Origin: Liolophura sinensis
Taxonomy: Eukaryota > Mollusca > Polyplacophora > Chitonida > Chitonidae
DNA length: 64,000 nt
NCBI RefSeq assembly: GCF_032854445.1
Contig: NC_088295.1
Coordinates: 95,907,805-95,971,804 of the forward strand
Direction of reading: 5' to 3'
Below the pieces are notes generated by a model that searched no databases, was not told where the DNA came from, and was given only the letters and a program-made list of their open reading frames with translations. Position 1 is the first letter of the stretch. Every line of letters begins with the position of its first letter. Shown one piece after another: positions 1-64,000 of this stretch. Both the position numbers and the translations under genes were made by a program.

Positions 1-633
1 TTGTATCTGTGACACAATTATCATTGTATCTGTGTCATATGTAACATTGTATCTGTGTCACATGTGACATTGTATCTGTGTCACATGTAACATTGTATCT
101 GTGCCACATTTAACATTGTATCTGTGCCACAATTATCATTGTATCTGTGACACATTTAACATTGTATCTGTGCCTCATTTAACATTGTATCTGTGACACA
201 TTTAACATTGTATCTGTGTCACATGTAACATTGTATCTGTGCCTCATTTAACACTGTATCTGTGACATTTAACATTGTACCTGTGTCACATGTAACATTG
301 TATCTGTGTCACATGTAACATTGTATCTGTGCCTCATTTAACACTGTATCTGTGACATTTAACATTGTACCTGTGTCACATGTAACATTGTATCTGTGTC
401 ACATGTAACATTGTATCTGTGCCTCATTTAACACAGTATCTGTGACATTTAACATTGTACCTTTGTCACATGTAACATTGTATCTGTGTCACATGTAACA
501 TTGTATCTGTTACCCATTTAACATTGTATCTGTGCCACATTTAACATTGTATCTGTGCCACATGTAACATTGTATCTGTGTCACATGTAACATTGTATCT
601 GTGCCACACTTAACATTGTATCTGTGCCACATT
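1..633. repeat. Minisatellite, 23-24 bp unit (intron or upstream of PRDM10 exon)
   Basis: About 26 imperfect copies built on cattgtatctgtgtcacat plus gtaa or ttaa. It runs in from the left edge and stops about 50 bp before the first recognised PRDM10 exon. No open frame. Confidence 0.95.
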
Positions 634-682
634 TAGACATTACTGAACATGTTTAGATCACTTTACTTTGAATGAAATTCAG

Positions 683-835
683 GGTTATCCCGTGCAGCAG
701 CTGATGGTAGATGCTGACAACCGAGTGGTAACCGTACAGAGGATTATCTCCCCTGATGAGCAAACTGTTACGCAGTCATCAATGTCTGTGAGGAGAGAAA
801 TGCCCGACGCTTCTCAAGCTCCCCTCATCGCAGTG
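683..835 (+). CDS. PRDM10: PRDM10 exon (N-terminal, first in window)
   Basis: Acceptor is attcag at 682; the frame reads [20 protein letters not shown] onward, phase 0 to 0, 51 codons. The donor chosen is GTG|gtaagt at 836. A second possible donor, TCT|gtgagg at 788, is also phase 0 and would shorten the exon to 683-787. The last 30 nt plus the donor closely match the unit of the 44 bp array that follows. The PRDM10 N-terminus is poorly conserved, so support comes from phase, splice sites and context. Confidence 0.65.
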
Positions 836-3800
836 GTAAGTCTTTGCTTGAAGCTCCCACCAGCATAGTGGTAGGTCTTTGCTTGATGCTTCACCAGGTC
901 CCCTCTTTGCTGTGGTAGGTTTTTGCTTGACGCCTCACAATGTCCCCTCAGCATAGTGGTAGGTTTTTGCTTGACGCGTCACAAGCTTCCCTCAGCACAG
1001 TGGTAGGTCTTTGCTTGACGCTTTACAAGCTCCCCTCAGCATATTGGCAGGTCTTTGCTTTATGCTTCACAATGTCCCCTCAGCATAGTGGTAGGTTTTT
1101 GCTTGACACTTTACAAGCTCCCTTTAACATAGTGGTAGGCTTTTGCTGGACGTTTCACAATGTCACCTCAACATGGTGGTAGGTTTTTGCTTGACGCTTC
1201 ACAAGCTCCCCTCGGTACAGTAGCAAAATGTTTGCTTGACGCTTCACAAGCTCCCCTCAGAACAATGGTAGGTCTGCTTAATGCTTCACCGGCTCCCTCC
1301 AGCATAGTGGTAAGTCTTTGGTTACGTTTTACAAGGTCCCCTCAGTATAGTGGTAGGATTTTGCTTGACTCTTCACAAGCTCTTTCAGCACAGTGGTAGG
1401 TTTTTGCTTTATGCTTCACAATGTCCCCTCAGCATAGTGGTAGGTCTTTGCTTGATGCTTCACAAGCTCCTCTCAGCATAGTGGTAGGTTTTTGCTTCAT
1501 GTTTCACAAGCTCTTTTCAGCACAGTGGTAGGATTTTGCTTTATGCTTCATAATGTCCCCTCAGCATAGTGGTAGGTCTTTGCTTGATGCTTCACAAGCT
1601 CCCGTCAGCATAGTGGTAGGTCATTGCTTGACGCTTTACAAGTTCCCCTCAGCATAGTGACAGGTCTTTGCTTGACGCTTTACAAGCTCCCCTCAGCATA
1701 GTGACAGGTCTTTGCTTGACGCTTTACAAGCTCCCCTCAGCATATTGGCAGGTCTTTGCTTTATGCTTCACAAACTCCCCTCAACATAGTGGTAGGTTTT
1801 TGCTTGACGCTTCACAATCTCCCCTCGGTACAGTGGCAAAATGTTTGCTTGACGCTTCACAAGCTCCCCTCAGCACAGTGGTAGGTCTTTGCTTGATGCT
1901 TTACAAGCTCCCCTCAGCATAGTGACAGGTCTTTGCTTGACGCTTTACAAGCTCCCCTCAGCATAGTGACAGGTCTTTCCTTGACGCTTTACAAGCTCCC
2001 TTCAGCATATTGGCAGGTCTTTGCTTTATGCTTCACAAACTCCCCTCAGCATAGTGGTAGGTTTTTGCTTGACACTTCACAATCTCCCCTCAGTACAGTG
2101 GCAAAATGTTTGCTTGACGCTTCACAAGCTCCCCTCAGAACAATGGTAGGTCTGCTTAATGCTTCACCGGCTCCCTCCAGCATAGTGGTAAGTCTTTGGT
2201 TACGTTTTACAAGGTCCCCTCAGTACAGTGGTAGGTTTTTGCTTGACTCTTCGCAAGCTCTTTCAGCACAGTGGTAGGTTTTTGCTTTATGCTTCACAAT
2301 GTCCCCTCAGCATAGCTTCACAAGCTCCTCTCAGCATAGTGGTAGGTTTTTGCTTCACGTTTCACAAGCTCTTTTCAGCACAGTGGTAGGATTTTGCTTT
2401 ATGCTTCACAAGCTCCCGTCAGCATAGTGGTAGGTCTTTCCTTGATGCCTCACGAGGTCTCACAGTGGCAAGTCTTTGCTTGACACTTCACAACCTCTCC
2501 TCAGCATAGTGGTAAGTCTTTGAGGATGCTTTACGAGGTCCCCTCATTGCAGTGACAGGTCTTTGCTTGACGCTTCACAAGCTCCCCTCAGCACAGTGGT
2601 AGGTCTTTGCTTGACGCTTCACAAGCTCCCCTCAGCATAGTGACAGGTCTTTGCTTGACGCTTTACAAGCTCCCCTAAGCATAGTGACAGGTCTTTCCTT
2701 GACGCCTCAGGAGGTCCCCTCATCACAGTGGCAAGTCTTTGCTTAACGCTTCACAAGCTCCCCTCAGCACAGTGGTAGGTCTTTGCTTGACGCTTTACAA
2801 GCTCCCCTCAGCATAGTGACAGGTCTTTGCTTGACGCTTTACAAGCTCCCCTCAGCATAGTGACAGGTCTCTCTTTGACGCTTTACAAGCTCCCTTCAGC
2901 ATATTGGCAGGTCTTTGCTTTATGCTTCACAAACTCCCCTCAGCATGGTGGTAGGTTTTTGCTTGACACTTCACAATCTCCCCTCAGTACAGTGGCAAAA
3001 TGTTTGCTTGACGCTTCACAAGCTCCCCTCAGAACAATGGTAGGTCTGCTTAATGCTTCACAGGCTCCCTCCAGCACAGTGGTAAGTCTTTGCTTACGTT
3101 TTACAAGGTCCCCTCAGTACAGTGGTAGGTTTTTGCTTTATGCTTCACAAACTCCCATCAGTAAAGTGGTAGGTGTTTGCTTGACGCTTCACAAGCTCCC
3201 CTCAGAACAGTGGCAAGTGACACTTTACAAGGTCCGTCAGCACGGTGGTAGATCTACTTGATGCTTCACAAGCTCCCCTCATCACAGTGGTAGGATTTTG
3301 CTTCACAATTCGCAAGGTCTCCTCAACATAGTGGTAGGATTTTGCTTGACGCTTCGCAAGGTCTCCTCATCACAGTGGTAGGTTTTTGCTTGACGCTTCA
3401 CAAGGTTCCCTCAGCACCATGGTAAGTTTTTGCTTGACACTTCACAAGCTCCCCTCGGCACAGTTGTAGGTTTTTGCTTGATGCTTCACAATGTCCCCTC
3501 AGCACAGTGGTAAGTTTTTGCTTGAGGCTTTACAAGCTCCCTCAGCACAGTGGTAGGTTTTTGCTTGACGTTTGACAAGCTCCCCTCAGCGCATGTATTG
3601 GCCGACACTGTATTTTCTGACACTGTGTTTGCCAATGCACCGTGTTTGCTGACCGTGTATTGGCTGACCCTGCATTTGCTTATCCTGTATTGGTGACCCT
3701 GTACTTGCTAACAGTGTATTTACTGACGCTGTGTTGGCTCACAATGTATTGACTGACAATGTATTTGCTGAACCTGTATTTGCGATACTGTATTAGTGGA

Positions 3801-6800
3801 CCCTGTCTTGGTGACCCTATATTTGCTAACCCTGTCTGAGTGACCCTGTATTTGCTGACGCTGGATTGGCTGACCGTGTATTTGCTGACATTGTATTTGG
3901 TAACCCTTTATTGGCTCACAATGTATTGACTGACCATGTATTTGCTGACCCTGTATTGGCTGACCTTGTATTTCTTATACCATACAGATACCCTCCCACA
4001 GCCAGGCTAACTTCCATGCCATGCCGTCTCAGTCGACCGCTATGCCAAAAACCTCTCTGGGGATGATTGTGTCTAGCTCACACGCCACCCACAGCAGTTT
4101 GGTCTCCTTCGGTTCCACGTCTGAGGTTAGCACAACGGCGGGATCTCCCAGTATGCACGCTGCTCACATGGACCACTCAGGGGAGGGTGACGCAGACCCA
4201 ACAGTCAGCTCCATCAGTACAGTATTCACAGGCTCAGACATGATGGAGACCGTACCACCCAAGGTAGGCAGCTGTGATGTAGGCAAGATACAACATGCTG
4301 TTTATGCAGCTGTAGTTTAGGTGAGATACAACGTGCTGTTCATGCCGACCATGAATTTTTGTGTAACGCTGTATGTTTATATCACTGGCCACAGATTTAT
4401 GGTAAGAAAAGACCTTGGGTGGTAGTCATGGCAGAAACTGTATTTCTTCTGTAGAGATAGCTGTAGAAATGTGCAGCAATGACATGGACACATTGCCAGA
4501 TTCCTCCAGGGCCTAATCCAGCCCTTCTCAGCGTCCGATTACCAGATGCTGCCCTTCCCTCTAAGTGCCCTTTGTGTCAAAAGGAAAAAAAAAAAACAGA
4601 AACAGCCTGAATTCATTATAAGACTTGAATTATTTACTTAGTCGCTAGGTTTTGACTAGTTGTTCGCCACAATAGTTTTGGCAAATACAATTTCTGTGTG
4701 GTGAAAGCATATTGATGTCCCTTCGCCACAGTGGCGAAAGCAGTGGATGCCTGTCAACTTCAGTTGTTTAGGTTTAAAGTTCGTTAATTTACTCAAATTT
4801 AATGTTGGATCCAGAATCAAGAAGGAATATTTGACTTCGGTGTGAAAGAACTTGGTTATGAAAACAACAAAGTTTTTAAAGACCATTTAACATTGGAAAT
4901 GTATGCCCTGAAGCAAGTGACGAAAATTGGACCCAGGATTATTCAGTTAGCATTCAGATTATGCGAACAACTTTTTAATGATGGCCTGGGGTAGCTATGA
5001 TACCTGTGATGATCAGATGCACATGTCATCCGGGATGGCAAAGTTCTCCACATATCAATAAATACAAGCCATCCTTTGACTGAATTTTTGGGCCAGATAC
5101 ATGTTGTGGTGCGCACGTGGGTTGGTGGTCAACCATAGGAATCGAGGCCCTTAAAAATGTATGAGAATCGAAATATTCAACAATGAGGTGCCAGTGTTTC
5201 GACCCCCTGCCCTTCTGAGGCCAGATTAGGCCCAGTCCTCCCATTCATATGTCTGGGTTTTGATGATGTAACATGTGAATGATGAGGTTACTGTTTCCGG
5301 ATAGAGCTTTGCATGATGATATAACAAGTTACAGTTACGGACTGAGGTTGAGGTGTGCAAGTTACATGTGGATGATCACCCAGTCGAGGCCGTCTTTTGT
5401 CATAGAGGTCGCAAAGCTACCGAGGTGACAAGATTACCAAGACTGGGTGATTATCTATCTTGGACACCAAAACCAAAAGCGGTAAGTGACTTACACAGTG
5501 GTTTTATTGTTTATCAAGAGTTAGTCGTAGTTGTTAACTATTTTACTTTTGACATCTGGTAATAGCTCTGCTATTTCACAGTTTTACCATACGTGGCCTA
5601 ATCCTTTAAGATATATTAAACAACCCTGTTGTATCTTGTTACATGCACCTGACCTTCTAACCTTCTAAGATTATCTATGCTTACTTGTTTACTTTCATAT
5701 TCTGTTGAAAAGGCGGCTTCAGTAGGCCCTGTGTTTCTTTATGGTTCGACTTCTATTATAAGCCACTGAGACTCGCAGGGTCTGGTTTGGAGAAGCTAAT
5801 AGCTTGACATTTTCAGCGTACCCACAGGAGTGACAGTGGCAGCGGGGAGCCTGACACCACCCAAGGGGACGGCGAGGACTTTCCTCCTCACAGAGGTGGG
5901 TGACCACAGCCGTGTCTTGTACATACATGCATGTATCATATTAGGCCTACTTCTTAAATGTTCAGCACTTTACTGTGCAGTAAATAAAACCGAATTTGTT
6001 CAGTTTGCCCATGGAACTATTACATACTCTTTATTCAGTCATATTATTGTTCAGTTTGCCCATGGAACTATTACATACTCTTTATTCAGTCATATTATTG
6101 TTCAGTTTGCCCATGGAACTATTACATACTCTTTATTCAGTCATATTATTGTTGAGTTTGCCCATGGAACTATTACATACGCTTTATTCAGTCATATTGA
6201 ATGCCATTATTTACTTTCTGTATTGGAAAAAGGTGCTTCCCATGTTTTTGCTCCGCTGTTGGATAATCATGTGGTTGTTATTCTAGTGCTTCAGTCTGGA
6301 CATTTACCAGATGTTGTTATTGTAGTGCCTCACTCGGGACATTTACCAGATGTTGTTATTGTAGTGCCTCACTCGGGACACTTACCAGATGAAAGTGATG
6401 AGACTGGGCTTCTTCACTCGACAGTGGTGGGTTCCACGGTCAAACACATCAGAGGATGTTATGGATGCCTCTCTTGATACGAGTCACTTGAGTCAGGAGT
6501 CTGTGGGCTCCAGCGGACTCACTTCGTCCAGCGACTCAGCCATGGACTCAGGACTTGATCGCACAGTGGACAGCAGCTCTGTGGGTCAGTGCTTCCATTT
6601 ATTTATTTCAGTTTTATGTCCAGAAGGCTCTGGGTACCCCTCTTTACAGTGCACACATGCACAAAGAAATCATAATTACATCTATATTCTAGACTTTACA
6701 ATTGCTTGTTGATCCTGCAACTGGCTATACAATTGCTTGTTGATTGCGCAACTGGCTATACAATTGCTTGTAGATCCCACAACTGACTTTACAATTGCTT

Positions 6801-9800
6801 GTTGATCCTGCAACTGGCTATACAATTGCTTGTAGATCCCACAACTGACTTTACAATTGCTTGTTGATCCTGCAACTGGCTGTACAATTGCTTGTAGATC
6901 CCACAACTGACTTTACAATTGCTTGTTGATCCTGCAACTGGCTGTACAATTGCTTGTAGATCCCACAACTGACTTTACAATTGCTTGTACATCCCGCAAC
7001 TGGCTTTACAATTGCTTGTAGATCCCACAACTGACTTTACAATTGATTGTAGACCCTACAATTGACTTTACAATTGATTCAAAACCCTTCATTACAGCCA
7101 TACCCCGTTACAGCCAGGAATCAGTAGGAAACCCCCAAAATGCGGATTAATTGGCTTAAATGCAGGACATCAAGGGTTTCCGAATGGTGACCTGCTTATT
7201 CAGTCTTTTTATGCTAACTCTTGTCATTGAGCACACTAATTTTAACAAAATGGAAGTCAAGCAAATGGCCAGCGGTGATGTGTTCAAAGATATAAAGGCA
7301 CAGAAAGTCACTTACATTGGTAAACAAATCCTTAATTCTCAAAATTACGGCATCTCACCTGGACAAACTCAGATCATCACATAATCTATCCAATGCCCTG
7401 AAAGGTCCACCTATGACACTGATGATCACACCGCACATGACACTCTTCATCAGTCCATCCATGACACTGATGATCAAGCCGCACATGACACTTGTCATCA
7501 GTCCATCCATGGACACTGATGGATCATGCCGCACCTGACACTGGTCATCAGTCCATCCATGACACTGATGATCATGGCGCACATGACACTGGTCATCAGT
7601 CCATCTGAGACACTGATGATCATGCCACACATGACACTGGTCATCAGGCCATCCGAGACACCTGATGATCATGCTGCACATGACACTGGTCATCAGGCCA
7701 TCTGTGACACTGATGATCATGGTGCACATGACCACCGGTCATCAGTCCATCCATGACACTTACTGATCATGCCGCACGTGACACTGGTCATCAATCCATC
7801 CATGACCCCGGATGGATCAAGGCGTACATGACGCTGGTCATCAGTCCAATCCATCACACTGATGATCACGCCGCACATGACACTGGTTATTAGTTCATCC
7901 ATGACACTGATGATCATGCCACACATGACATTGGTCCATCAGGCCACACATGACAGTGGTCATCAGTCCAAACCTTACACTGGGCAACAGTATATCAATG
8001 GCACTGGTCATCAGGCCACACACGGGAACTGGTTATCAGGTCACAACATGACACTGGTCATCAGCCAAACCTGACACTGGGCAACAGTACATCAGTGACA
8101 CTGGGTCATCAGGTCACACATGACACTGGTCCATCAGGTCACACATGACACTGTTCATCAGTCCAAACCTTACACTGGGCAACAGTACATCAATGACACT
8201 GGTCATCAGTCCCAAACTTCACAGTGGTCATCAGGCCACACATGACACTGGTCATCAAGTCCAAACTTGACTCTGGTCATCAGGTCACACATGACACTGG
8301 TCATCAGTCCAAACCTCACACTGGGCAACAGTACATCAATGACACTGGTCATCAGTCCAAACCTCACACTGGCAACAGTACATCAATGGACACTGGTCAT
8401 CAGTCCAGACTTCACAGTGGTCATCAGGCCACACATAACAACTGGTCATCAGTCCAAACCTGACACTGGGTGACAGTACACTCAATGACACTGGTAATCA
8501 GGCTGCACATAACACTGGTCTTTGGGCCACACATGGCAATTGGTTCTTGGGCCACCCATGCCATTGGTCCTTTGGTCACCCATGACTCTGGGCCTTGGGC
8601 CACACATGACACCAATCTTTGGGCCACCCATATCACTGATCATCAGTCCACCCATGCCACTGGTCCTTGGGCCACCCAAGGTATGAATAGTATGATAAAT
8701 GACAGTCATTTGTATGTTTTTGTGCACGCAGGCTTCATATAGATGATGGGTTATTTTCTCTGTCCAGGTCATCATCAGATATCACCACCTCCCTATAGTG
8801 CTCATCATATGACCCCGTCAGATCACCGGTTACATACTTCAAACAACCACTCCAGTCAATCAGTTAATCATGCTAGTCAATCCGGGCTTTTGCTGGCACC
8901 TTCAGGACATGTGACTGCCACACTTAACTTGGCACCCAATCAGATGTCCACCATCTCTGGCTATGCGGTGTCTAACCTACAGTATGCTAACTTCCCTATG
9001 ACACAACCTCAGCAGGCCTCAGGCTCTGGGCAGATGGGCTACTTCATACCTGTGGAACTGCCCAATGTCCAGAATGTGCAAACTGCCCAGTCCACTGTCA
9101 CCCCTAATGGTCAGCTGGATGAGAGAGAAGACAAGGAGAATGTGGACACTGACCAGAGAAGGGTGAGCATCCAGCATTTATCTGTCAGTGTAGCTGTTAT
9201 AGGCCATATAGATTATAAGTTTATGTACCCATCGTAGATCCAAACTAATGAGTGTTTGGGTGTTATGTTTCTGTTCATAACATGAAATGCACAGCTTTTT
9301 TCATGAGGAGGACTTAATTGTGTCACACACCTGGAGGTTTCTAATGGTGAACTCTAACCTTTGGACTGTATTCACAAGTACAGGTATGTGCATACTGCTG
9401 CGTGGGTGGATGCATGTATGCAGGGGCCACTTTCACAAAGCAGCATATGACATTTATTTATCTTACATTTGTCGTATGATATTTTGTACGTTACTATTAA
9501 CATACCATCGTCGTACAAATACAACATCTTTGTGAAAGAGCCCCAGGTGTCTGTACAAGTGGGTGTGTACATAGTTTGTTCTCAAATGTCAGGAGTGTGT
9601 TCATGGATATGTGCATATGTCAGGTGTGGGTACATGGTGTGTTGTGCATATGTCAGGTGTGGGTACATGGTGTGTGTGCAAATGTCAGGTGTGTGTAGAC
9701 GGTGTATGTGCCAATGTCAGGTGTGTGTACACAGTGCATGCTCATGTCATGTGTGGGTAAATGGCATATGTGGAAATGCGTATGTATCAGGTGTGTGTAC

Positions 9801-12800
9801 ATGGTGTGTTTGCATATGTCTGGTGTGGGTACATGGTGTGTGCGTGTATGTCTGGTGTGGGTACATGGTGTGTGTGTGTATGTCTGGTGTGTTTACGTGG
9901 TGTATGTGCATGTGTCAGGCGTGTCTACATAGGGTGTGCACATGCATGTATGTAATATGTGTGTACATGGTGTGTGTGTGGGCATATGTCAGGTGTGGGT
10001 ACATGGTTTGTGCATATATATCATGTGTGTGTACATGGTGTGTGCGCATATGCCAGGTGTCTGTACATGGTGTGTGGGCATGTGTCTGATGTGTGTATAT
10101 GGTGTGTGTGCATATGCCAGGTGTCTGTACATGGTGTGTGGGCATGTGTCAGGTGTGTGTACATGGTGTGTGGGCATGTGTCAGGTGTGTATATATGGTG
10201 TGTGGGCATGTGTCAGGTGTGTGTATATGGTGTGTGGGCATGTGTCAGGTGTGTGTACATGGTGTGTGGGCATGTGTCAGGTGTGTGTACATGGTGTGTG
10301 CGCATATGCCAGGTGTCTGTACATGGTGTGTGCGCATATGCCAGGTGTCTGTACATGGTGTGTGGGCATGTGTCAGGTGTGTGTATATGGTGTGTGGGCA
10401 TGTGTCAGGTGTCTGTACATGGTGTGTGGGCGTGTGTCAGGTGTGTGTACATGGTGTGTGGGCATGTGTCAGGTGTGTGTATATGGTGTGTGGGCGTGTG
10501 TCAGGTGTGTGTATATGGTGTGTGGGCATGTGTCAGGTGTATGTACATGGTGTGTGGGCATGTGTCAGGTGTGTGTATATGGTGTGTATGAATATGTTAG
10601 GTGTATGTACATGGTGTGTGGGCATGCGTCAGGTGTGTGTACATGGTGTGTGGGCATGTGTCAGGTGTGTGTACATGGTGTGTACAGTTATGTCAGGTGT
10701 GTGTACAGGTGCTGATGAATTGCTCATTATTGATTGACAGGTGAGAAAGTCTGACAGGATCGCCCACATGGAGGCCGATACATACCAGAGACGCCCTCAG
10801 AGATATATCCCCAAGCCATACAATCACGAGGAAATCTGTAAGCCGTAATCACCATTTACAAGTCATTTGGAAACTCACAGAATCAGTCATTCTTTGAATA
10901 TATAAAATTTGTCAAGCAATCAAAGGTACGAATGGGATATAAACATGTATTTACATTTCTTTTTATCAGTGCTTTGTTTTATTGCACTACAGTGTGTTAC
11001 CATGCTACTTTTGTTTTACCATACTATTGCAATTTACCATGCTGCTGTTTTACACTGATGCTGTTTAACTTTGCAACTGTGTTTTTCAGTATTTTTGTAC
11101 TTTACCATACCACTAATTGTTCAACCTTTTGGCATGTTTGTAAGGTGTTCAGGTATGGTCTGAGGGCTATATTCTGTGTCTAAATTGAAATTTGCTCATT
11201 CACACTCACAAAGGTTGAGGAATTCGGGTAGTTTGGTATTTTATTTATGTTTTTTGTATTACTCTACTTGCAGGGTGTGAGGAATGCATGAGGTCCTATG
11301 CTACAGAATGTGCCCTACACAAACTCATGCCCATCCCTGACAAACTGGTGCTGTCTAGAGCCTGGTCAAGTCTGCCCAATCTTCTACAGATATTCCGCTT
11401 TGGAGATACGCCTGGTAAGAAGAATGTATTCCATTCTAGAAATACAGAAACAAAGAGAAATTATTACATGAAAGATTCATAGCAGATTCTGTAAATATAT
11501 ATGCAGATAGCAAGTTACTTGTAAGACAAGAATGGTTGCATTAGGAATCTTCCAGAGGTATTTGCCAATCTGAGTAAGAGCTTGAATAGGTTTTGCATGT
11601 GGAGAAGCACTTTCTGAAGAGAAATATTCAACCTGTATTGTTTTTTCAGAGCTGGGTGTTTTTGCCAAGCGCCTTTTACCTAAACAGACTCAGTTTGGAC
11701 CATTCATAGCTGAGCTGTGTGAGAGCAGAGATATGGTGGCAAACACTCGCTTTCTTCTGCGGGTAGGTACAGTAATCATACAGTTGATGTGGAGTGAATC
11801 CAGGATGTCTCTGTAATACTATGGTTGGTTAGCGCACTGGCACAGTGTAATAACCCGGGAGCCTCTCACCAATGGAGTCGCTGTCAGTTCAAGTCCAGCT
11901 CATGCTGGCTTCCTATGCTGTCATATGTGGGAAGGTCTGCCAGCAACTTGCGGATGATCGTGGGTTTTTCCTTGGGCTCTGCCTGGTTTTCTCCCACCAT
12001 AATGCTGACCGCCGTCGTATAAGTGAAATATTCTTGAGTACACCATAAAGCACAAATCAAATAAATAAATAAATGCTGCGGATGTGGTTTGTCTGTAATA
12101 CTGCCGATGTGGTGTGTCTCTATTGTTGCGAATGTGGAGTATCTGTAATACTGCAAATGTGGTGTGTCTAATACTGCAGATGTGGTGTAAATCCAGGATG
12201 TGTCTGTAATACCACGGATGTGGTGTAAATCTAAGATGTGTGTGTAATACTGCAGATGTGGTGTAAGTCCAGGATGTGTCTGTAATACTGCAGATGTGGT
12301 GTAAATCCAGAATGTGTCTGTAATACCGTGGGTCTGGGTAAATAGGGTAAATCAAGCATGTGTCTGTAATACTGTGGATGTGGTGTAAATCCAGGATGTG
12401 TCTGTAATACTGCAGATGTGGCGTAAATCCAGGATGTGTCTGTAATACTGTGGATGTGGTGTAAATCCAGGATGTGTCTGTAATACTGCAGATGTGGTGT
12501 AAATCCAGCATGTGTCTGTAATACTGCAGATGTGGCGTAAATCCAGGATGTGTCTGTAATACAGCAGATGTGGTGTAAATCCAGCATGTGTCTGTAATAC
12601 TGTGGATGTGGTGTAAATCCAGGATGTGTCTGTAATACAGCAGATGTGGTGTAAATCCAGCATGTGTCTGTAATACTGTGGATGTGGTGTAAATCCAGGA
12701 TGTGTCTGTAATACAGCAGATGTGGTGTAAATCCAGGATGTGTCTGTAATACTGTGGATGTGGTGTAAATCCAGGATGTGTCTGTAATACAGCAGATGTG

Positions 12801-15800
12801 GTGTAAATCCAGCATGTGTCTGTAATACTGTGGATGTGGTGTAAATCCAGGATGTGTCTGTAATACAGCAGATGTGGTGTAAATCCAGCATGTGTCTGTA
12901 ATACTGTGGATGTGGTGTAAATCCAGGATGTGTCTTATACTGCAGATGTGGTGTTTGTAAACTATAATAATTTTCAGAGTTGATGTATTTTGTGTACTAT
13001 TTTATCACCAGCTGGAAAAGGAAGGAGGAGATTATGGTTACTTCAACACGAGGGATGAGAATCTGTGTAACTGGATGATGTTTGTACGTCCAGCTGAGAA
13101 CTACGCTGAGCAGAACCTGGTGGCCTATCAGTATGGATATGACATCTTCTTCACCGTGACAAAAGCCATTGAGCCCAAGCAGGAGCTAAAGGTGTCTCCA
13201 TTTTTTGTCTTCTTATTCCTGGCGTTTGTTTTCCTGTGCAACATTCACCCTACTTTTCCTGTGCAACATTCACCCTACTTTTCCTGTGCAACATTCACCC
13301 TACTTTTCCTGTGCAACATTCACCCTACTTTTCCTGTGCAACATTCACCCTACTTTTCTAGTCTTAACATGGCTTCTTGTTCAACACAACTAGTAAATTA
13401 TTGTTGTCTTGCAGCTGTGTGACTTAAATACTGCCAATATAGCAGTAAAACCTAATTATTGATTCATTTTATACCTGATCTCTTTTTGGGCAAGGATTTA
13501 AAACCTTATCCAACATAGCTCTGTCTTACATGTGTTTTGTCACACCCATTGGATGAGTGGCAAGTGTGTGAATTAGTGTGTGAATTAGTGTGTTGCTGTG
13601 TTTTCAGGTCTGGTATGCTGCACACTATGCTGAAAGGCTGGGTGTCAACACCCTGCCTATTCTACAGGAGGACATGGAAGGTAAGGCTGATAGATGATGG
13701 AATGAAGGGTGACAGGGCTTGTATGGGGTTAATACATGGCTTGTATATGGCTTTTACAGGGCTGGTACGGGGTTTATACATGGCTTAAACAGGGCTTATA
13801 CGGGGTTTATACATGGCTTGTATATGGCTTATACAGGGCTTGTACAGGGTTTATACATGGCTTATACAGGGCTTGTACAGGATTTATACATGGCGTATAC
13901 AGGGCTTGTACATTGTTTATACATGGCTTATACAGGGCTTGTACAGGGTTTATACATGGCGTATACAGGGCTTGTACATTGTTTATACAGGGCTTGTATG
14001 GGGTTTATACATGGCTTATACAGAGCTTGTATGGGGTTTATACATGGCTTATACAGTGCTTGTACGGGGTTTATACATGGTTTATACAGGGCTTGTACAG
14101 GCTTTATACATGGCATATACAGGGCTTGTACATTGTTTATACATGGCTTATACAGGGCTTGTACAGGGTTTATACATGGCATATACAGGGCTTGTACATT
14201 GTTTATACATGGCGTATACAGGGCTTGTATGGGGTTTATACATGTGTTATACATGGTTTATACAGGGCTTGTACAGGGTTTATACATGGCTTATACAGGG
14301 TTTATACATGGCATACACAGGGCTTGTACATTGTTTATACATGGCGTATACAGGGCTTGTATGGGGTTTATACATGTGTTATACATGGTTTATACAGGGC
14401 TTGTACGGGGTTTATTCATGGCATATACAGGGCTTGCATGGGGTTTATACATGGCTTATACAGGGCTTATACATGGCATATACAGGGTTTACAAAGAGCT
14501 TGTACGGGGTTTATACAGGGCTTATACAGGGCTTTTACATGGCTTCTACATGGCATAAACAGGGATTGTATGGGGTTTATACATGATTTATACATGGCTT
14601 TTACTTGTGTTATACATGGCTTATTCAGGGTTTGTACAGGGTTTATACAGGGCTTATACATGACTTTTACAGGGTTTATACATGGGTTTTACATGGCTTA
14701 TAAAGTGATCCATACATCCAAGGTTAGGTACCATGTGTATGTTATGGTTAATTTTATTGGAAGACCTTTACTCAAGTGGTCACATAATCAGCTGGATGAC
14801 CTGCATGATCTAGCTTGTTACAATTCACCATTGTTGTCAGTTGACCAGGCTACCATACACGTGTGTCCTCTGGTTTTAGGCTGTAATCATTCTACTCTGA
14901 TTTTAGCTGACCCGGATGCCAAGTGATGTGCTGGTTTTAGGCTGTAATCATTCTGCTCTGATTTCAGCCGACCTGCATGCCAAGTGCTGGTTTTAGGCTG
15001 TAATCATTCTACCCTGATTTTAGCTGACCCAGATGCCAAGTGATGTGCTGGTTTTAGGCTGTAATCATTCTAATCTGATTTTAGTTGACCCAGATGCCAA
15101 GTGATGTGCTGGTTTTACGTTGTAATCATTCTACTCTGATTTTAGCTGACCCGGATGCCAAGTGGTGTGCTGGTTTTAGGCTGTAATCATTCTACTCTGA
15201 TTTTAGCTGACCTGGATGCCAAGTGATGTGCTGGTTTTAGGCTGTAATCATTCTACTCTGATTTTAGCTGACCCGGGTGCCAAGTGATGTGCTGGTTTTA
15301 GGCTGTAATCATTCTGCTCTGATTTCAGCCGACCTGCATGCCAAGTGCTGGTTTTAGGCTGTAATCATTCTACTCTGATTTTAGCTGACCCAGATGCCAA
15401 GTGATGTGCTGGTTTTAGGCTGTAATCATTCTAATCTGATTTTAGTTGACCCAGATGCCAAGTGATATGCTGGTTTTACGTAGTAATCATTCTACTCTGA
15501 TTTTAGTTGACCCGGATGCCGAGTGGTGTGCTGGTTTTAGGCTGTAATCATTCTACTCTGATTTTAGCAGACCCGTATGCCAAGTGGTGTGCTGGTTTTA
15601 GGCTGTAATCATTCTACTCTGGTTTTAGCTGACCTGGATGCCAAGTGATGTGCTGGTTTTAGGCTGTAATCATTCTACTCTGATTTTAAACTGACCTGGA
15701 TGCCAAGTGATATGCTGGTTTTAGGCTGTAATCATTCTACTCTGATTTTAGCTGACCCAGATGCGAAGTGGCCATGTTACGAGTGCCCTAAGAAGTTCCG

Positions 15801-18800
15801 TACGTCTGCTCAGCTACAAAACCATCTGGCGGAGCATGAGGAGGGTGGAACCGAGGGTGACCCGGATGAAGAGTATGACAGTAACGGTGTCAAGAAACCC
15901 AAACGTAAAGCCACACAACTCACAGCCTCTGGGGTGCCCAAGAAAAGGGGACGACCTGCCAAAACACTGAAGGTTTGTGCTACGTGCCATACAAAACACT
16001 GAAGGTTTGTGCTACGTGTCATACAAAACACTGGAGGTTTGTGCTGCGTGTTGTACAAAACACTGAAGGTTTGTGCTATGTGTCATACAAAACACTGAAG
16101 GTTTGTGCTATGTGTCATACAAAACACTGAAGGCTTGTGCTACGTGCCATACAAAACACTGGAGGTTTGTGCTAGTGTCATACAAAACACTGAAGGTTTG
16201 TGCTAGTGTCATACAAAACACTGAAGGATTGTGCTACGTGTCATACAAAACACTGAAGGTTTGTGCTACACGTCGTACAGAACACTGAAGGTTTGTTCTA
16301 CGTGTCATACAAAACACTGGAGGTTTGTGCTAGTGTCATACAAAACACTGAAGGTTTGTTCCAAGTGTCATACAAAACCCCTAAAGTTTGTGCTATGTGT
16401 CATACAAAACACTGAAGGTTTGTGCTACGTGTCATACAAAACACTGAAGGTTTGAGCTATGTGTCATACAAAACACTGAAGGTTTGTGCTATGTGTCGTA
16501 CAAAACACTGAAGGTTAGTGCTACCTGTCTTAAAAAAACACTGGAGGTTTGTGCTACGTGTCATACAAAACACTGAATGTTTGTGCTAGTGTAGTACAAA
16601 ACATTGACGGTTTGTGCTACGTGTCATACAAAACACTGAAGGTTTGTGCTACGTGTCATACAAAACACTGAAGGTTTGTGTTAGTGTAGTACAAAACATT
16701 GAAGGTTTGTGCTACGTGTCATACAAAACACTGGAGGTTTGTGCTATGTGTCATACAAAGCACTGAAGGTTTGTTCTAGTGTAGTACAAAACATTGAAGG
16801 TTTGTTCTAGTGTCGTACAAAACACTGGAGGTTTGTGCTATGTGTCATACAAAACACTGCAGGATTGTGTTCTGTGTCATACAAAACACTGAAGGATTGT
16901 GCTACGTGTCATACAAAACACTGAAGGTTTGTGCTCCATGTCATACAAAACACTGAAGGTTTGTGCTACATGTCATACAGAACACTGAAGGTTTGTTCTA
17001 CGTGTCATACAAAACACTGGAGGTTTGTGCTAGTGTCATACAAAACACTGAAGGTTTGTGCTATGTGTCGTACAAAACTCTGAAGGTTTGTGCTACGTTT
17101 CATACAAAACACTGAAGGTTTGTGCTTCGTGCTATACAAAACACTGAAGGTTTGTGCTAGGTGTCGTACCAAACACTGAAGGTTTGTGCTGCATGTCATA
17201 CAAAGTACTGAAGGTTTGTGCTCTGTGTCATACAAAACACTGAAGGTTTGTGCTGCATGTCATACAAAGTACTGAAGGTTTGTGCTCTGTGTCATACAAA
17301 ACACTGAAGGTTTGTGCTCCATGTCATACAAAAACACTGAAGGTTTGTGCTCCATGTCATACAAAACACTGAAGGTTTGTGCTATGTGTCATACAAAACA
17401 CTGAAGGATTGTGCTATGTGTCATACAAAACACTGAAGGTTAGTGCTACATGTCGTACAAAACACTGAAGGTTAGTGCTACATGTCGTACAAAACACTGA
17501 AGGTTAGTGCTACATGTCGTACAAAACACTGAAGGTTAGTGCTACATGTCATACAAAACACTGAAGGTTTGTGCTACATGTCGTACAAAACACTGAAGGT
17601 TTGTGCTACGTGTCGTACAAAACACTGAAGGTTTGTGCTACGTGTCATACAAAAACACTGAAGGATTGTGCTACGTGTCATACAAAAACACTGAAGGTTT
17701 GTGCTCTGTGTCATACAAAAACACTGAAGGTTTGTGTTATGTGTCATACAAAACACTGAAGGTTTGTGCTGCGTGTCATACAAAATACTGAAGGTTAGTG
17801 CTACATGTCGTACAAAATACTGAAGGTTTGTGCTACATGTCGTACAAAACACTGAAGGTTTGTGCTCCATGTCATACAAAACACTGAAGATTAGTGCTAC
17901 ATGTCGTACAAAACACTGAAGGTTTGTGCTCCATGTCATACAAAACACTGAAGGTTAGTGCTACATGTCGTACAAAACACTGAAGGTTTGTGCTACGTGT
18001 CATACAAAACACTGAAGGTTTGTGCTACATGTCGTACAAAACACTGAAGGTTAGTGCTACATGTCGTACAAAACACTGAAGGTTTGTGCTACGTGTTATA
18101 CAAAACACTGAAGGTTAGTGCTACGTGTCATACAAAACACTGGAGGTTTGTGCTACGTGTCATACAAAACACTGAAGGTTTGTGCTCTGTGTCATACAAA
18201 AACACTGAAGGCTTGTGCTCCATGTCATACAAAAACACTGAAGGTTTGTGCTACGTGTTATACAAAACACTGAAGGTTTGTGCTATGTGTCATACACAAC
18301 ACTGAAGGTTTGTGCTACGTGTCATACAAAACACTGAAGGTTTGTGCTACGTGTCATACAAAACACTGAAGGTTTGTGCTACGTGTCATACAGAACACTG
18401 AAGGTTTGTGCTCCATGTCATACAAAACACTGAAGGTTTGTTCTACGTGTCATACAAAATACTGAAGGTTTGTGCTCCATGTCGTACAAAATACTGAAGG
18501 TTTGTGCTACATGTCGTACAAAACACTGAAGGTTAGTGCTACATGTCGTACAAAACACTGAAGGTTTGTGCTACATGTCGTACAAAACACTGAAGGTCTG
18601 TGCTACATGTCGTACAAAACACTGAAGGTTAGTGCTACATGTCGTACAAAACACTGAAGGTTTGTGCTACGTGTCATACAAAAACACTGAAGGTTTGTGC
18701 TACGTGTCATACAAAACACTGAAGGTTTGTGCTACATGCCATACAAAACACTGAAGGTTAGTGCTACATGTCATACAAAAACACTGAAGGTTTGTGCTAC

Positions 18801-21389
18801 GTGTTATACAAAACACTGGAGGTTAGTGCTACGTGTTATACAAAACACTGGAGGTTTGTGCTACGTGTTATACAAAAACACTGAAGGTTTGTGCTACGTG
18901 TTATACAAACAGGATTACCTTGTAAGATTATAAATTGTATGCAGTGCTCTTTGACTGCCACACTTTTTACTGAGAAAACATTCGAAAGCGTTAGTGTTTT
19001 AATTATAAATATCTGAGGTTGAAACTTAACTTTCGTCACTAAGGATGCTGCAGCACTGGGTATATTGAAATAAGCCAATTCATTTGAGGGTTTCTTCTGG
19101 GACTGTTTTCACTTTGCTTATATGATACATTGTGTTTATCCTGCAGGAAAACGGAGAAACTAAAGTTTTCCAGAGCTGGAAGAAGAGGACAACCAATCTG
19201 TATCTGACAAAGTGAGCTCACACTTTGATTAACTGAAAGATGTCTTGTACTAATATTTTGAAGTCTGGTAAATAATTTCATCTTATTTCAAACTTTCATT
19301 TCTTCTAATGAAAGCGTAACTTCTCCCTGTGCTCTGTGGATGTAAGTTTAAGGATCTTGTGACACTTGATTTCAGAACACTGAAGAAATACCAGAAGAGG
19401 CATGATCCTGAGATGATCAAGAGAACTCTTAAGTCTCTCTACAAACGGAAGGGCAAGGAGACAGGTGGGAACGAGTGGGTGTGTACTCACTGTGACCTCA
19501 CATTTGACAACTCCAGCCTGCTCAACCTGCACACGCTGACCCACGCAGCCGAGGATGTGGGGCTGGAAGGCACAGAAAAGACTGTTTCCATATCCACTGG
19601 TGAAGATGGAGAGCTGATCATTACGGGCAGTGTGCTGGAGGGTGCAGGGGATGCCAGCAGCGAGGGTAACCTGGTCAGCCTACAGAGTTCTCCCCCTGCC
19701 TGCCCAGTCTGCCACAAGGAGTTCACCTCCAAGCGAGATCTCATTGAGCATGCGAGCGACCACGCCATGACTCGGAAAAGCTGCGTGCGAGCAAACAAGT
19801 GCTCACTGTGTTGGAAGGGCTTCAGCACCCAGGAGAGGCTGCAGAAGCACATGCTATGTCACGGAGATGAAGAGACCAAACCTCTTCAGTGTACTGTCTG
19901 CTTCAAGCGCTTCATGAACAACTCCGCGCTATCCTGTCACATGAAGACCCACAGCAACAGGAAGTTCCACGAGTGCCCCATCTGCCGCATGGGCTTTGAC
20001 CAATCCCTGGTGCTCAAGGACCATGTGAAGCAGCATGAGACCAATGGGGTGTATATATGTCCTATTTGCCAGCGGCAGTTTGACGACTTCGTCCTCATCA
20101 AAAAGCACATTCGCGGATTCCACTCGGAAAAACGCTACCCTTGTCCTGACTGTGACAAAATATTCCCGCGCTCAGACAAGCTGAAGCTGCACATGCTGAA
20201 GCACTCCGCCCACAGGGACTTCATGTGCGAGACGTGCGGGCGGCAGTTCAAACGCAAAGACAAGCTCAAGGAACACATGAAGAGGATGCACTCTATAGAG
20301 CGGGAACAGAGAATCCGCGAGAAGTCAGAGCGCAGACCCAGCCTCAAGCGCTTCATTCCCAAGGTGTCGCCCACAGACTATCACCGCTTCATCTACAAAT
20401 GTCACACTTGTCTACTGGGGTTCAAGAGGAGAGGTATGCTGGTGAACCACCTGGCTAAGCGTCATCCAGATATCAAACCTGACCAAGTGCCTGAGCTCAA
20501 TCTGCCCATCCTAAAGACACAGAGAGACTACTACTGCCAGTACTGCGACAAGGTCTACAAGTCTAGCTCCAAGAGGAAGGCCCACATCATCAAGAACCAC
20601 CCAGGGGCAGATCTGCCTCTGAGCAGCAGGACAAAGACGCTGATCCCAGACATCCCAGGCCTGCCCAACCCCACATACTCCCAGACTGTGGGCAGCATCA
20701 CCACCATGCCCCACTCCTGTGACTTCTGCCACAAGCAGTATGCCAGCAAGGCCAAATTGATGCAGCATCAGAGGAAGAAGCACTCCGAGCTTGTGCCCGC
20801 TGTGTCGGATCGCAGGCTTAAGGATGAGATGGAGGGGGAGGAGGAGTGCCTGACGGAAGAGCCAAAGACTCATGAGATCCATGTATATGAGACAGTGCAG
20901 GCCGCAGCCTTAGCCCAGGCTTCCACAGAGATCCCCACAGCCGACCTGCTCACCCAGGCCATGAGTGAGCTCACCCAGAGCCTGAGTGAGTACCGTAACC
21001 CCACCGGAGAGTATCGCCTCACTCCGGGCACCCACACTACCCTGGTGCAGGCCGCCACTCACATCCCCATCCAACACTCCACAATTGAGCTGAGCCACTT
21101 GGGACAGGCTCTTGGGCAGACCCAGTACACCACTCAAGGCCACCTTGCCACAGTCCAGGCTGCCCCCTCCCCCGGACAGCCCCAGGCCCCTGCTGCAGTA
21201 CCTGTCACTATACAGACCATACCTGTGTCCGAAGTGGTGAATGGTCAGACAATGTCTGTCAGTGGACAGACAGTGGCGGTCAGCGGAGGTACCACCATTC
21301 AGGTGCCTGTGTCCACTCTGGGCACCATTCAGGGACAGACCTACTTACAGACTCAACGCACCTGGGCAAACTACCCAAATTACCGCTAA
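683..21389 (+). CDS. PRDM10: PRDM10 orthologue, PR/SET domain zinc-finger transcription factor (13 exons, 5' end outside window)
   Basis: Nuclear DNA-binding regulator of the PRDM family. Join of exons 683-835, 3988-4263, 5817-5895, 6453-6584, 8768-9162, 10741-10837, 11274-11414, 11650-11762, 13012-13191, 13608-13680, 15752-15972, 19147-19211 and 19376-21389; every junction is GT-AG and phases agree, giving 3,939 nt (1,312 aa plus TAA). Chain order: Ser/Thr/Gln/His-rich N-terminus (about 1-345), CEEC motif and PR/SET domain (about 379-546, with [20 protein letters not shown]), finger 1 (WPCYEC), basic linker KKRGRPAK, fingers 2-12 (about 678-1112), and a tail with [18 protein letters not shown]. 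The PR-domain core, the finger order and the DLLTQAM motif match vertebrate PRDM10 (about 1,150 aa), not PRDM15. PRDM PR domains often lack methyltransferase activity; no catalytic claim is made. The first exon has no initiator Met in frame, so the start lies upstream. Identification is firm; N-terminal exons are less certain. Confidence 0.93.
806..3590. repeat. Minisatellite, about 44 bp unit, beginning at an exon donor
   Basis: About 62 copies of a unit of the form gacgcttcacaagctcccct + cagcacagtggtaggtcttt + gctt. The first copy overlaps the proposed 3' end of the PRDM10 exon 683-835. Most copies keep gtaggt or gtaagt, a donor-like hexamer. Apparent open frames of 66-144 codons through it are an effect of the repeat. 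Confidence 0.95.
3595..3975. repeat. Degenerate short tandem repeat before a PRDM10 exon
   Basis: Imperfect units of about 21-30 bp on the theme tgtatttgctgaccctgtat and ttggctgac. It ends just before the acceptor at 3987. Confidence 0.85.
3988..4263 (+). CDS. PRDM10: PRDM10 exon (Ser/Thr/Met-rich, N-terminal)
   Basis: Acceptor ccatacag ends at 3987 and donor AAG|gtaggc follows 4263. It is 276 nt, phase 0 to 0, encoding a Ser/His/Met-rich segment that starts [15 protein letters not shown] and ends METVPPK. No domain is recognised. It is open throughout in the frame required by its neighbours. Confidence 0.7.
4264..5816 (+). other. PRDM10 intron, unique sequence
   Basis: No array, gene or recognised mobile element was found in these 1.55 kb. 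One A-run lies near 4590. Small open frames here have no recognisable content. Confidence 0.6.
5817..5895 (+). CDS. PRDM10: PRDM10 small exon (acidic linker)
   Basis: Acceptor cattttcag ends at 5816; donor CAGAG|gtgggt. It has 79 nt, entering in phase 0 and leaving in phase 1. It encodes [20 protein letters not shown] followed by DFPPHR, a hydrophilic acidic linker. Support is from splice consensus, codon character and phase fit; no homology is recognised. Confidence 0.6.
5998..6201. repeat. Four tandem copies of a 51 bp unit
   Basis: The unit starts gttcagtttgcccatggaac and repeats at exact 51 bp spacing (5998, 6049, 6100, 6151). The length is a multiple of three, so several frames stay open; the predicted peptide is a by-product. 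Confidence 0.95.
6272..6388. repeat. Three copies of a 39 bp unit ending in an acceptor-like site
   Basis: Copies end in ttaccag at 6310, 6349 and 6388, each followed by atg. The last ttaccag|atgaaagtgatg is a candidate acceptor of the next PRDM10 exon. Confidence 0.9.
6453..6584 (+). CDS. PRDM10: PRDM10 exon (Ser/Asp-rich), 5' boundary uncertain
   Basis: The frame [20 protein letters not shown] and onward is open to donor GTGG|gtcagt at 6585. With acceptor acatcag at 6452 it enters and leaves in phase 1, matching both neighbours. That acceptor has little pyrimidine tract. A better-looking acceptor, cacttaccag at 6388, gives [13 protein letters not shown] in phase 1 but then reaches a stop near 6476. 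Either 6453 is correct, or a one-base difference lies between 6427 and 6453. The 39 bp repeat at 6280-6388 carries the same ttaccag|atg acceptor three times. Confidence 0.55.
6695..7085. repeat. Minisatellite, about 31 bp unit
   Basis: About twelve copies on acaattgcttgttgatcctg plus caactggctat, alternating with a variant gtagatcccacaactgactt. Lies in a PRDM10 intron. Confidence 0.93.
7395..8690. repeat. Complex minisatellite (cactggtcatcagtcc family)
   Basis: Units of about 29-60 bp combining cactggtcatcagtccatcc, atgacactgatgatcatgcc and, later, aacctgacactgggcaacag. Several sub-families follow each other. It ends about 75 bp before the acceptor at 8767. The core ggtcatcag also occurs at the exon start ag|gtcatcatcag. 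Confidence 0.9.
8768..9162 (+). CDS. PRDM10: PRDM10 exon (His/Ser/Gln-rich low complexity)
   Basis: Acceptor ctctgtccag ends at 8767; donor AGAAGG|gtgagc. It is 395 nt, in phase 1 and out phase 0. It encodes [19 protein letters not shown] and a Gln/Asn-rich stretch ending in [15 protein letters not shown], a short acidic-basic segment. This resembles the disordered N-terminal half of PRDM10 proteins. No folded domain is visible. Confidence 0.8.
9590..10710. repeat. Minisatellite, 32 bp unit (GT-rich)
   Basis: About 34 copies on catggtgtgtgggcatgtgt plus caggtgtgtgta. The 32 bp period shifts frame by unit and no stop occurs in several frames, giving apparent Cys/Val-rich proteins up to 259 aa on + and His/Thr-rich ones on -. 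None is a credible gene. Confidence 0.95.
10741..10837 (+). CDS. PRDM10: PRDM10 exon (pre-PR region)
   Basis: Acceptor ttgattgacag ends at 10740; donor ATCT|gtaagc. Its 97 nt encode [20 protein letters not shown] then [12 protein letters not shown], with the split Trp codon completed by the next exon to give EEIWCEEC. That is the position of the DLWCEEC motif before the PR domain in vertebrate PRDM10. Confidence 0.88.
11274..11414 (+). CDS. PRDM10: PRDM10 exon (Cys motif and start of PR/SET domain)
   Basis: Acceptor tacttgcag ends at 11273; donor CCTG|gtaaga. Its 141 nt are phase 1 to 1. It encodes [20 protein letters not shown] then [20 protein letters not shown]. The CxxC...C...H motif and the PIP.K.VLSRA.SSLP run align with the beginning of the PRDM10 PR domain. 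Confidence 0.93.
11650..11762 (+). CDS. PRDM10: PRDM10 exon (PR/SET domain, middle)
   Basis: Acceptor gttttttcag ends at 11649; donor CTGCGG|gtaggt. Its 113 nt are in phase 1 and out phase 0. It encodes [20 protein letters not shown] then [17 protein letters not shown]. The GVF.KR.LPK.TQFGP core is diagnostic of the PR domain. Confidence 0.95.
11821..12076 (+). mobile_element. tRNA-derived SINE, family 1
   Basis: Starts ggttggttagcgcactggca (A-box-like), has agttcaagtccagc (B-box-like) at about 11886, then a body with ggaaggtctgccagcaactt, cataatgctgaccgccgtcg and a tail ending caaataaataaataaa. It interrupts the start of the 38 bp array in this PRDM10 intron. Copies of the same family lie at 31775-32010, 34374-34495 and 55233-55506. 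Confidence 0.88.
12077..12955. repeat. Minisatellite, 38 bp unit
   Basis: About 23 copies of tctgtaatactgtggatgtg plus gtgtaaatccaggatgtg. A first copy at about 11790-11820 lies left of the SINE, so the element landed in the array or its precursor. Long minus-strand frames (up to 196 codons) follow from the unit. Confidence 0.95.
13012..13191 (+). CDS. PRDM10: PRDM10 exon (PR/SET domain core)
   Basis: Acceptor tatcaccag ends at 13011; donor CTAAAG|gtgtct. It is 180 nt, phase 0 to 0. It contains [20 protein letters not shown] and VEPKQEL-type IEPKQELK, the most conserved PR-domain core, almost identical in pattern to vertebrate PRDM10. Confidence 0.97.
13236..13358. repeat. Five copies of a 25 bp unit
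   Basis: Nearly perfect copies of ttcctgtgcaacattcaccc plus tactt, shortly after the PR-domain exon donor at 13192. High identity suggests recent expansion. Confidence 0.95.
13608..13680 (+). CDS. PRDM10: PRDM10 exon (end of PR/SET domain)
   Basis: Acceptor gtgttttcag ends at 13607; donor GGAAG|gtaagg. Its 73 nt leave in phase 1. It encodes [20 protein letters not shown] then EDME, the VWYA..YAE end of the PR domain. Confidence 0.95.
13710..14702. repeat. Minisatellite, 33 bp unit
   Basis: About 30 copies on tacatggcttatacagggct plus tgtacagggttta. Because 33 is a multiple of three, three plus frames stay open, giving apparent proteins up to 396 aa with an 11-residue period. These have no domain and lie in a PRDM10 intron. 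Confidence 0.95.
14870..15751. repeat. 61 bp tandem array carrying a copied PRDM10 splice acceptor
   Basis: About fourteen copies of a unit reading tgtgctggttttaggctgta, atcattctactctgatttta, gctgacccagatgccaagtg. The last copy is the real one: ctgattttag|CTGACCCAGATGCGAAGTGG opens the exon at 15752. Each unit thus holds pyrimidine tract, AG and 19 exon-like bases. Confidence 0.96.
15752..15972 (+). CDS. PRDM10: PRDM10 exon (zinc finger 1 and basic linker)
   Basis: Acceptor ctgattttag ends at 15751; donor CTGAAG|gtttgt. Its 221 nt run from phase 1 in to phase 0 out. It encodes [20 protein letters not shown] (C2H2 finger) then a basic [16 protein letters not shown]-hook-like stretch. Both ends are repeated in the flanking introns: the acceptor with 19 exon bases in the 61 bp array upstream, the donor with the last 9 exon bases in the 32 bp array downstream. 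Confidence 0.96.
15961..18915. repeat. 32 bp tandem array carrying a copied PRDM10 splice donor
   Basis: About 92 copies of acactgaaggtttgtgctac plus gtgtcatacaaa. The first copy spans the real exon end, AAAACACTGAAG|gtttgt at 15972/15973. Units vary mainly at gtgtcat/catgtcg and by one extra A. A minority carry ctgaaggttagt instead of ctgaaggtttgt. Confidence 0.97.
19147..19211 (+). CDS. PRDM10: PRDM10 small exon
   Basis: Acceptor atcctgcag ends at 19146; donor ACAAA|gtgagc. Its 65 nt encode [20 protein letters not shown] then T plus a split Lys. ENGE follows the GRP.K linker in vertebrate PRDM10 too, which supports both this exon and the upstream donor. Confidence 0.85.
19376..21389 (+). 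CDS. PRDM10: PRDM10 last exon (zinc fingers 2-12 and C-terminal tail)
   Basis: Acceptor cttgatttcag ends at 19375; the frame runs to TAA at 21387-21389. Eleven C2H2 fingers can be read, starting at WVCTHC, PACPVC, NKCSLC, LQCTVC, HECPIC, YICPIC, YPCPDC, FMCETC, YKCHTC, YYCQYC and HSCDFC. Linkers FHSEK and [15 protein letters not shown] match PRDM10 closely. The tail has [18 protein letters not shown] and a Gln/Thr/Val-rich region resembling an activation domain. The open frame extends upstream to 19329 but that part is intron. The C-terminus is shorter than in vertebrates, where sequence continues; no further exon was found downstream. The stop lies inside the first unit of a tandem array. 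Confidence 0.96.
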
Positions 21390-22095
21390 GTGTGGCTAAC
21401 TGTGACGTGTGTGTGACAATGCAGACAAACTACCCAAATCACCACTACATGTGGCTAACTGTGACGTGTGTGTGACAATGCACTTAGACAAACTACCCAG
21501 ATCACCACTACATGTGGCGAACTGTGACGTGTGTGTGACAATGCACTTAGACAAACTACCCAAATCACCACTACATGTGGCTAACTGTGATGTATGTGTG
21601 ACAATGAACTTAGACAAACTACCCAAATCACCTCTAGGTGTGGTGAACTGTGACGTGTGTGTGACAATGCACTTAGACAAACTACCCAAATCACCACTAC
21701 ATGTGGCTAACTGTGACGTTTGTGTGACAGAATGCGCTTAGACAAACTACCCAAATCACCACTACGTGGCTAACTGTGACGTGTGTGTGACAGAATGCGC
21801 TTAGACAAACTACCCAAATCACCACTAGATGTGGCTAACTGTGATATGTGTGTGACCCATGAAAATAACCTGGACAAACTCCCAAAACTGTGACGTATGT
21901 GACCCATGAACCATTATGGACGAACTCTTAAACTGACGTGTGTGGCCCATAAACCGACCTGGACAAACTCCCCAAACTGTGACATGTGTGACTCATGAAC
22001 CAACCTGGACAATTTGCCCAAACTGTGACATGTGTGACCCATTAACCAACCTGGACAAACTCAACAAACTGTTACCCATGAACCAACCTGGACAA
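21365..22095. repeat. Tandem array of about 60 bp units starting at the PRDM10 stop codon
   Basis: Units read caaactacccaaatcaccac, tacatgtggctaactgtgac, gtgtgtgtgacaatgcactt. The first unit includes the last codons and TAA of PRDM10 (gcaaactacccaaattaccg then ctaa). About eight good copies are followed by shorter decayed ones built on cctggacaaactccc and tgtgacccatgaacc. Confidence 0.93.
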
Positions 22096-23640
22096 ACTCC
22101 CTAAATGGTGTTGCTATGTAGTATCGTTTTCTGCGAGTCTTTGTATTGCCAGTCTGCATCTCCAGCGCCAAAGCCTTCTACAAGACTGTACGTGATTACA
22201 GAAAAAGACTTCGTGCCATGCTTTGATAGTGCCATGCTTTCATAGTGCCTCATTGATGAGATGTTCCAGTATATGCTCTTCCTTGACAATTTCAAGTATT
22301 GACTGTCACATATTAATGTGCTGTTGAGGCTAACGGCTTGTTTTGTCCACGCAGTAAATGGACACATAAGTATTCCCAGCACTATATGTAGGTACGAAAC
22401 TATGTTCCTGCTCTCATGCACTTACAATGTTTACTTTTAATTTATTGTTTGAGTTTATTTCTTAGTTGTGATTTCCATGCATTTCTTCCTTGATAGTTTA
22501 AGGAGCAAATTAGTAATATAGGAATCTGACACATCACACAAGGCAAGAGTTTGGAGTGAAATTGAGAGAAGAAGCGATTTTCTTTGTGAGTGAAATACAC
22601 TCAGTAGAATCACTTCAGTGTTTTGTGTCTTGATTAATCGCTTCCGTGTTTACACCGTCATTAAGGGTTTGGTATCCAGATTTAGCTACTAGCCCTAATC
22701 ATAAAGATTAAACAGTATGTCACCAGGAGGGCTTCGGAGAAACGTAATAGCGACCTTAAATCCACCAAAAACAATGGATTCACTGCCCTAGCCAATCTCC
22801 CACCGGCTGCCCGGTAGGACTATAGCTCAGCGGGTGACGTCATCGATGGCCAACCCAATTCAGGCTGGACTAAATAACCTGGGAATTCATATCAAAATAA
22901 TGTCATTTTCAAGATGGATTCTACCTACACAGAAGCAAATATACTATCGTATGAATTTGAACCCATAGTGGAGGACATTGAAGTTACGATTTATGACACT
23001 GGTATCTCTGGACTTCGTGGACTTCAGATTCCGAGTTAAATTTGATCTTTGTCCAGACATTTCCACCCATCCGTGGCAATACAAATTGATAAACTATGCC
23101 TCTATCCTGTGTTATACTGTACATGCCGTGTGTTTATCTTAAAATTTAGTGTTTATTCACTATTCTTTACCTCTGTCGCTTCACAATAAATATGAACTAG
23201 CAGTACATGTTATTGTCAGCATTGTGAATAGCCTCTGCCTGTAACCTCATATAGTCGAGTACAATGAGGACAATATAAATACACGTGCCATGTGGACGTC
23301 GGCATTAGTGTACAGAGATTACTATCCATCAGTTTTCAGTTCAGTTATTAATATTTTATAACTACTGGGTGCAGGCACCGGGGTGGAAATTGTTGGACTT
23401 GTATGACATCACTGAGCAGAGACCGCTGACTGTTGACGAAAAAAAAATGTATTAAACCAGTCTCATTATCTAGTGATTTTACGTGCCATGTTACTCAGAT
23501 TAATATAACCTTTTTCAATATTTTTTACACTCAATTTAATAACATATACAGGGCTAGCTAATTACATGTATGAATAAATAATATATCTTGGACACTAATC
23601 CTTTAACGACTGATATTATCTGTCTTAGCTGGTAACTTCC
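22096..23640 (+). other. Unique sequence, likely PRDM10 3' UTR and start of intergenic region
   Basis: No array or credible open frame. AT-rich, with a candidate polyadenylation signal AATAAA at 23185-23190. Another AATAAA-like run lies near 23574. No sign of a vertebrate-like additional PRDM10 exon was found here. Confidence 0.5.
23185..23190 (+). promoter_or_regulatory. Candidate polyadenylation signal of PRDM10
   Basis: AATAAA, 1.8 kb after the PRDM10 stop, in AT-rich sequence before the next satellite. It is the first canonical hexamer noticed downstream of the stop. Confidence 0.4.
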
Positions 23641-23644
23641 TTAC

Positions 23645-24120
23645 AGAGTGTCATTAGTCACTAGCTGATATTGAGATTCTGTGATGTACTTGATCACTTA
23701 CCTGCGAAGAGTCATTATTGACTGGCTGATATTGAGATTCTGTGGTATACTTGATCACTTACCTACACACTGTCATTATTGACTGACTGATATTGAGATT
23801 CTGTGGTATACTTGATCACTTACCTACACACTGTCATTATTGACTGACTGATATTGAGATTCTGTGGTATACTTGATCACTTACCTACACACTGTCATTA
23901 TTGACTGACTGATATTGAGATTCTGTGGTATACTTGATCACTTACCGACACACTGTCATTATTGACTGGCTGATATTGAGATTCTGTGGTATACTTGATC
24001 ACTTACCTACACACTGTCATTATTGACTGACTGATATTGAGATTCTGTGATGTACTTGCTCACTTACGTGCAAAGTGTCATTAGTGATTGGCTGAAATTG
24101 GGATTCTGTGATGTACTTTT
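23645..24120. repeat. Tandem array, 61 bp unit (8 copies)
   Basis: Units read ttacctacacactgtcatta, ttgactgactgatattgaga, ttctgtggtatacttgatca. Central copies are nearly identical and outer ones diverged, the usual result of unequal exchange. Confidence 0.95.
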
Positions 24121-24124
24121 TTCA

Positions 24125-27100
24125 GTTAAACCATAGCACCTCGCCGGGGGACAGAATAAGGTCGTAACGTATGAGTGTAACTAAACCATAGCAACGCGTT
24201 GGGGGACAGTGTGAGGTCCTAACGTAAGGCTGTAGCTAAACCATAGCACCTCATATATCGGGACATTGTGAGGTCCTAAAATAAGGCTGTAGCTAAACCA
24301 CAGCACCTCGTCGGGGGACAGTGTGAGGTCCTAATGAGTGAGTGCTTGGGGTTTAACGTCGTACTCAGCAATTTTTCAGTCATATGACCACGAAGGAATC
24401 ATTAGGATGCATGTACGTGTAATGTGCCTCCTTGTTGCAGGACGGATTTCCACCGCTCTTTTATTCTTTTATTTAGTACTGCTTCACTGAGACGACTTAC
24501 CGAAGGCAAGTAAGCCGCCCCGCCCGAGCCATTATACTGATACGGGTCAACCAGTCGTTGCTCTATCCCCTTCATGCTGAACGCCAAGCGAGGAAGTTAC
24601 AACTTCCTCTTTTAAAGTCTTAGGTGTGACTCGATCAAGGATTGATCCTGGATCTACCGGTGACGAAGCGGACGCTCTACCAACTGTGCTATCCGGGCCG
24701 GTGAGGTCCTAATGTAAGGATGTAGCTAAACCACACCACCTCGTCGGGGGACAGTATGAGGTCCTAACCAATGACTGTAGCTAAACCACAGCACCTCGTC
24801 GGGGGACAGTATGAGGTCCTAACCTATGACTGTAGTTAAACAATAGCACCTCGTCAGGGGACAGTATGAGGTCCTCACCAATGACTAGTTAAACCATAGC
24901 ACCTCGTCAGGGGACAGTGTGAGGTCCTAACCTATGACTGTAGCTAAACCATAGCAACTCGTCGGGGGACAGTGTGAGGTCCTAACGTAAGGCTGTAGCT
25001 AAACCATAGCACCTCGTCAGGGGACAGTGTGAGGTCCTAACCAATGACTATAGCTAAACCATAGCAACTCGCCGGGGGACAGTATGAGGTCCTAACCAAT
25101 GACTGTAGCTAAACCATAGCACCTCATCAGGGAACAGTGTGAGGTCCTAAGCTATGACTGTAGCTAAACCATAGCAACTCGTCAGGGGACAGTGTGAGGT
25201 CCTAACCTATGACTGTAGCTAAACCATAGCAACTCGTCGGGGGGACAGTGTGAGGTCCTAACGTAAGGCTGTAGCTAAACCATAGCACCTCGTCAGGGGA
25301 CAGTGTGAGGTCCTAACCAATGACTATAGCTAAACCATAGCAACTCGCCGGGGGACAGTATGAGGTCCTAACCAATGACTGTAGCTAAACCATAGCACCT
25401 CATCAGGGGACAGTGTGAGGTCCTAAGCTATGACTGTAGCTAAACCATAGCAACTCGTCAGGGGACAGTGTGAGGTCCTAACGTATGACTGTAGCTAAAC
25501 CATAGCAACTGGTCGGGGGACAGTGCGAGGTCCTAACCAATGACTGTAGCTAAACCATAGCAACTCGCCGGGGGACAGTATGAGGTCCTAACCAATGACT
25601 GTAGCTAAACCATAGCACCTCATCAGGGGACAGTGTGAGGTCCTAAGCTATGACTGTAGCTAAACCATAGCAACTCGTCAGGGGAGAGTGTGAGGTCCTA
25701 ACCTATGACTGTAGCTAAACCATAGCAACTCGTCGGGGACAGTGTGAGGTCCTAACCAATGACTGTAGCTAAACCATAGCAACTCGTCGGGGGACAGTAT
25801 GAGGTCCTAACCAATGACTGTAGCTAAACCATAGCAACTCGTCGGGGGACAGTGTGAGGTCCTAACGTAAGGCTGTAGCTAAACCATAGCAACTCGTCGG
25901 GGGACAGTATGAGGTCCTAACGTAAGGCTGCAGCTAAACCATAGCAACTCGTCGGGGGACAGTATGAGGTCCTAACATAAGGCTGTAGCTAAACCATAGC
26001 AACTCGTCGGGGGACAGTGTGAGGTCCTAAGCTATGACTGTAGCTAAACCATAGCAACTCGTCAGGGGACAGTGTGAGGTCCTAATGTAAGGATGTAGCT
26101 AAACCACACCACCTCGTCAGGGGACAGTGTGAGGTCCTAACCTATGACTGTAGCTAAACCATAGCAGCTCGTCGGGGGACAATATGAGGTCCTAACGTAA
26201 GGCTGTAGTAAACCATAGCAACTCGTCGGGGGACAGTGCGAGGTCCTAACGTAAGGCTGTAGCTAAACTATAGCAACTCGTCGGGGGACAGTATGAGGTC
26301 CTAACGTAAGGCTGTAGCTAAACCATAGCAACTCATCGGGGGACAGTATGAGGTCCTAACGTAAGGCTGTAGCTAAACCATAGCAGCTCGTCGGGGGACA
26401 GCATGAGGTCCTAAGCTATGACTGTAGCTAAACCATAGCAACTCGTCAGGGGACAGTGTGAGGTCCTAACCTATGACTGTAGCTAAACCATAGCAACTCG
26501 TCGGGGACAGTGTGAGGTCCTAACCAATGACTGTAGCTAAACCATAGCAACTCGTCGGGGGACAGTATGAGGTCCTAACCAATGACTGTAGCTAAACCAT
26601 AGCAACTCGTCGGGGGACAGTGTGAGGTCCTAACGTAAGGCTGTAGCTAAACCATAGCAACTCGTCGGGGGACAGTATGAGGTCCTAACGTAAGGCTGCA
26701 GCTAAACCATAGCAACTCGTCGGGGGACAGTATGAGGTCCTAACATAAGGCTGTAGCTAAACCATAGCAACTCGTCGGGGGACAGTGTGAGGTCCTAACC
26801 TATGACTGTAGCTAAACCATAGCAACTCGTCAGGGGACAGTGTGAGGTCCTAATGTAAGGATGTAGCTAAACCACACCACCTCGTCAGGGGACAGTGTGA
26901 GGTCCTAACCTATGACTGTAGCTAAACCATAGCAGCTCGTCGGGGGACAATATGAGGTCCTAACGTAAGGCTGTAGTAAACCATAGCAACTCGTCGGGGG
27001 ACAGTGCGAGGTCCTAACGTAAGGCTGTAGCTAAACTATAGCAACTCGTCGGGGGACAGTATGAGGTCCTAACGTAAGGCTGTAGCTAAACCATAGCAAC

Positions 27101-29480
27101 TCATCGGGGGACAGTATGAGGTCCTAACGTAAGGCTGTAGCTAAACCATAGCAGCTCGTCGGGGGACAGCATGAGGTCCTAAGCTATGACTGTAGCTAAG
27201 CCATAGCAACTCGTCGGGGGACAGTGTGAGGTCCTAATGTAAGGATGTAGCTAAACCATAGCACCTCGTCAGGGGACAGTGTGAGGTCCTAACCTATGAC
27301 TGTAGCTAAACCATAGCAACTCGTCGGGGGACAGTATGAGGTCCTAACGTAAGGCTGTAGCTAAACCATAGCAACTCGTCGGGGGACAGTATGAGGTCCT
27401 AACGTAAGATTGTAGCTAAACCATAGCAACTCGTCGGGGGACAGCGTGAGGTCCTAAGCTATGACTATAGCTAAACCATAGCAACTCGTCGGGGAACAGT
27501 GTGAGGTCCTAATGTAAGGATGTAGCTAAACCATAGCACCTCGTCAGGGGACAGTGTGAGGTCCTAACCTATGACTATAGCTAAATCACACCACCTCGTC
27601 GGGGGACAGTATGAGGTCCTAACCTATGACTGTAGCTAAACCATAGCAACTCGTCGGGGAACAGTGTGAGGTCCTAATGTAAGGATGTAGCTAAACAATA
27701 GCACCTCGTCAGGGGACAGTGTGAGGTCCTAACCTATGACTGTAGCTAAACCATAGCAACTCGTCGGGGGCCAGTGTGAGGTCCTAACGTAAGGCTGTAG
27801 CTAAACCATAGCAACTCGTCAGGGGACAGTATGAGGTCCTAACCAATGACTGTAGCTAAACCATAGCACCTCGTCAGGGGACAGTGTGAGGTCCTAACCT
27901 ATGACTGTAGCTAAACCATAGCAACTCGTCGAGGGACAGCGTGAGGTCCTAACGTAAGGCTGTAGCTAAACCATAGCACCTCGTCAGGGGACAGTGTGAA
28001 GTCCAAACCTATGACTGTAGCTAAACCATAGCAACTCGTTGGAGGACAGTGTGAGGCCCTAACCTATGACTGTAGCTAAACCACAGGACCTTGTCGGGTG
28101 GATAGTGTGAGGTGCTAATGTAAGGATGTAGCTAAACCACACAACCTCATCGGGGGACAGTGTGAGGTGCTAATGTAAGGATGTAGCTAAACCACACGAC
28201 CTTGTCGGGGGACAGTGTGAGGTCCTAACGTAAGGCTGTAGCTAAACCATAGCAACTCGTCGGGGAACAGTGTGAGGTCCTAATGTAAGGATGTAGCTAA
28301 ACAATAGCACCTTGTCAGGGGACAGTGTGAGGTCCTAACCTATGACTGTAGCTAAACCATAGCAACTCGTCGGGGGCCAGTGTGAGGTCCTAACGTAAGG
28401 CTGTAGCTAAACCATAGCAACTCGTCAGGGGACAGTATGAGGTCCTAACCAATGACTGTAGCTAAACCATAGCAACTCGTCGGGGGACAGTGTGAGGTCC
28501 TAACCTATGACTGTAGCTAAACCATAGCACCTCGTCAGGGGACAGTGTGAGGTCCTAACCAATGACTGTAGCTAAACCATAGCACATCGTCAGGGGACAG
28601 TGTGAGGTCCTAACCTATGACTGTAGCTAAACCATAGTAACTCGTCGAGGGACAGCGTGAGGTCCTAACGTAAGGCTGTAGCTAAACCATAGCACCTCGT
28701 CAGGGGACAGTGTGAAGTCCAAACCTATGACTGTAGCTAAACCATAGCAACTCGTTGGGGGACAGTGTGAGGTCCTAACCTATGACTGTAGCTAAACCAC
28801 AGGACCTTGTCAGGTGGATAGTGTTAGGTGCTAATGTAAGGATGTAGCTAATCCACAGCAACTCGTCGGGGGACAGTGTGAGGTGCTAATCTGAGCATGT
28901 AGCTAAACCACACGACCTTGTCGGGGGACAGTGTGAGGTCCTAATGTAGGGATGTAGCTAAACCATAACACCTCGTCAGGGGACAGTATGAGGTCCTAAC
29001 CAATGACTGTAGCTAAACCATAGCACCTCGTCGGGGGACAACGTGAGGTCCTAACGTAAAAATGTAGCTAAACCATAGCACCTCGTCGGGGGACAGTGTG
29101 AGGTCCTAATGTAAGGATGTAGCTAAACCACACGGCCTTGTCGGGGGACAGTGTGAGCTCCTAATGTAAGGATGTAGCTAAACCATAACACCTCGTCAGG
29201 GGACAGTATGAGGTCCTAACCTATGACTGTAGCTAAACCACAGCACCTCGTCGGGGGATATTGTGAGGTCCTAATGTAAAAATGTAGCTAAACCACAGGA
29301 CCTTGTCGGGGGACAGTGTGAGGTCCTAACGTAAGGCTGTAGCTAAACCATTGCTCCTCGTCAGGGTACAGTGTGAGGTCCTAACCTATGACTGTAGCTA
29401 AACCATAGCAACTCGTCGGGGGACAGCGTGAGGTCCTAACGTAAGGCTGTAGCTAAACCATAGCACCTCGTCAGGCTGGG
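24125..29480. repeat. Intergenic satellite, about 55 bp unit, with higher-order structure
   Basis: About 90 copies of gtagctaaaccatagcaact, cgtcgggggacagtgtgagg, tcctaacctatgact. Variants such as gtaaggctgta or caatgact occur in ordered series. A block of fourteen monomers (768 bp) around 25650-26420 is repeated at 26420-27190, and a five-monomer block (about 275 bp) at about 24984 recurs at 25259. A SINE interrupts it at 24337-24700. Confidence 0.96.
24337..24700 (-). mobile_element. tRNA-derived SINE, family 2, with perfect 14 bp target duplication
   Basis: On the minus strand it begins with a tRNA-like head, ggcccggatagcacagttgg then tagagcgtccgc (A box) and ggtagatccaggatc (B-box-like), and ends ttaaaccccaagcactcact. 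The duplicated target gtgaggtcctaatg lies at 24323-24336 and 24701-24714. The target is satellite sequence, so the array is older than the insertion. Confidence 0.95.
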
Positions 29481-29484
29481 GCTA

Positions 29485-29840
29485 AACCACATACCGCAAC
29501 TTGTCGGGGACAGTGTGACTTTCTGAGGTATAGCTGTAATTGACCACCTTTGTAATGCTGCGAGATATCAGGTATTCCACAGAGAACAGGTCCGTGTTTT
29601 TCACGAAATGGGACTAGATCTAGGTGCAGAATTGCTTTTTCACATGAGATCTGTAATATTGGAGCATAGGTTGTAACGAGAATTTCCAAGTCATGTTGTC
29701 TGTCTGGCTGAGAAAAGCAAATAGTGCCCTTTAATGGATGGCTGAGTCAGTCAGCTATTTTTTGTAGCTGGAGTGGCCATCATATTGTTCCACGTCGTCA
29801 CGCTTCAGCTCAAATCAGCTACAATTACAGCACATATTAC
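29485..29840. other. Unique spacer between two arrays
   Basis: About 350 bp without repeat, gene or recognised element; a short minus-strand frame here has no recognisable content. Confidence 0.5.
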
Positions 29841-29841
29841 T

Positions 29842-30502
29842 GTGATACAGTAAAAGTTACAATAACGGTACACATTAATGTGATACAGTAAAAATTACAT
29901 TAACGATACACAATACTGTGAGACAGTAAAAAAAACTACAGTAACGGTACACATTACTGTGATTGATACAGTAAAAATTACAGCAACGATACACATTACT
30001 ATGATACAGTAAAATTACAGCAACGATACACATTACTGTGACAGTAAAAAATTACAGTAATGGTACACATTACTGTGATACATTAAAAACTACAGTAACG
30101 ACACACATTACTGTGATACAGTAAACATTACAGTAACGATAAACATTACTGTGATACAGTAAAAATTACAACAACGGGACACATTACTGCGATACAGTAA
30201 AAATGACAACAACGGAACACATTATGGTGATGCAGTAAAAATTAAAGTAGCAGTACACAGTACTGTGATACAGTAAAAAATTACAATAACGGTACACATT
30301 ACTGTCATACAGTAAAAAATACAATAACGGTATATTTTACTGTGGTACAGTGAAAATTAAAATTGCGGTACATATTACTGTGATACAGTAAAAATTACAA
30401 AAACCGTACACATTACTGTCATACAGTAAAAATTACAATTAAGGTACATGTTACTGTGATACAGTAAAAATTACAGTCACGATACACATTACTGTGATAC
30501 AG
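29842..30502. repeat. Minisatellite, about 38 bp unit with dyad symmetry
   Basis: About seventeen copies on cacattactgtgatacagta plus aaaattacagtaacgata. Most units contain TACTGTGATACAGTA, 6-bp inverted arms around GAT. It ends about 0.7 kb upstream of the REXO2 start codon. Confidence 0.93.
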
Positions 30503-31195
30503 CTGTACATGCACCTTATGTGAGGACTTTGTCCAAACACAGTATCTAATATTTCGATCATTTTTTGTATTATTTTGATTTTTTTTTTCTTTCTCTGGTG
30601 TACTACCAGGTTTTTAACATTTAGGCCTATGTCGACATGAGTATATAGTGTGTTTTCTTATCTTTTTTCCCCAAATATCTTATTACATGTAACTTTTATG
30701 CATGTATATGAAAAAAAATAATTGTGGGTGTCATTTACACATCTGTCATTGTTTTTCCTCTCAGCATATGTAGCCTTTGGCTAATGCTAATTTTTTGCAA
30801 CCAACTGAAATTAAATACAAAGATTTTGAGATCTGAGATTTGAGTAGTATGTCTTTTAGAAGTCCCCCTCGCACGGTTGACGAGAGAAACTCAGGTAGGC
30901 CTGAGGTAACTGCAGTCTGCGCCATGTGAGCGAGTACAGAGTATGCCAAATATGTGGGGTGAAAAAAGTCCGAATCCGACTGTGAGCAGTCTCCATTGCG
31001 TACTTTTGATAAATACTGCCTGTAGTGACGCGACGCAGCGATGGCGCCAAACAGAATGAATATCAACTTGTCAGCACTTGAGACGAGGGAAGTTTTGATC
31101 CATTTTTGACAAAAAAATAGACGCCTTCAACTGAGGACACTACACAAAAGGCTGAACCCAGTTCTCGAGGTCAAGCAACTTTCAGTGCCTGTCGC
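30503..31195 (+). promoter_or_regulatory. REXO2 upstream region / 5' UTR
   Basis: Unique sequence between the dyad array and the REXO2 ATG. No TATA box is evident. An in-frame stop at 31118-31120 bounds the coding start. The transcription start cannot be placed from sequence. Confidence 0.4.
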
Positions 31196-31375
31196 ATGTT
31201 ATCGCGTGGATTGCGAACGATGCTCTATGGGTGCGGACTGAACGTCAGCCGAGCAATGTCGGGTGAAGCTAGACCCGCCAGAGTTGAGGAGAAGAGCAAA
31301 TCTGTGGGCGGAGCAAGGGGGGATTCCTGTAAAGATAACAGCCATGTTAACAGGCTTGTCTGGGTGGATTTAGAG
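31196..31375 (+). CDS. REXO2: REXO2 exon 1 (presequence and Exo I motif)
   Basis: Starts at the first in-frame ATG after TAG 31118-31120 and ends TTAGAG|gtatgg. It encodes the Arg-rich presequence, a Lys/Glu/Ser linker, and RLVWVDLE with catalytic D58 and E60. Codon 60 joins exactly to [10 protein letters not shown] in exon 2, as VWVDLEMTGLD in the human protein. Confidence 0.92.
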
Positions 31376-34300
31376 GTATGGGAAGATGGCACTGGGGACA
31401 TAATAAACCAAACACATTACTTACTACATGCATATGCCATATGTACTGAACGTTTAGCCTAATGGATAAGCCCTAACGGCGTTTCAATAGTCTCGCGGGT
31501 TCACGCAGATATCAGCGAGACAGGTGGAAGCTCTCGCAAACCAACGTAGATAAAGGATGTTATTTTACAGTAGCTTGCTAGATTGAATACACTTGTCTGT
31601 TGACTCGAGGGCGCCGTTGACACCTAAGTAAAATCTCGTCTTTAAGCCGATGAAGTTTGCGAGAGCTTCCACCTGTCTCGCTGATATCTGCGTGAACCTG
31701 CGAGCCTCCTGAAAGGCCGAGTTGTATGTCAGTAGCATGGAGGTAAAATAGTCTGCTTCATCTCCATGCCCCAGCGCGGCGCAATAACTCGAGAGCCTCT
31801 CATCAATGTAGTCCCTGCGAGTTCAAGTTCAGCTCATGCTGTGTTCCTCTCTGGCCGTAGGTTGGAAGGTCTTCCAGCTGCCTGTGGATGATCTTGGGTT
31901 TTCCCCGGTCTTGCTCGGTGTCCTTCCACCATAATGCTGGCCGCTGTCGTATAAGTGAAATATTCTTGAATATGGCATAAAACACCAATCAAATAAATAA
32001 ATACCTCCATGCCAGTACTGACTCTGTCTGAACGCTAAACCTGGTCTATTCCCCAAAAAATTCTTTTACGTTGGCTGTTTCTAGTCTACTGTATACATTT
32101 GCTGAATGTCATTGCCACCGCAAGCAAATTTTGTACAGAAATCTTGAACAATGCCAAGTTGACTGGGGTCATGGTGAAGAGGCAGGAAGTGATGTGAGAA
32201 AACACACGAGTTCTCTTTCAACATTTGTTTCTAACAATAGTTCATACATATGTATGCTAACTCTTATCTACAGAATGCCCAGTGTGATTTTAACCAACAC
32301 GTACCACAATTTTATGGATGGATTATAATTAAATAGCTCTGCACAATGACAACAGAGGTGAGGATTGGCCTGTACAAGCCTATGTGAGTTGTACAAAGGT
32401 AGAGCTTATCTGGTGGTGGCAGTGTTGTAAAGCATAGACAGCCGAGCATGTGCTGTGAGGAGTATGTACAAACAAGGCAAAATTTGAACAGGAAGTCATG
32501 TTTGCCTTCTCAATGCTATGCTGAATTATAGGATGGGGACTCCTCACCAGGTCGATGTCTGATGTACAGATAGGGTAAGAATTGGCCTCAGGCTTAAAGT
32601 CTCCATTGAGGAGAACAGCCCACTCAATGCCTACATATAGTCTCCATTGAGGAGAGCAGCCCACTCAACGCCTACAAGTGTACACATAAAGTCTCCATTG
32701 AGGAGAACAGCCCACTCAATGCCTACACATGTACACATAGTCTCCATTGAGGACAGCAGCCCACTCAATGCCTACACGTGTACACGTAAAGTCTCCATTG
32801 AGGAGAACAGCCCACTCAATGCCTACACATGTACATATAGTCTCCATTGAGGAGAGCAGCCCACTCAACGCCTACACGTGTACACATAAAGTCTCCATTG
32901 AGGAGAACAGCCCACTCAACGCCTACACGTGTACATAGTCTTCATTGAGGAGAACAGCCCACTCAACGCCTACACGTGTACACATAAAGTCTCCATTGAG
33001 GAGAACAGCCCACTCAACACCTACACATGTACACATAGTCTCCATTGAGGAGAACAGCCCACTCTGCACCTACACATGTACACAGTCTCCATTGAGGAGA
33101 GCAGCCCACTCAACGCCTACACGTGTACACATAAAGTCTCCATTGAGGAGAACAGCCCATTCAATGCCTACACATGTACATATAGTCTCCATTGAGGAGA
33201 GCAGCCCACTCAACGCCTACACGTGTACACATAAAGTCTCCATTGAGGAGAACAGCCCACTCAACGCCTACACGTGTACACAGTCTTCATTGAGGAGAAC
33301 AGCCCACTCGACGCCTACACGTGTACACATAAAGTTTCCATTGAGGAGAACAGCCCACTCAATGCCTACACGTGTACACATAAAGTTTCCATTGAGGAGA
33401 ACAGCCCACTCAATGCCTACACATGTACACATAGTCTCCATTGAGGAGAACAGCCCACTCGACGCCTACACATGTACACATAAAGTTTCCATTGAGGAGA
33501 ACAGCCCACTCAACGCCTACACATGTACACATAGTCTCCATTGAGGAGAACAGCCCACTCGACGCCTACACATGTACACATATAGTCTCCATTGAGGAGA
33601 GCAGCCCACTCAACGCCTACACATGTACACATAGTCTTCATTGAGGAGAACAGCCCACTCAACGCCTACACATGTACACAGTCTCCATTGAGGAGAACAG
33701 CCCACTCGACGCCTACACATGTACACATATAGTCTCCATTGAGGAGAACAGCCCACTCAAAGCCTACACATGTACACATAAAGTTTCCATTGAGGAGAAC
33801 AGCCCACTCAACGCCTACACATGTACACAGTCTTCATTGAGGAGAACAGCCCACTCCACGCCTACACATGTACACAGTCTTCATTGAGGAGAGCAGCCCA
33901 CTCAACGCCTACACGTGTACACATAAAGTCTCCATTGAGGAGAACAGCCCACTCAACGCCTACGCATGTACACATAGTCTCCATTGAGGAGAGCAGCCCA
34001 CTCAACGCCTACACGTGTACACATAAAGTCTCCATTGAGGAGAACAGCGCACTCAACGCCTACACATGTACACAGTCTTCATTGAGGAGAACAGCCCACT
34101 CGACGCCTACACATGTACACAAAGATTCTGAATGGCAAACATGGCCACCTGCTCAGAATTTTACTGGGTTTGCTGGGTAGAATTGACTAATTTCAGCCAA
34201 CAGAAGCCATTTTTGGTTCAAGGAAAGTACAATACCCTCGAAAAAGGGATTGCCTATTGAGAAAATGTCAGGTGTGAAAGATTACACAGGTTCTAAGTTA

Positions 34301-37300
34301 AAACTACTCATGGTTTTGAGAATGGACATTTGTTAGATATTGTGTCATTAGTAACAACATCATTCAGTAGGCCTCCAGGCATACATGGGAAGGTCTTCCA
34401 GTGACCTGCAGATGCTCGTTGGTGGGGGTTTTTTTTAGGTCTGCCTGGTTCGTCCCACCGTAATGACTTGAAACACCAATTAAAATTAAAGCTGTTATCC
34501 AACATCGTTACAGGGGTCCACACCACTAGCCTTTTATCACTTCTGGTAGCCTGATGTCCATACAGTTCATGATAATGGGGAAAAAATGTAAAAAAAACAA
34601 AATTGAAGTGAAATGTACTGGATTGAACCTTTGATCTTTGGTTGATAGCCGAGGACAACATGCAGTAAGAATGCATTGTTGCAAAGTTGGTTAGGGAGAG
34701 CAAAAGGCAGAAAGAATACATTGTTATAGAATGATGCCCGTTCAGAATGGTAAACTGCAGTGAATGTTTTCATGCATTCTAGTATAAAGCTACTGTGTAA
34801 TTTACATAGGACGGTTTGGTCCTATTGGTCCAAAAAAATTTTTGGTGGTTTTTTTGGTCATAACATGAAAACAACTCAAAGTACAAAAATGATTATTGCA
34901 GAATTGTAATCGTGATGTCAAGGGGCACAAGTTATTGTCCTTGTTTATTGATTTTAGGCAGTTTGAAAAACTGACCTACTTTTGTGCCAAGTTCTTTGGT
35001 CAGTTTTGGCCTTATTTGCATACCAGAATGAAAGTTTTTACAATCTGGGTTGGGCGATCCACCTAAAACCGTAAACAAAAAGTTTACTTCGATAGGTTTA
35101 GCCGTTTTGGAGAAGATGATAAAAGAGCACGAAATGTCAAAAGTTGCTCCATTTGTTCCTCATTGAGACTCGAAAGTTTGTTTTTTCTATTGTTACCAGT
35201 TTTCGAGATATTGCAATTTTACGAGTTGACTAATAATAATAATAATAATAATAATCCAAACGATTTCAACAGGTGTTCCTCTAGGATGCTAGTGTTGACC
35301 CTCATAATCCAAACGATTTCAATAGGTGTTCCTCTAGGATACTAGTGTTGACCCCTCATAATCCAAACGATTTCAATAGGTGTTCCTCTAGGATGCTAGT
35401 GTTGACCCCTCATAATCCAAACGATTTCAATAGGTGTTCCTCTAGGATGCTAGTGTTGACCCCTCATAATCCAAACGATTTCAATAAATGTTCCTCTAGG
35501 ATGCTAGTGTTGACCCCTCATAATCCAAACGATTTCAACAGGTGTTCCTCTAGGATGCTAGTGTTGACCCCTCATAATCCAAACGATTTCAAGAGGTGTT
35601 CCTCTAGGATACTAGTGTTGACCCCTCATAATCCAAACGATTTCAATAGGTGTTCCTCTAGGATACCAGTGTTGACCCCTCATAATCCTAACGATTTCAA
35701 TAGGTGTTCCTCTAGGATACTAGCGTAGATCCCTAATAATCCGAACGTTTTGAATAGGTGTTCCTCTAGGATACTAGCGTAGACCCCTCATAATCCAAAC
35801 GATTTGAATAGGTGTTCCTCTAGGATACTAGCGTAGACCCCTCATAATCCAAACGATTTCAATAGGTGTTCCTCTAGGATACTAGCGTAGACCCCTCATA
35901 ATCCAAACAATTTCAATAGGTGTCCCTCTAGGATACTAGTGTAAATAAATAATTCCTTAGACTAGACCTTGCATGTCCTCAAACGTAAATACCTATGGTT
36001 AATAATAATACAGGTGCTAGAAAACGTAACCTGTAGGATGGTGGATTAGATAGGTGTATAATCCAAGATAAGCCTTACCACACATATCATAGATATTATT
36101 ATAGATGAAAACATTTAACTTAAATGCCACTGATGTACACATTGTGACAAATGTCATAGATGCAAACTTTCTGACATAAATGATGTTGATGTACACATTC
36201 TGGCATTAATGTCATAGATGTACATAGTCTGACATAAATGTCGTAGATGTACACAGTCTGACATAAACGTCGTAGATGTACACTTTCTGCCATTAATGTC
36301 GTAGATGTACACTTTCTGGCATGAATGTCGTAGATGTACACTTTCTGGCATAAATGTCGTAGATGTACACATTTTGGCATTAATGTCGTAGATGTACACA
36401 TTCTGGCATATACTTCGCAGATGTACACTTTCTGACATAAAGTTCATAGATGTACACTTTCTGACATAAATGTCGTAGATGTACACTTTCTGACATGAAT
36501 GTTGTAGATGTTCACTTCTGACATAAATGTCGTAGATGTTCACTTCTGACATAAATGTCGTAGATATACACTTTCTGACAAATGTTGTAGATGTACACAT
36601 TCTGACAAATGCCGTAGATGTACACTTTCTAACATAAATGTCGTAGATGTACACTTTCTGATATAAATGTCATAGATGTACTTTCCACCATAAGTGTCGT
36701 ACATGTACACTTTCTGACATAAATGTCATAGATGTACACTTTCTGACATAAGTGTTGTACATGTGCACATTCAGACATAAATGTTATAGATGTACACTTT
36801 CTGACATAAATGTCATAGATGTCACACTATGTAAGACATTTATGTACTAAAACCATAACAGCAACCCAAACAATTTGCATTTGCCCTGTATCCTTCTCTC
36901 GGCTCAAAAGCGAATCCAGCTCTTTTGGTCACATTTATGTAGAAAGGATGCACAAAGCTATGTTAAAATCACAAGTACTTTCTGTTTGAAACAACCTTGC
37001 AAAACTGAATATAAACAAAAATTGTGTTGTCCAGTATAGTGCTGAGTGTTGTGTGGTGTTTGTATTTGTAGATGTCTGGGCTGGAGCTAGAGAGAGACCA
37101 GATCCTGGAGATGGCTTGTATTGTGACAGATGCTGACCTGAATATCGTGGCTGAGGTTCTCTTTGCCTTATCCTACTAGATACTCCGGTGTTAGGCTACA
37201 TAGTATAGCCAAGCTTTCAGCGAACCTCACATATCACTCTATAACTTAATTATGATTATCTAAGACAGTCACTCGTTCCCAACATGCTTAATGTGCTATC

Positions 37301-40300
37301 TCTGCACCTTACAGAAACAGCTAGAATCTCTGGTGATTCGTTTGTAGCTTAATGTTGATCCACGCGTAGTGTCATGATTATCAATTCGCAGGAAATTCTA
37401 AAGTGTTGTAATTAAGTTAGTCTCATATCATCACATGATGTCAGACAGCCTCTGGTCTCCTGTCCATGTGTAGAATACCCCCTGATGTCAGACAGCCTCT
37501 GGTCTCCTGTCCCTGTGTAGAATACCCCCTGATGTCAGACAGCCTCTGGTCTCCTGTCCATGTGTAGAACATCCCCTGATGTCAGACAGCCCCTGGTCTC
37601 CTGTCCATGTGTAGAACATCCCCTCATGTCAGACAGCCTCTGGTCTCCTGTCCCTGTGTAGAACATCCCCTGATGTCAGACAGCCTCTGGTCTCCTGTCC
37701 ATGTGTAGAACATCCCCTCATGTCAGACAGCCTCGGGTCTCCCGTCCCTGTGTAGAATACCCCCTGATGTCAGACAGCCTCTGGTCTCCTGTCCATGTGT
37801 AGAACATCCCCTCATGTCAGACAGCCTCTGGTCTCCTGTCCATGTGTAGAATACCCCCTGATGTCAGACAGTCTCTGGTCTCCTGTTCATGTGTAGAACA
37901 TCCCCTCATGTCAGACAGCCTCTGGTCTCCTGTCCATGTGTAGAACATCCCCTCATGTCAGACAGCCTCGGGTCTCCTGTCCATGTGTAGAATACCCCCT
38001 TATGTCAGACAGTCTCTGGTCTCCTGTTCATGTGTAGAACATCCCCTCATGTCAGACAGCCTCTGGTCTCCTGTCCATGTGTAGAATACCCCCTGATGTC
38101 AGACAGTCTCTGGTCTCCTGTCCATGTGTAGAACATCCCCTCATGTCAGACAGCCTCGGGTCTCCCGTCCCTGTGTAGAATACCCCCTGATGTCAGACAG
38201 CCTTTGGTTTCCTGTCCCTGTGCAGAACACCCCCTCATGTCAGACAGCCTCTGGTCTCCTGTCCATGTGTAGAACACACCCTGATGTCAGACAGCCTCCC
38301 CGTCCTTAATGACAGGTGTCCTCTGGTCTCCTGTCCCTGTGTAGAACACCTCCTGATGTCAGACAACCTCTGGTCTCCCGTCCCTGTGTAGAACAATCTG
38401 TGATGTCAGACAGCTACTGGTCTCCTATCCCTGTGTAGAACACCCCTCATGTCAGACAGCCTCATCGCCCCTAATGACAGATATATCGTCTGTTCTCCCG
38501 TCTCTGTGTAGAACACACCCTGATGTCAGACAGCCTCTGATCTCCTGTCCCCATGTAGAACACCCCCTGATGTCAGACAGTCTCCCCGCCCCAAATGACA
38601 GGTTGCGTCTTGTCTCCCATCCCTGTGTAGAACACACCCTGATGTGAGACGGCCACTGATCTCCCGTCCTTGTGTAGAACACCCCCTGATGTCAGACAAC
38701 CTCTGGTCTCCTGTCCCTGTGTTGAACACCCCCTGATTTCAGACTGCCTCTGATCTCCTGTCCCTGTGTAGAATACCCCCTGATGTCAGACAGCCCCTGA
38801 TCTCCTGTCCCTGTGTAGAACACCCCCTGATGTCAGACAGCCCCTGGTCTCCTGTCCATGTGTAGAACATCCCCTCATGTCAGACAGCCTCTGGTCTCCT
38901 GTCCCTGTGTAGAACATCCCCTGATGTCAGACAGCCTCTGGTCTCCTGTCCATGTGTAGAACATCCCCTCATGTCAGACAGCCTCGGGTCTCCCGTCCCT
39001 GTGTAGAATACCCCCTGATGTCAGACAGCCTCTGGTCTCCTGTCCATGTGTAGAACATCCCCTCATGTCAGACAGCCTCTGGTCTCCTGTCCATGTGTAG
39101 AATACCCCCTGATGTCAGAAAGTCTCTGGTCTCCTGTTCATGTGTAGAACATCCCCTCATGTCAGACAGCCTCTGGTCTCCTGTCCATGTGTAGAATACC
39201 CCCTGATATCAGACAGTCTCTGGTCTCCTGTTCATGTGTAGAACATCCCCTCATGTCAGACAGCCTCTGGTCTCCTGTCCATGTGTAGAATACCCCCTGA
39301 TGTCAGACAGTCTCTGGTCTCCTGTCCATGTGTAGAACATCCCCTCATGTCAGACAGCCTCGGGTCTCCCGTCCCTGTGTAGAATACCCCCTGATGTCAG
39401 ACAGCCTTTGGTTTCCTGTCCCTGTGCAGAACACCCCCTCATGTCAGACAGCCTCTGGTCTCCTGTCCCTGTGTAGAACACACCCTGATGTCAGACAGCC
39501 TCCCCGTCCTTAATGACAGGTGTCCTCTGGTCTCCTGTCCCTGTGTAGAACACCTCCTGATGTCAGACAACCTCTGGTCTCCCGTCCCTGTGTAGAACAA
39601 TCTGTGATGTCAGACAGCCTCTGGTCTCCTATCCCTGTGTAGAACACCCCTCATGTCAGACAGCCTCATCGCCCCTAATGACAGATATATCGTCTGTTCT
39701 CCCGTCTCTGTGTAGAACACACCCTGATGTCAGACAGCCTCTGATCTCCTGTCCCCATGTAGAACACCCCCTGATGTCAGACAGTCTCCCCGCCCCAAAT
39801 GACAGGTTGCGTCTTGTCTCCCATCCCTGTGTAGAACACACCCTGATGTGAGACGGCCACTGATCTCCCGTCCTTGTGTAGAACACCCCCTGATGTCAGA
39901 CAACCTCTGGTCTCCTGTCCCTGTGTTGAACACCCCCTGATTTCAGACTGCCTCTGATCTCCTGTCCCTGTGTAGAACACCCCCTGATGTCAGACAGCCT
40001 CTGGTCTCCTGTCCGTGTGTAGAACACCCCCTGATGTCAGACAACCTCTGGTCTCCTGTTCCTGTGTACAGGGCTCTCAGTGTTTCTATATTTCCTATAT
40101 ATTCCTATATTTTTGACAGCCCCCTATAATTTTCTGTATTTTGAAAAAAATCTCTGAGAATTCCAATATTTCCACTCAATTTTACGTCTAGTCTTGCTGC
40201 TGCTTTTGCTTGCTTATCGTTTGAAGCGTCGTGCACAACCCTCCCTGGTTGCCTATTGATGTTGAGATGGTATTGGCTGTCAGTTCACCTCACATATTGC

Positions 40301-43300
40301 ACTGATGGCTCACAGGAAGAACAAGAGCAAATTAAGGTGAGCTTTACTGTTCCTTTTCTGTTCTTGGCAAGGCTTGCACACTGGCCCCATGATGAATACG
40401 TAGGTCACCATGTCTGAGGGCTCTGAAGTTTTTATTTCATAAATATGATCATGTTGGTTTGAAATAAATGAATGTGTGTGCCATTTTGTCACCCATAGAC
40501 TCAACCTGACAGAAAGTGAGATTCCAGCATGCCACATTTTGTCACCCATAGACTCAACCTGACAGAAAGTGAGATTCCAGTGTGCCACATTTTGTCACCC
40601 ATAGACTCAACCTGACAGAAAGTGGGATTCCAGCATGCCACATTTTGTCACCCATAGACTCAACCTAACAGAAAGTGAGGCCTCTCTCACCGTTGTAACG
40701 ATTGTCACCGTTCAATTAATATTGAATCTGAGTCTTTAGTCTTTCAGTAATAAAACTGAGTTTTTCACAATTTCAAATTTGGTTTTGCCAAGTCATCTCG
40801 GTTAATAAAAAAACCAGTGGAAATCCACCCTGAACCAAGGAGACACTGCTGTCACATGGTTGAAATACTGCTAAGTACGGCGTTAAACACTCACTCACTC
40901 ACTCATGATGTGGTGCCACTTCCAACCAGAACCTGCATAATGGTTTTGGAAGAGGAGTAGATGTATATTGAGGAGTTGGCCATAGATGTGTTTTACTGGT
41001 TTAAAGTAGAGCAGTAAAACACAAGGATTACACAGCCATTCAGGTTTGTCTAGATCTCCAAGAGCATGCGTTCCTGTGGCATGGAATGTCTATGGCTAAG
41101 CCGCCACCCAGTGATTAAAAGGCTTATTGGGCAGTTGACAGGCCTCAACAAGTATTTCTTGGAACTTCCGAAGAAGGACAAACAAGAGGAAAACAATCCT
41201 AGATACTTGTGAAGAAAGTTGCAGGCAATAGACATGCTTGTGAAAATGTGTTGTTACTCAAGTCCTACTCAGATTTCTGAAACCTTAGCTTGTGGCAGAG
41301 AAAGATGGAGATCAGTTGATGGCAATTGATGTCTCTGACAGCAGTAACCAACTTTCACACTCAAGCATGGAAAGTGTAGACCCAATCAGAAAGCAACTCT
41401 CCAAGCTACCTCGTGATCAGAGGAAGGCCCCTTTAAGGAACATGTAGAAGTTTTGTGTGGTTGTATGTGAGTATCTGCTTTAAAAATTGGCTTTCAAGAA
41501 CACACTGCTGAAGGACTTGAGCTGTTTGCACCCTGTTATGAATAAGGAATCTTCCACTTTGGGAATGATAAGAAGAATTGGTAGATAGCTACAGCATGTG
41601 GTAGGTGACCATGAAATAGCATCTGTGACAGATGAGTGGAAGCTGCGCCAAGCTCAAGATGTACCAAAGGACTAGTATGAAAACAACAGTGGGGAGCCAG
41701 TGCGAGTTGATAACTATTGGAAATGGGTGCTAACATTGAAAACATCAACAAGTAATGTCATGTTTTCAACTCTGCCCAAACTAGTAAAAACTACCTTATC
41801 GCTTGCTCACGGAAATGCGGATCTCTAGCGGGGATTTTCAGTCAGCAAAAAGGTGTTGGCAAAAGATTGCACTTTGTGTTGCGTGAAAGAAAAGCAAAAG
41901 CTGTCCCTGTAAGAGAGAGAGAAGGAATGTCTGCAGACTCTGTGTCCCAAAATTTGTTTTCTGAATTCAGTGAAAAGTTTGCAAAGGCAGTAAAAGAGAA
42001 GACTACACACAGTTGTCCATTGCACAGTTGTGATTAACAGCACAAAAACCAAGATGAAGGATGTGAACAAAGATCCAGAAAAGCTTGGAAATGAACAACT
42101 GGATGTTGACCTATGTCACTTTTTGACGTTAAAGCATAGCAAGCCAAAACCTCTTATTATGTGCTGTCAGTTTTACAGTTAATATTAAACAAATATCTGA
42201 TTTTCCCAGTTTCTTGGTGTGAGGAGTTATTTTGTGTATTGCATACAAATTTATGGAGCTGCCGCAAATAATCATTTCACACATTATTTTGTATGTTTTC
42301 TCTGTTAGAATTATCATTTTACTGGCATAACAATGCATGGTTTAATTATTTATGCATCATTTCCTTGCCTTGTTAGTAAACAGTCAGAAACAGGTGTGAA
42401 TGTTTCTTACAATGTAATTGTGCATTTGTCATTCATATCCTGCATTCATACAAGATAATATTTTGTCTTATCTCACTCCATGTGCGTGATTCATACAATG
42501 AAACTTGTAATGAGTACGTTATTAGTGTATGTTAACCCATGTGGTTAAATAAAAGCACTTTGTCTTGCTTACAGGTGTGAACTGTTTGCCAGTACCATTT
42601 CAACGTTGGTAAGTTACTCAAGCCACTTGGGTTGTGTTATTCAGGTAAGTTTATAAATAGTTCAGATTCATAATGCTTGTTAACAGTTTTCATATATTTC
42701 CTATAATTCAGTAAAAAATATCCTACATTTTTATCAAAAACTTACTATATTTTTTCCTAGATTTTGGAAGGAGAGTGCTGAAAGCCCAATGTGTAGAATA
42801 TCCTCACCCCAAATGTCAGGCAGCCTCTGATCTCCTGTCCCCGTGTATCACACCCCCTGATGTCAGACAGCCTCTGGTCTCCTGTCCCTGTGTAGAACAC
42901 CCCCTGATGTCAGGCAGCCTCTGATCTCCTGTCCCCGTGTAGAACACCCCCTGATGTCAGGCAGCCTCTGATCTCCTGTCCCCGTGTAGAACACCCCCTG
43001 ATGTCAGGCAGCCTCTGGTCTCCTGTCCCCGTGTAGAACACCCACTGATGTCAGACAGCCTCTGGTCTCCTGTCCCCGTGTAGAACACCCCCTGATGTCA
43101 GACAGCCTCTGGTCTCCTGTCCCTGTGTAGAACACCCACTGATGTCAGACAGCCTCTGGTCTCCTGTCCCCGTGTAGAACACCCCAAATGTCAGGCAGCC
43201 TCTGATCTCCTGTCCCCGTGTAGAACACCCCCTGATGTCAGACAGCCTCTGGTCTCCTGTCCCCGTGTAGAACACCCCAAATGTCAGGCAGCCTCTGATC

Positions 43301-46300
43301 TCCTGTCCCTGTGTAGAACACCCCCAAATGTCAGGCAGCCTCTGATCTCCTGTCTCTGTGTAGAACACCCCCTGATGTCAGGCAGCCTCTGATCTCCTGT
43401 CCCCGTGTAGAACACCCCAAATGTCAGGCAGCCTCTGATCTCCTGTCCCCGTGTAGAACACCCCCTGATGTCAGACAGCCTCTGATCTCCTGTCCCTGTG
43501 TAGAACACACCCCAAATGTCAGGCAGCCTCTGATCTCCTGTCCCCGTGTAGAACACCCCCTGATGTCAGGCAGCCTCTGGTCTCCTGTCTCTGTGTAGAA
43601 CACCCCCTGATGTCAGGCAGCCTCTGATCTCCTGTCCCCGTGTATCACACCCCCTGATGTCAGACAGCCTCTGGTCTCCTGTCCCCGTGTAGAACACCCC
43701 CTGATGTCAGGCAGCCTCTGATCTCCTGTCCCCGTGTAGAACACCCCCTGATGTCAGGCAGCCTCTGATCTCCTGTCCCCGTGTAGAACACCCACTGATG
43801 TCAGACAGCCTCTGGTCTCCTGTCCCCGTGTGGAACACCCCCTGATGTCAGACAGCCTCTGGTCTCCTGTCCCTGTGTAGAACACCCACTGATGTCAGAC
43901 AGCCTCTGGTCTCCTGTCCCCATGTAGAACACCCCAAATGTCAGGCAGCCTCTGATCTCCTGTCCCCGTGTAGAACACCCCCTGATGTCAGACAGCCTCT
44001 GGTCTCCTGTCCCCGTGTAGAACACCCCAAATGTCAGGCAGCCTCTGATCTCCTGTCCCTGTGTAGAACACCCCAAATGTCAGGCAGCCTCTGATCTCCT
44101 GTCCCCGTGTAGAACACCCCCTGATGTCAGACAGCCTCTGATCTCCTGTCCCCATGTAGAACACCCCCTGATGTCAGACAGCCTCTGTTCTCCCGTCTCT
44201 GTGTAGAACACCCCCTGATGTCAGGCAGCCTCTGATCTCCTGTTCCTGTGTAGAACACCCCCTGATGTCAGGCAGCCTCTGATCTCCTGTCCCCGTGTAG
44301 AACACCCCCTGATGTCAGACAGCCTCTGATCTCCTGTCCCCGTGTAGAACACCCCCTGATGTCAGACAGCCTCTGGTCTCCTGTCCCCGTGTAGAACACA
44401 CCCTGATGTCAGGCAGCCTCTGATCTCCTGTCCCCGTGTAGAACACCCCCTGATGTCAGGCAGCCTCTGGTCTCCTGTCCCCGTGTAGAACACCCCCTGA
44501 TGTCAGGCAGCCTCTGGTCTCCTGTCCCCGTGTAGAACACCCCCTGATGTCAGGCAGCCTCTGGTCTCCTGTCCCTGTGTAGAACACCCACTGATGTCAG
44601 ACAGCCTCTGGTCTCCTGTCCCCGTGTAGAACACCCCAAATGTCAGGCAGCCTCTGATCTCCTGTCCCCTTGTAGAACAACCCCTGATGTCAGACAGCCT
44701 CTGGTCTCCTGTCCCCGTGTAGAACACCCCAAATGTCAGGCAGCCTCTGATCTCCTGTCCCTGTGTAGAACACCCCAAATGTCAGGGAGCCTCTGATCTC
44801 CTGTCCCCGTGTAGAACACCCCCTGATGTCAGACAGCCTCTGATCTCCTGTCCCTGTGTAGAACACCCCCTGATGTCAGACAGCCTCTGATCTCCTGACT
44901 CTGTGTAGAACACCCCCTGATGTCAGACAGCCTCTGTTCTCCCGTCTCTGTGTAGAACACCCCCTGATGTCAGGCAGCCTCTGATCTCCTGTTCCTGTGT
45001 AGAACACCCCCTGATGTCAGGCAGCGTCTGATCTCCTGTCCCCGTGTAGAACACCCCCTGATGTCAGACAGCCTCTGATCTCCTGTCCCCGTGTAGAACA
45101 CCCCCTGATGTCAGACAGCCTCTGGTCTCCTGTCTCTGTGCAGAACACACCCTGATGTCAGGCAGCCTCTGATCTCCTGTCCCCGTGTAGAACACCCCCT
45201 GATGTCAGACAGCCTCTGGTCTCCTGTCCCCGTGTAGAACACCCCCTGATGTCAGGCAGCCTCTGGTCTCCTGTCCCTGTGTAGAACACACCTTGGCCTG
45301 TGTAGAACACACCCTGATGGCAGACAGCCTCTGGTCTCCTGTCTCTGTGTAGAACACCCCCTGATGTCAGACAGCCTCTGATCTCCTGTCCCCATGTAGA
45401 ACACCCCCTGATGTCAGACAGCCTCTGATCTCCTGTGCCCGTGTAGAACACCCCCTGATGTCAGACAGCCTCTGATCTCCTGTCCCCGTGTAGAACACCC
45501 CCTGATGTCAGGTAGCCTCTGATCTCCTGTCCCCGTGTAGAACACCCCCTGATGTCAGACAGCCTCTGGTCTCCTGTCTCTGTGTAGAACACACCCTGAT
45601 GTCAGACAGCCTCTGGTCTCCTGTCCCTGTGTAGAACACACCTTGGCCTTTGTAGAACACACCCTGATGGCAGACAGCCTCTGGTCTCCTGCCCCTGTGT
45701 AGAAGACCCCTGATGTCAGACATCCTCTGTTCTCCCGTCTCTTTGTAGAACACCCCCTCATTTCAGACACCCTCTGGCCTCCTGTCCCTGTGTAGAACAC
45801 CCCTCATGTCAGACACCCTGTGGTCTCCTGTCTTTGTGTAGAACACTCCCTGATGTCAGAAGTCTGTGGTCTCCTTTCCCTGTGTAGAAGACCTCCTTGT
45901 ATCAGACACCCTCTGGTCTCCTATCCCTGTGTGGAACATCCCCTTACATCAGACAGCCTCTGGTCTCCTGTGTCTGTGTAGAATACCCCTTGATGTCAGA
46001 CAGCCTCTGGTCTCCTGTCCCTGTGTAGAACACCCCCTTATATCACACACCCTCTGGTCTCCTGCGCCTGTGTAGAATACCCCCTGATGTCAGAAGTCTC
46101 TGGTCTCCTGCGCCTGTGTAGAACACCCCCTGATGTCAGACAACCTCTGGTCTCCTGCCCCTGTGTAGAACATCCCCTGATGTCAGGCAGCCTCTGATCT
46201 CCTGTCCCCGTGTAGAACACCCCCTGATGTCAGGCAGCCTCTGATCTCCTGTCCCCGTGTAGAACACCCCCTGATGTCAGACAGCCTCTGGTCTCCTGTC

Positions 46301-49300
46301 TCTGTGTAGAACACACCCTGATGTCAGACAGCCTCTGGTCTCCTGTCCCTGTGTAGAACACACCTTGGCCTGTGTAGAACACACCCTGATGGCAGACAGC
46401 CTCTGGTCTCCTGTCCCTGTGTAGAAGACCCCTGATGTCAGACATCCTCTGTTCTCCTGTCTCTTTGTAGAACACCCCCTCATTTCAGACACCCTCTGGC
46501 CTCCTGTCCCTGTGTAGAACACCCCTCATGTCAGACACCCTGTGGTCTCCTGTCTTTGTGTAGAACACTCCCTGATGTCAGAAGTCTGTGGTCTCCTTTC
46601 CCTGTGTAGAAGACCTCCTTGTATCAGACACCCTCTGGTCTCCTATCCCTGTGTGGAACATCCCCTTACATTAGACAGCCTCTGGTCTCCTGTCTCTGTG
46701 TAGAATACCCCTTGATGTCAGACAGCCTCTGGTCTCCTGTCCCTGTGTAGAACACCCCCTTATATCACACACCCTCTGGTCTCCTGCGCCTGTGTAGAAT
46801 ACCCCCTGATGTCAGAAGTCTCTGGTCTCCTGCGCCTGTGTAGAATACCCCCTGATGTCAGACAACCTCTGGTCTCCTGCCCCTGTGTAGAACATCCCCT
46901 GATGTCAGACAGCCTCTTGTCTCCTGTCCTTGTGTAGACAGTAATGTCAACTGGCACGACCAGTTTTAGTCTAGTTCCATCTAGGCCTTACCAATAAAAA
47001 CAAACGGAACAAGTGAGACAGGCAACTTTTTCAAGCCAGCACAAGCAAACCTTGCATCACTGTGTAGAGCTGGCTGGTGCAGTTTGCTCTACATTAGCGT
47101 TCATTGTGCACCTCAGCGACCATTGTTCACCTGAGTTCTCATCGTTCACCTGAGCAACCATTGTTCACCTGAGCGACCATTGTGTAATTTGAGTGATCAT
47201 TTTTGTCATTCGTGAGTATTAGAGGAAGTATTTGATTGGTGTTTAATACTTTTCTCAGGAATTTTTCACTGATATGATGGTGGTCAGGTTTATGACTGGG
47301 ATCCCAGCTGGAACCCAGAGGAAGCCACCTGGCCTTGCCAGCAAAATATATTACACGAATATCAGTTAAGGAAATGCATTTATGACTGCATTGAAAATAG
47401 TGTATGTATATACATGTAAGATGTGAACTTTGAAGCATCCAAAATCAGTCAACACCTGAAATATGGCCATCCACACAGAGCTTTCTTAAGGTTTTGTCCA
47501 AAATCAGTCAGCACGTGAAGCATGGCTGTCCACACAGAGCTCTCTCATAGAGTTTTGTCCAACCATCAACCCGCACCTAAAACATGGCCGTCCACACAGA
47601 GCTCTCGTAGGGTTTTGTCTAAAATCAGTTTGCATCGGAAACATGGCCCTCCACACCGAGCTCTCCTAGGGATTTGTCCAAAATCAGTTTGCACCGGAAA
47701 CATGGCCGTCCACACAGAGCTCTCTCGTAGGGTTTTGTCCAAAATCAAACAGCACCTGAGACATGGCCCTGCACACAGAGCTCTTGTACATTTTTTTCCA
47801 AAATCAGTCAGCACCTGAACATGGCTGTCCACACAGAGCTCTCATAAGGTTTTGTCCAAAATCATTCAGTACCTAAAATATGGCTGTCCACACGAAGTTC
47901 TCATGGGGTTTTGCCCAAAATTAAACATCACCTGAGAAATGGCTGTCCACACAGAGCACTCGTAGAGTTTTGTCCAAACATCAATCAGCACTTGAAACAT
48001 GGCCGTCCACACAGAGCTCTCATAGGGTTTTGTCAAAAATCAGTCAGCACGTGAAGCATAGCTGTCCACACAGAGCTCTCTCGTAGAGTTTTGTCCAAAT
48101 ATCAACCCGCACCTAAAACATGGCCGTCCACACAGAGCTCTCATAGGGTTTTGTCCAAAATCAGTCAGCACGTGAAGCATAGCTGTCCACACAGAGCTCT
48201 CTCGTACAGTTTTGTCCAAACATCAACCTGCACCTAAAACATGGCCGTCCACACAGAGCTCTCGTAGCGTCCAAAATCAATCAGCACCTGATACATGTCC
48301 GTCCACACCTAGCTGTCAGAGGGTTTTGTCCAAGAATGATTCTAGGTTTCTTACTGGTCAGAGTATTTTCGAGAAACAGCACACAGTATGTTACTCGTGT
48401 AAATGTTGGTGATACAATGTTGACAACGTCCCTGTGTTTCTGGCCTGTGTGAATGTTGGTGATACATGTTGACAATATCCCTGTGTTTCTGCCTTGTGTA
48501 AATGTTGGTGATACATGTTGACAATATCCCTGTGTTTCTGGCTTGTGTAAGTGTTGGTGATACATGTTGACAATATCCCTGTGTTTCTGGCTTGTGTAAG
48601 TGTTGGTGATACATGTTGACAATGTCCCTGTGTTTCTGGCTTGTGTGAATGTTGGTGATACATGTTGACAATATCCCTGTGTTTCTGGCTTGTGTGAATG
48701 TTGGTGATACATGTTGACAATATCCCTGTGTTTCTGGCTTGTGTAAATGTTGGTGACACATGTTGACAATATCCCTGTGTTTCTGGCTTGTGTGAATGTT
48801 AGTGATACATGTTGACAATGGCCCTGTGTTTCTGGCTTGTGTAAATGTTGGTGACACATGTTGACAACGTCCCTGTGTTTCTGGCTTGTGTAAATGTTAG
48901 TGATACATGTTGACAATGGCCCTGTGTCTCTGGCTTGTGTAAATGTTGGGGATACATGTTGACAATGGCCCTGTGTCTCTGGCTTGTGTGATACATATTG
49001 ACAATATCCCAGTGTTTCTGGCTTGTGTAAATGTTGGTGATACATGTTGACAATGGCCCTGTGTTTCTGGCTTGTGTGATACATATTGACAATATCCCAG
49101 TGTTTTTGGCTTGTGTAAATGGTGGTGATACATGTTGACAATGTCCCTGTGTTTCTGGTGTGTGTAAATGTTGGGGATACATGTTGACAATGGCCCTGTG
49201 TTTCTGGTGTGTGTAAATGTTAGTTTATACATGTTGACAATGTCCCTGTGTTTCTGGCTTGTGTAAATGTTGGTGGTACATTTTGACAATATCCCTGTGT

Positions 49301-52300
49301 TTCTGGCTTGTGTAAATGTTGGGGATACATGCTGACAATGGCCTGTGTTTCTGGCCTGTGTGAATGTTGGTGATACATGTTGACAATATCCCTGTTTCTG
49401 GCTTGTGTAAATGTTGGGGATACATGTTGACAATGGCCCTGTGTTTCTGGTGTGTGTAAATGTTGGTGGTACATGTTGACAATGTCCCTGTGTTTCTGGC
49501 TTGTGTAAATGTTGGTGGTACATTTTGACAATTTCCCTGTGTTTCTGGCTTGTGTAAATGTTGGTGATACATGTTGACAATATCCCTGTGTTTCTGGCTT
49601 GTGTAAATGTTGGTGACACATGTTGACAATATCCCTGTGTTTCTGGCTTGTGTAAATGTTCGCGATACATGTTGACAACGTCCCTGTGTTTCTGGCTTGT
49701 GTGAATGTTGGTGGTACATGTTGGCAATGTCCCTGTGTTTGTGGCCTGTGTAAATGTTGGTGATACATGTTGACAACATCCCTGTGTCTCTGGCTTGTGT
49801 GTGTTTCAGGCTCCAGACCTCATTATCCATCACCCAGACAGTGTTTTAGATGCGATGGGCGACTGGTGCAAGGAGCACCATGGGAAGGTCTGTCAAACTA
49901 CTGTGTATCATGGTATAATGCCAGCGTCAAATTATACTTTAGGGACCGTCCCCATAAATCGTTTGCATTTGTTTGGTTTGTTTTTCTCCGAAAAACCAGA
50001 CTCGATCTACACCTTTCGTTTGCTTATTCGGTTGAAACGATTTAAGGGAATCAAAGGAATCCCCTGTATCGGTCGACCATAGTGATACATTTAAACATCG
50101 TTGTGTTAACTGGCGATTGGTAAGGAGGTTTCATCGCTAATATGCACAAGAAACAAATCCAAAGAAACAACAACATTGGTAGCACTTGTGAAACCTTTCA
50201 AATAAAAAGCTCAAGTTTCGCTCTTACATATTTTCACGATATTCCCGAGTCTACCGATACCCAGTATACAGGCCTAAATATGTGGTCGGACATATATGCC
50301 AGAAACTCATACAGGCCTATCCTACACCGTACAAGTACACATGTGCCAGGACATGCCAGTTCCTGCAGGTGTCGTTCCAGCCAACGCTGAGTTCTGACAA
50401 CTATGTGGTGCGATGGGTGTTTGACCAATCAGTGCTTGAGATCTAATAAAGGATATTCAATCATTTCATATGAACTGTAAGTTATATTCAGCCTTGGGAC
50501 TCGGGGTGTGACTGGGGCCGTCATGCAGGTGTTGAGAGGTGTTGATTCCTGCTGATCAAGCCCTGTTTACCGTTGATTAAAAGTTTTAATTGTCATATAC
50601 AACCAGGTGTCAGCATCTACTCACACCGAGTTTTGGTGTAATAAAATGTGCATATTTCTTTATTATAGTAGGCTATCCTTCATTCACAAACATAAGTAAG
50701 CCTACCAGCAGGCGTACAGACGATTATGGAAAGTTTAAAAATCTCCGCAGGATACATACAATTTGTCAACTTCAGCTTTGTCTGAATTCTCAAATAATTT
50801 TAATAATGCATTTTGTTTTGTATTTGTTATCTGCTGTTAATTTCTAAAGTAAACGTCTGTACCAGTTGTCACCAGCCTGATGTAATCCTTATAAACATTG
50901 TATAGTTTGTGTCGCTATCGTTCAACTGAAACCTTTGTCAAGAAGATAGTTCAGTTCAATCCAAGTTTGAGTTAAAGCTTTCAGGGGATGGGAGAAGAGG
51001 TAAGGTATTTACTGGAAATGGACTTTACTCCACGTCATACTGCATCGTTCGTATCTTCGAGCATATCTTTAGGATAATTTAGTATATATAAATATGCATA
51101 TTGATTATTAGGTTCTTTGCAATTCTAAATTTACTGCAGACATTATTAGGACAGGAAGTCATTTTGTGTGAGAAATTGAGGGATAGCTTCCAAATCCTCA
51201 CACCTAAAAGGGATGCAGGTGCCACATGAAATGTACGTGGTTTGTGTGTGATGGATGACAGGTATGCTCACATTTTCCCTCTACAGATGTCAAGCAAGGC
51301 CTGGTGGGGAATCAGGAAATAAGGCCTTTAATCTTTTCAATTAGGTTGAACCACTCAAACTTTGTTGTCAACTGAGCAAACATTGTTTATGCTTTCTGTC
51401 ACACTACTTATAGCCTTTCATCAAATACCTGCCACCCTACCCAGATAAATTATCCCAACATAGCTTGATAACAGTGGGCTTTGAAATAATTGTGACAAAA
51501 GTGTACACTGTACATGAATACAAATACTCCTGTAAATAAATTAGAAACTATCTTTCTTGACTTCTGTTTGTTTTTGTAAAGTGGTTTGTAAAGTTAAATA
51601 ATGTTCAGCGAGTTGATGTCCTCTCGATGAGCCTCCCCACCCTCCCTACCTTTGAGAATGGTCTGTCAGATTGGTGTCGTTCTCCCACCAAGGTAGACGC
51701 ATGGCCAGAAAAGGGAAACCACTTGTGTTTTACCCTCGCGGGCATTTTTCAAAAGCTTTATTCACATGAAAGGCAGCATTACTCGTTGACGAAACCGCAA
51801 TTTATCGACTTTCAATCATACAAGAGAGGCTATGGAGACAAGTGGTCGGTAAATTCGAGACCTGATGGGTGGAGTAACGAAAAGGTGAGAAAGCTAAATC
51901 TAAGAAGAAAAAAACGAAAATGATTCTTATAATAATTTTTGGGTATTAAATTTACTGCGTTAACGTGTCGTATAGAAAAGGCTCCAAAAGCAACCATTTA
52001 CATTGTTTGTACAGCTAGGTATCCTGACAGTTCTGATCAGTGAAGCGTGTCGTTGTTGTAGTCGACATTCCCTGCTGAGCTAGTGGGACTACTTTCGCAA
52101 GGCCTGCTCCCTCTGGCTGTTTCCAATATTATCGGCTCTAAGGGAAAAAACCCAACGAACTCGACTCTCATTAATTGAGTGTTCGTTCTTTTCATTCGTT
52201 TTTACTGAATCCGAAGCAAACGATTTATGGGGACGGGCCTGTAAATAAAATAGTTCCTGTGGTGTTAATTGAGGCCATATACGGTGTTGTATAGGTGTAC

Positions 52301-55300
52301 TATGGCACAACTCCTTCCTGTAATTCACATTCCTGTGTTGTCGCTAGTATCATGGTAATTAGCCATTTAGTGGGCTCACCTGGTGTAGGCAAAATGTCGG
52401 AATGACTGCAGATCTCAGGGTGCTGTGTTTGATGGATGCCAGTGGTAGGTAACGCATTTTCCAACCACTGGGCTTAACTTGGAAACATTTTTTCACTGCG
52501 TGGTTTTCTCAGCACACATTGACCTTGCCTGCACTGTTTACAATAAACCTAACAATGGAAGGTGTCTGCCTGTTACACCATTCACGAGTGCCTATGCAAA
52601 TTACTAGCTGCACGTACCTCTACACCTTTGCTAACACTACTGGGTGGAGCTACACAACGTTCTGTTTCATTTACTTGGAGTAGTGCCAGAGTTTTAGTGC
52701 CAACACGCACCTCAGGCACTTGTCTCCCGTCTCCTGCGAGAGTACGAGACCAACACAAATATGTGCACTGAAATTTAGGTGGCCTCATCTTCATTCCTTG
52801 GGAAAATCATCGCCTCTTGTTAAAACGAAACCTATATCTGTCGTGATGGCTGTGGTGAGTGTAAAGTGTGAGTCTTAGATACACCCTAAGAATTCCTTCG
52901 TCGGCATATGACTGAAAAATTGTTGAGCATGACGTTAAACCCCAAGCACTCATTCACTCACTCACTCTTTTCCTTTGACCAATCTGGCTTCACAGGCATT
53001 TGAGTTTCTGCTTTTTGTTTCTTCTTTCCCTTTGACCAATCTGGCCCCAGGAACAGTTGACAGTCCTGAATGTGGCCAGCCTGGGCTAACTTAAGTATTT
53101 GTGTTTCTGCTCTCACTTTGGCCAGTCGTCGTCATATGACTGAAAAATTGTTGAGTACTGCTCTCACTTTGGCCAGTCTGGGCTGACTCAGGTATTTGTG
53201 TTTCTGCTCTCACTTTGGCTAGTCTGGGCTGACTCAGGTATTTGTGTTTCTGCCCTCACTTTCACCAGTCTAGGCTGACTTAAGTATTTGTGTTTCTGTT
53301 CTCACTTAGGTCAGTCTGGGCTACTTAGATATTTGTGTTTCTGCCCTCACTTAGGTCAATCTGGGCTACTTAGATATTTGTGTTTCTGCCCTCACTTTGG
53401 CCAATCTGGGCTGACTTAAGTATTTGTGTTTCTGCTCTCACTTTTATCAGTCTGGGCTGACAGAAGCGGTAAGGCAGAGTAATATCAGTCTAACCAGTGC
53501 TGAGGATCAGATGGTGAAGTTTGTAACAGAGCATGTACCCAAAGGAAGCTGCCCCCTAGCTGGCAACTCCATCCATGTCGACAAAGAGTTCCTGAACCGA
53601 TACATGCCACGGTTCATGAGCCACCTCCACTACAGGATTGTTGACGTGAGCACATTGAAGGAACTCTGCAGGTAAATCTGGTCTATTCTAGCCTCTTAAT
53701 GGTAAGAGGGAACTCTGCAGGTAAATCTGGTCTATTCTAGGCTCACAGGGGTAAGGGGCGGGTCATGAAATGTGTCAGGAGGAACATGATTTTTGAGGGT
53801 TTATGGACAACAATCAGCTACACTTAAACCACATGATGCACATAAGTGATGAGAAAAAGTTTTGCCTTACTTCACTTCTAGAAGTTACTTACTTAATCAC
53901 CTATAGTAAAACTGGTATAAGTGTGCATGGGTCTTAAGTAAGGTTTATGGAAGTGGGTGTAAAGAGAACCGAAAATTGTCAAAGTTTTATTAATACCTAA
54001 TTTATCGCTATGGATGGTAAAAGAAGAAAAAACGAGTGTAGTTTAGTGAAAAAGAGAATATAATCCTCAAATCTGATATTCATTTACAACTTCCTAAATG
54101 AGAAAAGGGACTTCCCCAAGACACCAGTTTCCAAAACAACCATTTCTTACACTGGATATGCTGTCCACAACCATCAACACTGATTCACACAGGACACGCT
54201 GTACACACAACCATTAACACCAATTCACACAAGAAATACTGTACACACAACCATCAACACTGATTCACACAGGAAACACTGTACACACAACCATTAACAC
54301 TGATTCACACAAGAAATACTGTACACGCAACCATTAACACCGATTCACACAAGAAATACTGTACACGCAACCATCAACACTGATTCACACAGGAAACACT
54401 GTACACACAACCATTAACAGTGATTCACACAGGAAATACTGTACACACAACCATTAACACGGATTCACACTGGAAGTACTGAACAGGCAAGCATAAACAC
54501 TGATTCGCACAAGAAATACTGTACACAACCATCAACACTGATTCACACAGGAAACACTGTACATACAACCATTAACACTGATTCACACGGGAAACGCTGT
54601 ACACAACCATCAACACTGATTCACACAGGAAACACTATACACAACCATCAACACTTATTCACACAGGAAACGCTGTACACACAACCGTTAACACTGATTC
54701 ACAAAGGAAACACTGTACACACAACCATCAACACTGATTCACACAGGAAACACTGTACATACAACCATTAACACTGATTCACACGGGAAACGCTGTACAC
54801 AACCATCAACACTGATTCACACAGGAAACACTATACACAACCATCAACACTTATTCACACAGGAAACACTGTACACACAACCATTAACAGTGATTCACAC
54901 AGGAAACACTGTACACACAACCATTAACACGGATTCACACAGGAAACACTGTACACACAACCATTAACACGGATTCACACAGGAAACCTAATTCAGATAA
55001 TTATTGTGATGTTTGTTCTGGTTGAGTGTAGCAGAAAAGCTATTTGTGTTGGCAGACGCTGGTACCCTGATGTGTATTTACGTTGTCCTCCCAAAGCCCT
55101 CAGCCACAGGTTTGTTGATTTTTGTTCTGCTCTCAGTCTGTCCACAAAAAAGTGGTTAATCTGTGTGTACACACTTTGATATGGCACAATACCGGGTTAG
55201 GAAGAATCAGGAAGTTTTGTAAAGGATGAAGATTTTTTTTTTTTTTTTTTTTTTTGATTGGTGTTTTACGCCGCACTCAAGAATATTTCACTTATACGAC

Positions 55301-55844
55301 GGCGGCCAGCATTATGGTGGGTGGAAACCGGGCAGAGCCCGGGGGAAACCCACGACCATCCGCAGGTTGCTGGCAGACCTTCTCACGTACGGCCGGAGAG
55401 GAAGCCAGCATGAGCTGGACTTGAACTCACAGCGACCGCATTGGTGAGAGACTCCTGGGTCATTACGCTGCGCTAGCGCTTTAACCGACTGATCCACGGA
55501 GGCCCCTAAAGGATGAAGAGTGTATGCCAGATACATACATACATGTATATGGCTCGTTATGGTGGGGCACGTCTGCTTTACTGAAGGGGAGGTCATTTTT
55601 TGATCATGTATGAATAGTTGTAATTACCTCTAAGATCAACCCAGTTTCCTTAATAACCATAAAATTGACCACACTAAAAAAAAAGGGCAATAAGCCTGGC
55701 TTTGGTATAAAGCATGCAAAGCACAAAACCCATTCTTCTCATCTGTTTGTTCATATTTTGCTTTTCTCTTTCCACAGAGCCCTAGATGACATCAAGGAAA
55801 GCATAGCTGAGTTGCAACACTACAGGAAAACCATGCTGAAGTGA
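31196..55844 (+). CDS. REXO2: REXO2 orthologue, oligoribonuclease (DEDDh 3'-5' exoribonuclease), 6 exons, complete
   Basis: Degrades 2-5 nt RNA fragments (nanoRNA) in mitochondria and cytosol, as a homodimer in characterised relatives. Join of 31196-31375, 37072-37155, 49810-49887, 53451-53671, 55056-55109 and 55778-55844: 684 nt, 227 aa. Catalytic residues are all present: VWVDLE (D58, E60), AGNSIHVD (D158) and SHRALDD (H205, D210). Also conserved are [16 protein letters not shown] and [19 protein letters not shown]. Human REXO2 is 237 aa and has a Lys-rich tail that is missing here. The first 20 residues ([20 protein letters not shown]) are Arg-rich without acids, a probable mitochondrial presequence; an in-frame TAG at 31118 makes 31196 the first Met. 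M21 could start a cytosolic form. No canonical AATAAA was seen soon after the stop. Confidence 0.95.
31455..31725. mobile_element. Fold-back (long inverted repeat) element in REXO2 intron 1
   Basis: Arm 31490-31541 (starting gtctcgcgggttcacgcaga) is the reverse complement of 31655-31706 with two mismatches over 52 bp; weaker pairing extends on both sides. The loop is about 113 bp. No open frame. Likely a MITE or fold-back element. Confidence 0.75.
31775..32010 (+). mobile_element. SINE, family 1 (5'-truncated copy)
   Basis: From ataactcgagagcctctcat through gagttcaagttcagctcatg, ccataatgctggccgctgtc, to the tail caccaatcaaataaataaat. It lacks the first part of the tRNA-like head and carries several substitutions relative to the copy at 55233-55506, so it is older. 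Confidence 0.88.
32590..34125. repeat. Minisatellite, about 49-51 bp unit, with E-box palindromes
   Basis: About 31 copies of ctccattgaggagaacagcc, cactcaacgcctacacgtgt, acacataaagt in REXO2 intron 1. Roughly a dozen copies contain TACACGTGTA, a 10-bp palindrome with a CACGTG E-box; the others have cacatgta. Apparent proteins up to 199 aa are by-products. Confidence 0.95.
34374..34495 (+). mobile_element. SINE family 1 fragment
   Basis: Contains catgggaaggtcttccagtg, a decayed gggttttttttaggtctgcc, cccaccgtaatgac and the tail aaacaccaattaaaattaaa. The tRNA-like head and part of the 3' body are missing. Confidence 0.75.
34800..35255 (+). mobile_element. Possible transposon remnant ending in an AAT microsatellite
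   Basis: AT-rich, non-coding sequence with phrases like taggtttagccgttttggag and gtttacttcgataggttta, of a type common near the ends of invertebrate transposons, closing in (aat)n at 35230-35253. The class cannot be assigned. Confidence 0.35.
35256..35945. repeat. Minisatellite, 54 bp unit
   Basis: Thirteen copies of aatccaaacgatttcaatag, gtgttcctctaggatgctag, tgttgacccctcat. The length is a multiple of three and one frame stays open for 127 codons with an 18-residue period. Not a gene. Confidence 0.95.
36115..36830. repeat. Minisatellite, 29 bp unit
   Basis: About 24 copies of tgtcgtagatgtacactttc plus tgacataaa, ending about 240 bp before REXO2 exon 2. Confidence 0.95.
37072..37155 (+). 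CDS. REXO2: REXO2 exon 2
   Basis: Acceptor gtatttgtag ends at 37071. Its 84 nt are phase 0 to 0, encoding [20 protein letters not shown] then ADLNIVAE. The donor GAG|gttctc is weak, matching the consensus little beyond GT and a C at +6, yet homology fixes the boundary because AE|APDLII continues correctly in exon 3. Confidence 0.94.
37435..40068. repeat. 47 bp minisatellite, left half (REXO2 intron 2)
   Basis: About 55 copies of tgatgtcagacagcctctgg, tctcctgtccctgtgtagaa, caccccc. A segment of 1,204 bp is duplicated: the series around 37570-38810 recurs at 38780-40015 with very few differences. The array continues after the insertion at 40069-42789. Confidence 0.96.
40482..40690. repeat. Four copies of a 53 bp unit inside the hAT-like insert
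   Basis: Units read cattttgtcacccatagact, caacctgacagaaagtgaga, ttccagcatgcca. Copies are almost identical, so this array arose recently and inside the older element. Confidence 0.92.
40870..40908 (+). mobile_element. SINE 3' end fragment
   Basis: ctgctaagtacggcgttaaa then cactcactcactcactca, the 3' terminus type of family 2. The rest of the element is not recognisable. Confidence 0.55.
41041..41965 (+). pseudogene. hAT-like transposase remnant
   Basis: Reading across broken frames gives [87 protein letters not shown] and [11 protein letters not shown]. The LS.AHGNADxxRGFS block is the typical end of hAT-like proteins. At least ten in-frame stops interrupt it, so no functional protein is possible. 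Confidence 0.55.
42790..46935. repeat. 47 bp minisatellite, right half, with higher-order copies
   Basis: About 88 copies, mostly with ggcagcctctgatctcctgt and the variant ccccaaatgtc. Long-range copies are visible: blocks at 43801 and 44503 (702 bp apart) and at 45508 and 46230 (722 bp apart). Frames up to 105 codons on the minus strand are by-products. Confidence 0.96.
47226..47330 (-). mobile_element. SINE 3' body fragment
   Basis: Plus-strand text tttgattggtgtttaatact, aatttttcactgatatgatg, ggaacccagaggaagccacc is a diverged reverse copy of a family-1-type 3' body. No head is present. Confidence 0.55.
47440..48335. repeat. Minisatellite, about 58-60 bp unit
   Basis: About fifteen copies of acatggccgtccacacagag, ctctcgtagggttttgtcca, aaatcagtcagcacctgaa. 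Lies in REXO2 intron 2. Confidence 0.94.
48395..49795. repeat. Minisatellite, 49 bp unit, abutting REXO2 exon 3
   Basis: About 28 copies of gtgtttctggcttgtgtaaa, tgttggtgatacatgttgac, aatatccct. It ends about 15 bp before the acceptor of exon 3. The unit's gtgtttctggct resembles the junction gtgtttcag|gct with the AG changed. Minus-strand frames up to 286 codons are by-products. Confidence 0.95.
49810..49887 (+). CDS. REXO2: REXO2 exon 3
   Basis: Acceptor gtgtgtttcag ends at 49809; donor GGGAAG|gtctgt. Its 78 nt encode [20 protein letters not shown] then KEHHGK, the conserved DWCKEHHGK block. It lies 12.65 kb from exon 2. Confidence 0.95.
50192..50446 (+). other. Unrecognised open frame ending in TAATAAA
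   Basis: Open from a stop at 50189 to TAA at 50444, reading for example [20 protein letters not shown] and [18 protein letters not shown]. The stop overlaps AATAAA at 50445-50450. There is no Met at its start. It may be a fragment of an element's gene or a pseudo-exon. No family recognised. Confidence 0.25.
50451..52215. other. Unique intron sequence, content not recognised
   Basis: No array. A 98-codon plus-strand frame at 51627-51923 contains an internal AACGAAAAG|gtgaga that would be a good donor at 51885, but no upstream partner or homologue is recognised. Confidence 0.35.
52888..52966 (+). mobile_element. SINE family 2, 3' end
   Basis: aattccttcgtcggcatatg, actgaaaaattgttgagcat, gacgttaaaccccaagcact, then cattcactcactcactc. 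This matches the reverse complement of 24337-24400. A 30-bp piece of the same end recurs at about 53126-53157 inside the neighbouring array. Confidence 0.75.
52967..53450. repeat. Array of about 45 bp units carrying a copied REXO2 exon 4 acceptor
   Basis: Roughly eight copies of gtatttgtgtttctgctctc, actttggccagtctgggctg, ac plus ttaa or tcag. The last copy leads into the real site, cttttatcag|TCTGGGCTGACAGAAG. Copies left of 53090 are more diverged. A SINE scrap lies inside at 53126-53157. Confidence 0.93.
53451..53671 (+). CDS. REXO2: REXO2 exon 4 (Exo II motif)
   Basis: Acceptor cttttatcag ends at 53450; donor CTGCAG|gtaaat. Its 221 nt are phase 0 in and 2 out. It encodes [11 protein letters not shown], then [20 protein letters not shown] with catalytic D158, and [14 protein letters not shown]. 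Both ends are copied into the flanking introns: about eight acceptor-type copies upstream and one donor-type copy 49 bp downstream. Confidence 0.97.
53660..53740. repeat. Two-copy duplication of the REXO2 exon 4 donor
   Basis: The 32 bp starting ggaactctgcaggtaaatct at 53660-53691 recurs exactly at 53709-53740, 49 bp later. Each holds the last 12 exon bases, GT donor and 18 intron bases. Only the first can be the annotated splice site for the known protein. Confidence 0.95.
54160..54995. repeat. Minisatellite, about 40 bp unit
   Basis: About twenty copies of acaaccattaacactgattc plus acacaggaaacactgtacac in REXO2 intron 4, ending 60 bp before exon 5. Confidence 0.95.
55056..55109 (+). CDS. 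REXO2: REXO2 exon 5
   Basis: Acceptor gttggcag ends at 55055; donor CACAG|gtttgt. Its 54 nt encode [18 protein letters not shown] with split Arg codons at both ends. RRWYP and the catalytic His of SHRALDD (H205) fix the exon. Confidence 0.95.
55233..55506 (-). mobile_element. Full-length SINE family 1 with perfect 13 bp target duplication
   Basis: On the minus strand: ggggcctccgtggatcagtc head with A box, gtgagttcaagtccagctca (B box), body with cgtgggtttcccccgggctc, and tail gtaaaacaccaatc followed by poly(A) (the T-run at 55233-55254). The target taaaggatgaaga lies at 55220-55232 and 55507-55519. Intact boundaries indicate a recent insertion into REXO2 intron 5. Confidence 0.96.
55778..55844 (+). 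CDS. REXO2: REXO2 exon 6 (Exo III motif and stop)
   Basis: Acceptor ctctttccacag ends at 55777. It encodes [20 protein letters not shown] then LK and TGA at 55842-55844. D210 is the last catalytic acid. The human protein has about ten more, Lys-rich residues; here the stop follows directly. Confidence 0.95.
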
Positions 55845-55984
55845 GAATTCCTCCATCATACATCTAGTTTTGTTGTTTTATTTCATGTATCGTGTTTCTC
55901 AGTAAATGATTTTAAGACGTCTTGATCACACATTGCTTTCTGTTCAGTTTTTTCCAAAAAATTGTTCATTTCCAAAAATTTAAC

Positions 55985-58170
55985 GGCCTTACTCTGCCAT
56001 ATCAGGGTCCACAATGTGAACCCTGGGGTTAACAAGGAACCCACAGCTGACGGCCTGACTCTGCCATGTCAGTGTCCACAGTGTGAACCCTGAGGTTAAC
56101 AAGGAACCCACAGCTGATGGCCTTACTCTGCCATGTCAGTGTCCACAGTGTGAACCCTGGGGTTAACAAAGAACCTACCGTCCACAGTGTGAACCCTGAG
56201 GTTAACAAGGAACCCACAGCTGACGACCTTACTCTGCCATGTCAGTGTCCACAGTGTGAACCCTGGGGTTAACAAAGAACCTACAGCAGGCGGTCTTACT
56301 CTGCCATATCAGTGTCCACAGTGTGAACCCTGAGGTTAACAAAGAACCCACAGCTGATGGTCTTACTCTGCCATATCAGTGTGATCCCTGGGGTTAACAA
56401 AGAACCTACAGCTGACCGTCTTACTCTGCCACCTCAGTATCCACAGTGTGAACCCTGAGGTTCACAAGAAACCTACAGCTGACGGCCTTACTCTGCCATA
56501 TCAGTGTCCACAGTATGAACCCTGGGGTTAACAAGGAACCCACAGCTGACGGTATTACTCTGCCATGTCAGTGTCCACAGTGTGAACCCTGAGGTTAACA
56601 AGGAACCTACTGCTGATGGCCTTACTCTGCATTATCATTGTTCTCAATGTGAACCTGCGGTTAACAAGGAACCCACAGCTCATGGCCTTACTCTGCCATA
56701 TCAGGGTCCACAATGTGAACCCTGAGGGTAACAAGGAACCTACTGCTGATGGTCTTACTCCACTATGTCATTGTCCTCAATGTGAACCCTGGGGTTAACA
56801 TAGAACCCATACATGTAGCTGATGGTCTTACTTTGCCATGTCAAGTGTTCACTGTGTGAACCTGCAGTTAACAAGGAACCTACTGCTGATGGCCTTACTC
56901 CACCAAATCATTATCCTCAACGTTAACCCTGAGGTTAACAAGGAACCTACAGCTGATGGTCTTACTCTGTTATGTTAGTGTTCACAGTGTGAACCCTGAG
57001 GTTAACAAGGAACGTACTGCTGATGGCCTTACTCTGTTATGTCAGTGTCCACAGTATGAACCCTGAGGTTAACAAGGAACCTACTGCTGATGGCCTTACT
57101 CCACCATATCATTGTCCTCAATGTTAACCCTGGGGTTAACAAGGAACCTACAGCTTATGGTCTTCCTCTGCTATGTCAGTGTTCACAGTGTGAATCCTGA
57201 GGTTAATAAGGAACCTACAGCTTATGGCCTTACTCCACTATGTCATAGTGTTCACTGTGTGAACCTGCGGTTAACAAGGAACCTACTGCTGACGGCCTTA
57301 CTCCACCATGTCAGTGTCCACAATGTTAACCCTAAGGTTAACAAAGAAACTACAGCTGACCGTCTTACTCTGCCACCTCAGTATCCACAGTGTGAACCCT
57401 GAGGTTAACAAGGGACCTACAGCTGACGGCCTTACTCTGCCATATCAGTGTCCACAATGTGAAACCTGAGGTTAACAAGGAACCCACAGCTGACGGCCTT
57501 ACTCTGCCATGTCAGTGTCCACAGTGTGAACCCTGGGGTTAACAAGGAACCCACAGCTGACGGTCTTCCTCTGCTATGTCAGTGTTCACAGTGTGAATCC
57601 TGGGGTTAACAAGGAACCTACAGCTGACGGCCTTACTCTGCAACCTCAGTATCCACAGTGTGAACCCTGAGGTTAACAAGAAACCTACAGCTGACGGCCT
57701 TACTCTGTCATATCAGTGTCCACAATGTGGGCCCTGGGGTTAACAAGGAACCCACAGCTGACGGCCTTACTCTGCCATGTCAGTGTCCACAGTGTGAACC
57801 CTGGGGTTAACAAGGAACCCACAGCTGACGGTCTTCCTCTGCTATGTCAGTGTTCACAGTGTGAATCCTGAGGTTAACAAGGAACCTACAGCTGACGGCC
57901 TTACTCTGTCATATCAGTGTCCACAGTGTGAACCCTGGGGTTAACAAGGAACCCACAGCTGACGGTCTTCCTCTGCCATGTCAGTGTCCACAGTGTGAAC
58001 CCTGGGGTTAACAAGGAACCCACAGCTGACGGTCTTCCTCTGCCATGTCAGTGTCCACAGTGTGAACCCTGGGGTTAACAAGGAACCCACAGCTGATGGT
58101 CTTCCTCTGCTATGTCAGTGTTCACAGTGTGAATCCTGAGGTTAACAAGGAACCTACAGCTGATGGCCTT
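55985..58170. repeat. Minisatellite, about 66-68 bp unit, downstream of REXO2
   Basis: About 32 copies of gttaacaaggaacccacagc, tgacggccttactctgccat, gtcagtgtccacagtgtgaa, ccctgggg. Starts about 140 bp after the REXO2 stop, so it may lie in the 3' UTR. Confidence 0.95.
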
Positions 58171-58794
58171 ACTCTATGTTATGTCACCACTCTGAGGCAT
58201 CCCTTCAGTATCACCAAGTCACACCTGTGTTCTGAGGCCTGCCAGAGTCACACCTGTGCTCTGAAAAAAAAGGTGCTGTCCTTTTTTGGCTACATCCTTT
58301 TTTTCACATCAGCAACCCATACAGACAACAAGCAAGACAACATTATTTACCATGATATGGTTTTAATAAGTCAAAGAATTCTTTACTGTATCAGAAAAGC
58401 TTTCAAAGAAACATGGTCTGGTTTAAGATGAAAGTGCCATTGGTGTTTCTGAGTCCCAACTCGCCAATTATTGACACAGAATTTAATAATCTGTCAATCT
58501 ATTTAATGAGCTAAAGCACAGCAAATGTTCCTGGTCTACCTGCATTCAGACACCTGCATCAAAGTTTACAGCTCCTGGTATGTGATATCCAACTATACTT
58601 CTTTTACCAATGATCTCGCCCACAAAAAACCAACAGACTATTTCCAGACTGATGAGGGTGTTCAGCCATGCTTCCTGAAAGGACAAAAATTACAGGTCAT
58701 AGTGAGAAAGTTGGTAAAAATGATAGAGATTAATATATAATTTTCACGTTTATCTTTACTAAATTTCATGTAGAACAATAGTTCAGATGTGAGA
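58171..58794. other. Unique sequence between two arrays
   Basis: No recognised gene. A 71-codon plus-strand frame at 58525-58740 has ordinary composition but no recognisable family. Confidence 0.4.
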
Positions 58795-61700
58795 GACACG
58801 TATTTCCTACCCAGTAAAATGACAACCCCTCCTCAACACTCGCCCTCAACACTGAGGAGGCTCTATTGTACAACCTACCCAGTTAAATGACAACCCCTCA
58901 ACACTGAGGAGGCTCTATTGTACAACCTATCCAGTTGAATGACAACCCCTCAACACTGAGGGAGGCTCTATTGTACAACCTATCCAGTTGAATGACAACC
59001 CCTCAACACTAAGGAGTCTCTGTTGGACAACCTTCGAAGCTGAATGACCACCCCTCAACACTGAGGAGTCTCTATTGTACGACCTATCCAGTTGAATGAC
59101 AACCCTTCAAAACTGAGGAGGCTCTGTTGGACAACCTACCCAGCTCAACACCGAGGAGTCTCTATTGTACGACCTATCCAGTTGAATGACAACCTACCCA
59201 GCTCAACACCGAGGAGTCTCTATTGTACAACCTATCCAGTTGAATGACAACCCTTCAAAACTGAGGAGGCTCTGTTGGACAACCTACCCAGCTGAATGAC
59301 CATCCCTCAACACCGCGGAGTCTACTGTACGACCTATCCAGTTGAATGACCACCCTTCAACACTGAGGAGTCTCTATTGTACGACCTATCCAGTTGAATG
59401 ACAACCCTTCAACACTGCGGAGTCTCTATTGTACGACCTGTCCAGTTGAATGACCACCCCTCAACACCGAGGAGTTTCCATTCTACGGCCTGTCCAGTTG
59501 AATGACAACCCCTCAACACCTAGGAGTCTCTATTGTACGACCTATCCAGTTGAATGACCACCCCTCAACACCGAGGAGTCTCTACTGTACAACCTGTCCA
59601 GTTGAATGACCACCCCTCAACACTGACGAGGCTCTATTGTACAACCTATCCAGTTGAATGACCACCCCTCAACACTGAGGAGTCTCTACTGTACGACCTA
59701 TCCAGTTGAATGACCACCCTTCAACACTGAGGAGTCTCTATTGTACGACCTATCCAGTTAAATGACAACCCCTCAACACTGAGGAGTCTCTATTGTACAA
59801 CCTATCCAGTTGAATGACCACCCCTCAACACCGAGGAGTCTCTATTGTACGACCTATCCAGTTGAATGACAACCCTTCAACACTGCGGAGTCTCTATTGT
59901 ACGACCTGTCCAGTTGAATGACCACCCCTCAACACCGAGGAGTTTCCATTCTACGGCCTGTCCAGTTGAATGACAACCCCTCAACACCTAGGAGTCTCTA
60001 TTGTACGACCTATCCAGTTGAATGACCACCCCTCAACACCGAGGAGTCTCTACTGTACAACCTGTCCAGTTGAATGACCACCCCTCAACACTGACGAGGC
60101 TCTATTGTACAACCTATCCAGTTGAATGACAACCCCTCAACACCGAGGAGGCTCTATTGTACGACCTATCCAGTTGAATGACCACCCCTCAACACCGAGG
60201 AGTCTCTATTGTACGACCTATCCAGTTGAATGACAACCCTTCAACACTGCGGAGTCTCTATTGTACAACCTGTCCAGTTGAATGACCACCCCTCAACACC
60301 GAGGAGTTTCCATTCTACGGCCTGTCCAGTTGAATGACAACCCCTCAACACCTAGGAGTCTCTATTGTACGACCTATCCAGTTGAATGACCACCCCTCAA
60401 CACCGAGGAGTCTCTACTGTACAACCTGTCCAGTTGAATGACCACCCCTCAACACTGACGAGGCTCTATTGTACAACCTATCCAGTTGAATGACCACCCC
60501 TCAACACTGAGGAGTCTCTATTGTACAACTTATCCAGTTGAATGACCACCCCTCAGCACTGAGGAGGCTCTATTGTACAACTTATCCAGTTGAATGACCA
60601 CCCCTCAGCACTGAGGAGGCTCTATTGTACGACCTATCCAGTTGAATGACAACCCCTCAACACCGAGGAGGCTCTATTGTACGACCTATCCAGTTGAATG
60701 ACCACCCCTCAACACCGAGGAGTCTCTATTGTACGACCTATCCAGTTGAATGACAACCCTTCAACACTGCCGAGTCTCTATTGTACGACCTGTCCAGTTG
60801 AATGACCACCCCTCAACACCGAGGAGTTTCCATTCTACGGCCTATCCAGTTGAATGACAACCCCTCAACACCTAGGAGTCTCTATTGTACGACCTATCCA
60901 GTTGAATGACAACCCCTCAACACCGAGGAGTCTCTACTGTACAACCTGTCCAGTTGAATGACCACCCCTCAACACTGACGAGGCTCTATTGTACAACCTA
61001 TCCAGTTGAATGACCACCCCTCAACACTGAGGAGTCTCTATTGTACGACCTATCCAGTTGAATGACCACCCCTCAACACTGAGGAGTCTCTATTGTACAA
61101 CTTATCCAGTTGAATGACCACTCCTCAGCACTGAGGAGGCTCTATTGTACAACTTATCCAGTTGAATGACCACCCCTCAGCACTGAGGAGGCTCTATTGT
61201 ACGACCTATCCAGTTGAATGACAACCCCTCAACACCGAGGAGGCTCTATTGTACGACCTATCCAGTTGAATGACCACCCCTCAACACTGAGGAGTCTCTA
61301 TTGTACGACCTGTCCAGTTGAATGACCACCCCTCAACACCGAGGAGTCTCTATTGTACGACCTGTCCAGTTAAATGACAACCCCTCAACACCTAGGAGTC
61401 TCTATTGTACAACCTATCCAGTTGAATGACCACCCATCAACACTGAGGAGTCTCTTTTCTACGACCTATCCAGTTGAATGACCACCCCTCAACACTAAGG
61501 AGGCTCTATTGTACGACCTATCCAGTTGAATGACAACCCCTCAACACCTAGGAGTCTCTATTGTACAACCTATCCAGTTGAATGACCACCCCTCAACACC
61601 TAGGAGTCTCTATTGTACGACCTATCCAGTTGAATGACAACCCCTCAACACTAAGGAAGCTCTATTGTACAACCTATCCAGTTGAATGACCACCCCTCAA

Positions 61701-64000
61701 CACCGAGGAGTCTCTATTGTACAATCTATCCAGTTGAATGACCACCCCTCAACACTGAGGAGTCTCTATTGTACAACCTATCCAGTTGAATGACCACCCC
61801 TCAACACCGAGGAGTCTCTATTGTACAACCTATCCAGTTGAATGAAAACCCCTCAACACTGAGGAGTCTCTATTGTACAACCTATCCAGTTGAATGACCA
61901 CCCCTCAACACTGAGGAGTCTCTATTGTACGACCTATCCAGTTGAATGACCACCCCTCAACACTGAGGAGTCTCTATTGTACAACCTATCCAGTTGAATG
62001 ACAACCCCTCAACACTAAGGAGGCTCTATTGTACAACCTATCCAGTTGAATGACCACCCCTCAACACCGAGGAGTCTCTATTGTACAATCTATCCAGTTG
62101 AATGACCACCCCTCAACACTGAAGAGTCTCTATTGTACGACCTATCCAGTTGAATGACCACCCCTCAACACTGAGGAGTCTCTATTGTACAACCTATCCA
62201 GTTCAATGACCACCCTCAACACTGAGGAGTCTCTATTGTACAACTTATCCAGCTGAATGACCACCCCTCAACACTGCACAGTCTCTATTGTACAACCTAT
62301 CCAGATGAATGACAACCCCTCCACACTGAGGAGTCTCTATTGTACAACCTATCCAGTTGAATGACCACCCCGCAACACTGCAGAGTCTCTTCTGCACAAT
62401 CTAACCAGTTGAATGACAACCCTTCAACACTGAGGAGTCTCTATTGGACAACCTATCCAGTTGAATGACCACCCCTCAACACTGAAGAGTCTGTATTGTA
62501 CAACCTATCCATTTGAATGACAACCCCTCAACACTGAGGAGTCTCTATTGTACAACCTATCCAGTTGAATGACCACCCCTCAACACCGAGGAGTCTCTAT
62601 TGTACAACCTGTCCAGTTGAATGACCACCCCTCAACACCGAGGAGTCTCTATTGTACAACCTATCATGCTGAATGACCACCCCTCAACACTGAGGAGGCT
62701 CTATTGTACGACCTATCCAGCTGAACGACCACCCCTCAACACTGAGGAGTCTCTATTGTACAACCTATCCATTTGAATGACCGCCCCTCAACACCGAGGA
62801 GTCTCTATTGTACAACCTATTCAGTTGAATGACCACCCCTCAACACTGAGGAGTCTCTATTGTACAACCTGTCCAGTTGAATAACCCCCCTTCAACACTG
62901 CAGGGTCTCTTCTGCACAACCTACCCAGTTAAATGACAACCCCTCAACACTGAGGAGTCTCTATTGTACGACCTACCCTGTTGAATGACCACCCCTCAAC
63001 ACTGCAAAGTCTCTATTGTACAACTTATCCAGCTGAATGACCACCCCTCAACACCAAGGAGTCTCTATTGTACGACCTACCCAGTTGAATGACCACACCT
63101 CAACACTGCGAAGTCTCTATTGTACGACCTATCCAGTTCAATGACCACCCCTCAACACTGAGAAGGCTCTATTGTACAACCTATCCAGTTGAATGACAAC
63201 CCCTCAACACTGAGGAGGCTCTATTGTACGACTTATCCAGCTGAATGACAACCCCTCAACACTGCGAAGTCTCTATTGTACAACCTATCCAGTTGAATGA
63301 CCACCCCTCAGCACTGAGGAGGCTCTATTGTACGACCTATCCAGTTGAATGACAACCTCTCAACACCGAGGAGTCTCTATTGTACCACTTATCCAGCTGA
63401 ATGACCACCCCTCAACACTGAGGAGGCTCTAATGTACGACCTATCCAGTTGAATGACAACCCCTCAACACTGAGGAGTCTCTATTGTACGACCTATCCAG
63501 TTGAATGACCACCCCTCAGCACTGAGGAGGCTCTATTGTATGACCTATCCAGTTGAATGATCACCCCTCAGCACTGAGGAGGCTCTATTGTACGACCTAT
63601 CCAGTTGAATGACCACCCCTCAACACTGAGGAGGCTCTATTGTACAACCTATCCAGTTGAATGACCACCCCTCAACACTGAGGAGTCTCTATTGTACAAC
63701 CTATCCAGTTGAATGACCACCCCTCAACACTGAGGAGTCTATGGTACAACCTATCCAGTTGAATGACCACCCCTCAACACTAAGGAGGCTCTATTGTACA
63801 ACCTATCCAGTTGAATGACCACCCCTCAACACCGAGGAGTCTCTATTGTACAATCTATCCAGTTGAATGACCACCCCTCAACACTGAGGAGTCTCTATTG
63901 GACAACCTATCACGTTGAATGACCACCCCTCAGCACTGAGGAGGCTCTGTTGTATGACCTATCCAGCTGAATGACCACCCCTCAGCCCAGGTTTATGTGA
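58795..64000. repeat. Satellite, 52 bp unit, running off the right edge
   Basis: About 100 copies of ctatccagttgaatgaccac, ccctcaacactgaggagtct, ctattgtacaac. A marker variant gtttccattctacggcct occurs at 59474, 59942, 60306 and 60826, that is 9, 7 and 10 units apart, which shows long-range copying of blocks. Confidence 0.97.

Follow-up and report, generated by a model that had tools for sequence, protein, structure and literature searches.

Can minisatellites arise from exon boundaries, and are splice junctions preferred places for them to be seeded? The question is raised by a 64,000-nt stretch of the Liolophura sinensis genome (contig NC_088295.1, positions 95,907,805 to 95,971,804; the window hereafter), in which tandem repeats adjoin exons of two genes, PRDM10 and REXO2. 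The REXO2 model corresponds to the L. sinensis oligoribonuclease X1 record, to which it is identical over 207 amino acids and through which its junctions were fixed. Identity with this record extends across both junctions of exon 53451-53671, and the product of that exon matches a solved oligoribonuclease, mitochondrial. PRDM10 junctions were placed by homology, frame and consensus, the donors at 835 and 15972 being the least conserved; no Liolophura PRDM10 record was found by name among the best 120 of 839 and of 490 matches listed, many of which are nameless. Rfam and tRNA scans gave no matches. The relevant exons are as follows.

683..835, + strand: PRDM10 exon, the first of the window (E1), aligned to Haliotis PRDM10
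6453-6584: PRDM10 exon 4, from homology and frame
15752..15972, + strand: PRDM10 exon (E11) with arrays at both ends, from homology and frame
19376..21389, + strand: last PRDM10 exon (exon 13), with the stop codon at 21387-21389, from frame and homology
53451..53671, + strand: REXO2 exon (X4) with arrays at both ends, from the match to the L. sinensis record

Alignment scores were obtained for 37 boundaries, comprising 35 splice junctions and two stop codons, one of them that of PRDM10, and were compared with the maximum over 40 shuffles. A repeat test used 100 shuffles and 1500-nt flanks, with probes inside exons as controls. Stop-codon probes were placed 2 nt beyond the stop codon, and the shared PRDM10 coding part is 23 nt. 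At six of the 37 boundaries, the neighbouring tandem repeat includes in its unit 11-30 nt of exon together with the boundary itself: the PRDM10 donor at 835, both ends of PRDM10 exon 15752-15972, both ends of REXO2 exon 53451-53671 and the PRDM10 stop codon. Repeat units thus cross 5 of the 35 splice junctions. Scores at the six were 24-37 against shuffled maxima of 12-16 (40 shuffles), and the repeat test returned the identical six. The remaining 31 boundaries were negative, as were all exon-interior control probes (0/29, 0/23 and 0/21 positive). The 5895 donor (14 versus 11) and the 6453 acceptor (13 versus 12) slightly exceeded the maximum of the 40 shuffles and fell below the margin of the repeat test. 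The six arrays, all detected by TRF, are listed with their scores and null maxima from the 40 shuffles.

836..3590, + strand: 44-bp array of about 63 copies (TRF rows 832-897, 851-2315 and 2315-3590); unit of about 30 nt of exon end and 14 nt of the intron donor side; 835 donor, 36 versus 13 (repeat test, 40 versus 14)
14870..15770, + strand: 61-bp array overlapping exon 15752-15972 by 19 nt; unit with a pyrimidine-rich tract, AG and the first 19 nt of the exon; 15752 acceptor, 37 versus 13
15960..18909, + strand: 32-bp array of 92 copies; unit of 13 nt of exon end, donor and intron; 15972 donor, 31 versus 12
21367..21856, + strand: 63-bp array of about 8 copies across the PRDM10 stop codon; unit of 23 nt of coding and downstream sequence; 37 versus 16
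53073..53461, + strand: 46-bp array of about 8 copies; unit with the acceptor side and the first 11 nt of the exon; 53451 acceptor, 24 versus 15
53660..53755, + strand: single 49-bp tandem duplication (2.0 copies, 89% match); 12 nt of exon end and donor; 53671 donor, 33 versus 14

The duplication at 53660..53755 is the simplest stage in the series. A first-pass annotation of this DNA had reported exon bases in the repeat units next to four junctions, the two ends of exons 15752-15972 and 53451-53671, and had described exon 683-835 and the PRDM10 stop codon as similar. Both observations were borne out: scores at the four junctions far exceed the shuffles with no positive controls, the last 30 nt of the first exon (806-835) recur in the adjacent array, and 23 nt of coding sequence are shared at the stop codon.

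That annotation had also named chance as a possible explanation of the shared bases. Chance resemblance was rejected, being ruled out by the shuffles and the exon-interior probes. An assembly artefact might be proposed, since long arrays are difficult to assemble at the right copy number; however, the repeat copies differ among themselves, and a published L. sinensis assembly, if it is the source of the window, was built from HiFi reads (PMC11068029). Together with the scores, this makes chance or artefact very unlikely. Shared exon and array sequence gives no direction by itself, and the repeats might be the older element, with exon ends captured from them by boundary sliding or exonisation. 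By contrast, the shared REXO2 exon bases encode SGLT and KELC, which both match the solved protein and are kept in 6/6 and 5/6 other species, respectively. At the C-terminus of PRDM10, Haliotis, Lottia and Aplysia, three of the four named molluscs, share a W and a terminal (Y/F)R, which Batillaria lacks. On these grounds, an array-first origin was rejected for both ends of the REXO2 exon and for the stop codon, where the exon is evidently the source, as judged from sequence comparison. Orthologous exon ends were seen in other species for REXO2 only, at the protein level. At 15752, the two differences between exon and array consensus in the exon part are both synonymous by inspection. Conservation is poor at the exon ends 835 and 15972, and capture is possible there; as an account of the arrays overall it is highly improbable.

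Whether arrays are seeded preferentially at junctions depends on the intron length against which they are counted. Hand merging of 107 TRF rows gave 26 intronic arrays, the 47-bp family being counted as two (blocks 37436-40068 and 42813-46938). The count omits the array 1-641, whose intron is cut by the window edge, the extra-intronic arrays at 21367-22072, 23635-30502, 55983-58175 and 58843-63984, a TAA run (35231-35255), a short row (22213-22249), two rows in coding sequence and rows nested in counted arrays. At present intron lengths, 0.74 junction-crossing arrays would be expected, and 5 of the 26 are observed (P = 0.0006). When introns were collapsed by reducing each array to one unit, the expectation rose to 2.55 (P = 0.085; P = 0.12, 0.086 and 0.061 with a minimum overlap of 6, 8 and 10 exon nt). 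Enrichment at junctions must therefore be tested against pre-array intron length, which here turns a naive 0.0006 into 0.085.

The alternative that the first-pass annotation had advanced, namely that duplications have an advantage, or are more readily tolerated than other intronic duplications, if they copy an entire splice site, with junctions as the preferred seeds of arrays and the starting points of outward intron growth, draws on the uncorrected count and on two further results with collapsed introns. Inclusion of four arrays lying at most 15 nt from a junction gives 9/26 versus 5.14 (P = 0.029), the cut-off of 15 nt having been set once the distances were known, and REXO2 alone has 2 crossing arrays versus 0.43 (P = 0.065). 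Against it stand the collapsed count for all introns, PRDM10 alone (3 versus 2.11, P = 0.35), and the counts that leave out intron 836-3987 (4 versus 1.86, P = 0.10) or the two-copy duplication at 53671 (P = 0.16 to 0.25). Furthermore, the copying of splice sites cannot serve as a general explanation, since a stop codon is among the six boundaries. Random placement fits the counts, though a P of 0.085 is no clean null. Preferential seeding is thus unsupported within the window, and we regard it as rather unlikely.

The growth of introns from junctions, a further element of that proposal, has happened here: junction-seeded arrays make up 7,036 of the 40,733 intron bases in the window (17%). The arrays repeat the end of the intron that they adjoin. 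In five introns, the intron's own end scored 40, 37, 31, 24 and 33 against the array, and the opposite end scored 11, 8, 11, 7 and 5 against the whole array, with null maxima of 14, 13, 15, 12 and 11. The opposite end of each intron is unlike the array, so the duplications did not create an intron, and the hypothesis of intron gain through tandem duplication was rejected on this basis. A function of the arrays in the splicing or regulation of PRDM10 or REXO2 might be suggested by a REXO2 isoform record that lacks exactly exon 49810-49887, the acceptor of which is separated by 9 nt from the 1.4-kb array 48397-49800. However, this array stops short of the junction, conservation is no higher in the GT/AG columns than in the others, and arrays are abundant in introns generally (arrays of all kinds hold 63% of intron bases in the window), so that such a function is improbable.

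Further copies of each junction were counted at 70% identity, and also at a looser 62% for the array at 15752. GT is kept in 39 of 53 further copies of the 835 donor and in 83 of 91 of the 15972 donor. AG is kept in 13/13 further copies of the 15752 acceptor (13/14 at 62%) and in 4/6 of the 53451 acceptor; the one further copy of the 53671 donor keeps the canonical site (1/1). The earlier expectation that either copy still splices fails here: decoy splicing would give no usable product, because every canonical decoy found (39, 83, 13, 4 and 1 at 835, 15972, 15752, 53451 and 53671) brings an in-frame stop codon. No strong selection against decoys was seen at the three large arrays, where GT/AG retention in the nearer versus the farther half was 19/29 versus 20/29, 6/7 versus 7/7 and 40/45 versus 43/46. 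At the 53451 acceptor, AG is lost in the two nearest copies and kept in 1/3 of the nearer and 4/4 of the farther half, and the true site scores highest among the copies; at 835, conservation of the GT columns is below that of most columns (17th percentile). These two patterns hint at some selection against decoys. At 15972, 57 of the 83 canonical copies score equal to the true donor and 12 score higher. The exon-attached copy would be the working site, and the others would be mostly neutral decoys. With its near-equal copies, the 15972 donor offers a natural test of how one site among equals is selected by the spliceosome.

Taken together, the arrays are probably boundary-spanning minisatellites like the amphioxus mirages, formed by near-neutral duplication and subsequent expansion. 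A tandem duplication of 32-63 bp would happen to straddle an exon boundary; the exon-attached copy would keep its function, and the duplication would therefore be nearly neutral. Slippage or unequal exchange may later multiply the copies on the noncoding side, into which the arrays extend with many intact GT/AG copies. The copy numbers could trace such a series, with 2 copies at 53660, then about 8, about 15 and about 63, and 92 at 15960. No preference for splice sites is needed, because introns would have been short before array growth and arrays are dense, and the array at the stop codon means that no splice site was required in that case. It is conceivable, and on present evidence doubtful, that in chitons at large boundary duplications are seeded above chance and are a main route of intron growth, with a large share of introns holding dozens of neutral decoys beside the working site and the exon-attached copy selected by its position, not by the strength of the local sequence.

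The first-pass annotation had not recognised units spanning the exon-intron boundary as a class; such a class has in fact been described. In amphioxus, mirages are described in Adh3, the globins BflGb6 and BflGb9, troponin C and PGBD5: the repeats cross the junctions of exon and intron on the 5′ as well as the 3′ side, many copies carry AG/GT, and regular splicing is reported (PMC3087553, PMC3902484; Canestro 2002, via PMC3087553). Mirage units measure 10-72 bp in Adh3 and 150-160 bp in the globins (PMC3087553). The chiton units (44, 61, 32, 46 and 49 bp) are likewise minisatellite-sized and span exon-intron boundaries, with AG/GT kept in many but not all copies; they differ in belonging to a mollusc rather than a lancelet, in reaching 92 copies, in flanking an exon on both sides in each of two genes and in including an array across a stop codon. 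The human CBS VNTR shares with them a tandem repeat at an exon-intron boundary, each copy repeating the donor site, and is a single locus with fewer copies than the chiton arrays. A table entry places this 31-bp repeat at the exon 13-intron 13 boundary (PMC1395315). Tandem duplication at exon-intron boundaries can also alter gene structure (PMC2812944; Genome Biol 10:R137). The chiton arrays repeat one end of an existing intron, which sets them apart from intron creation by duplication. Such creation, by tandem arrays or internal duplication, was reportedly described by Rogers in 1989, Zhuo in 2007, and Gao and Lynch in 2009. Among the open-literature matches listed, seen mainly as titles and abstract openings, none reported a boundary-spanning array for a mollusc; the available portions of an earthworm metallothionein paper and a Conus paper contain intronic repeats and no boundary-spanning case. 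A phenomenon of lancelets and one human gene is thereby extended to a mollusc, in which one window holds steps ranging from one duplication up to an array of 92 copies.

The chiton Liolophura sinensis carries two gene models in the window:
PRDM10, 683 to 21389, 13 exons, upstream of REXO2
REXO2, six exons: 31196-31375, 37072-37155, 49810-49887, 53451-53671, 55056-55109 and 55778-55844

From an internal methionine, the 207 residues of the REXO2 model show 100% identity to L. sinensis oligoribonuclease, mitochondrial-like isoform X1, and the species' isoform X2 record lacks exactly the 26 residues of exon 49810-49887. The acceptor of this exon lies 9 nt past a 1.4-kb array of 49-bp units (48397-49800), which stops short of the 49810 junction without crossing it. 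No PRDM10 named from Liolophura was among the matches listed (best 120 of 839 and best 120 of 490), so the PRDM10 junctions were placed by homology, frame and consensus. The PRDM10 stretch 19320-21389 shares only 97% identity with protein P0002, which therefore belongs to a different individual or a close relative. Both tandem rows wholly inside the PRDM10 coding sequence (20948-20990 and 21242-21287) repeat every 21 bp, a multiple of three.

Tandem Repeats Finder returned 107 repeat rows in the window. For 37 boundaries, comprising 35 splice junctions and two stop codons, a probe of 30 exonic and 20 flanking nt was aligned to the following 580 nt of flank and to 40 shuffled versions of that flank; stop-codon probes were set 2 nt past the stop codon. 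Six boundaries scored 24-37 against null maxima of 12-16: the 835 donor, 15752 acceptor, 15972 donor and stop codon (21387-21389) of PRDM10, and the 53451 acceptor and 53671 donor of REXO2. The remaining 31 scored at most 14, two of them above their own null maximum (5895 donor, 14 versus 11; 6453 acceptor, 13 versus 12). A partial, diverged match to the 5895 donor region lies directly upstream of the next exon, at about 6409-6437. The identical six were positive with 1500 nt of flank and 100 shuffles, and no 50-nt control probe was positive at 25, 40 or 60 nt inside exons (0/29, 0/23 and 0/21, exons too short for the probe being omitted). The exon bases that the first-pass annotation had reported in adjoining repeat units at 15752, 15972, 53451 and 53671 are thus borne out above shuffles and controls; the 683-835 exon and the PRDM10 stop codon, which it had said look similar, were likewise positive.

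The 11 exon bases repeated at 53451 code for SGL plus part of T, and the 12 at 53671 for ELC plus part of K and part of R. Both SGLT and KELC agree with a solved protein named oligoribonuclease, mitochondrial, which we take to be human, and recur in 6/6 and 5/6 other species aligned, zebrafish having KELS. The PRDM10 exon end encodes NYPNYR-stop; in the alignment, the C-terminus has W and a final (Y/F)R in Haliotis, Lottia and Aplysia, and Batillaria is without them. The consensus of the stop-codon array has lost that codon. Both differences between the exon part and the array consensus at 15752 are synonymous by inspection. The exon ends at 835 and 15972 are poorly conserved, and there we infer the direction of copying.

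Decoys, further copies of a splice junction inside the adjoining array, were scored with matrices built from the window's other junctions (14 donors, 16 acceptors). Among 83 canonical copies of the 15972 donor, 57 equalled the true site and 12 exceeded it, as did 5 and 2 of 13 at the 15752 acceptor; at both, the true site is not special in score. For the 835 donor, 8 of 39 were equal and 1 higher. The 53451 acceptor outscored 4/4 canonical copies, AG being gone from the two nearest copies, and the 53671 donor equalled its single copy. An in-frame stop codon followed from every canonical decoy found (39/39, 83/83, 13/13, 4/4 and 1/1 at 835, 15972, 15752, 53451 and 53671). Mean conservation of the GT/AG columns ranked at the 17th (835), 46th (15752), 52nd (15972) and 59th (53451) percentile among other columns. 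With a looser threshold, which admitted a few more copies than the decoy scoring, GT/AG was kept in the nearer versus farther half in 19/29 versus 20/29 (835), 6/7 versus 7/7 (15752), 40/45 versus 43/46 (15972) and 1/3 versus 4/4 (53451). Most decoys thus look neutral, though 53451 and 835 hint at some loss, and we infer that the working site must be set apart by its position beside the exon.

Merging Tandem Repeats Finder rows by hand gave 26 intronic arrays in 13/17 introns, covering 25,712 of 40,733 intron bases (63%); 7,036 bases (17% of the intron total) belong to the five arrays seeded at junctions. When one seed unit per array was placed at random in present-day introns, with a crossing defined as at least 8 exon bases, the 5 crossings compared with 0.74 expected (P = 0.0006 for 5 or more). 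Because array growth would have lengthened the introns, a collapsed-intron null, with each array reduced to one unit, was applied; it gave 2.55 expected (P = 0.085, 26 arrays). Minimum overlaps of 6, 8 and 10 nt in collapsed introns gave P = 0.12, 0.086 and 0.061, or 0.25, 0.20 and 0.16 without the two-copy pair at 53671. Omitting intron 836-3987 left 4 crossings versus 1.86 expected (P = 0.10); PRDM10 alone had 3 versus 2.11 (P = 0.35) and REXO2 alone 2 versus 0.43 (P = 0.065). Another four arrays stop no more than 15 nt from a junction, and crossing and close arrays together number 9 versus 5.14 expected (P = 0.029, the 15-nt limit having been picked after seeing the data). The window data are compatible both with preferential seeding at junctions and with random placement, and neither show nor exclude the former. 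No depletion of junction-crossing arrays was seen among the 26 in the window, and junction-crossing duplications seem roughly as well tolerated as those within introns.

On the simplest account, an ordinary tandem duplication would straddle a boundary and be tolerated because one intact copy stays joined to the exon, and the array would then expand on its free side. The stop-codon array, which has no splice site, fits this account and not a splice-specific rule; the first-pass proposal that duplications are best tolerated when they copy a whole splice site therefore fails as a general explanation. Copy numbers of 2, about 8, 15, 63 and 92 form a series, not one lineage. In the five introns that bear junction-crossing arrays, the opposite end showed no match to the array (scores 5-11 versus null maxima 11-15), so these introns were not newly made from an array.

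Two blocks of one 47-bp array family (37436-40068 and 42813-46938) are separated by about 2.7 kb of different sequence (40069-42812), perhaps an inserted element, which contains a small 53-bp array (40482-40679). The published Liolophura assembly catalogue (PMC11068029) gives 14.04% unclassified and 0.08% 'other (simple repeat, microsatellite, RNA)' repeats, whereas arrays make up 63% of intron bases in the window; the intronic arrays may be counted among the unclassified repeats.

Boundary-spanning units were not known as a class to the first-pass annotation, yet the class has been described: PMC3902484, on PGBD5, extends the mirages (amphioxus tandem repeats spanning exon-intron boundaries) to troponin C and PGBD5, and PMC1395315 describes a 31-bp VNTR at exon 13-intron 13 of human CBS. 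According to Genome Biology 10:R137 (PMC2812944), new introns in duplicated human genes may arise from variable internal repeats located at an exon-intron boundary. No boundary-spanning array in a mollusc was seen among the open-access papers listed, searched mostly by title and abstract start, and the chiton arrays therefore extend an already described kind to a new phylum, where their density is unusual.
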